Shown here: in pieces, positions 1 through 34,823 of the stretch
Layout: every line of letters starts with the position of its first letter
Numbering within the stretch: position 1 is the stretch's first letter
NCBI RefSeq assembly: GCF_023264895.1
Contig: NZ_JAHFUY010000043.1
Coordinates: 1-34,823 of the forward strand
DNA length: 34,823 nt
Direction of reading: 5' to 3'
DNA from: Herbiconiux sp.
Lineage (GTDB): Bacteria > Actinomycetota > Actinomycetes > Actinomycetales > Microbacteriaceae
Notes under the pieces: generated by a model
Told to the model about the DNA's origin: nothing
Database searches by the model: none
Seen by the model: only the letters and a program-made list of their open reading frames with translations
Made by a program: the position numbers and the translations under genes

Positions 1-242
1 CGCGCCTCGGCGTCTCGGTGCGTGGCGCCATGGCGCTCATCCGCGCCTCGAAGGTGTGGGCCGCCGCCCAGGGCCGCCACTTCGTGCTGCCCGACGACAT
101 CAAGGAGCTCGCGGGGCCGGTCTGGACCCACCGCTTCGTGCTCGACGCCGAGGCCGAGTTCTCCGGCGCCTCCGCCGAGGGCGTGCTCGCGCGCGTGCTC
201 GCCGACGTGGCCGCACCGCAGTCGAGGCAACCCGCTGCATGA
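1..242 (+). CDS. MoxR-family AAA+ ATPase, C-terminal end only (partial)
   Basis: Only the last ~80 residues are present, read from base 3, so the gene begins before the window. The visible part (R-G-A-x-A-L-I-R-A-S-K, then LPDDIKELAGPVWTHRF) matches the C-terminal lid of MoxR ATPases, where an 'LPDD(I/V)' step and a 'P-x-x-x-H-R' helix are usual. MoxR proteins are chaperone-like ATPases that typically act with DUF58 and membrane partners. The stop overlaps the ATG of the following DUF58 gene by four bases (ATGA), so the two are translationally coupled, which supports the assignment. Walker motifs lie outside the window and cannot be checked. Confidence 0.85.
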   Translation, partial: RLGVSVRGAMALIRASKVWAAAQGRHFVLPDDIKELAGPVWTHRFVLDAEAEFSGASAEGVLARVLADVAAPQSRQPAA

Positions 243-1555
243 GTGAGAGGCGGGCAAGGGGCGCGATCGGCCGGTCGCGGCCGATGGTGTGGGCGCGCGA
301 GAAGGCGGCGCCCTGGTTCACCCTGCACATCGGCAGCAGGATCGTGCCCGTGCTGCGCGCGATCTGGAAGGTGGTCGGGCCCACCCTCTCGACCGTCTCC
401 GGGTTCGGCTGGGCCGTGCTCGTCACGACCGTGCTCGCCCTCGTGGCCGGCGCGGTGTTCGGCTGGCGGGAGCTCCTCATCGTGGCGTTCGTGCTGCTCG
501 CCGCCCTCCTCATCGCCGTCGGCTTCGCGATCGGCCGCTCCGCCTACGCGGTGCGGCTCGACCTCGCCCTCAGCCGCGTCGTGGTGGGCGAGCGGGCCGT
601 CGGCCGCATCGCCGTGACCAACACCTCCACGCGATCGCTCCTCCCCGCCCGGATCGAGCTGCCCGTGGGCTCCTCGTTCGCCGCGTTCCACCTGCCCCGG
701 CTCGCACCCCAGGCCGAGCACGACGACCTCTTCGGCATCCCCACCCACCGCCGCTCCGTCATCCAGGTCGGCCCGGTGCGCTCGGTGCGGGGCGATCCGC
801 TCGGCCTGATGCGGCGCGAGATCCGCTGGACGGAACCGCGCGACCTCTTCGTGCATCCGAGGACCGTGGCCCTCGGCGGCTCGTCGTCCGGGTTCCTGCG
901 CGACCTCGAGGGCATCGAGAGCCGCGTGCTCTCGGACAACGACGTCTCGTTCCACGCCCTCCGCGAGTACGTGCCGGGCGACGACCGCCGCTACATCCAC
1001 TGGAAGACCTCGGCCCGCACCGGCAAGCTCATGGTGCGCCAGTTCGAGGAGACCCGCCGCTCGCACCTCGCGATCGGCCTCTCGACCAACCGCTCCGACT
1101 ACGCCGAGACCCCGGGCGACGACGCCGACTACTCGGCCGAGTTCGAGCTCGCCGTCTCCATCTGCGGCTCGCTCGGCGTGCAGGCCCTCCGCGAGGAGTT
1201 CGACCTCACCGTGCTCACCCAGCGTGCCGAGCTGCAGTCCGAGACCGGCCGCCGCCTGCTCGACGAGCTCTCCGGGGTGGCCCAGACCGAGCGTCGAGAG
1301 GCGATCGCCCAGCTCGCGAAGACCCTCGGCAGCTCGGTGCCGGATGCCTCGGTCGCGTTCTTCGTGTTCGGCAGCACCGTGACGCCCTCGCAGCTGCAGG
1401 CCGCCACGGTGCACGTGCCGCTCGGCGTGCGCGTGCTCGCGGTGTCGTGCCGCCCCGGCGCGCAGCTGTCGCTCCGTGAGATCGGCGAGACGAGCCTGCT
1501 CACGGTGGGCGACCTCTCCGACTTCCCGCTCGCACTCCGGAGGGCCAACAGCTGA
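239..1555 (+). CDS. DUF58 domain membrane protein
   Basis: A 438-residue protein. The start is the ATG at 239, which overlaps the MoxR stop; a longer upstream reading in the same frame would lie inside MoxR and is unlikely. Two hydrophobic segments are visible (about residues 55-75 and 79-98), followed by a soluble region. The DUF58 hallmark is at residues 242-270: REYVPGDD, then R-x-I-H-W-K-T-S-A-R, then LMVRQFEE. DUF58 proteins have a von Willebrand factor A-like fold and are standard partners of MoxR ATPases. The stop overlaps the next start by one base (TGATG), so it lies in a coupled MoxR-DUF58-transglutaminase trio. The exact biochemical role is not known for this family. Confidence 0.93.
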   Translation: MSERRARGAIGRSRPMVWAREKAAPWFTLHIGSRIVPVLRAIWKVVGPTLSTVSGFGWAVLVTTVLALVAGAVFGWRELLIVAFVLLAALLIAVGFAIGRSAYAVRLDLALSRVVVGERAVGRIAVTNTSTRSLLPARIELPVGSSFAAFHLPRLAPQAEHDDLFGIPTHRRSVIQVGPVRSVRGDPLGLMRREIRWTEPRDLFVHPRTVALGGSSSGFLRDLEGIESRVLSDNDVSFHALREYVPGDDRRYIHWKTSARTGKLMVRQFEETRRSHLAIGLSTNRSDYAETPGDDADYSAEFELAVSICGSLGVQALREEFDLTVLTQRAELQSETGRRLLDELSGVAQTERREAIAQLAKTLGSSVPDASVAFFVFGSTVTPSQLQAATVHVPLGVRVLAVSCRPGAQLSLREIGETSLLTVGDLSDFPLALRRANS

Positions 1556-4011
1556 TGAGCGAACCGATGAGGCCGCGCCGCGGCGCCGCTCCCGCGGCTC
1601 CCGCCCCCCGCGCGTCCACCCCGCGCGCCTCCACCCCCCTCTTCCCGCCGCTGCCGCGGAACGCCAGGGCGCCCTGGGCGATGGCGATCGACGCCGGCGT
1701 GATCGCGCTGCTGCTGTTCGTCTCGGTGCTCGGCTTCGGGCCCGCGTTCGGCGGGGCCGGCTACCTCGTGGCCGGCATCGGCGGCATCGTGCTCGGCATC
1801 CTGATCGGGTTCGCCGGATGGCGGCTGTCGCTGAACATCGTCATCGTGGCCGCCCTCACCATCGTGGTCTACCTCCTCTTCGGCGGTCCGCTCGCGGCTC
1901 CCGGCACCACGATCCTCGGCGTCGTGCCGACGTTCGAGACGATCCGCACGATCGTGCTCGGCATCGTCTTCTCGTGGAAGGACGTGCTGACCCTCGTCAC
2001 CCCCGTGGGCGAGTTCGACGGCACCCTCGTGGTGCCCTTCCTCACCGCGCTCCTCATGGCCGTCCTCGCCACGAGCTTCGCGCTGCGGCTGAAGAACGCC
2101 ACCTGGGCGCTGCTGCCGGCCGCCGTGCTCTTCGTGACCGCCATCGCCTTCGGCACGCGGGAGGCCGCGTTCCCGGCCCTGCAGGGGCTCGTGTTCGCCG
2201 GGCTCGCGCTCACCTGGGCGGCCTGGCGCCGGCACGAGCGGCGCGCGGCGGCCACCATCGGCACGTCGGGCGCCGGCGCCGCCGGTGGCGCCACGGGTCT
2301 CGACGCCTCCCGCATCGACCCCGAGACCGCCAAGAAGCTCCGCACCACCCGCCTCGCCCTCGGAGCCGGCCTCGTCGTGACCGCGCTCGGCCTCGGCTTC
2401 GTGACGGGCGGCATCCTCGTGCCAGCCGCGGCCCGCGAGGTCATCCGCGACCAGATCGTGCCGCCGCTCGACCTGCACGACTACGCGAGCCCGCTCGTCG
2501 GCTTCCGCAGCTACGTGCGCGACTTCAAGGAGGAGTCGCTCTTCACCGTGCAGGGGCTGCCGAACGACGCGCGCATCCGCCTCGCCACCCTCGACGACTA
2601 CGACGGCATCGTCTACAACGTCGGCGGAGACGGGACCACCGGTTCCGGCACCTTCACGCGCGTGAGCAGCGAGATCACCAACGACGTCGAGGGCGAGCCC
2701 GCCTCGCTCGAGTTCACCATGACCGGGCTCGACGGCGTGTGGCTGCCGGACACCGGCTACCTCGACGCCTTCCGCTTCACGGGCGACCGCGCGGAGGAGC
2801 TCGGCGGCACGCTGCACTACAACGCCGCCACCGGCGTGGCGCTCAACACCGAGGGCGTGACCGAGGGCGACGAGTACGCCATCGACACCGTGCTGCCCGA
2901 GACCTTCAACGACGAGCAGCTCTCCAGCCGCAAGGTCGACGACATCTCGATGCCGCGCGCCACGGGCGTGCCCGACATCGTGGGCTCGCTCGCCTCGGAG
3001 TACCTCGGCGACGCCGAGACGCCCATCGAGCAGGTGCGCAACATCGCCTCGAACCTCAGCCAGAACGGCTTCTTCAGCCATGGGCTCGAGGGCGAGGCCG
3101 TCTCGCGCGCCGGCCACGGTGCCGAGCGGATCGCGTCGCTCCTCGACGCCGAGCAGATGATCGGCGACGACGAGCAGTACGCGGTGGCGATGGCCCTCAT
3201 GGTGCGGTCGATGGGCATGCCCGCGCGCGTGGTGATGGGCTTCTACCCCGACGACTACACGGGCCCCGAGTCGACCTACGAGATCACGGGCGACCAGCTC
3301 CACGCCTGGGTCGAGGTGCCGTTCGAGGGCGCGGGCTGGGTGCGGTTCGACCCCACGCCGCCCGAGGACCAGGTGCCGCTCGAGGAGGCCCCGAAGCCGA
3401 AGTCCGACCCCAAGGCCCAGGTGCTGCAGCCGCCGCCCCCGCCGCAGGAGCCCGCGGAGCTGCCGCCGGACATCCGCACCCAGGACACCGACCAGGAGGA
3501 GGTGCAGGAGGAGGGCTTCGACTTCCTGCCCGTGTTCCTGGCCGCGGGCAGCCTGCTGGCGCTCCTGATCGTCATCTTCACGCCGCTCCTCGTGATCGTG
3601 CTGCTGAAGCTCCGGCGCCGCAAGAAGCGCCGGCTCGCCGCACGGCCGGTCGACCGCGTGAGCGGCGGCTGGGACGAGATCGTCGACCGCGCACGCGACC
3701 TCGGCACCCCCGTGCCGTACGGGTCGACCCGCCGCGACAACGCCGCAGCGCTCGCGACCGCGTATCCGGAGGCCCCCGTGCTGGCCGTCGCGACGAGGGC
3801 CGACGGCAGCGTCTTCGGCCCCGGCGAGCCGACCGAGCAGGAGGTCGACCAGTACTGGACCGAGGTCGACTCGATCGTCGACTCGATGCGCCGGTCGCGA
3901 TCGGCCTGGAAGCGGTTCCTGGCCGCCTGGTCGGTGCGCTCGTTCTTCCGGCGCCGGAGCGCCCGCGCAGCAGGCAGCACACCCCGCACCACCACCCGAG
4001 GAGGCCGATGA
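1555..4011 (+). CDS. TgpA-like membrane protein with transglutaminase-like domain (catalytic Cys replaced)
   Basis: An 818-residue protein. A Pro/Ala-rich N-terminus is followed by several membrane segments (about residues 44-64, 70-88, 92-109, 160-178, 184-200, 205-224 and one near 265-285), a large outside domain, and a last membrane helix near 657-685 ahead of a basic cytoplasmic tail. The outside domain holds a transglutaminase-like core at about 530-605. His583 (LHAWVEV) and Asp599 (RFDPTP) of the usual Cys-His-Asp triad are present, but the Cys position in the usual C-E-Q-[YF]-A motif is Asp539 (GDDEQYA). I infer that it is not a classical thiol enzyme and may be structural or peptide-binding. 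The one-base overlap with the DUF58 gene indicates coupled translation. MoxR/DUF58/transglutaminase trios are a recurring bacterial arrangement. Confidence 0.9.
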   Translation: MSEPMRPRRGAAPAAPAPRASTPRASTPLFPPLPRNARAPWAMAIDAGVIALLLFVSVLGFGPAFGGAGYLVAGIGGIVLGILIGFAGWRLSLNIVIVAALTIVVYLLFGGPLAAPGTTILGVVPTFETIRTIVLGIVFSWKDVLTLVTPVGEFDGTLVVPFLTALLMAVLATSFALRLKNATWALLPAAVLFVTAIAFGTREAAFPALQGLVFAGLALTWAAWRRHERRAAATIGTSGAGAAGGATGLDASRIDPETAKKLRTTRLALGAGLVVTALGLGFVTGGILVPAAAREVIRDQIVPPLDLHDYASPLVGFRSYVRDFKEESLFTVQGLPNDARIRLATLDDYDGIVYNVGGDGTTGSGTFTRVSSEITNDVEGEPASLEFTMTGLDGVWLPDTGYLDAFRFTGDRAEELGGTLHYNAATGVALNTEGVTEGDEYAIDTVLPETFNDEQLSSRKVDDISMPRATGVPDIVGSLASEYLGDAETPIEQVRNIASNLSQNGFFSHGLEGEAVSRAGHGAERIASLLDAEQMIGDDEQYAVAMALMVRSMGMPARVVMGFYPDDYTGPESTYEITGDQLHAWVEVPFEGAGWVRFDPTPPEDQVPLEEAPKPKSDPKAQVLQPPPPPQEPAELPPDIRTQDTDQEEVQEEGFDFLPVFLAAGSLLALLIVIFTPLLVIVLLKLRRRKKRRLAARPVDRVSGGWDEIVDRARDLGTPVPYGSTRRDNAAALATAYPEAPVLAVATRADGSVFGPGEPTEQEVDQYWTEVDSIVDSMRRSRSAWKRFLAAWSVRSFFRRRSARAAGSTPRTTTRGGR

Positions 4012-5324
4012 TGACGGATGCGACGTCGTACCCCTGCGTGCAGTGCGGTTCGCCCGTGCCCCGCAGCGCCCAGTTCTGCCTGGTCTGCGGCACGCCCGCG
4101 GCGGTGCGCAGCCAGTCGGCCGCCCTCGGCCAGGTGGCGGGGCAGGTGCCGCTCGTCGACTCCTCCGGCCGGCCCATGGACGGCTGGCGGCCCGAGCCCG
4201 CGGCGCCGCCCATCCGCTACGGCGACATCATCCCGAGCGGCTTCGGCCGGCGCGTGGTGGCGTTCCTGCTCGACGGCCTCGTCACGACCGTGCTGTGGCT
4301 CGTGATCGTGCTGCCGCTGCTCGCGCTCGGCGTCATCGAGGTCGTGACCGACGGCACCGTGGTCTCGGTGTCTGGCCTCAGTGCCGTGCTGCTGTTCCTG
4401 CCCGCGATGCTCTACCCGCTCGCGAAGCTGTTCCTGGAGTCGTTCCTCGGCTTCTCGCTCGGCAAGCTCGTGATGGGCCTCCGGATCGTGAACGTGACGA
4501 GGCTCGGCCGGCCGGGGCTCGGCTGGGTGCTGCTGCGGAACCTCGTGGTGGCCGCGGGAGCCCTCGTCTTCGGCGTGGGCCAGTACGTCGTGCTGCTGTC
4601 GCCGCTCTGGGACGGCGAGAAGCGCATGCGGGGCTGGCAGGACAAGGTCGGCCGCACCTGGGTGATCGACGTGAAGGCGGGGCCCAACCCGCTGAAGGCG
4701 CTGCCCGGGCAGCTGCTGCTCGACCAGGGGACGTACGAGCAGCAGGATCCGGCGCTGTACGGGGCACCGGCGGCACCGGCCGCACCGAGCGCTCCTGCCG
4801 CCCCTTCGCTGGCGCCGGTCGACTACGCCCCGCCGGCTCCTCCGGCCGCGCCGCCCGCTCCTCCCGCGGCGCCGATCGCCTCCGTGCCCGGCTTCGCGCC
4901 CGCGGCTCCCGTGATCACGCCCGCCGAGGCCGCGGCCGACGACTTCGAGAGCACGCGCCTCTCCGATTCCGCACGGCCCCCTCTCGCCACCGGCGTCACC
5001 GTGTTCCGGCTCGACACGGGCGAGATCGTGCCGATCATCCGCCACGGCGCCCTGGGCCGCGACCCCGTGGCGCCCGGCGGCGACCCGAGCGACGTGCTCA
5101 TCGCGCTCTCCGGCGACACGCTCTCGGTGTCGAAGACGCACCTCGAGTTCGGCGTCGATTCCGGTGCCGTCTGGGTGAGCGACCGCGGCTCCACCAACGG
5201 ATCCGCGATCGTGCGCGCCGACGGCGTGGAGTACCCGCTCGACGCCGGCGAGCGCCTCACCGTGGTGCCGGGCGACCGGGTGCGGGTGGGCACGCGACTG
5301 TTCTCGGTGGAGAGTGGAGCATGA
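4011..5324 (+). CDS. Zinc-ribbon / RDD membrane / FHA domain protein
   Basis: A 437-residue protein with three modules. First is a short zinc ribbon with Cys9, Cys12, Cys23 and Cys26. Next is an RDD domain at about 70-222, starting FGRRVVAFLLDGL and with hydrophobic segments near 85-107, 122-140 and 172-196. After a long Pro/Ala-rich linker there is a C-terminal FHA domain (about 345-430) with GR, S-K-T-H and S-T-N-G, the residues used to grip phospho-threonine. Two ATGs are adjacent (4008 and 4011). GAGGAGG at 3998-4004 is better spaced from 4011 (6 nt), so I chose that; 4008 would add one Met. Both overlap the preceding stop. It probably tethers phosphorylated partners at the membrane in this locus; that role is inferred. 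Confidence 0.88.
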   Translation: MTDATSYPCVQCGSPVPRSAQFCLVCGTPAAVRSQSAALGQVAGQVPLVDSSGRPMDGWRPEPAAPPIRYGDIIPSGFGRRVVAFLLDGLVTTVLWLVIVLPLLALGVIEVVTDGTVVSVSGLSAVLLFLPAMLYPLAKLFLESFLGFSLGKLVMGLRIVNVTRLGRPGLGWVLLRNLVVAAGALVFGVGQYVVLLSPLWDGEKRMRGWQDKVGRTWVIDVKAGPNPLKALPGQLLLDQGTYEQQDPALYGAPAAPAAPSAPAAPSLAPVDYAPPAPPAAPPAPPAAPIASVPGFAPAAPVITPAEAAADDFESTRLSDSARPPLATGVTVFRLDTGEIVPIIRHGALGRDPVAPGGDPSDVLIALSGDTLSVSKTHLEFGVDSGAVWVSDRGSTNGSAIVRADGVEYPLDAGERLTVVPGDRVRVGTRLFSVESGA

Positions 5325-6211
5325 GCGACGAGGAACGACCGGAACAGCAGCGCGGCGCACACGGGAGCGGAGTGCCCCTCGCGGCGCTGCAGCTCGACGT
5401 GGGCACCTCGACGCACACGGGGCTCCGGCGCCGGGCCAACGAGGACTCCCTGCTCGCCGTCTCGCCCGTCTTCCTCGTGGCCGACGGCATGGGCGGGCAC
5501 GAGGCCGGCGAGGTCGCGAGCTCGCTCGCGGTCGAGGCCTTCGCGGCGCTCACGGGGCCCGACTCGCTCGCCCCCACCGACATCCGCACCGCCTTCAAGC
5601 GCGCCCACACCACCATCACGGCACTCGCCTCCTCGGGCCGTCGCCGCGCCGGCACCACGGTGTCGGGCGTGGCCGTGGCCGAGAACGACGGCACGGCCTA
5701 CTGGCTCGTCTTCAACCTCGGCGACTCGCGCACCTACCGGCTCGCCTCGGGCGAGCTCGAGCAGATCAGCGTCGACCACTCGGTGGTGCAGGAGCTGCTC
5801 GACGAGGGCGAGCTCGACCGGGCGGATGCCGCCACGCACCCCGGCCGCAACGTCATCACCCGCGCGCTCGGCGCGGGCGGCGAGTTCGAGGCCGACTACT
5901 GGCTCGTGCCGGTGGAGTCGGGCGACCGCATGCTGATCTGCTCCGACGGCATCTCGGGCGAGCTCGACGACGAGCTCATCGCGCGCGTGCTCCTCGACGA
6001 GGGCACGCCTCAGGATGCCGCCACCCGGCTCGTGCACGAGGGCCTCACCCGCGGCGGCCGCGACAACCTCACGGCCGTGGTGGTCGACGCCTGGGACTCC
6101 GTGTCCTCCGTGCGCAGCGCACCCCAGGGCCGCGACGACGAGCACGACGACGGGCGGCACGGGGAGGACACCATCCCCCGCGGGCCGGTCGGCGTCGGCG
6201 GAAGGAACTGA
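5321..6211 (+). CDS. PP2C-family Ser/Thr protein phosphatase
   Basis: A 296-residue soluble phosphatase. The metal-binding PP2C motifs are all visible: G-L-R-R-R-A-N-E-D-S near residue 34, VADGMGGHEAGE near 53 (Asp55), LGDSRTYRL, an ICSDGISGEL motif, and the closing GRDNLTAVVVD. These place it with PstP/PrpC-type enzymes that dephosphorylate Ser/Thr kinases and their substrates in a Mn/Mg-dependent reaction. The start is the ATG at 5321, overlapping the RDD-FHA stop by four bases. It is the expected antagonist of the kinase encoded two genes downstream, and FHA proteins on either side are candidate substrates or readers. Confidence 0.96.
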   Translation: MSDEERPEQQRGAHGSGVPLAALQLDVGTSTHTGLRRRANEDSLLAVSPVFLVADGMGGHEAGEVASSLAVEAFAALTGPDSLAPTDIRTAFKRAHTTITALASSGRRRAGTTVSGVAVAENDGTAYWLVFNLGDSRTYRLASGELEQISVDHSVVQELLDEGELDRADAATHPGRNVITRALGAGGEFEADYWLVPVESGDRMLICSDGISGELDDELIARVLLDEGTPQDAATRLVHEGLTRGGRDNLTAVVVDAWDSVSSVRSAPQGRDDEHDDGRHGEDTIPRGPVGVGGRN

Positions 6212-6212
6212 G

Positions 6213-7718
6213 ATGACCACCCTCCACTACACCCCCGGCCCCTGGTGCGCGGTCGTCGTGCCCGAGGGCGTGGCCGTGCTGCCGGCGGGCACCGACGCCG
6301 AGCTGCTCGAGAAGGTCTGGGCGGCGCTGCAGGCCGGCGAGGGCCTCGGCGGAGTGCTCGAGGCGCTCACCGGAACGTTCGGCACGAGCCTCGGCTCGCT
6401 GCCGCCGTTCGCCGTCGCCACGGTGTCGGGCTCCGCGGTGCGGCTCGCGGTGCGCGGTGAGCTCACCATCGACGTCGTGGAGGGATCGGATGCCGGCACC
6501 GCCGTCTCGCTGACCGTGTCCGGCGCCGACGTGACGACCTGGAGCGAGCGCGTGGTCGCGGAAGCCAGGCACCTCACGCTGCGCACCCCGGAGAGCGCCT
6601 CCGCGCAGCGCTTCGGCGTCGCCAGCGGCGTGGTGCTCGTGTCGGCGGTGGAGCTCGACGTGACCGGCGAAGGGGTGGCGGTGTCCGCACCGGCCACTGC
6701 CTCTGTGGCTGCCTCAGCGCCCGCGCCCGTCGCTTCAGAGGTGCCCGAAGCGACGCTCATGACCGGTGACGGAGTGATCGAGGAGGCCGCCCCCGAGGCG
6801 GCCGACCCGGAGACTCCGGTCGAGGTGGCCATGGGCGACGAGGTCAGCGAGGCCGGCCCCGACGAGGTGGCCGAGCTCGAGCACACGCGCGACGAGCTGC
6901 CCGACGACGCCTACGACCACCTGTGGGGCGCCACCGTGGTCAAGTCGGTCGAAGACGCGGCCGTGCGCGAGCTCGAGGAGGACGACGAGTCCGAGGAGGT
7001 CGGAGCGTCCTCCGTTCCCGTCGAACCCCCCGCGCCGTCCTCCGTCCCCGAACCTCCCGCACCCGTCGCGCCCCCGGTCGCACCGCCGCCGCCCGTGCAG
7101 TCCTCGGGGCTCATCGACAGCGTGCCGGGCTTCGGCGGCCTGGGTGCCGCCTCCGGCAGCGCCAGCATCAACGGCAGCACGGTGCCCCCGGCCGCCCCCG
7201 CCGCGACCCCGGCTCCCGTCACTCCGGCCGCCCCGGCCTCTCAGTCCGCCCCGGTCGCTCCGGCAGCCCAGGCCGACGACGACCACGACGGCCTCACCGT
7301 CACCGTCTCCGAGCTCGAGGCCATGCGCCGCCTCGGCGCCGCCGGAGGCGACGCCCCCGCCGCCCTGCCCGACTCGGCGCTCGGCCGCATCGTGCTCTCG
7401 ACCGGCGAGACGCATCCGCTCGACAAGCCCGTCATCATCGGCCGCCGCCCCCGCGCCAACCGGGTGCAGGTCGATCGCGTGCCCGTGCTCGTGACCGTGC
7501 CGAGCCCGGAGCAGGACATCTCGCGCAACCACCTCGAGATCCGCCTCGAGGGCCGGCACGTGCTCGTGGTCGACCTCGACACCACCAACGGCTCGGTGCT
7601 GCACCGCGAGGGCACTCCCCCGCTCCGCCTCGGCCCGCACGAGCCCGTGCTCGTGCTCTCCCGCGACATCGTCGACATCGGCGACGGCGTGACCGTCACC
7701 TTCGAGGAGATCCCGTGA
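6213..7718 (+). CDS. FHA domain protein with unassigned N-terminal domain
   Basis: A 501-residue protein starting at the ATG at 6213, one base after the phosphatase stop region and behind GGAAGGA at 6200-6206. The first ~150 residues form a compact domain I do not recognise. A long acidic and Pro/Ala-rich linker (about 150-390) follows, then a C-terminal FHA domain at about 391-490 with IIGRRP, ISRNHLEI and T-T-N-G. All of the usual phospho-threonine contact residues are intact, unlike the FHA-like protein further downstream. No membrane segment is seen, so it is probably a cytoplasmic adaptor between kinase and machinery. Its stop overlaps the kinase GTG start by four bases. The adaptor role is inferred from domain and context. 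Confidence 0.9.
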   Translation: MTTLHYTPGPWCAVVVPEGVAVLPAGTDAELLEKVWAALQAGEGLGGVLEALTGTFGTSLGSLPPFAVATVSGSAVRLAVRGELTIDVVEGSDAGTAVSLTVSGADVTTWSERVVAEARHLTLRTPESASAQRFGVASGVVLVSAVELDVTGEGVAVSAPATASVAASAPAPVASEVPEATLMTGDGVIEEAAPEAADPETPVEVAMGDEVSEAGPDEVAELEHTRDELPDDAYDHLWGATVVKSVEDAAVRELEEDDESEEVGASSVPVEPPAPSSVPEPPAPVAPPVAPPPPVQSSGLIDSVPGFGGLGAASGSASINGSTVPPAAPAATPAPVTPAAPASQSAPVAPAAQADDDHDGLTVTVSELEAMRRLGAAGGDAPAALPDSALGRIVLSTGETHPLDKPVIIGRRPRANRVQVDRVPVLVTVPSPEQDISRNHLEIRLEGRHVLVVDLDTTNGSVLHREGTPPLRLGPHEPVLVLSRDIVDIGDGVTVTFEEIP

Positions 7719-9397
7719 ACGCGCGCAGGCCCCCCTCCGCGCCTCCCGAGATCCCCGGCTTCAGCTACCTGCAGCTGCTCGGCTCCGGCGGCTTCGCCGA
7801 CGTCTTCCTCTACGAGCAGCGGATGCCCAAGCGCCGCGTGGCCATCAAGGTGCTGCTCTCCGAGGCGCTCACCGAGGGCGCGCGCGAGAGCTTCGACGCC
7901 GAGGCGAACCTGATGGCGCAGCTGTCGACGCACCCCTCGATCGTCACGATCTACCAGGCCGACATCTCCTCCGACGGCCGGCCGTACCTCGCCATGGAGT
8001 ACTGCCCGAAGCCCAACCTCGGCGCCCGCTACCGGCGCGAGAAGATCAGCGTGGCCGAGGCGCTGCGCATCGGCATCCAGGTGGCGGGTGCGGTGGAGAC
8101 CTCGCACCGGGCCGGCATCCTGCACCGCGACATCAAGCCCGCCAACATCCTCGTGACCGAGTACAACCGCCCCGCCCTGACCGACTTCGGCATCTCGGTG
8201 GCGCTCGTGGGCGGCGGCGAGCAGGAGTCCGTGGGCATGTCGATCCCCTGGTCTCCCCCGGAGGTCTTCGGTTCGGCGCCCGCCAGCGGCGTCGCGGCCG
8301 ACATCTACTCGCTCGGCGCGACGGTCTACACGATCCTCGCCGGCCGGTCGCCGTTCGAGGTGCCGGGCGGCTCGAACTCGGGGCTCGACCTCATCGCGCG
8401 CATCCAGGGCTCGCCGCTCACCCGCACGGGCCGGCCGGATGTTCCGCCGAGCCTCGAGGAGGTGCTCGCCACCGCGATGGCCAAGCGCGAGAGCGCGCGC
8501 TACGGCAGCGCCCTCGAGTTCGCGAGGGCCCTGCAGAAGGTGCAGCTCGAGCTCAGCATGTCGGTGACCCCCACCGACGTGCTCGACGAGCAGGTCGACA
8601 CCGACGAGGTCGAGGAGGAGGACGAGGGGCACACCCGCATCCGCGGCATGGTGTCGATCGATCCCACCGGGCCCGTGCGGCCCACGACGTCAGGGACCGC
8701 GACGTCGAGGTTCACATCCCCGTCCGCGACCCCGCCGGCCGCTGCGCCCTACCGCCCGGCCGCCGCGTCCGCCCCTCCGGCGGCCACGCAGGGCTGGTCG
8801 GCCCCCGCTCCCGCCGCCTCGCACGAGCCCGTCGAGCACACGATGCTGCGGGGCGGCACCCCCGCCGCTCCCCCGCGGGTCGACTCCCGCGGCTTCGTGA
8901 TCGACGAGCCCGCCCTCGAGACCACCATGCACCGCCCGACCACCGGCCCCGCGGCCGCCGAGGAGGCGCCCTCGAAGCGCCGGGCGCTGCCCTACATCCT
9001 GGGAGCCGCCGCCCTCGTGCTGCTCGTCGGCATCGGCGGCCTCGTCTTCGCCCTCAACCAGGGCGGCAGCCCCGCCCAGCAGGCCATCGAGGAGTCCGAC
9101 AAGCCCGTCGACCAGATCGACGTGGGCGAGACGACCGTCGAAAGCCCCACGGAGCTGGTCGGGACCCTCTCCCCGGAGGGCGCGACGTTCACCTGGACGA
9201 ACCCGCACCCCGAGGCGGGTGACGTCTACGCCTGGCAGGTGGTCACGCCCGGCAACGAGTCACCGATGTTCAAGACCGATGAGACCACCGCCCTCGTGCC
9301 GGCCGAGGAGATCGGCGCGGGACAGGTCTGCATCGACGTCACCATCGTGCAGGTCGACGGCGACGGTTCCCAGCCCACGACGGCCTGTGCGGAGTAG
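7715..9397 (+). CDS. Transmembrane PknB-like Ser/Thr protein kinase
   Basis: A 560-residue kinase starting at GTG 7715 (GTGA overlap with the FHA gene). The kinase domain spans about 15-275: glycine loop GSGGFADV (23-30), VAIK with Lys45, catalytic loop HRDIKPAN with Asp139, and DFG at 157-159. The segment from DFG to PPE contains Ser but no Thr, and the P+1 Thr position is Ser176 (GMSIPWSPPE). A Pro/Ala-rich juxtamembrane region follows, then one membrane helix (about 427-449) and a ~110-residue outside domain with a beta-sandwich look (TFTWTNP, then YAWQVVTPG), possibly Fn3-like. There are no PASTA repeats. It presumably senses an external or envelope cue and phosphorylates the neighbouring FHA-linked proteins, with the PP2C reversing this. 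Confidence 0.95.
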   Translation: MNARRPPSAPPEIPGFSYLQLLGSGGFADVFLYEQRMPKRRVAIKVLLSEALTEGARESFDAEANLMAQLSTHPSIVTIYQADISSDGRPYLAMEYCPKPNLGARYRREKISVAEALRIGIQVAGAVETSHRAGILHRDIKPANILVTEYNRPALTDFGISVALVGGGEQESVGMSIPWSPPEVFGSAPASGVAADIYSLGATVYTILAGRSPFEVPGGSNSGLDLIARIQGSPLTRTGRPDVPPSLEEVLATAMAKRESARYGSALEFARALQKVQLELSMSVTPTDVLDEQVDTDEVEEEDEGHTRIRGMVSIDPTGPVRPTTSGTATSRFTSPSATPPAAAPYRPAAASAPPAATQGWSAPAPAASHEPVEHTMLRGGTPAAPPRVDSRGFVIDEPALETTMHRPTTGPAAAEEAPSKRRALPYILGAAALVLLVGIGGLVFALNQGGSPAQQAIEESDKPVDQIDVGETTVESPTELVGTLSPEGATFTWTNPHPEAGDVYAWQVVTPGNESPMFKTDETTALVPAEEIGAGQVCIDVTIVQVDGDGSQPTTACAE

Positions 9398-9400
9398 ACC

Positions 9401-10153
9401 ATGATCGACGAGACGACCACCCCTCCCCCCGGCGCCCCCGCCACCCGCTCCGACGCGAGCGTGGAGTTCTGCGGCGAGTGGTTCCCACTCAGCCACGACA
9501 AGCCGTTCGAGATCGGTCGCGAGGCCGACCTCGACATCGACGACAACCAGTACCTGCACCGCCGGTTCCTGCAGATCTCCAACGTCGACGGCATGTGGTG
9601 GCTCTCGAACGTGGGCTCGCGCCTCAGCGCCACGGTCTCGGATGCGAGCCGCACCATGCAGGCCTGGCTCGCCCCCGGCGCCCGCATGCCCATCGTCTTC
9701 GGCCTCACCACGGTGGTCTTCACGGCCGGCCCCACGAGCTACGAGTTCACGGTGCACACGTCTGCCCCGACCTTCTTCGACTCCTCCCCCGTGCCCTCCG
9801 GCAGCGGCGCCACCACGGTCGGCGCCGTCACCTTCACCGCCTCGCAGAAGCTGCTCATCCTGGCCCTCGCCGAGCCCATGCTGAAGCGCGAGGGCACCGG
9901 CACGAGCGAGATCCCCTCCTCCCAGCTCGCCGCCGAGCGGCTCGGCTGGGCGCTCAGCCGCTTCAACCGCAAGCTCGACAACGTGTGCGACAAGCTCAGC
10001 CGCACGGGCGTGGAGGGCCTCCGTGGCGGGGTCGGCGCCCTCGCCACGAACCGCCGGGCGCGCCTGGTGGAGTACGCGGTGCTCTCCCGCCTCGTCACGA
10101 AGGCAGACCTGCCCCTCCTCGACCAGCCCAGCGACGACAACGACGACAGGTAG
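9401..10153 (+). CDS. Degenerate FHA-like protein with putative winged-helix C-terminus
   Basis: A 250-residue protein starting at ATG 9401, three bases after the kinase stop, with GGAG at 9391-9394. Residues ~20-100 look like an FHA sandwich: FEIGREADLDI carries the first Gly-Arg (39-40). However, the expected S-R-x-H is replaced by H-R-R-F (53-56) and the later N-G turn is absent, so phospho-threonine binding is doubtful. The C-terminal part (about 130-235) is helical with a helix-turn-helix flavour: TASQKLLILALAEPML, then SSQLAAERLGWALSRFNRKL, which I read as a possible winged-helix DNA-binding domain. It sits between the kinase and the EssC-like motor and could be a regulator of the locus. 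The FHA fold assignment is good; the HTH call is tentative. Confidence 0.72.
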   Translation: MIDETTTPPPGAPATRSDASVEFCGEWFPLSHDKPFEIGREADLDIDDNQYLHRRFLQISNVDGMWWLSNVGSRLSATVSDASRTMQAWLAPGARMPIVFGLTTVVFTAGPTSYEFTVHTSAPTFFDSSPVPSGSGATTVGAVTFTASQKLLILALAEPMLKREGTGTSEIPSSQLAAERLGWALSRFNRKLDNVCDKLSRTGVEGLRGGVGALATNRRARLVEYAVLSRLVTKADLPLLDQPSDDNDDR

Positions 10154-10162
10154 CAGCACCGG

Positions 10163-13100
10163 ATGCGCATCAAGGCCACACTGAGACGCCCGGGCGGCTC
10201 GAGCGACAACCTCCAGATCACCGCCGACGCCACCGCGAGCGTCTCCGACATCGCCGAGGCCATCTACCGTGCCGATCCGCAGCGTGCAGATCCACAGCGA
10301 TCGGGCACGGAGCGGACCGATCCGCTGGCCGCCGTGCCGTCGAACCTCACCCTGCAGGTCTCCGGCGCGTCCGGTGCCGCCCGCGTGCTCGACCCCTCCT
10401 CGAACCTGCTCGAGTCCGGCGTGCGGTCGGGCTCCGTGCTCGAGCTCGCCCAGCACAGCGAGGGCTACACCTCGGCCGGGCCGAGCGGGCCCGCGGCGGC
10501 GACCCTGCGCGTGCTGAGCGGTCCGGATGCGGGGGCCGAGTTCGCGCTCCCCTTCGGCTCGAGCTACATCGGCCGTGAGCGCGGCATCGACGTGCGGCTC
10601 TCCGACGGGCTCATCTCGAAGCGCCACGCGCGCATCAACATCGGCGAGCACGTCGAGATCATCGACATGAAGTCGGCCAACGGCCTCGTGATGGGCGGCG
10701 AGCAGGTGGCGCGCACGACGCTCTCCTCCGCCGACGTCGTGATGCTCGGCGACACGGCCATCTGCATCGTGCCGCTGCAGCGGCTCGGCGGAGCGGCTCC
10801 CTCGACCCCCGTGATCGAGTTCAACCGCTCGCCGCGGGTCGTCGCGCGCTATCCCGGCGACGAGTTCCCCACGCCGTCACCGCCCAAGCAGCCGCAGCCC
10901 ATCCGCTTCCCGCTCGTGGCGCTCGCGGCGCCGCTGCTCATGGGCCCGATCCTGTTCCTGGCCACCGGATCCGCGCTCAGCCTGATCTTCATCGCGCTCA
11001 GCCCGATCATCATGATCGGCACCTGGGCCGACCACAAGCTCCAGACCAGGCGCCAGCTCCGCGACGCCATCAAGCTCTTCAACGAGCAGATCGACGCCTT
11101 CGTGAAGTCGATGCACGAGAAGCAGCGCATCCAGCGGGCCGTGCGCCTCACCGAGGCGCCGGCCGTGAGCGCCACCGTCGACGCCGTCGACCGGCTCGGC
11201 CAGCTGCTCTGGACGCACCGCCCCGAGCACACCGCCTTCCTCACCGCGCGCCTGGGCATCGGCACCGGCCCGAGCCGCGACAAGATCTCGATGCCGAACG
11301 CCAACGAGGCCCTGCCGGAGTACTGGGCGCAGGTGGAGGAGGTCGCCGACCGCTTCTCGCGCATCGACGGCGTGCCGATCGTGGTGGAGTTCCGCAAGGC
11401 CGGTGCCCTCGGCGTGGCCGGCGGTGGAGACGGCCGCCACGGCGTCGCCCGCGGCATCGTGACCCAGCTCGCGGGCCTGCACTCCCCCTCCGAGCTCGTC
11501 ATCTGCGCCCTCGCCTCCCCCACCTCGCGCACCACCTGGGAGTGGCTCGAGTGGCTCCCCCACACCACGAGCCCGCACAGCCCGCTCGGCGGCGATCACC
11601 TCGCCGACAACCCCGGCTCGGGCGCCGCGCTGCTCTCCCGCCTCGAGGCGCTCATCGACTCCCGCACCGCGGGCGCCCCGAGCCCCCGCGGCCCGATCGA
11701 CACCGACAAGGACAAGCAGGAGCTCGCCCACCCGATCACCCCATCGGTGCTCGTGGTGATCGAGGACGACACGCCGCTCGACCGCGGCCGGCTCACCCGC
11801 CTGGTCGAGCGCGGGGCGGACGCCAACGTGCACGTGCTGTGGTCGGCCCCCTCGATCGGCGACCTGCCGGCGGCGTGCCGGAGCTTCGTGAGCGTCGATC
11901 CGGAGCCCGCTGCGTCCACCTCGCCCGCCGCCCCTGCGGGCGGTGCGTCCGGTACCGCGGGTCAGGTGCGGCTCGGCGAGCACACCTTCCCGCTCGAGTG
12001 CGAGACCGTCGATGCCGCGACCGCGCACCGGCTCGCCCGCCAGCTCGCCCCCGTGGTCGACGTCGGCGCCCCCATCGACGACGACTCCGACCTGCCGCGA
12101 TCGGTCTCCTACCTCTCGCTCGTGGGCACCGAGCTCGCCGAGGTGCCCGAGGCCGTGATCGACCGCTGGCGCGAGAGCAACTCCATCGCCGACCGCTCGG
12201 GCGCACCGCTCGTGCGGCGCAAGAAGGAGGGGTCGCTGCGCGCGCTCGTGGGCCACTCCGGCACCGAGCCGTTCTACCTCGACATCCGCAACCAGGGCCC
12301 GCACGCCCTCGTGGGCGGCACGACCGGTGCCGGAAAGAGCGAGTTCCTGCAGTCGTGGGTGCTCGGCATGGCCGCGGCGCACAGCCCCGACCGGGCCACC
12401 TTCCTCTTCGTCGACTACAAGGGCGGCGCGGCGTTCGCCGACTGCGTGGGCCTGCCGCACACCGTCGGCCTCGTGACCGACCTCTCGCCGCACCTCGTGC
12501 GCCGCGCGCTCACGAGCCTCCGGGCGGAGCTGCGCTACCGCGAGCACCTGCTCAACCGCAAGAAGGCGAAAGACCTCGTCTCGCTCGAGAAGACCGGCGA
12601 CCCCGACACCCCGCCGAGCCTGCTGATCGTGGTCGACGAGTTCGCGGCCCTCGTGCAGGAGGTGCCCGAGTTCGTCGACGGCGTCGTCGATGTCGCCCAG
12701 CGCGGCCGCTCGCTAGGCCTCCACCTCATCCTCGCCACCCAGCGGCCCGCCGGCGTCATCAAGGACAACCTGCGCGCCAACACCAACCTCCGGATCGCGC
12801 TCCGGATGGCCGACGCCGACGACTCCAGCGACATCCTGGGCGACCCGATGGCCGCCTACTTCGACCAGTCGATCCCCGGCCGCGGCGCCGCGAAGACGGG
12901 GCCTGGCCGGCTCGCCTCGTTCCAGACCGGCTACGCGGGAGGCTGGACCACCAGCGAGGTGCCGCGCGCCCGCATCGACATGATCGAGATGGACTTCGGA
13001 TCGGGTGCCTCGTGGGAGGTGCCCGAGATCGAGGCGCCGATGCAGGCCGATCCGGGGCCCACCGACATCGCCCGGCTCGTCACGAGCATCCGGAACGCCG

Positions 13101-14701
13101 CGAAGCTCGCCGACATCCCCGAGCCGCGGAAGCCCTGGCTCGACGAGCTCGCGGCCGTCTACGACTTCTCGCTGCTGCCGAACCCGCGCACCGACGAGCA
13201 GCTGCTGCTCGGCGTGATCGACGACCCGGCGTCGCAGTCGCAGCCCACGGTCTTCTACGAGCCCGACCGCGACGGCAACATGGCCATCTACGGCACCGGT
13301 GGCGCGGGCAAGAGCGCCACACTCCGCACGATCGCCGTCTCGGCGGCCGTGACGCCCCGCGGCGGCCCCGTGCACGTCTACGGCCTCGACTTCGGCTCGA
13401 GCGGCCTCAGCATGCTGCAGGAGCTGCCCCACGTGGGCGCCATCATCTCCGGCGACGACGAGGAGCGCGTCATCCGGCTGCTCCGGATGCTCCGCGACCT
13501 CGTCGACGACCGCTCCATCCGCTACTCCGCCGTGCGGGCCGGGTCGATCGGCGAGTACCGGCGCATCGCCGATGCCCCGGCCGAGCCGCGCATCCTCGTG
13601 CTCGTCGACGGCATCGGCGCGTTCCGCGAGCAGTACGAGTTCGGCGGGCACTCCGCCTGGTTCACGACCTTCTCGCAGATCGCCACCGACGGCCGCCAGG
13701 TGGGCGTGCACATCGTGGTCACGGGAGACCGGCCGAACTCCGTGCCCGCCTCGCTCGGCTCCACGATCCAGCGGCGCCTCATCCTGCGCCTCGCGAGCGA
13801 GGACGACTACGCGCTCGTGAACGCCCCGAAGGACACCCTCTCGGCCGTCTCGCCCCCCGGCCGCGGCGTGATGGAGGGCGACGAGGTGCAGATGGCCGTG
13901 CTCGGCGCCGACTCCAACGTGGCCGTGCAGGCCAGGGAGATCGCCAAGCTCGCCGAGGCCATGCGTCGACAGGGTGTGACACCGGCGCTGCCGATCGAGC
14001 ACCTCGCCGAGTCGGTGCCGCTCAGCACGCTGCCCGCGACGCCGCCCGGATCCGGGTCGTCGAGCGCGCCGGGCGATCTTCAGCCCGTCATCGGTGTGCG
14101 CGACGACACGCTCGCGCCCTTCGCCATCAAGGCCCGGGGTGCCATGCTGCTCGCCGGAACGGCCGGCAGTGGGCGCTCGACCGCCATCGCGACCATCGCG
14201 ACGGCCCTTCGACGTGCCGATCCGCGCATCCGGCTCGTGCACATCTCACCCCGCAAGACCAACCTCACGCCGCTGCCGATCTGGAGCATCTCGCTGCACG
14301 ATCCGGCGCAGATCACGGCGTTCGCCGACGACGTCACGGCCCAGCTCGACGCCGAGACGCTGAAGCCGGGGCAGTTCGCGGTCTTCGTCGAGAACATCGG
14401 CGAGCTCAACGGCTCCCCGGCCGAGGCCGACGTCGACAGGCTGATCAAGCGAGCGCTCCGCGACGACGTGTTCGTGGTGGGCGAGAGCGAATCGTCGACC
14501 TGGTCGTCGGCGTGGACCCTCGGAGGCTCGTTCAAGAACTCCAAACGAGGACTCCTGCTCGTGCCGGGAGAGCTCGACGGGGATTCGTTGCTGGGCACGT
14601 CGCTCGGTCGCTTCAAGCGCGCGGATCTGCCGCCTGGCCGGGGATTCTTCGTGCAGGGCGGTCGCGTCACGAAGCTGCAGGTGGCGACCCGCGACGACTG
14701 A
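10163..14701 (+). CDS. EssC/FtsK-like type VII secretion motor with N-terminal ubiquitin-like and FHA domains
   Basis: A 1512-residue protein. Residues 1-95 resemble a YukD/EsaB ubiquitin-like fold. An intact FHA domain follows at ~113-190 (IGRERG near 136, SKRHARI, S-A-N-G). Two membrane helices lie at ~250-288. Three FtsK/SpoIIIE-type ATPase modules follow: P-loop 1 GGTTGAGKSE (718-727) with a DEF Walker B near 825; P-loop 2 GTGGAGKS (1044-1051); and P-loop 3 GTAGSGRST (1332-1340), where Arg1338 replaces the catalytic Lys. This is the EssC plan of Firmicutes-type systems, with three ATPase units in one chain, rather than split EccCa/Cb. It should energise export of the WXG100 proteins encoded next. 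The start at ATG 10163 has only a weak ribosome site. Confidence 0.92.
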   Translation: MRIKATLRRPGGSSDNLQITADATASVSDIAEAIYRADPQRADPQRSGTERTDPLAAVPSNLTLQVSGASGAARVLDPSSNLLESGVRSGSVLELAQHSEGYTSAGPSGPAAATLRVLSGPDAGAEFALPFGSSYIGRERGIDVRLSDGLISKRHARINIGEHVEIIDMKSANGLVMGGEQVARTTLSSADVVMLGDTAICIVPLQRLGGAAPSTPVIEFNRSPRVVARYPGDEFPTPSPPKQPQPIRFPLVALAAPLLMGPILFLATGSALSLIFIALSPIIMIGTWADHKLQTRRQLRDAIKLFNEQIDAFVKSMHEKQRIQRAVRLTEAPAVSATVDAVDRLGQLLWTHRPEHTAFLTARLGIGTGPSRDKISMPNANEALPEYWAQVEEVADRFSRIDGVPIVVEFRKAGALGVAGGGDGRHGVARGIVTQLAGLHSPSELVICALASPTSRTTWEWLEWLPHTTSPHSPLGGDHLADNPGSGAALLSRLEALIDSRTAGAPSPRGPIDTDKDKQELAHPITPSVLVVIEDDTPLDRGRLTRLVERGADANVHVLWSAPSIGDLPAACRSFVSVDPEPAASTSPAAPAGGASGTAGQVRLGEHTFPLECETVDAATAHRLARQLAPVVDVGAPIDDDSDLPRSVSYLSLVGTELAEVPEAVIDRWRESNSIADRSGAPLVRRKKEGSLRALVGHSGTEPFYLDIRNQGPHALVGGTTGAGKSEFLQSWVLGMAAAHSPDRATFLFVDYKGGAAFADCVGLPHTVGLVTDLSPHLVRRALTSLRAELRYREHLLNRKKAKDLVSLEKTGDPDTPPSLLIVVDEFAALVQEVPEFVDGVVDVAQRGRSLGLHLILATQRPAGVIKDNLRANTNLRIALRMADADDSSDILGDPMAAYFDQSIPGRGAAKTGPGRLASFQTGYAGGWTTSEVPRARIDMIEMDFGSGASWEVPEIEAPMQADPGPTDIARLVTSIRNAAKLADIPEPRKPWLDELAAVYDFSLLPNPRTDEQLLLGVIDDPASQSQPTVFYEPDRDGNMAIYGTGGAGKSATLRTIAVSAAVTPRGGPVHVYGLDFGSSGLSMLQELPHVGAIISGDDEERVIRLLRMLRDLVDDRSIRYSAVRAGSIGEYRRIADAPAEPRILVLVDGIGAFREQYEFGGHSAWFTTFSQIATDGRQVGVHIVVTGDRPNSVPASLGSTIQRRLILRLASEDDYALVNAPKDTLSAVSPPGRGVMEGDEVQMAVLGADSNVAVQAREIAKLAEAMRRQGVTPALPIEHLAESVPLSTLPATPPGSGSSSAPGDLQPVIGVRDDTLAPFAIKARGAMLLAGTAGSGRSTAIATIATALRRADPRIRLVHISPRKTNLTPLPIWSISLHDPAQITAFADDVTAQLDAETLKPGQFAVFVENIGELNGSPAEADVDRLIKRALRDDVFVVGESESSTWSSAWTLGGSFKNSKRGLLLVPGELDGDSLLGTSLGRFKRADLPPGRGFFVQGGRVTKLQVATRDD

Positions 14702-14843
14702 CTCCAGGTGTCACCAGGGGTCATGGGGACTTCTCCCCATCGCCTGAATCGACACCTGTCCGTAGTGTCTTCCTTGTGAGAACGACTCACAGGAAGTAGC
14801 GGAACCGGACAGCCCGGTACCGCGGAACGAAAAGGAGAGAATC
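14702..14843 (+). promoter_or_regulatory. Structured 142-bp leader between the motor gene and WXG100 gene
   Basis: This is the only sizeable gap inside the secretion locus before the substrates. It holds a nested inverted repeat: CAGGTGTC (14705-14712) pairs with GACACCTG (14751-14758), enclosing a perfect 7-bp hairpin ATGGGGA/TCCCCAT (14723-14729 and 14734-14740, loop CTTC). A second near-palindrome follows: TTCCTTGTGAG (14770-14780) with CTCACAGGAA (14786-14795), one bulged T. TAGTGT at 14763-14768 could serve as a -10 box, with no good -35 seen. AAAAGGAGAG just before ATG 14844 is a strong ribosome site. I infer an independent promoter or attenuation/processing region that lets the WXG100 gene be expressed more strongly than the motor. 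Confidence 0.5.
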
Positions 14844-15110
14844 ATGGCCGTTTGGGGTCTCGACGTCGAGCAGGTTCGCTCGCTCAGCAAGCAGCTCAAC
14901 ACCCAGTCGCAGCAGGTCCAGCAGATCCTGACGACTCTCACCAGCGCCCTCCAGAGCGTGCAGTGGACCGGTCCGGATGCGGAGAACTTCCGCAACGAGT
15001 GGAACTCCACCCACACCGCCGCTCTGAAGCAGGTCATCACCGCCCTCGAGGACGCCTCGCAGAAGGCCTCGAAGAACGCTTCCGACCAGGAGGCCACCTC
15101 CAACGCCTAG
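14844..15110 (+). CDS. WXG100-family type VII secretion substrate (EsxA-like)
   Basis: An 88-residue protein, the classic WXG100 size, with W-T-G at 41-43 in the turn between two long amphipathic helices. There is no signal peptide and no membrane segment. The C-terminus lacks the YxxxD/E signal typical of mycobacterial ESX substrates. The sequence after WxG (GPDAxxFRxxWNxTHTAxLK) is shared almost exactly with the N-terminus of the next gene, so the two are paralogues and possible dimer partners. It has a strong ribosome site and its own terminator, as expected for an abundant secreted or structural component exported by the adjacent EssC-like motor. Confidence 0.95.
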   Translation: MAVWGLDVEQVRSLSKQLNTQSQQVQQILTTLTSALQSVQWTGPDAENFRNEWNSTHTAALKQVITALEDASQKASKNASDQEATSNA

Positions 15111-15117
15111 TTGGACC

Positions 15118-15156
15118 AGGCGGGAGTCCTCCGGGGCTCCCGCCTCCTTTTTCTTT
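15118..15156 (+). terminator. Intrinsic terminator after the short WXG100 gene
   Basis: A 9-bp perfect G+C-rich stem, AGGCGGGAG (15118-15126) and CTCCCGCCT (15137-15145), with a 10-nt loop, is followed by a T-rich run CCTTTTTCTTT. It begins 8 bases after the stop of the 88-residue WXG100 gene. This is the cleanest rho-independent terminator in the window and should reduce read-through into the long WXG100 gene. Confidence 0.88.
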
Positions 15157-15189
15157 CATCTATCCGATCCGCACGCTTGAGAGGGTGTC

Positions 15190-16308
15190 ATGGCTGGTGG
15201 TTTCTACGGGGCAGACGTCGAACAGCTCCGACAACTGGCGAAGAAGTTCGACAACGCCGCTGAGAATCTGAACACGGTGACATCGAGTCTCACCACGAGC
15301 GTCAACCAGGCGCAGGCGTGGCAGGGTCCGGATGCCTCGACCTTCCGCTCCGACTGGAACGGCACGCACACCGCGCAGCTGAAGGCCGCGGTCGCGGCCC
15401 TCACGGCCGGCAGCGACAGCCTCGTGAAGAACGCCGAGGATCAGAACACGTCGTCGACCGACGGCGGCACGTTCGGCGGAGGCGGCGGGGCCGGGGGCTC
15501 CGGCGGCTCAGGCGGTTCGGGTTCGGGCGGCTCCGGCTCTGGCGGTTCCGGCGGCGGATCCACCGGTGGTGGATCGTCAGGCGGCGGCGGGGGTGGCGGC
15601 GGCGGGGGCGGCAACGGAGGAGCCGACGACGACTCCGGCAGCTACGCCCACGGCTTCGAAGACGAGGGCTACGCCGACGCGGGCGTGACCTACGACGAGA
15701 ACGGCATGCCGGACGCCCGCGCCGAGGCCGGCTGGCAGTGGGGCACCGGAGCCGGTGCCAACGGCAGCTTCGGCGACGAGAACTTCGGCGGCGAGGGATC
15801 GGCCGACGCCTTCTTCGGGGTCGATTCCGATGCCGAGGCCGGCGCCGGCTTCAACCTCGATGACGGTGCCTACGCCGATGCCTCGGCCGGAGGGTTCGTC
15901 GGCGGCCGTGCCGACGCCGGAGGATCGTTCTCCGGTGCCGACGGCATGTACGGCGGCAGCGGAAGCGCCGAGGTCATGATCGGTGCCGAAGCGAACGCCA
16001 ATGCGGGAGCCACCATCGGCCCCGACGGGATCGGTGCCAACGCCGGTGTCGAGGGCTTCGTGGGCGGCCGTGCCGGAGTCGAAGGCGAGCTCAACGTGGG
16101 CGGCGGCGCCGTCTCCGTGGGCGGTGGCGCCGAGGTGATGTACGGCATCGGCGGCCATGCCAACGTCGACGCCGAGGTCACCTGGGACAACGTGGATGTC
16201 TCGTTCGACGTCGGTGCCGCCTTCGGCCTCGGCGGCGGTGTGAGCTTCGACTTCTCGATCAGCCCCTCCGAGACCATCGACACCGTCGGTGGCTGGCTCG
16301 GATTCTGA
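15190..16308 (+). CDS. Long WXG100-domain protein with Gly-rich linker and repetitive C-terminal domain
   Basis: A 372-residue protein. Residues 1-90 are a WXG100 domain with W-Q-G at 44-46, clearly paralogous to the 88-residue neighbour. Residues ~93-148 are a flexible Gly/Ser linker. From ~155 to 372 is an Ala/Gly/Asp-rich, tyrosine- and phenylalanine-punctuated region with loose repeats of about 50 residues; the phrase FVGGRA occurs twice, each followed by an A/G-x-G-E/S stretch. The end (FGLGGGVSFDFSISPSETIDTVGGWLGF) resembles tails I recall from actinobacterial type VII-linked proteins. No enzymatic toxin motif is recognised. It is probably a secreted or surface substrate of the system. 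GAGAGGG just upstream of ATG 15190 is the ribosome site. Confidence 0.88.
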   Translation: MAGGFYGADVEQLRQLAKKFDNAAENLNTVTSSLTTSVNQAQAWQGPDASTFRSDWNGTHTAQLKAAVAALTAGSDSLVKNAEDQNTSSTDGGTFGGGGGAGGSGGSGGSGSGGSGSGGSGGGSTGGGSSGGGGGGGGGGGNGGADDDSGSYAHGFEDEGYADAGVTYDENGMPDARAEAGWQWGTGAGANGSFGDENFGGEGSADAFFGVDSDAEAGAGFNLDDGAYADASAGGFVGGRADAGGSFSGADGMYGGSGSAEVMIGAEANANAGATIGPDGIGANAGVEGFVGGRAGVEGELNVGGGAVSVGGGAEVMYGIGGHANVDAEVTWDNVDVSFDVGAAFGLGGGVSFDFSISPSETIDTVGGWLGF

Positions 16309-16353
16309 TCCCGTTCTGATCCACTTCTCCTCGATCTCTGAAAGGCTCGAACC

Positions 16354-16830
16354 ATGTCGTACTCCATCAGCTTCCCCGGCGATTCCGCCCCCGCCCTGCC
16401 CTCCATCGGTCTGACCGTGCCCGACGACTGGAGCCCGCTCGCCGTGACCGGCGCCGTGCTCGCCGCCGGCAAGAAGGTCGAGCAGGGCGAGTTCCGCCCC
16501 AACGTCGTGGTGGCGATCTCCCGCTTCGCCCAGGGCTACTCCCTGCAGACGGCGATCGACGCCGTCATCGGCCGCGTCGAGTCGATCGAGGGCGTGCAGG
16601 AGCTCGGCCGCGATGCCCACGAGGTGGTCGGCCGCGAGGGCTTCCGCATCGAGTTCAGCTACCCCGACGCCCGCGTGGGAACGCTCATGCAGGCCGTCCG
16701 TATCGCCGTGGTCGAGAACGGCCCCGTCGCCGACCTCGTGCAGGTCACGGCCACCACCTCGGGCAGGCAGGCCACGGAGTTCTGGGACGAGATCCGGGCC
16801 ATCCAGGACAGCGCGGTGACGACCTCCTGA
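16354..16830 (+). CDS. LpqN/DUF1795-like (PsbP/Mog1-fold) protein
   Basis: A 158-residue protein without signal peptide or lipobox. The pattern ISFPGD, then VPDDWSPLAV, then NVVVAISRF, then DAVIGRVESIEG and a closing helix EFWDEIRAIQDS fits the small alpha/beta PsbP/Mog1-like fold of the LpqN and DUF1795 families. Mycobacterial LpqN-type proteins are often near envelope and secretion genes, but here the protein looks cytoplasmic. It starts at ATG 16354 with GAAAGG upstream and overlaps the next gene by one base. Being directly behind the long WXG100 gene, it could be a chaperone or a protective partner for it; this is inference. Confidence 0.65.
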   Translation: MSYSISFPGDSAPALPSIGLTVPDDWSPLAVTGAVLAAGKKVEQGEFRPNVVVAISRFAQGYSLQTAIDAVIGRVESIEGVQELGRDAHEVVGREGFRIEFSYPDARVGTLMQAVRIAVVENGPVADLVQVTATTSGRQATEFWDEIRAIQDSAVTTS

Positions 16831-17330
16831 TGGCCGCCCTCCCCTTCGCCGAGGCCCAGGCGCGGGTGCTCGCGCTCAACAGCGACGAGCTGCCGTTCGT
16901 CTACGAGCCCGCGCCCTACGGCATCCGCGCCGCCTGGAAGTACGCCGACGTCAAGTGGGCGGCCGTCACCGCGGCCGGCACCATCTCGGGCGACTACGAG
17001 CTGCGGGTCACGCTCGACCCCGAGTCGTCGACGTGGACCTTCGACGAGACCCGCACCGAGAGCCGCTCCTCCGTGCAGAGCGACGGCGGCGGGGGCTTCA
17101 GCGCCTCGTTCGGCAGCTCGGGCTTCAAGGGCAGGCAGAAGAGCGCCTCGTTCCACTTCGGCGTGGGAACCGCGGCCAGCAGCACCGATCGCCAGGGCAC
17201 GCACGAGGGCAACACCTACGGCTACTCCTTCACGACCGACGAGGTGAAGGAGCCGCTCATCGCGGCCCTCGAGTCGGCCGGCTGGGAGCCTGCCCGCAAG
17301 GGCTTCTTCGGCAAGCTCTTCGGCGGCTGA
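16830..17330 (+). CDS. Unrecognised protein at the end of the secretion locus
   Basis: A 166-residue protein I do not recognise. It has no signal peptide or membrane helix. The middle (about 55-125) alternates charged and aromatic residues like a beta-rich domain, including DPESSTWTFDETRTESRSS and a Gly/Ser-rich stretch GGGGFSASFGSSGFKG. The end is a short basic, aromatic tail (KGFFGKLFGG). The start overlaps the LpqN-like stop by one base (TGATG), so the pair is co-translated and probably works together. It is the last gene of the plus-strand run before a structured gap. Confidence 0.75.
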   Translation: MAALPFAEAQARVLALNSDELPFVYEPAPYGIRAAWKYADVKWAAVTAAGTISGDYELRVTLDPESSTWTFDETRTESRSSVQSDGGGGFSASFGSSGFKGRQKSASFHFGVGTAASSTDRQGTHEGNTYGYSFTTDEVKEPLIAALESAGWEPARKGFFGKLFGG

Positions 17331-19416
<2,086 letters not shown>

Positions 19417-19505
19417 CCCGCCCCTTCCCACGAGTGGGCAGTTTCTGCCCCAACACGCCGCGGCACACCGCAGAAAGTGCCCACTCGTGGGAGGACGGGG
19501 GCGGG
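19417..19505. terminator. Long inverted repeat between convergent genes (probable bidirectional terminator)
   Basis: It fills the 91-base gap between the MFS stop and the monooxygenase stop. The arms are 19426-19448 and 19470-19492: 22 of 23 positions pair, with a single G/G mismatch. They start TCCCACGAGTGGGCA on one side and end TGCCCACTCGTGGGA on the other. An outer CCCGCCCC (19417-19424) can also pair with GGGGCGGG (19498-19505). The 21-nt loop holds a small GCCGCGGC palindrome. There is no long T-run. The position suggests a shared terminator. Confidence 0.7.
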
Positions 19506-19507
19506 GG

Positions 19508-20851
19508 CTAGAAGTCTTGGAGGTTGGCGCGGAGGCCGCCTGCGCCGTAGGCGGTGCGGAGGATGCCGCGGCGGCGGAGGATGGGCACGAGCTCGTCGAG
19601 CATGCGGTGGATCGTGACCGGGTGCAGGTCGCCCGAGAAGATGAAGCCGTCGTTGTCGGCCTCGGCCCCGAGCTCCTCGATGAAGTCGGCGATCTCGTCG
19701 GCCGTGCCCACGTAGCCCGAGCGGTCGGTGATGCGGCCGAGGCGCGCCTTCGCCGTGAGCAGCTCCCGCAGCGAGGCGTCGGCGAACGAGTCGAAGCCGC
19801 CGAGCAGGCCCTTGATGGTGCCGCGCGAGACGTGGTCGCCGAAGATCGCCGGATCGACCGGCCGGTCGAGATCGAGCCCCGTGAGGTCGGTCTCGAGATC
19901 GCTCGACTGGCCGGCCGCGATCTGCAGCAGGGTCGCGTCGTCCGGGTGCGCGGAGGCGTCGACGAGGCGCTGCGCCTCCTCCGGGCTCGACACCACGATG
20001 GGCTTGAACACGAACAGCACGTCGATGTCGGCGGGGCTCCGGCCGTGGGCGAGAGCGGCGGTGTGCACCTTCGCGCGGTAGTCGCGGATCGTCGACACGT
20101 CGAGCGAGGCCAGCGCGAGCTGCACCTGCGAGTTCGCCCCCGCGAACCCGAGTCCTCGCGGCGATCCCCCGGGCGACACCACGATGGGGTCGCCCCCGTG
20201 CCCGCCCTCACTCCCGGGGTCGGCGAAGGGCAGGGCGTTGAGGGGGCCGTCGAAGCTGAAGTGCTCGCCGCGGTGCTGGAACGCATCGAGCTTCGACCCG
20301 TCGGCGAAGTGACCGGTCGTCGCATCCTGCACCAGAGCATCCGGGCCCCAGCTGTGCCACAGCCGCTGCACGGCCCCCAGCCACTCCTCGGCCCGGTCGT
20401 AGGCGCCGTCGTGATCGAGCGGCGGCACGCCGAAGTGGCGGGAGGAGCCCACGTCGGTCACCACGTTGATGCCGAAGCGGTGGTCGCTGAGGTGCTGCAG
20501 CGTCGCGAACTGCCGCGCCGCCTGGTAGGGCGAGTAGGCCAGCGGGTTCACGGTGGGCGCGATGCCGATGTGCTCGGTGACGTCGAAGAGGTAGGGCGCG
20601 AGCAGGAGCGGATCGTGCTTGGGGCCGCCGTAGGCGCTGCGGATGCGCAGGTCGAGGGTGTCGGCGTTGCCGAGCGAGAGGGCGTCCTCGATGATCACGA
20701 GGTCGAAGCCCGCCTGCTCGAGCGTGCGGATCGACTGCTGGTAGAGCTCGGGGCGGTGCCAGGGGTGGTTCCAGTCGTAGTACGGGTGGCCCCAGCCGTG
20801 CGGGCCGAAGCCGCGGGAGAGGAACCAGCCGAAGTGCTGCGGATGCGCCAC
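19508..20851 (-). CDS. LLM flavin-dependent monooxygenase, NtaA/SnaA/DszA type
   Basis: A 447-residue luciferase-like TIM-barrel protein of the reduced-FMN-dependent NtaA/SnaA/DszA branch. The N-terminal FGWFLSRGFGPHGWGHP segment, GFDLVIIEDALSLG, the middle AARQFATLQHLSDHRFGINVVTD, and DIDVLFVFKPIVV are typical of this branch. Family members open C-S or C-N bonds of sulfones, sulfonates or chelators using reduced FMN from a partner reductase. The GTG at 20851 is two bases after the MetY-like stop with no clear ribosome site, so translation is coupled. Its pairing with a sulfhydrylase points to release and capture of sulfur from organosulfur compounds. No flavin reductase or sulfonate transporter is seen nearby. 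Confidence 0.88.
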   Translation of the reverse strand: MAHPQHFGWFLSRGFGPHGWGHPYYDWNHPWHRPELYQQSIRTLEQAGFDLVIIEDALSLGNADTLDLRIRSAYGGPKHDPLLLAPYLFDVTEHIGIAPTVNPLAYSPYQAARQFATLQHLSDHRFGINVVTDVGSSRHFGVPPLDHDGAYDRAEEWLGAVQRLWHSWGPDALVQDATTGHFADGSKLDAFQHRGEHFSFDGPLNALPFADPGSEGGHGGDPIVVSPGGSPRGLGFAGANSQVQLALASLDVSTIRDYRAKVHTAALAHGRSPADIDVLFVFKPIVVSSPEEAQRLVDASAHPDDATLLQIAAGQSSDLETDLTGLDLDRPVDPAIFGDHVSRGTIKGLLGGFDSFADASLRELLTAKARLGRITDRSGYVGTADEIADFIEELGAEADNDGFIFSGDLHPVTIHRMLDELVPILRRRGILRTAYGAGGLRANLQDF

Positions 20852-20853
20852 GG

Positions 20854-22287
20854 TCAGACCACGGCCGGGGCGGCGATGGCGGGTGCGGCTGCGGACTCGG
20901 CACCGGATGCGGATGCGACGGTCGACGAGGCCGCCGCGGGCAGAGCCGCCCCCGACGCCTCGAGCGCCTGAGCGAGGTCGGCGAGCAGGTCGCCCGCGTC
21001 CTCAACTCCGATCGACAGCCGGATGAGCCCCGGCCAGATCCCGGCCTCGGCGAGCTGCTCCGCACTCCGGTAGGCGTGCGTGGTGGAGGCGGGGTGGATG
21101 ATGAGCGAGCGAACGTCGCCGAGGTGGGTCATGCGCGTGAACAGGGCGACGGAGTCGATGAACCGGCGCGCGGCATCCGCACCGCCTGCGAGCGTGAAGG
21201 AGAACACCGACCCCTGGCCGACGGGCAGGTAGCGCTCGGCGAGCGCGTGGTGGGGGTTCGACGCGAGGCCCGCGTGGTCGACCGACTCGACGCCCGGCTG
21301 CTCGTCGAGCCAGCGGGCGATCGCGAGCGCCGTGGCCGACTGGCGGTCGACGCGCAGCGAGAGGGTCTCGATGCCCTGCTCGATCAGGAAGGCGTTGAGC
21401 GGCGAGGGCGTGGGCCCGAGCCGCGAGGCCACGACGTCGCGGGCGTAGACGGCGAAGGCGGCGGGCCCGAAGCGCTCGACGTAGCTCGCGCCGCCGAGCG
21501 CGTGGGCCGGCTCGGTGAGGTGCGGGAAGAGCGGCGCCCCGGATGCCCCGGCGGTGAGCGCGGCCTGACCCGCCCAGTCGAACCCGTCACCCGAGACGAT
21601 CGCCCCGCCGAGCACCGATCCGTGCCCCGCCAGGAACTTGCTCGCCGAGTGCACCACCACGTCGGCCCCGTGCTCGAGCGGTCGCAGCAGGTAGGGCGTG
21701 GCGAAGGTGTTGTCGACGATGAGCGGGATGCCGTGGCGGTGCGCGACCCCGGCCACGAGCGCGAGGTCGACGAGGTCGTTCTTGGGGTTCGGGATCGACT
21801 CCACGAACAGCGCCCGCGTGGTGGGGCGGATGGCGAGCTCCCAGGCGAGCGGATCGTTGTGGTCGGCCACGAACGAGGTCTCGATGCCCAGCCGGCCGAG
21901 GTTCTCCACGAAGAGGCCGCGCGAGCCCTCGTAGATGCTGTTGGCCGAGACGAGTTGGTCGCCCGCCTTCAGGAGCGCGAGCACGGCCACCGAGACCGCG
22001 GCCTGGCCGCTGCCGACGAGGATGGCCTCGCGGCCGCTCTCGAGAGCGGCGATGCGGCGCTCGACCGAGGAGTACGTGGGGTTGCCGAGCCGGGTGTAGG
22101 TGAAGCCGTCGTCGGCGCCGCCGAAGCGGTCGCGGGCCTGGTCGAAGTCGTCGAACACGAAGCCGGCGCTGAGGTAGATGGGCGTCGCCCTGGCGTTCAC
22201 CCCGCCAGGGCCGTCGCTGCCGCGCCCGGCGTGCACCTGCCGGGTGGCGAAGCCGTGCGGCTGTCCTGCTGGTGTCGTGCGGGTCAT
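20854..22287 (-). CDS. O-acetylhomoserine sulfhydrylase-like PLP enzyme (MetY family)
   Basis: A 477-residue Cys/Met-metabolism PLP enzyme. Visible motifs are YTRLGNPT (64-71), SGQAAVSVAVLALL near 93, IPNPKN, VDNTFATPYL with Asp192 for the pyridine nitrogen, and SASKFLAGHG with Lys217 as Schiff-base lysine. The insertions and overall length fit O-acetylhomoserine sulfhydrylases (MetY/Met17) better than the shorter cystathionine gamma-synthases; these make homocysteine from O-acetylhomoserine and sulfide. The C-terminal ~30 residues are an Ala/Ser-rich tail. The start is the ATG at 22287 with GGGAGGAG upstream. It leads a two-gene operon with the monooxygenase, which may supply the sulfide or sulfite. 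Cystathionine synthase activity cannot be excluded. Confidence 0.9.
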   Translation of the reverse strand: MTRTTPAGQPHGFATRQVHAGRGSDGPGGVNARATPIYLSAGFVFDDFDQARDRFGGADDGFTYTRLGNPTYSSVERRIAALESGREAILVGSGQAAVSVAVLALLKAGDQLVSANSIYEGSRGLFVENLGRLGIETSFVADHNDPLAWELAIRPTTRALFVESIPNPKNDLVDLALVAGVAHRHGIPLIVDNTFATPYLLRPLEHGADVVVHSASKFLAGHGSVLGGAIVSGDGFDWAGQAALTAGASGAPLFPHLTEPAHALGGASYVERFGPAAFAVYARDVVASRLGPTPSPLNAFLIEQGIETLSLRVDRQSATALAIARWLDEQPGVESVDHAGLASNPHHALAERYLPVGQGSVFSFTLAGGADAARRFIDSVALFTRMTHLGDVRSLIIHPASTTHAYRSAEQLAEAGIWPGLIRLSIGVEDAGDLLADLAQALEASGAALPAAASSTVASASGAESAAAPAIAAPAVV

Positions 22288-22440
22288 CCCGGGCTCCTCC
22301 CGTCGGTCGGCGATGCATCAGGTTCGCACGCCCGCCCCCACCGGAGGCCCTTTGCGAAGTTCTGTTACGAAATCCGGGCGCGGTACGCTTGGAGAGCGCT
22401 CTCACGAGCTGCTACCGCCACGCAAAGGAGCAGTGCACCC
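22288..22440. promoter_or_regulatory. Divergent promoter region, metY-like versus beta-glucosidase, with LacI-type operator
   Basis: GAGAGCGCTCTC (22392-22403) is a perfect 12-base palindrome with the central CG and GAGCGCTC core known from LacI-family sugar operators such as CelR (TGGGAGCGCTCCCA). TACGCT (22384-22389) just before it fits an actinobacterial -10 box, putting the operator over the likely transcription start of the beta-glucosidase. AAAGGAG (22424-22430) is its ribosome site. On the other strand, TTTCGTAACAGAACTTCGCAA (about 22352-22372) may hold the metY promoter; no SAM-riboswitch fold was recognised. Confidence 0.68.
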
Positions 22441-23967
22441 ATGACGACCTCGTTCCCTCCCGGTTTTCTCTGGGGCTCCGCCACGGCCGCCGCCCAGATC
22501 GAGGGCGCCGCCTTCGACGACGGCAAGCAGGCCTCCATCTGGGACACCTTCTCCCGGCTGCCCGGCGCCGTGCTGAACGGCGACACCCCGGATGTCGCGG
22601 TGGACCACTACCACCGCATGCCCGCCGACGTCGCGCTCATGAAGCAGCTCGGGCTGCAGTCGTACCGCTTCTCGACGAGCTGGGCGCGCATCCGCCCCGG
22701 TGACGACGCCGTCAACCCCGCGGGGCTCGACTTCTACTCCCGACTGGTCGACGAGCTGCTGGGCGCCGGCATCCTGCCCTGGCTCACGCTCTACCACTGG
22801 GACCTGCCGCAGGCGCTCGAGGAGAAGGGCGGCTGGGCGAACCGCGACACCGCCTACCGCTTCGCGGAGTACGCCGAGATCGTGCACGGGGTGCTCGGCG
22901 ACCGGGTCTCGCACTGGACCACCTTCAACGAGCCGTTCTGCTCGTCGCTGCTCGGCTACGCCTCGGGCGTGCACGCACCGGGCCGGCAGGAGCCCGCGGC
23001 CGCCGTGGCCGCCGTGCACCACCAGCACCTCGCGCACGGCCTCGCCGTGCAGCGACTCCGCGACCTCGGTGCGGAGCAGATCGGCATCACGCTCAACCTC
23101 ACCAACGCCATCCCCGCGAACCCCTCAGACCCCGTGGACGCCGACGCGGCCAGGCGGCTCGACGCGCTCAACAACCGCATCTTCCTCGACCCGCTGCTGC
23201 GCGGGGAGTACCCCGCCGACATCCGCCACGACCTGGCGGAGTTCGGACTCGACGAGGTGGGCGACACGGCCCTCGTGCGGCCCGGCGACCTCGACATCAT
23301 CGCCCAGCGCCTCGACTTCCTGGGCGTCAACCACTACCACGACGACATGGTGAGCGGTCACCCCATCCCCGCCCCCGCCGACCCGTCGGTGGTGCCGGTC
23401 GACCCGCACGCGGTGGCCGGCGGCCGGGCGGTGCGTTCGCCCTTCGTGGGCTCCGAGCACATCACGTTCCCGCTCCGGGGCCTCCCCCTCACGGGCATGG
23501 GCTGGGAGGTCAACCCCGCCGGGCTCCGCACCCTGCTCGTGCGGCTCGGCCGGGAGTACCCGAACCTGCCGCCCCTCTACGTGACCGAGAACGGCGCCGC
23601 CTACGACGACACGGTGTCGACGGATGGCGACGGCACCGAGGCCGTGCACGACACCCAGCGCACGCAGTACATCCTCGATCACATCCAGGCGGTGTCGGAT
23701 GCGATCACCGACGGGGCCGACGTGCGCGGCTACTTCGTCTGGTCGCTTCTCGACAACTACGAGTGGGCCTGGGGCTACGGCAAGCGCTTCGGCATCGTGC
23801 GGGTGGACTACGACACGCTCGTGCGGACGCCGAAGGACAGCGCGCTGGCGTACGCGGAGGTGATCGCCGGAGCTGCGGGCGCCGCCGGAGCATCCGGAGC
23901 GGACGGAGCGGCGGGACCAGCCGGAGCGGACGGCCCGGTCGCCGCAGAGCCGGCTCTCGAACCGTGA
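22441..23967 (+). CDS. Glycoside hydrolase family 1 beta-glucosidase
   Basis: A 508-residue GH1 TIM-barrel enzyme. The acid/base Glu164 lies in TFNEP (162-166 region) and the nucleophile Glu383 in YVTENG. The N-terminal FPPGFLWGSATAAAQIEGA signature and LYHWDLPQAL are complete. It hydrolyses terminal beta-glucosides, such as cellobiose or plant aryl-glucosides, by a retaining mechanism. With no signal peptide it acts in the cytoplasm on imported substrate, though no sugar transporter adjoins. An odd Ala/Gly-rich tail of about 30 residues (AGAAGASGADGAAGPAGADG) follows the catalytic domain and has no obvious role. The stop overlaps the LacI start by four bases. Confidence 0.96.
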   Translation: MTTSFPPGFLWGSATAAAQIEGAAFDDGKQASIWDTFSRLPGAVLNGDTPDVAVDHYHRMPADVALMKQLGLQSYRFSTSWARIRPGDDAVNPAGLDFYSRLVDELLGAGILPWLTLYHWDLPQALEEKGGWANRDTAYRFAEYAEIVHGVLGDRVSHWTTFNEPFCSSLLGYASGVHAPGRQEPAAAVAAVHHQHLAHGLAVQRLRDLGAEQIGITLNLTNAIPANPSDPVDADAARRLDALNNRIFLDPLLRGEYPADIRHDLAEFGLDEVGDTALVRPGDLDIIAQRLDFLGVNHYHDDMVSGHPIPAPADPSVVPVDPHAVAGGRAVRSPFVGSEHITFPLRGLPLTGMGWEVNPAGLRTLLVRLGREYPNLPPLYVTENGAAYDDTVSTDGDGTEAVHDTQRTQYILDHIQAVSDAITDGADVRGYFVWSLLDNYEWAWGYGKRFGIVRVDYDTLVRTPKDSALAYAEVIAGAAGAAGASGADGAAGPAGADGPVAAEPALEP

Positions 23968-25028
23968 TCCCGAGCGGCAACCCCACGCTCGAGATGGTGG
24001 CCGCCGAGGCCGGCGTCTCGCGCGCGACGGTGTCGCGGGTCGTCAACGGGCACGCCTCCGTGGCGCCCGAGGCCGTGGCGGCCGTGCACGCCGCCGTGGC
24101 GCGGCTCAACTACGTGCCCAACCGGGTGGCGCGCTCGCTCGCGAGCCGGCGCACCGACGTGATCGCGCTGATCGTGCCGGAGTCGACCTCGACGGTGTTC
24201 GCCGATCCGTTCTTCGCGCCCGTCGTGCGCGGGGTGGCGAGGGCCCTCGCCGAGACCGACTTCACCCTCAACCTGCTCGTGGCCTCCGAGACCCGGCCCG
24301 AAAAGACGAGGCGCTACCTGCTCGGCGGCAACGTCGACGGGGCCCTCGTGGTGTCGCACCACTCCGGCGACCACTCCTACCTCGGACTCGGCGACGCACT
24401 GCCGATCGTCTTCGGTGGCCGGCCCTTGAACCCCGAGCTCGAGTCGCGGCACTACGTCGACGTCGACAACCGGCACGCCGCCCAGAGCGCGACCGAGTAC
24501 CTCCTCGGCTCCGGTCGGCGCCGGGTGGCCACGATCGCGGGGCCACAGGACATGCCCGCCGGCATCGACCGGCTCGCCGGCTGGCGCGACGCGGTCGAGG
24601 CGGTGGGGGGCGACGTCTCGCTCGCCGAGCACGGCGCGTTCACCCAGCAGTCGGGGGCCGAGGCCGTCATCCGGCTGCTCGATCGCCATCCGGCATCCGG
24701 TGCGGGCTCTGCTAGTACGGGCTCTGCTAGTACGGGCTCCGCCGGTGCGGGCTTCGATGCTCTCTTCGCCGCCAACGACCAGATGGCGGCGGGTGCCATC
24801 CAGGCACTCCGGAACCGCGGGCTCTCGAGCCCCGCCGACGTCGCGGTGGTCGGCTTCGACGACGACGCCTTCGCCGCCACGCTCGATCCGCCGCTCACCA
24901 CGGTGCGGCAGCCGGCCACCGAGCTCGGCGTCTCGATGACCGAGCTGCTCGTGCGCCTGATCTCGGGCGAGGAGGCCCCGCACCGCACCATCATCCCCAC
25001 AGAGCTCGTGCGGCGCGGAACCGCCTGA
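23964..25028 (+). CDS. LacI-family transcriptional regulator
   Basis: A 354-residue regulator starting at GTG 23964, overlapping the beta-glucosidase stop (GTGA). The N-terminal helix-turn-helix and hinge (about 8-60) show TLEMVAAEAGVSRATVSRVVNG and YVPNRVARSLASRRT. A periplasmic-binding-protein-like sugar-sensing domain follows (ALIVPESTS, then VVVGFDDDAFA near the end). It is likely a local repressor of the beta-glucosidase and itself through the palindrome at 22392-22403, relieved by a glucoside or its product. The sensing domain carries an unusual GSAST-GSAST-GSAGA insert (24704-24748) encoded by 15-base tandem repeats, probably a surface loop. Confidence 0.94.
   Translation: MIPSGNPTLEMVAAEAGVSRATVSRVVNGHASVAPEAVAAVHAAVARLNYVPNRVARSLASRRTDVIALIVPESTSTVFADPFFAPVVRGVARALAETDFTLNLLVASETRPEKTRRYLLGGNVDGALVVSHHSGDHSYLGLGDALPIVFGGRPLNPELESRHYVDVDNRHAAQSATEYLLGSGRRRVATIAGPQDMPAGIDRLAGWRDAVEAVGGDVSLAEHGAFTQQSGAEAVIRLLDRHPASGAGSASTGSASTGSAGAGFDALFAANDQMAAGAIQALRNRGLSSPADVAVVGFDDDAFAATLDPPLTTVRQPATELGVSMTELLVRLISGEEAPHRTIIPTELVRRGTA
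24704..24748 (+). repeat. In-frame 15-bp tandem repeat inside the LacI gene
   Basis: Two identical copies of GGGCTCTGCTAGTAC (24704-24718 and 24719-24733) and a third diverged copy (24734-24748) encode GSAST, GSAST and GSAGA. CTAG and AGT codons are unusual for this genome's style, suggesting a recent slippage expansion. The reading frame is kept. Confidence 0.9.
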
Positions 25029-25042
25029 CGCAGAGACACCGC

Positions 25043-25099
25043 CGACCCGGCAGTTCGTCCCCCTCAGCCCTGCGGAGAAGGGGACGAACTGCCGGGTCG
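25043..25099. terminator. Perfect 20-bp inverted repeat between convergent genes
   Basis: Arms 25043-25062 and 25080-25099 pair without a mismatch around a 17-nt loop; the left arm begins CGACCCGGCAGTTCG and the right arm ends CGAACTGCCGGGTCG. It sits between the LacI stop (25028) and the binding-protein stop (25110, minus strand) and most likely terminates both. There is no clear T-run. It shares GGCAGTT followed by CCCC with the repeat at 19426-19448. Confidence 0.75.
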
Positions 25100-25109
25100 A
25101 GCGCGCGGG

Positions 25110-26129
25110 TTACTTCGTGCCGGCGGCGAGGGCCTCCACGAGCTGGTCGAGGCCCCAGGGCAGCGACAGCGCGGTGGGCGGCGAGACCGCGGCGATGTAC
25201 TCGGTGCCCACGAGCTGGGCCACGTTGCCGGCCTTGACGGCGGGGATGACCGAGGTCTGCGGGGCCGTGAGGAACGCATCGGCCTCGGCCTGGGTGTCGG
25301 AGTAGCTCAGCACCACGTCGGCCTCGAGCTGGTCGAGCTGCTCGTAGCTCAGGGTGTAGAAGAAGGTCGAGTCGCCGTTGGCGAGCTCGTCGACCGAGGG
25401 TGCGCTCTCGAAGCCGAGGTCGAGCATGAACTCCACCCGCGGATCCTCCTTCTTGTAGACGTAGAAGGTGCCCGCGATGTCCCAGACGGCCGCGATGGTC
25501 TTGCCCTCGAACTCCGGATGCGCCGCGGCCTGCTCGGCGAGCTGGTCGTCGATGCCCGCGAGCACCTCCTCGGCCTCGGCCGACTTGCCGAGCGCCTCGC
25601 CGACCGTGGTCACGACGTCGCGCCACGGGGTGCTCCAGGCCTCGCCCGGGTACGCCACGGTGGGGGCGATCTGGCTGAGCGTCTCGTACTGCTCCTCGGT
25701 GATGCCCGAGTAGACGGCGAGGATGACATCGGGGTCGGCCTCGGCGATGGCCTCGTACGGCGGCTCGTCGGGTGACTCGGGCAGCACCGTCGGCAGCTCG
25801 GCGCCCGCGGCCTCGACGGCCTCGGCGACCCAGGGCAGCACGCCGTTCTCGTCGCCCGCGTAGGAGTCGAACGGGATCGCGACGGGGATGGTGCCGAGAG
25901 CGATCGCCGCGTCGGTCGAGCCCCAGCCGAGCGTCACGACGTTCTGCGGGTCGGCCGGCACCACGGTCTCGCCGAAGGCGTGCTCGATGGTCACGGATTC
26001 GCCGGAGCCGGTGCCCGCGTCGGCGGTCGAGGGCGTCTCGCTCGAGCCGGCGGCGCAGCCGGTCAGCACGAGGGCTGCGGCGAGCGTCGACGCGGCGAGC
26101 GCGGCCAGGCGGGGACGGAGTCGGGGCAC
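25110..26129 (-). CDS. Siderophore/iron ABC transporter substrate-binding lipoprotein (FepB/FhuD type)
   Basis: A 339-residue lipoprotein. The signal peptide ends in the lipobox L-T-G-C with Cys25 as the lipidated residue. A class III binding-protein fold follows, typical of ferric-siderophore and heme binders: VTIEHAFGETVVPADPQNVVTLGW, a long backbone helix after EEQYETLSQIAPTVAYPG, and a C-terminal AVKAGNVAQLVGTEYIAAVSPPTALSLPWGL. The start is GTG 26129 with GGAGG upstream. It lies 64 bases behind the ATPase gene and has its own iron box in that gap, so it can be transcribed separately and at higher levels. It delivers its ligand to the FecCD permease pair upstream. The ligand is unknown. 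Confidence 0.94.
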   Translation of the reverse strand: MPRLRPRLAALAASTLAAALVLTGCAAGSSETPSTADAGTGSGESVTIEHAFGETVVPADPQNVVTLGWGSTDAAIALGTIPVAIPFDSYAGDENGVLPWVAEAVEAAGAELPTVLPESPDEPPYEAIAEADPDVILAVYSGITEEQYETLSQIAPTVAYPGEAWSTPWRDVVTTVGEALGKSAEAEEVLAGIDDQLAEQAAAHPEFEGKTIAAVWDIAGTFYVYKKEDPRVEFMLDLGFESAPSVDELANGDSTFFYTLSYEQLDQLEADVVLSYSDTQAEADAFLTAPQTSVIPAVKAGNVAQLVGTEYIAAVSPPTALSLPWGLDQLVEALAAGTK

Positions 26130-26164
26130 GGGTTCCTCCAGGGAGTTCAGGATGCTGTGGCTTG

Positions 26165-26183
26165 TAAGGCTTGCCTTACCTAA
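26165..26183. promoter_or_regulatory. DtxR/IdeR-type iron box before the binding-protein gene
   Basis: TAAGGCTTGCCTTACCTAA on the plus strand; read on the minus strand it matches 15 of 19 positions of the classical TTAGGTTAGGCTAACCTAA box. The core GTAAGGC-TT-GCCTTAC is a perfect palindrome. TACGAT (26191-26186, minus) is a possible -10, so a bound iron-loaded repressor would cover the transcription start. It implies repression in iron-replete cells. Confidence 0.82.
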
Positions 26184-26193
26184 CCATCGTAGG

Positions 26194-26997
26194 TCACGCG
26201 GGCGCGCTGCGGAACCGCCCCCTGGGCACGACCATCGGCGATCCGCTCACGGGATCCTCGATCACGAGGGCCTCGAGCCCGAAGGCGCTCCGCACGATCT
26301 CGGCCGAGATGACGTCTTTCGGGGCGCCCTCGGCGACGATCCGCCCACCCGACATCACCACGAGATGATCGGCGTAGCGCGCGGCGAGGTTGAGGTCGTG
26401 CAGCACCATCACGACGGTCGTGCCGCGCTCGAGGTTGAGCTCGTGCAGGAGGTCGAGCACCTCGACCTGATGGGTCACGTCGAGGAAGGTCGTGGGCTCG
26501 TCGAGCAGCAGGATGTCGGTCTCCTGCGCGAGGGCCATCGCGATCCAGACCCGCTGCCGCTGGCCCCCGGAGAGCTCCTCCACGCGGCGCTCGGCGATGC
26601 CGAGCGTGTCGGTGGAGCGGAGGGCGGTGGCGACGGCGTGGTCGTCGGCCGCCGTCCACTGCCGGAAGAGGCCCTGGCGCGGGAAGCGGCCGCGGCCCAC
26701 GAGGTCGGCCACCGTGATGCTCTCGGGCGCCACGGGCTGCTGCGGCAGCAGGCCCACGAGCGTGGCGAGCCTCTTGCTCGGGTAGCGGTGCACGTCGGTG
26801 CCGTCGAGCAACACGGCGCCCTCCTCGGGCTTCAGCAGCCGGGCGAGCGCGCGCAGGAGCGTCGACTTGCCGCACGCGTTGGGGCCGACGATGACGGTCA
26901 CCTCGCCGTCCGGGATCACGACGTCGAGGGCGTCGACCACCCGGTGGCCGTCGTAGCCCAGGGACAGCGCTTCGGCGCGCAGCTCGTGCGAGCTCAT
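26194..26997 (-). CDS. Iron-siderophore ABC transporter ATP-binding protein (FepC/FhuC type)
   Basis: A 267-residue ATPase with Walker A GPNACGKST (38-46), Q-loop LLPQQP, signature LSGGQRQR near 143, Walker B DILLLDEPTTFLD near 162 and switch His in VLHDLNLA. The ACGKS variant of the P-loop and the TTFLDVTHQ stretch are typical of the FepC branch. It powers the two FecCD permeases encoded just upstream. ATG 26997 overlaps the second permease stop by four bases. Its stop is 64 bases before the binding-protein gene. Confidence 0.96.
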   Translation of the reverse strand: MSSHELRAEALSLGYDGHRVVDALDVVIPDGEVTVIVGPNACGKSTLLRALARLLKPEEGAVLLDGTDVHRYPSKRLATLVGLLPQQPVAPESITVADLVGRGRFPRQGLFRQWTAADDHAVATALRSTDTLGIAERRVEELSGGQRQRVWIAMALAQETDILLLDEPTTFLDVTHQVEVLDLLHELNLERGTTVVMVLHDLNLAARYADHLVVMSGGRIVAEGAPKDVISAEIVRSAFGLEALVIEDPVSGSPMVVPRGRFRSAPA

Positions 26998-28148
26998 GCG
27001 GTTCCTCTCGTTCGGTTGCCGCGGGCGAGGAGTCCGAGCAGGATCGGGGCGCCCACGATACCGGTGACGATGCCGACCGGCACCTGGAGCCCCGGGAAGG
27101 CGTGCTGGGCGATGATGTCGGCTCCGGTCACGACCACGGCGCCCACGAGCGCGCTCGCGACGAGGGCGGTGGCAGTGCCCGCCCCGCCGAGAAGGCGCCG
27201 GGCGATGGGCGCCGCCACGAAGGCGACGAACGCCACGGGGCCGGCGGCCGCGGTGGCGACGGCCGCGAACCCCACGGCGACGAGGGTGAGCAGCAGGCGG
27301 GTGGGGGTGACGCGCACGCCGAGACCGGCGGCCGTCTCGTCGCCGAGCTGGAGCATCCGGAGCCGTGGTGCGAGCAGGATCAGGCCGATCGAGAGCACGA
27401 GCCCGGCCACGGCCGTGACGGCGATCTCCTCGCCCTTCACCGTGCCGATGCTGCCGACGAGCCAGACCAGTGCCGACTGGGCCTCGCGCACGTCGGCGCG
27501 TGTGAGGAGGTAGCCGATGAGCGCCTGGGCGAGGAAGGCGAGCGCGATGCCGATGAGCACGAAGCGGGAGCCAGCGACGCCGTTGCGGGTGGCGAGGATC
27601 GTGATGAGCCCCGCCACCACGACGGCCCCCGCGAAGGCCGCGAACGAGACGGCGATGCCGGCCCAGCCGAGCACGAGGATGGCGCCGACCGCCGCCGCGC
27701 TCGCGCCCTGCGAGATGCCGATGATGTCGGGGCTCGCGAGCGGATTGCCGAGGAGGCTCTGGAAGACGGCGCCGGCGAGGCCGAACGCGGCGCCCACCAG
27801 GAGGCCGAGGGTGAGGCGCGGGAGTCGGAGGCCCTGCACCACGAAGTTGTCGCCGCCCGAGCCGAGGCCGAGGAGCGAGGCCACGACGTCGCCGGGCGCG
27901 AGCACACGGTCGCCGAGCACGAGGGCGAGGCAGGCCAGCACGACCAGCACGAGCACGAGCACGCCCGTGACGAGCAGGCGGCGGCCGAGGCCGATGCGGC
28001 GGACGGCGGCGAGCATCCGCCGGTCGGCGAGCATCCGCCGGTCGGCGAGCATCCGCCGGTCGGCGAGCGGGTCGGGCGCGGTGGCTTCGGGGCCGGATGC
28101 GGGGCCCTGCGTGGGGCCGGATGCCGGACCGGGCGCTGCGCCGGTCAC
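26994..28148 (-). CDS. FecCD-family siderophore permease (second of pair)
   Basis: A 384-residue permease with about nine to ten membrane helices and FecCD motifs: LRLPRLTLGLLVGAAFGLAG, then GNPLASPDIIGISQGA, and GPVAFVAFVAAPIARRL near the C-terminus. The cytoplasmic N-terminus is long and odd: Gly/Pro/Ala-rich, then the hexapeptide LADRRM three times in a row (28-45), encoded by an 18-base tandem repeat. The repeat precedes the first membrane helix and has no known role. It starts at GTG 28148, overlapping the first permease stop by four bases. It pairs with the first permease as a heterodimer. Confidence 0.95.
   Translation of the reverse strand: MTGAAPGPASGPTQGPASGPEATAPDPLADRRMLADRRMLADRRMLAAVRRIGLGRRLLVTGVLVLVLVVLACLALVLGDRVLAPGDVVASLLGLGSGGDNFVVQGLRLPRLTLGLLVGAAFGLAGAVFQSLLGNPLASPDIIGISQGASAAAVGAILVLGWAGIAVSFAAFAGAVVVAGLITILATRNGVAGSRFVLIGIALAFLAQALIGYLLTRADVREAQSALVWLVGSIGTVKGEEIAVTAVAGLVLSIGLILLAPRLRMLQLGDETAAGLGVRVTPTRLLLTLVAVGFAAVATAAAGPVAFVAFVAAPIARRLLGGAGTATALVASALVGAVVVTGADIIAQHAFPGLQVPVGIVTGIVGAPILLGLLARGNRTRGTA
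28011..28064 (-). repeat. 18-bp x3 in-frame tandem repeat in the permease N-terminus
   Basis: Three identical copies of GAGCATCCGCCGGTCGGC (28011-28028, 28029-28046, 28047-28064), encoding LADRRM repeats on the minus strand. Perfect identity indicates recent expansion. Confidence 0.95.
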
Positions 28149-29278
28149 CGGATCACGCCCCGGTCGCGTCGCACCAGCGCGATCAGCACGGGCGCGCCGA
28201 TGACGGCCACCACGATGCCCGCCTCCAGCTCGGCGGGCTGCGCGATGAGGCGGCCGAGGGTGTCGGCGAGCACGAGCAGGATGGCGCCGAGGGGCAGCGA
28301 GTACGCCGCGATCCAGCGGAAGTCGGCGCCCACGAGCCGCCTGGCCACGTGCGGCACGACGAGCCCCACGAACACGAGTGGGCCCGCGAGCGAGGTGGCC
28401 GACCCGCAGAGCAGGATGATGGCGATGCCCGCGACGACCCGCGTGAGTCCCACCCGCTGGCCGAGCCCCCTCGCCACGTCGTCGCCCAGGGCGAGGCCGT
28501 TGAGGCTCCGGCCGAGGGCGACGGCGAGCACGGCACCGCCGAGCAGGAAGGGCGCGAGGGTCACGACGGTCCCCGCGTCGCGGGCCACGAGCGAGCCCAC
28601 CGACCAGAAGCGGTACTGCGCGAGGGTGTCGAGGTCGCGCAGCAGCACGAGCGTGATGAGGGCGGTGAGCACGGCGGTGACGGCGGCCCCGGCGAGGGTG
28701 AGGCTGAGCGGCGTTGGCCCGGTGCGGCCGGACGCGACGGCGTAGACGAGCACGGCGGCCACGGTGGCGCCGAGGAACGCGAACCAGATGTAGCCCGCGG
28801 GGCTCGCCACGCCGAAGACGGCGATCGAGACCACGACGGCGAGCGAGGCGCCCGAGTTCACGCCGAGGAGGCCGGGGTCGGCGAGCGGGTTGCGGGTGAG
28901 GCCCTGCATGAGCGTGCCGGCGAGGCCGAGCGCGGCGCCGGCGACGAGGCCGATGATCGTGCGCGGAACCCGGAGGTCGAGCACGACCATCTGCTCCACC
29001 GCATCGCCCTCGCGCGCGCCCGAGAGCACCGCGAGCACGGCCGGGAGGTCGATCGAGCGCGAGCCGAGGAAGAGGCTGAGGCCGACCGCCACGAGCACGG
29101 CCACGAGGAGGCCGACGAGCCCGAGCACGCGGATGAGCCGGCGCCTTGCCGGGGAGTGGTGGTGCGAGACCGCCGCGGCCGTCGCTCCGGCCGCGCCCGG
29201 CTCGGCGTCGGGCTCTCGGCCGGGCTTCCCGGCGGGCCCTCGGCCGGGCTTCCCGGCGTTCCGCGGGGTCGCGGTCAC
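28145..29278 (-). CDS. FecCD-family siderophore permease (first of pair)
   Basis: A 377-residue permease. Motifs are LRVPRTIIGLVAGAALGLAG, GLTRNPLADPGLLGVNSGAS and GPLVFVGLVVPHVARRLVG, with about nine or ten helices. The N-terminus holds a Gly/Pro/Lys-rich repeat (two copies of a 20-base block 24 bases apart). GTG 29278 begins 13 bases after the siderophore-reductase stop and is preceded only by a weak GAGAG site, so it depends on upstream translation or transcription. It forms the transmembrane channel with the second permease. Confidence 0.95.
   Translation of the reverse strand: MTATPRNAGKPGRGPAGKPGREPDAEPGAAGATAAAVSHHHSPARRRLIRVLGLVGLLVAVLVAVGLSLFLGSRSIDLPAVLAVLSGAREGDAVEQMVVLDLRVPRTIIGLVAGAALGLAGTLMQGLTRNPLADPGLLGVNSGASLAVVVSIAVFGVASPAGYIWFAFLGATVAAVLVYAVASGRTGPTPLSLTLAGAAVTAVLTALITLVLLRDLDTLAQYRFWSVGSLVARDAGTVVTLAPFLLGGAVLAVALGRSLNGLALGDDVARGLGQRVGLTRVVAGIAIILLCGSATSLAGPLVFVGLVVPHVARRLVGADFRWIAAYSLPLGAILLVLADTLGRLIAQPAELEAGIVVAVIGAPVLIALVRRDRGVIR
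29215..29258 (-). repeat. 24-bp period direct repeat in the first permease N-terminus
   Basis: CTCGGCCGGGCTTCCCGGCG occurs at 29215-29234 and 29239-29258, separated by 4 bases. It encodes the Gly/Lys/Pro-rich AGKPGR motif twice. The frame is kept. Confidence 0.9.
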
Positions 29279-29291
29279 CGGCGGGCGGCTC

Positions 29292-30278
29292 TCACTGGCC
29301 CTCGGCCTTGCCGAGCCGCCAGTAGCCCATGAACGCCACGCGGTGCCTGTCGACGCCCGTCTCGCTCACGAGCAGGCGGCGGAGCTGCTTGATGCACGCG
29401 GACTCGCCTGCGAGCCAGGCGTAGAAGCGGCCCGCGGCATCCTCGGGCGAGTCCCACAGCATCTCGAGGTCGACGTCTATGTCGGCGAGCTCCTGCGCGG
29501 AGTCGGTGAGGGCGGGGGCGATCCGGTCGCGGTGGGTGCCCACCCAGTCGCGCACCGCATCCAGGAGCGGGGTCGCGCCGGCCGGGTGCTCGTCGCGCGC
29601 GAGCCACACGAGGTCGACGTCGGCGGCGGTCTCGAGGGCCCAGCGGTCGCCCGCGTGCGGCACCTCGATGAAGGCCTGGGCGCGGGTGCCGGCGGGGAGC
29701 GACTCGAGGATGCTGCAGATGGCGGGCGCGGCGGTCTCGTCGCCCGCGAGCAGGTAGTCGACCGCCTCGCCCGGGTGCCAGTCGAGGCCGAGCCGGTAGT
29801 CGATGCTGAGGTCGTCGGGCCCCACGATCACGATCTCGTCGCCCACGGCGGCGCTCTCGAGCCAGCCGGCGGCGGGCCCCTCGGGTGCACCGGTGGCGCT
29901 CGCGTGCACGACGAAGTCGACGTCGAGCTCCTCGGGGGCGTCGGCGATGGCGGGGCGGATGGCGCGCACGGTGTAGGTGCGGAACGGGTTGCGGAGCGCC
30001 TCGGGCAGCTCGCGCCAGGACTGGTACCAGGTGCCGGCGTCGAGGCTCTCGCCGTCGAACCAGAAGTCGCCGCCGTAGGTCTTGTCGGCGAAGGGCACGA
30101 CGATCTTGATGCGCTGGTCGAGCCCGGCGGTGCCGAAGCGGTCGAACTCGGGGCCCGTGAACGTGACCCGCCGGAAGCTCGGGCTCAGCTGCTCGATGCG
30201 CACCACCCGCGACCGGAACGGCCGGTACGAGGGCCGCGCGGAGCGCTCGGCGTCGGTGCGGGCTTGATAGGTAAGCAT
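29292..30278 (-). CDS. Siderophore-interacting protein (ViuB/YqjH-type FAD ferric-siderophore reductase)
   Basis: A 328-residue reductase of the siderophore-interacting protein family: FAD-binding barrel (RVVRIEQLSPSFRRVTFTG, then RIKIVVPF, and RTYTVRAIRP, the R-x-Y-T FAD motif) and the C-terminal NADPH-like SIP domain (DYLLAGDETAAPAICSILESLP, and near the end YAWLAGESACIKQLRRLLV, MGYWRLGKAEGQ). It releases iron by reducing the Fe(III)-siderophore in the cytoplasm. The start is ATG 30278. A CATAAT -10-like box ends 6 bases before it and no ribosome site is seen, so the transcript is probably leaderless. The iron box overlaps the start codon. It heads the uptake operon. Confidence 0.94.
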   Translation of the reverse strand: MLTYQARTDAERSARPSYRPFRSRVVRIEQLSPSFRRVTFTGPEFDRFGTAGLDQRIKIVVPFADKTYGGDFWFDGESLDAGTWYQSWRELPEALRNPFRTYTVRAIRPAIADAPEELDVDFVVHASATGAPEGPAAGWLESAAVGDEIVIVGPDDLSIDYRLGLDWHPGEAVDYLLAGDETAAPAICSILESLPAGTRAQAFIEVPHAGDRWALETAADVDLVWLARDEHPAGATPLLDAVRDWVGTHRDRIAPALTDSAQELADIDVDLEMLWDSPEDAAGRFYAWLAGESACIKQLRRLLVSETGVDRHRVAFMGYWRLGKAEGQ

Positions 30279-30292
30279 TACCTAATTATGCA
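30264..30292. promoter_or_regulatory. Bidirectional iron-regulated promoter: iron box inside spacer and over start codon
   Basis: The box ATAGGTAAGCATTACCTAA (30267-30285) has a perfect TAGGTAA-GCA-TTACCTA core and matches 14 of 19 positions of the DtxR/IdeR consensus. On the plus strand TTGATA (30264-30269), 17 bases, TATGCA (30287-30292) frames it as -35/-10 for the MOSC fusion gene. On the minus strand CATAAT (30290-30285) is a -10 for the reductase, whose ATG (30278-30276) lies within the box. One repressor could thus switch both directions. Confidence 0.68.
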
Positions 30293-30340
30293 CCGGATGC
30301 CTCCGGGCCACCGGTCTGGAAGGATGACGGAGGAGGCACG

Positions 30341-32272
30341 ATGACAGCTCGGGAGCACGGCGACACCCCCGTGACGCTGGCGCGCATCACCCGCTACCCC
30401 GTGAAGGGCCTGCCGGGCACGAGCACGGCTTCGGCCGCCGTCGCACCCGGGGAGGGGCTCGGCTTCGACCGGGTGCTCGCCATCGAGACGGGCGACACGG
30501 AGCACGTCGACGGTGGCGGCTGGCGCCGGCGCGCGGCCTTCCACCACGTGGCGAAGAACCCGTCCCTCGTACGCTTCGAAACGGCACTCGAGCGAGAGGG
30601 CGACGTCGCGGCCGGCAGCATCGACGACCCGGGAGCGGCGGTGCGGCTGACCGTGACCGGGCCGAACGGCGCCACCGCCAGCATCCGGTTCCCCGACCCG
30701 GATTTTGCGCCACTCGACGAGGCCGTGCGCGGATGGTTCCCGCGGGGCCGGACGGGAGACGCCACGGTCGTGGCTCCGGGTGCCCGGCTCTGGGACTGGC
30801 AGAACGCCCTCATCTCGCTCATCAACCTCGAGACCGTCGCCGCCCTGCAGGAGCACACGGGGCGGGAGGTCGACGACCGCCGGTTCCGCGGCAACCTGCT
30901 CGTCTCCGGGCTCCCGGCATGGTCGGAGTTCGGCCTCGTGGGGCGCACGATCTCGATCGGCGAGGAGCGGTTCGAGGTCTTCCAGCCGACGGATCGCTGC
31001 CGCGCCACCGCCGTCGACCCGCTCACCGGTTCCGTCGACCTCAACGTGCCCGCTCGGCTGGCCGCCCACTTCGGGCACATGTTCTGCGGCGTCTACCTGC
31101 GCCCGCTCACGACCGGGCGGATCGCGGTCAGCGACGCCGTGAGCGTTCTGCCTGGTGGTTCGCGGGCCTCGGCCGAGGCGATCGCTGAGTGGCCCCGCCT
31201 GGCTGCCGTCTCCCGCCGAGAGAGCGTGACCGACGGTGTCGAGAGCTTCTGGCTCGACGACTCCGTCGGCCTTCTCGCCGGCGCCGGACCGGGACAGCAC
31301 GTGCGACTGCACCTGCCCTCCGAGCCCTCCCCGAACTGGCGCAACTACACGATCTCGGCCGTGGAGGGCACCACGGCGCGCATCACGGTCAAACGGATCG
31401 GCGGCATCTCGACAGCCCTGCACGACGGGCTGGAGGTCGGCACCGAACTCCTGGTGAGCGGGCCCTTCGGACCTCTGCACGACGTCGCATCCACCGCCAC
31501 CACCACCGGGCATCCCCTCGTGCTCGTGACCGCCGGTATCGGGATCACCCCCGCCGTGGCCATTCTGCGAGCTCTCGCGGCGGAAGGCTCACGAGCGCAG
31601 GTGGAGATGCTGCACGTCGATCGCACCAGCCGGAGCGTCGCCCACCTCGACGAGGTCCTCGACCTCCTCGAGGCGCTCCCGAACGCCTGCCTGACGATGC
31701 ACGTCACCGGTGCCGATCCGGATGCCGCAGCCTTCGCCACCGCACCCACGCTCACCGCAGATGCCGGGAGCCGGGTGCGCGTGAACCGGGGTCGGCCGAC
31801 CGGCGACGACCTCGCGGCTGCCGTCGACCGGGCCGCGGCCGCAGGGGGCGGCGATCGCACCGAGGTGACCGCCCATCTGTGCGGGCCGCCCGGGCTGCTC
31901 GACGACGCACGTCGCGCGCTCGAGCGGGCCGGGGTCGCGCGCGAGCGCATCCACTTCGACGTCTTCTACACCCCCCGGCTCACCGACGGGTCTCCGCGCG
32001 TACCGCCCCGCCAGGGCCCGTTCACGGTCGATCCGGGCGACGGCGGCGCTCCGCTCGAGTGGCACCCGGCCGACGGCGCGCTCCTCGACGTCGCCGAGGC
32101 CGACGGGCGGGGGTGGCCCTCCGCGTGCCGCTCCGGCGCGTGCGGCACCTGTGAGGGAGCGCTCCGCTCCGGCACGGTCGCGTACCTCGTCGATCCGGTG
32201 GTGACGCCGCCGGACGGGCGCATCCTCACCTGCTGCGCGGTGCCGACCTCCGACGTCGTGCTCGGGCCCTAG
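30341..32272 (+). CDS. MOSC - flavin reductase - 2Fe-2S ferredoxin fusion protein
   Basis: A 643-residue three-part protein. Residues 1-275 are a MOSC N-terminal beta-barrel plus MOSC domain, with Cys220 (FQPTDRCRA) as the probable molybdenum-cofactor ligand. Residues ~285-545 are an FNR-like reductase: RNYTIS (334-339) for flavin, TAGIGITP (397-404) and CGPPG (514-518) for NAD(P)H. Residues ~555-643 are a plant-type ferredoxin with Cys596, Cys601, Cys604 and Cys631. This chains NAD(P)H to flavin to Fe-S to Moco in one polypeptide. Related YcbX/mARC enzymes reduce N-hydroxylated compounds. ATG 30341 has GGAGGAGG 4 bases before. It is expressed divergently from the siderophore operon across a shared iron box, suggesting a link to iron or to hydroxamate chemistry. 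Confidence 0.9.
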   Translation: MTAREHGDTPVTLARITRYPVKGLPGTSTASAAVAPGEGLGFDRVLAIETGDTEHVDGGGWRRRAAFHHVAKNPSLVRFETALEREGDVAAGSIDDPGAAVRLTVTGPNGATASIRFPDPDFAPLDEAVRGWFPRGRTGDATVVAPGARLWDWQNALISLINLETVAALQEHTGREVDDRRFRGNLLVSGLPAWSEFGLVGRTISIGEERFEVFQPTDRCRATAVDPLTGSVDLNVPARLAAHFGHMFCGVYLRPLTTGRIAVSDAVSVLPGGSRASAEAIAEWPRLAAVSRRESVTDGVESFWLDDSVGLLAGAGPGQHVRLHLPSEPSPNWRNYTISAVEGTTARITVKRIGGISTALHDGLEVGTELLVSGPFGPLHDVASTATTTGHPLVLVTAGIGITPAVAILRALAAEGSRAQVEMLHVDRTSRSVAHLDEVLDLLEALPNACLTMHVTGADPDAAAFATAPTLTADAGSRVRVNRGRPTGDDLAAAVDRAAAAGGGDRTEVTAHLCGPPGLLDDARRALERAGVARERIHFDVFYTPRLTDGSPRVPPRQGPFTVDPGDGGAPLEWHPADGALLDVAEADGRGWPSACRSGACGTCEGALRSGTVAYLVDPVVTPPDGRILTCCAVPTSDVVLGP

Positions 32273-33219
32273 CCAGAGGGCGTCACGCAGACGAAGCGGG
32301 CGCCCGGCAGCCGGCGGCGGATGACGTCGAGGGCGTCGGCGCTGCGGTCGACGAGCACGAAGTTGCGGCCGAGGGCCGCGGCCACGGCCCCCGTGGTGCC
32401 GCTGCCGGCGAAGAAGTCGAGCACCCAATCGCCCTCGCGGGAGGACGCCTGCACGATGCGGCGCAGGATGCCCTCGGGCTTCTGGGTGGGGTAGCCGGTC
32501 TTCTCGCGGCCGGTGGGCGACACGATCGTGTGCCACCAGACATCCGTCGGCAGCTTGCCGGCCGCCGCCTTCTCGGGCGTCACGAGGCCGGGTGCCATGT
32601 AGGGCTCGCGGTCGACGGTCGTGGAGTCGAAGTAGTAGCCGCGCGGATCCTTGACGTAGACGAGGATCGTGTCGTGCTTCGTGGGCCAGCGGTTCTTCGA
32701 CTTGGCGCCGTAGTCGTAGGCCCAGATGATCTCGTTGAGGAAGCTCTCGCGGCCGAACAGCGCGTCGAGCAGCACCTTGGCGTAGTGCGCCTCGCGGTAG
32801 TCGAGGTGCAGGTAGAGCGTGCCGTCGTCGGCGAGCAGCCGCCAGGCCTCCACGATGCGCGGCTCGAGGAACTCCCAGTAGTCGTCGAACCGGTCGTCGT
32901 AGCTCAGCAGGTCGCCCTTGATGCGGTCGTACTGGCGGCCCTGGAAGCCGGTGACCCGGCCCGGCCGTCTCTCGTCGGGGTCCGCATCCGGAGCCGTGCG
33001 CGTGGAGGTCGTGGAGCGCCTGGCCTGCGTGCGGCCCGTGTTGAAGGGCGGATCGAGGTAGATCACGGTGAACGAACCGTCTGCGAGGCCCGGGGTCACG
33101 TCGAGGTTGTCGGCGTGGAAGACGAGGCCCTCGCCGCGGGGGTCGGCTCCGAACTGCCGGCGGGGATCGGCAGTACCCGAGCCTCCCGGATGGACAGGGG
33201 ACGGATCGGCGACGGGCAC
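32269..33219 (-). CDS. Site-specific DNA methyltransferase (DPPF motif, N4/N6 type)
   Basis: A 316-residue enzyme. The catalytic IYLDPPFNTG (residues 53-62) precedes the SAM-binding DFFAGSGTTG (268-277), the order of the beta class of adenine-N6/cytosine-N4 methylases. Between them are KGDLLSYDD, RLLADDGTLYLHLDYREAHY and the GYPTQKPEG motif. I chose GTG 33219; longer readings run into the divergent GNAT gene. No ribosome site is seen, and CAGAAT (33230-33225) close upstream allows a leaderless start. No restriction enzyme adjoins, so it is an orphan-type methylase. Its stop overlaps the convergent MOSC fusion stop, leaving no room for a terminator. The recognition site is unknown. Confidence 0.88.
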   Translation of the reverse strand: MPVADPSPVHPGGSGTADPRRQFGADPRGEGLVFHADNLDVTPGLADGSFTVIYLDPPFNTGRTQARRSTTSTRTAPDADPDERRPGRVTGFQGRQYDRIKGDLLSYDDRFDDYWEFLEPRIVEAWRLLADDGTLYLHLDYREAHYAKVLLDALFGRESFLNEIIWAYDYGAKSKNRWPTKHDTILVYVKDPRGYYFDSTTVDREPYMAPGLVTPEKAAAGKLPTDVWWHTIVSPTGREKTGYPTQKPEGILRRIVQASSREGDWVLDFFAGSGTTGAVAAALGRNFVLVDRSADALDVIRRRLPGARFVCVTPSG

Positions 33220-33267
33220 GGTGCAATTCTGGCAGTTCCCATCGGGCGGGGTTATCCTCGGGGCAGA

Positions 33268-33555
33268 ATGAGCACCGAGATCCGCCATGAGCACAGCCAG
33301 AACCGCTACACCATCAGTCTCGACGACCAGGTGGCGGGCTTCGCCGACTACCGCATCGAGGGTGGGCGCATCGTCTTCGTGCGCACCGAGGTCGACCCCA
33401 AGAAGCGCAAGGCGGGGGTGGCCGGCGAGCTCGTGCGGCACGCGCTCGACGACGTGCGGGTGAGCGGATCGCTCGCCGTGGTTCCGGACTGCAGCTTCGT
33501 GGCGCACTTCATCGACACGCACCCCGACTACCAGGAGCTCGTCGACCGGGGCTGA
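33268..33555 (+). CDS. Small GNAT-like acetyltransferase (YjdJ type)
   Basis: A 95-residue protein, the size of the minimal GCN5-related family. It shows RYTISLDDQVAGFADYRIEGGRIVFVRTEVDP, then KKRKAGVAGELVRHALDDVR with the acetyl-CoA loop, and SLAVVPDCSFVAHFIDTHPDYQELV, whose HP-x-Y motif is typical. The acceptor is not known for this family. ATG 33268 has only a weak GGGGC ahead of it; TATCCT (33253-33258) may act as the -10, giving a near-leaderless transcript. It is divergent from the methylase (48-base gap). Confidence 0.9.
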   Translation: MSTEIRHEHSQNRYTISLDDQVAGFADYRIEGGRIVFVRTEVDPKKRKAGVAGELVRHALDDVRVSGSLAVVPDCSFVAHFIDTHPDYQELVDRG

Positions 33556-33582
33556 CCGCCCTTCCGCCTGGCGCGGGCGGGC
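33556..33582. terminator. Short convergent gap with weak stem
   Basis: The 27 bases between the convergent GNAT and propeller-like gene stops hold CCGCCC (33556-33561), which can pair with GGGCGG (33575-33580) over a 13-nt loop. There is no T-run. It may be a weak terminator for both genes. Confidence 0.3.
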
Positions 33583-34823
33583 TCAGCCCGTCCAGTCGCC
33601 GCCCGTGCCGTCGATCTCGGCGAGCAGACGAGGGCCGGCACCTGCGCCGCCCTCGGCCCCGCCCCCGCCACTGCCACTGCCACTGCCACTGCCACTGCCT
33701 GCATCGTCGAGCTCGAGGATGCGGGAGGACGACCGGCCCGTCGCCGCGTCGCTCACCTCGATCGCCACGAGACGCTGGTCGGGTGAGAGCGAGACGCGGG
33801 TGACCGTGCTCCCGGTGTCGCCGGAGTCGTAGAGCACCTGCGGGCCGGCCGGGTTCGGGGCCTCTCCGGGTTCGGTGCCTCCCGTGCGCTCGGCCGTCAC
33901 GCGCTGCACGAACAGGTGCGAGTCCGGATCGACGAGCGAGTAGGAGAGCACCGCGAGGCCGTCGCTCACGAGGGCGTCGGAGGGGTAGGCGATCCGGCCG
34001 TCGTCGAGCGAGAAGTCGACGGGGGCCACGGCACCGGTCACGAGGTCGTGCCGCACGAGGCCGGCGTCGTCGCTCACCACCATCGAGCGACCGTCGGGCC
34101 CCGCCGAGATGAGGGCCGGATGGCCGCCGAGCGGCACGGGCGAGCGGTCGGGCCGGAGATCGACGAGCAGCACCTCGCCCGCGACGTCGCGGGCCACGAG
34201 CGCCGGCCGGCCCGGCAGGAACGCCCACTCGAGCACGCGCAGCGGCGCACCGTCGAGGCCCAGCACGGGCTCGGCGGCCCCGGTGCCGCGGCCCACGTGG
34301 AGCACGTCGTCGAGGGAGTGGTCGGTGGCATCGATCGGGGCCTCGAAGCGGAACCCCCAGAGCTCCTCGGTCGCCTGCACCGCGAGCGCGGCCGCGAAGC
34401 CCTCCGGCATCGGGAGCTCGCTGGTCTCACCGGTGGCCACGTCGATGCTGAGGAGCTCGTCGTGGGTGGTCGGCGAGCCGCCGGCCGGCACCGCGGCGAC
34501 GACGCGGCCGCCGCCCGTCGCGAACCCCGAGACCGCGTCCCGCTCGAGCAGCACCCGCTCGCGGCTGGCGGCGGGGGCGGGGGCGGGGGCGCTGGGCACG
34601 CCGGGCTCGGGGGCGGTGCTTCGGAGGCCGGCGGCGGCCGAGCCCGATGAACCGGTCGGCACCTCCACGGCGACGAGCTCTGTGCCCGCCGGGGTCGAGC
34701 GCTGCACCACCACGGTGGCCTCGGGCGTCACGAAGCTGCGGGTGATCGTGCGGGAGCGGGCGTCGGTCGTTCCGGCGACCCCTGAGACCTCGAGGCGGTA
34801 CGCCGTGCCGAAGCGGAGCGGTT
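33583..34823 (-). CDS. Ig-like / beta-propeller-like protein, C-terminal part (partial)
   Basis: At least 413 residues; the frame stays open to the window edge, so the start lies beyond 34823. The first readable part (RFGTAYRLEVSG, ending TRSFVTPEATVVV) looks like the last strands of a bacterial Ig-like domain. The rest is beta-rich with loosely repeated blades (LLSIDVATGE, VLLVDLRPD, LVRHDLVTGAV, TRVSLSPDQRLVAIEVSD), like a WD40/TolB-type propeller. It was probably exported, but the signal is off the window. A (Gly-Ser)5 stretch near the C-terminus comes from a 6-base repeat. A GTG at 34731 could start a shorter protein, but coding character continues upstream. Confidence 0.7.
   Translation of the reverse strand, partial: PLRFGTAYRLEVSGVAGTTDARSRTITRSFVTPEATVVVQRSTPAGTELVAVEVPTGSSGSAAAGLRSTAPEPGVPSAPAPAPAASRERVLLERDAVSGFATGGGRVVAAVPAGGSPTTHDELLSIDVATGETSELPMPEGFAAALAVQATEELWGFRFEAPIDATDHSLDDVLHVGRGTGAAEPVLGLDGAPLRVLEWAFLPGRPALVARDVAGEVLLVDLRPDRSPVPLGGHPALISAGPDGRSMVVSDDAGLVRHDLVTGAVAPVDFSLDDGRIAYPSDALVSDGLAVLSYSLVDPDSHLFVQRVTAERTGGTEPGEAPNPAGPQVLYDSGDTGSTVTRVSLSPDQRLVAIEVSDAATGRSSSRILELDDAGSGSGSGSGSGGGGAEGGAGAGPRLLAEIDGTGGDWTG
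33668..33697 (-). repeat. 6-bp x5 tandem repeat encoding (Gly-Ser)5
   Basis: CCACTG occurs five times in a row (33668-33697), encoding Gly-Ser repeats on the minus strand in a linker between the last propeller-like blade and the C-terminal tail. The copy number is likely to vary between strains without a frameshift. Confidence 0.95.

Follow-up and report, generated by a model that had tools for sequence, protein, structure and literature searches.

A putative type VII secretion variant in Herbiconiux sp. that combines an EssC-type motor, WXG100 proteins and a PFNA-type envelope-signalling module

Results

The stretch of DNA analyzed here, hereafter the window, comprises 34,823 nucleotides of a Herbiconiux sp. 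genome (contig NZ_JAHFUY010000043.1, positions 1-34,823), and within its positions 1-17,330 we read a gene run that probably represents a variant type VII secretion system (T7SS), in which an envelope-signalling module of the PFNA type is combined with an EssC-type motor and WXG100 proteins, with export being putative. Every gene named in an earlier sequence-only reading is present on the plus strand, packed almost end to end with intergenic gaps of at most 142 bases (Table 1), and the run closes with two genes which that reading left unnamed, encoding an LpqN-like and a 166-aa protein. The locus does not start at base 1, as had been assumed. Instead, the contig start cuts into the MoxR gene, the remainder of which is found at the end of contig C44, and upstream on the same contig lies a gene for a giant Ig/FN3 protein of about 2,000 residues, with an N-terminal transmembrane (TM) segment only and no C-terminal one, as judged by hydropathy. 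The hairpin between the WXG100 genes recurs at the same place in all genus loci looked at (9/9), and no kinship was seen between the LpqN-like protein of the window and the small protein following the WXG-like gene of locus L075.

Table 1. Positions of genes, domains and motifs of the run in the window.
Feature	Positions	Strand	Support
MoxR AAA+ ATPase, C-terminal part	about 1-240 (match at 3-240)	+	HMM built from relatives
DUF58 protein, two predicted TM	239-1555	+	PF01882 3.5e-11; hydropathy
TgpA-like protein, TgpA_N/Transglut_core, eight predicted TM	1555-4011	+	PF11992, PF01841; hydropathy
TgpA pseudo-transglutaminase site, Asp instead of catalytic Cys	3163-3183	+	
Zinc ribbon-RDD-FHA membrane protein	4011-5324	+	PF06271 1.9e-14, PF00498 3e-4; zinc ribbon below cut-off
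PP2C phosphatase	5321-6211	+	PF13672 2.2e-10; NF033484 below cut-off
PP2C C-tail motif DTIPRG	6167-6184	+	
FHA protein (FHA2)	6210-7718	+	PF00498 6.9e-7
FHA2 conserved block with TVVK	6912-6956	+	
Membrane Ser/Thr kinase, one predicted TM	7715-9397	+	PF00069 5.8e-40
Kinase TxxR motifs	8630-8647, 8837-8854, 8921-8938	+	
FHA3, FHA-like 250-aa protein, altered FHA motif	9401-10153	+	occurs together with motor in genus
EssC/EccC-family motor: ubiquitin-like domain, FHA, TM, FtsK/SpoIIIE domains	10163-14701	+	PF01580 4.2e-53; TIGR03928 2.3e-154
Motor ubiquitin-like domain, residues 1-97	10163-10453	+	profile against PDB; AlphaFold2 model
Motor FHA domain, residues 116-204, intact signature	10508-10774	+	PF16697, PF00498
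WXG100 protein a, 88 aa	14844-15110	+	PF06013 3.6e-6; TIGR03930 below cut-off; WTG at 14964-14972
Hairpin with T-rich tail, between WXG100 genes	15118-15146	+	predicted fold
WXG100 protein b, Gly-rich tail of ~260 residues, candidate cargo	15190-16308	+	PF06013 2.3e-4, below cut-off; WQG at 15319-15327
LpqN-like protein	16354-16830	+	PF10738 1.5e-7; 3' of WXG100 genes in genus loci
166-aa protein	16830-17330	+	no Pfam match; present in both relatives with downstream stretch fetched (L073, L074)

The type VII-like character proposed earlier is borne out by the motor, an FtsK/SpoIIIE ATPase of the EccC/EssC type at sub-equivalog level, and by the WXG100 genes, which carry WTG and WQG motifs and score 27.6 (a) and 21.8 bits (b) against the curated PF06013 cut-off of 27.3. 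A motor that serves as a DNA translocase or other ATPase rather than as a protein exporter would agree with scores below the equivalog cut-offs of TIGR03928, TIGR03924 and TIGR03925, but is highly improbable, considering that the EssC and EccC models reach hundreds of bits versus 52 for FtsK, that YukB and EccC chains are among the PDB relatives, and that the protein includes a ubiquitin-like domain and adjoins WXG100 genes.

This domain forms the motor N-terminus according to profile searches against the PDB and an AlphaFold2 model. Foldseek returned FHA-type matches only among the 50 matches listed for the window motor N-terminus, so that evidence for the domain in the window comes from profile searching and structure prediction. 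A Bifidobacteriaceae motor of the T7SSd type likewise starts with a ubiquitin-like domain; for the Bombiscardovia N-terminus the four Foldseek matches below 0.001 were made up of two FHA chains and two matches that were long but fitted poorly, with ubiquitin-fold chains coming next at about 0.002. No separate YukD gene was found in the window genome, and YukD matches among 40 genomes were confined to the four with both EccB and EccD over cut-off. The fused domain represents the ubiquitin-like protein or domain characteristic of type VII systems. It also suggests a possible answer, covering at least one Bifidobacteriaceae T7SSd motor and the window motor, to a published puzzle, namely that T7SSd was reported to be without a ubiquitin-like protein (PMC11217815): the domain is part of the motor protein itself.

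The absence of a standard ESX or Ess membrane set, as noted in the sequence-only reading, held genome-wide for EccB and EssB and less cleanly for EccD, with one match below cut-off. The EccB profile, without a match in the window genome, also matched none of 14 named controls, while EssB/YukC, likewise unmatched in the window genome, was found in none of the 40 genomes despite a matching B. subtilis control. EccB and EccD were both over cut-off in 4/40 genomes. On these searches for EccB, EccD and EssB/YukC, standard T7SSa (ESX) or T7SSb (Ess/Yuk) parts elsewhere in the genome were rejected. The locus looks like a T7SS variant lacking the usual membrane parts, with putative secretion. As to what could replace these parts, the catalytic Cys of TgpA is replaced in 13/13 sequences, lending weight to TgpA as a structural component. 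For TgpA, RDD, DUF58 and the giant protein, a role in the membrane is a guess based on topology; they are candidates for an alternative type VII membrane complex in many actinobacteria.

The gene order is conserved in relatives, the check that the earlier reading had called for. As far as the fetched stretches reach, 21 of 46 motor neighborhoods keep the window order, and another 4/46 keep the same gene set in a different order, indicating that the run is more than chance; the linkage crosses families. In a soil Arthrobacter, a copy of the locus is carried on a plasmid. Across 297 genomes, TgpA is located within 25 kb of 34 of the 39 window-type motors among the matches listed, compared with only 11/36 of the motors at 1,700-2,099 bits, also among the matches listed. 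This count used 118 motor rows, made up of all listed rows of at least 1,000 bits, split hits merged, and part of the listed rows at 500-999 bits. In the genus, FHA3 and the orthologous motor occur together in 12/16 genomes and are both absent in 3. In G063 (L078), TgpA is on another contig, which is not due to a contig break.

The module also stands alone, as 47 of the 297 genomes have TgpA without a motor, and motorless modules were read in detail in G264, G123 and the window genome's own second cluster. Conversely, 57 genomes, mostly with other motor types, have a motor without TgpA, eight rows of one branch of the wider window clade are without the module near the motor, and the motor and FHA3 are far apart in G016, G021 and G023. 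The suggested wiring of the signalling genes to the motor therefore stands as linkage across families, not as dedication, the module being a PFNA operon that also exists without the motor. Such genomes are compatible with a possible, though less probable, explanation, in which a self-contained PFNA envelope module has a small type VII motor as neighbor rather than partner, the two sharing an operon for common expression or by shared inheritance, with the kinase/FHA circuit serving the module and not export. Against this speak the linkage of window-type motors with TgpA among the matches listed, the set being kept in a second gene order, the joint loss of motor and FHA3 in the genus, the intact FHA domain of the motor itself, and the distribution of a threonine motif described next.

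The kinase and phosphatase retain their catalytic motifs, and the phospho-threonine signature of the motor FHA domain is intact in 27/28 loci. The degenerate FHA protein following the kinase was rightly recognized: FHA3 has an altered FHA motif, the window copy is without Pfam or PDB match, and the family yielded weak scattered matches only, none in viral contigs. A Thr-x-x-Arg/Lys motif recurs in kinase linkers, at the PP2C C-tail and in the FHA protein; at the window, its threonines are Thr307, Thr376 and Thr404 of the kinase, Thr284 of PP2C and Thr242 of the FHA protein. In loci that are related (10/28 from one genus), 29 kinase linkers hold 92 TxxR motifs versus 29 expected, enriched at the +3 spacing only, and PP2C tails of 25 loci hold 32 versus 5.7 expected; the conserved FHA2 block is present in 19/28 loci. 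The linker count dropped L053, where no HRD was found, and represented L078 by a second kinase gene. In the kinases of four motorless modules the motif is near chance, in contrast to the motor-linked ones, nevertheless it is present in some motorless modules (L189, L195). It is likely that the motif is an address for FHA domains, and phospho-threonine control of the locus is suggested on the basis of sequence. Shared by kinase, phosphatase and the FHA protein, TxxR/K would then constitute a concrete phospho-code for switching a secretion system.

Discussion

In the favored reading, a T7SS variant joined to a PFNA-type module, the kinase would phosphorylate threonines of its linker, of the PP2C tail and of the FHA protein, marks that PP2C would reverse. 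FHA domains in three proteins, namely the RDD protein, the FHA protein and the motor, may read these marks, bringing the motor to the module. There, RDD, DUF58, TgpA (in a structural role) and the giant Ig/FN3 protein could stand in for the usual membrane subunits, and MoxR may aid assembly. The motor would export the WXG100 proteins, with WXG100 b carrying its tail as putative cargo. The module presumably has a job without the motor as well.

A bolder and rather doubtful extension is that the PFNA module supplies both the membrane part and the control of a type VII machine. Here, the pseudo-transglutaminase TgpA, together with RDD, DUF58 and the giant FN3 protein, would substitute for EccB/D/E or EssA/B/EsaA, and the motor with its ubiquitin-like domain would be docked by a Thr+3 Arg/Lys code that the kinase writes and FHA domains read. 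The bifidobacterial PFNA, known so far for immune sensing, would descend from such a machine, with the motor lost or moved.

The companion set (MoxR-DUF58-TgpA-RDD/FHA-PP2C-FHA-kinase-FHA-like) corresponds to the bifidobacterial PFNA operon, described as pkb2-fn3-aaa/MoxR-duf58-tgm with optional prpC, hypothetical and fha genes (PMC8430577). Kinase, FN3 giant protein, MoxR, DUF58, transglutaminase-like TgpA, PP2C and FHA genes are likewise adjacent and in one direction at the window, with the FN3 protein on C44. Compared with that operon, the window adds the motor, the WXG100 genes, RDD-FHA and FHA3, and its kinase follows PP2C and FHA rather than coming first, as it does in the window genome's second cluster. 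No paper linking PFNA to type VII secretion was found, and the locus joins two literatures unconnected in the papers searched. In G106, a T7SSd is located about 13 kb from PFNA.

That kinase, phosphatase and FHA genes lie beside type VII loci was reported earlier, together with the type VI comparison (PMC11217815, 2024). T7SSd (Garrett, Higginson and Palmer 2024) resembles the window in being actinobacterial with an FHA-bearing EssC-type motor, WXG100 proteins and an Ig-rich giant protein, and its hallmark, the membrane kinase TsdD beside such a motor, is found here. A plain T7SSd with extra genes would match this much of the published set, but was judged unlikely from motor tree and gene content. 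The clade of the window motor lies apart from the Bifidobacteriaceae T7SSd motors (L075, L095, L190) in a tree without Olsenella and without L192, whose motor is in two pieces. The set further includes TsdH, a small single-TM protein, and TsdI, a very large Ig-rich protein that has a signal peptide and a TM at its C-terminus (PMC11217815), whereas the gaps of the run leave no room for TsdH, the giant protein, a possible TsdI counterpart, has by hydropathy its TM at the N-terminus, and PP2C, MoxR, DUF58, TgpA and RDD-FHA are absent from the T7SSd list.

T7SSe of Bacillota (PMC11217815), compared by description only, shares two WXG100 proteins, kinase, PPM phosphatase, FHA protein, Ig giant protein and a ubiquitin-like part, but belongs to another phylum and has separate TseB, TseH and TseK genes. 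The EssC/YukB motors of T7SSb share the N-terminal FHA and FtsK/SpoIIIE domains, with a YukB chain being a PDB relative of the window motor. However, EssC FHA domains are without the phospho-threonine site according to published text, while that of the window motor is intact, and the T7SSb partner EssB/YukC was not found in the genomes surveyed. In type VI secretion, threonine phosphorylation control is exerted by PpkA, PppA and Fha. The window shares with it the logic of kinase, phosphatase and FHA beside a secretion machine (discussed in PMC11217815); the machines are unrelated, and the likeness is one of logic only.

Locus organization

All genes named in the sequence-only reading were recovered by reading frames and family scans, on one strand and nearly abutting, with an LpqN-like and a 166-aa protein as two extra genes closing the run. 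The motor, an FtsK/SpoIIIE ATPase of 1,512 aa, has EssC (TIGR03928, 2.3e-154) and EccC as top-scoring models, each under its equivalog cut-off. The window spans bases 1-34823 of contig C20 (35,456 bases) and its first base falls within MoxR. In relatives, a very large protein is encoded upstream of MoxR, and in the window's genome contig C44 holds such a giant protein, followed by MoxR as far as the contig end. This protein displays 11 Big_9 and 4 fn3 stretches (Pfam), and a single TM close to the N-terminus as judged by hydropathy.

The second WXG100 protein possesses a long Gly/Ala/Asp-rich tail, with Pfam silent except over the WXG100 part. Both WXG100 genes are separated by a GC-rich hairpin, which may set the ratio between the two products. 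A stem was present at this site in 10/10 folded sequences (the window and nine loci of the genus, L035-L043), with varying stem sequences and a different, weaker hairpin in L043.

Coordinates of features in the window and in two Bifidobacteriaceae motor loci (L075 and L095)
Feature	Sequence	Position	Strand	Basis
Motor	window	10163-14701	+	
GC-rich hairpin between both WXG100 genes	window	15118-15146		folding
Second WXG100 protein	window	15190-16308		
Protein downstream of T7SSd-type motor	L075	17892-19463		T7SS_signal match (PF21725, 9.2e-8)
FHA region behind ubiquitin-like domain	L075	11887-12600		
FHA region behind ubiquitin-like domain	L095	10001-10705		

Linkage of motor and module

Gene order in relatives, proposed as a check in the sequence-only reading, was conserved up to the end of the 20-kb stretch in 21/46 motor neighbourhoods, including L077 where no RDD-FHA was detected. 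Four more maintain most of the set in rearranged form (kinase-FHA3-giant-MoxR-DUF58-TgpA-motor), four are reduced (L054, L078, L083 and L087) and 17 hold at most one gene of the module, i.e. the companion genes of the motor. The complete set is also present on an Arthrobacter plasmid.

The earlier proposal that the signalling genes are tied to the motor stands across loci, as TgpA is located within 25 kb of 34/39 motors scoring at least 2,100 bits, but the module is also found motorless, with 47/297 genomes of the order having TgpA without motor. The proximity to TgpA amounts to 11/36 at 1,700-2,099 bits, 2/12 at 1,000-1,699 bits and 3/31 rows used from the 500-999-bit band, in all bands among the matches listed. 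The five top-band exceptions are two contig breaks with the motor flanked by kinase and FHA3 (G257, G150), PP2C-FHA-kinase-FHA3-motor together with TgpA on a separate contig (G063), a divergent TgpA adjoining the motor (G033), and the kinase as sole nearby module gene (G251). Using presence thresholds of E 1e-100 (motor) and E 1e-30 (TgpA), the 297 genomes comprise 169 with motor and 159 with TgpA; 112 have both, 57 the motor without TgpA and 81 neither. Within the genus, FHA3, the 250-aa FHA-like protein, and the orthologous motor are both present in 12/16 genomes and both absent in three, one of which retains a 49%-identical motor; the last, fragmented genome revealed a motor piece and no FHA3.

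The window's genome itself has a second PFNA-type cluster in two parts, FHA-PP2C-kinase-giant located on C93 and giant-MoxR-DUF58-TgpA located on C45, which look like the halves of a single locus. Here the kinase comes first, and the giant protein, MoxR, DUF58 and TgpA are its own. No motor was found for this cluster, the genome-wide search returning a single motor of the window type (completeness 92%). G264 also has a motorless module, with a DNA-ligase-like frame (by eye) after FHA3, G123 a module with an RDD-FHA frame after FHA3 and a divergent motor nearby on the opposite strand, and G026 FHA3 and no motor of the window type. Because of these module-only cases the dependence is asymmetric: motors of the window type tend to be accompanied by the module, which in turn also exists without them.

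Secretion parts and TgpA

EccB and EccD, not visible in the window in the sequence-only reading, were searched genome-wide, with no match for EccB and one sub-cut-off match for EccD. EccB matches 4/40 genomes and 0/14 named controls, and EccD is above cut-off in the same four. YukD matches are limited to these genomes also, as expected given EccD in ESX loci. EssB was found in 0/40 genomes, with the B. subtilis control matching.

Alignment of the window TgpA to the solved TgpA 6g49 places an Asp at the position of the catalytic Cys. Across 13 homologues the position is occupied by Asp (11) or Glu (2), and the HAW motif is retained. We infer a structural role for TgpA.

Motor phylogeny and N-terminal domain

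In a FastTree phylogeny of 70 motors with four EccC-type rows as the root, a 34-row clade contains the window and all 20 rows having at least three module genes, compared with none in the 32-row sister clade, the labels deriving from flanks of unequal length. One window-clade branch labelled module-free nevertheless has TgpA 17 kb (G017) and FHA3 15-19 kb (G024) from the motor. The sister clade contains the Bifidobacteriaceae T7SSd-type L075, L190 and L095 (Bombiscardovia coagulans) alongside Streptomyces and other motors; L075 and L095 were called T7SSd from gene content and family, in a tree without Olsenella sequences. L075 exhibits the published T7SSd layout of WXG100, kinase, 1,800-aa frame (judged by eye to have a signal peptide and a TM at the C-terminus) and motor, and its protein with a T7SS_signal match is a candidate substrate. 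The FHA regions of L075 and L095 are missing the usual arginine, and Pfam FHA gave no match in that of L075, in contrast to what has been published on the FHA domains of TsdC, the T7SSd motor.

A profile built from the N-termini of 44 motors, that of the window plus those of 43 of the 80 named-genome loci, matched ubiquitin-fold PDB chains to position ~80, with a best E of 3.5e-06; past this point it matched FHA chains. Individually, Pfam recognized YukD in 2/44 and ubiquitin in 1/44, the window motor reaching YukD at E 0.17 only. AlphaFold2 modelled window motor residues 1-97 (block pLDDT 84-97, save 63-74 for residues 41-60) as a beta-grasp with ubiquitin-like strand order and helix, followed by an FHA domain. 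The Bombiscardovia motor model has the same N-terminal elements (pLDDT 87-97), and Foldseek retrieved ubiquitin-like chains for its N-terminus (target TM at most 0.80), with an ESX-3 protomer chain at rank 44. The 2024 survey reports a ubiquitin-like orthologue encoded at no T7SSd locus (PMC11217815). In the open-access literature, we found no earlier report of such a fusion to the motor.

Proposed threonine signalling

The kinase motifs VAIK, HRD and DFG and the PP2C motifs are intact. A single-pattern FHA signature was detected in the motor at 27/28 loci, RDD-FHA at 22/23, the FHA protein at 16/26 (the search can confuse the latter two) and FHA3 at 0/28. FHA partner choice is governed mainly by the residue at pThr+3. 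The linkers of 29 kinases contain 92 TxxR vs a shuffle mean of 29 (maximum 44), with other Thr-Arg spacings (+1, +2, +4, +5, +6) at chance level. A recount, where the linker filter left out T7SSd kinases, yielded 88 vs 27 expected (maximum 41) for 28 motor-linked kinases, 5 vs 3.3 (maximum 8) for four of motorless modules, and 26 vs 16 (maximum 27) for 24 others, several of which adjoin related motors. PP2C tails of 25 loci harbor 32 motifs vs 5.7 expected (maximum 12), typically EDT[IL]PR, and one of three motorless modules has the motif. An L[FWY]xxTxx[RK]-type block occurs in the FHA protein at 19/28 loci and in 0/3 motorless modules. As the loci are related (10/28 from one genus), the motif counts are not independent events.

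In the proposed mechanism, the kinase would write Thr marks and PP2C would erase them; the readers would be the RDD protein, the FHA protein and the motor, each through its FHA domain. Reading would gather or license the motor at the membrane proteins of the module, and the WXG100 proteins would then be exported. FHA3 shows strong conservation and a changed FHA motif; it may act as an adaptor or, should its C-terminus prove to be the winged helix that it resembles by eye, as a regulator.

Comparison with known systems

The bifidobacterial PFNA operon is described as a five-gene core with PP2C and FHA genes besides (PMC8430577, PMC6803598). The window companion genes and giant protein equal this core plus PP2C and FHA genes; the gene core is shared, the gene order is not. 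Our literature search found no paper joining PFNA and type VII secretion. In the Bifidobacteriaceae-like G106 (L191, L075), a PFNA cluster is located ~13 kb from the T7SSd locus, on the opposite strand.

Of the T7SSa (ESX) and T7SSb (Ess/Yuk) features tested here, EccB and EssB were not found in the genome and EccD gave one sub-cut-off match. Of those of T7SSd, a kinase next to an FHA-bearing motor is shared, but the motor falls outside the clade of the Bifidobacteriaceae T7SSd-type loci and the run leaves no room for TsdH. The proposed kinase/phosphatase/FHA-linked working is similar to that of T7SSd and T7SSe, and the proposed threonine control resembles that of T6SS. We place the window system within type VII secretion, as a new variant whose secretion activity is predicted from sequence.
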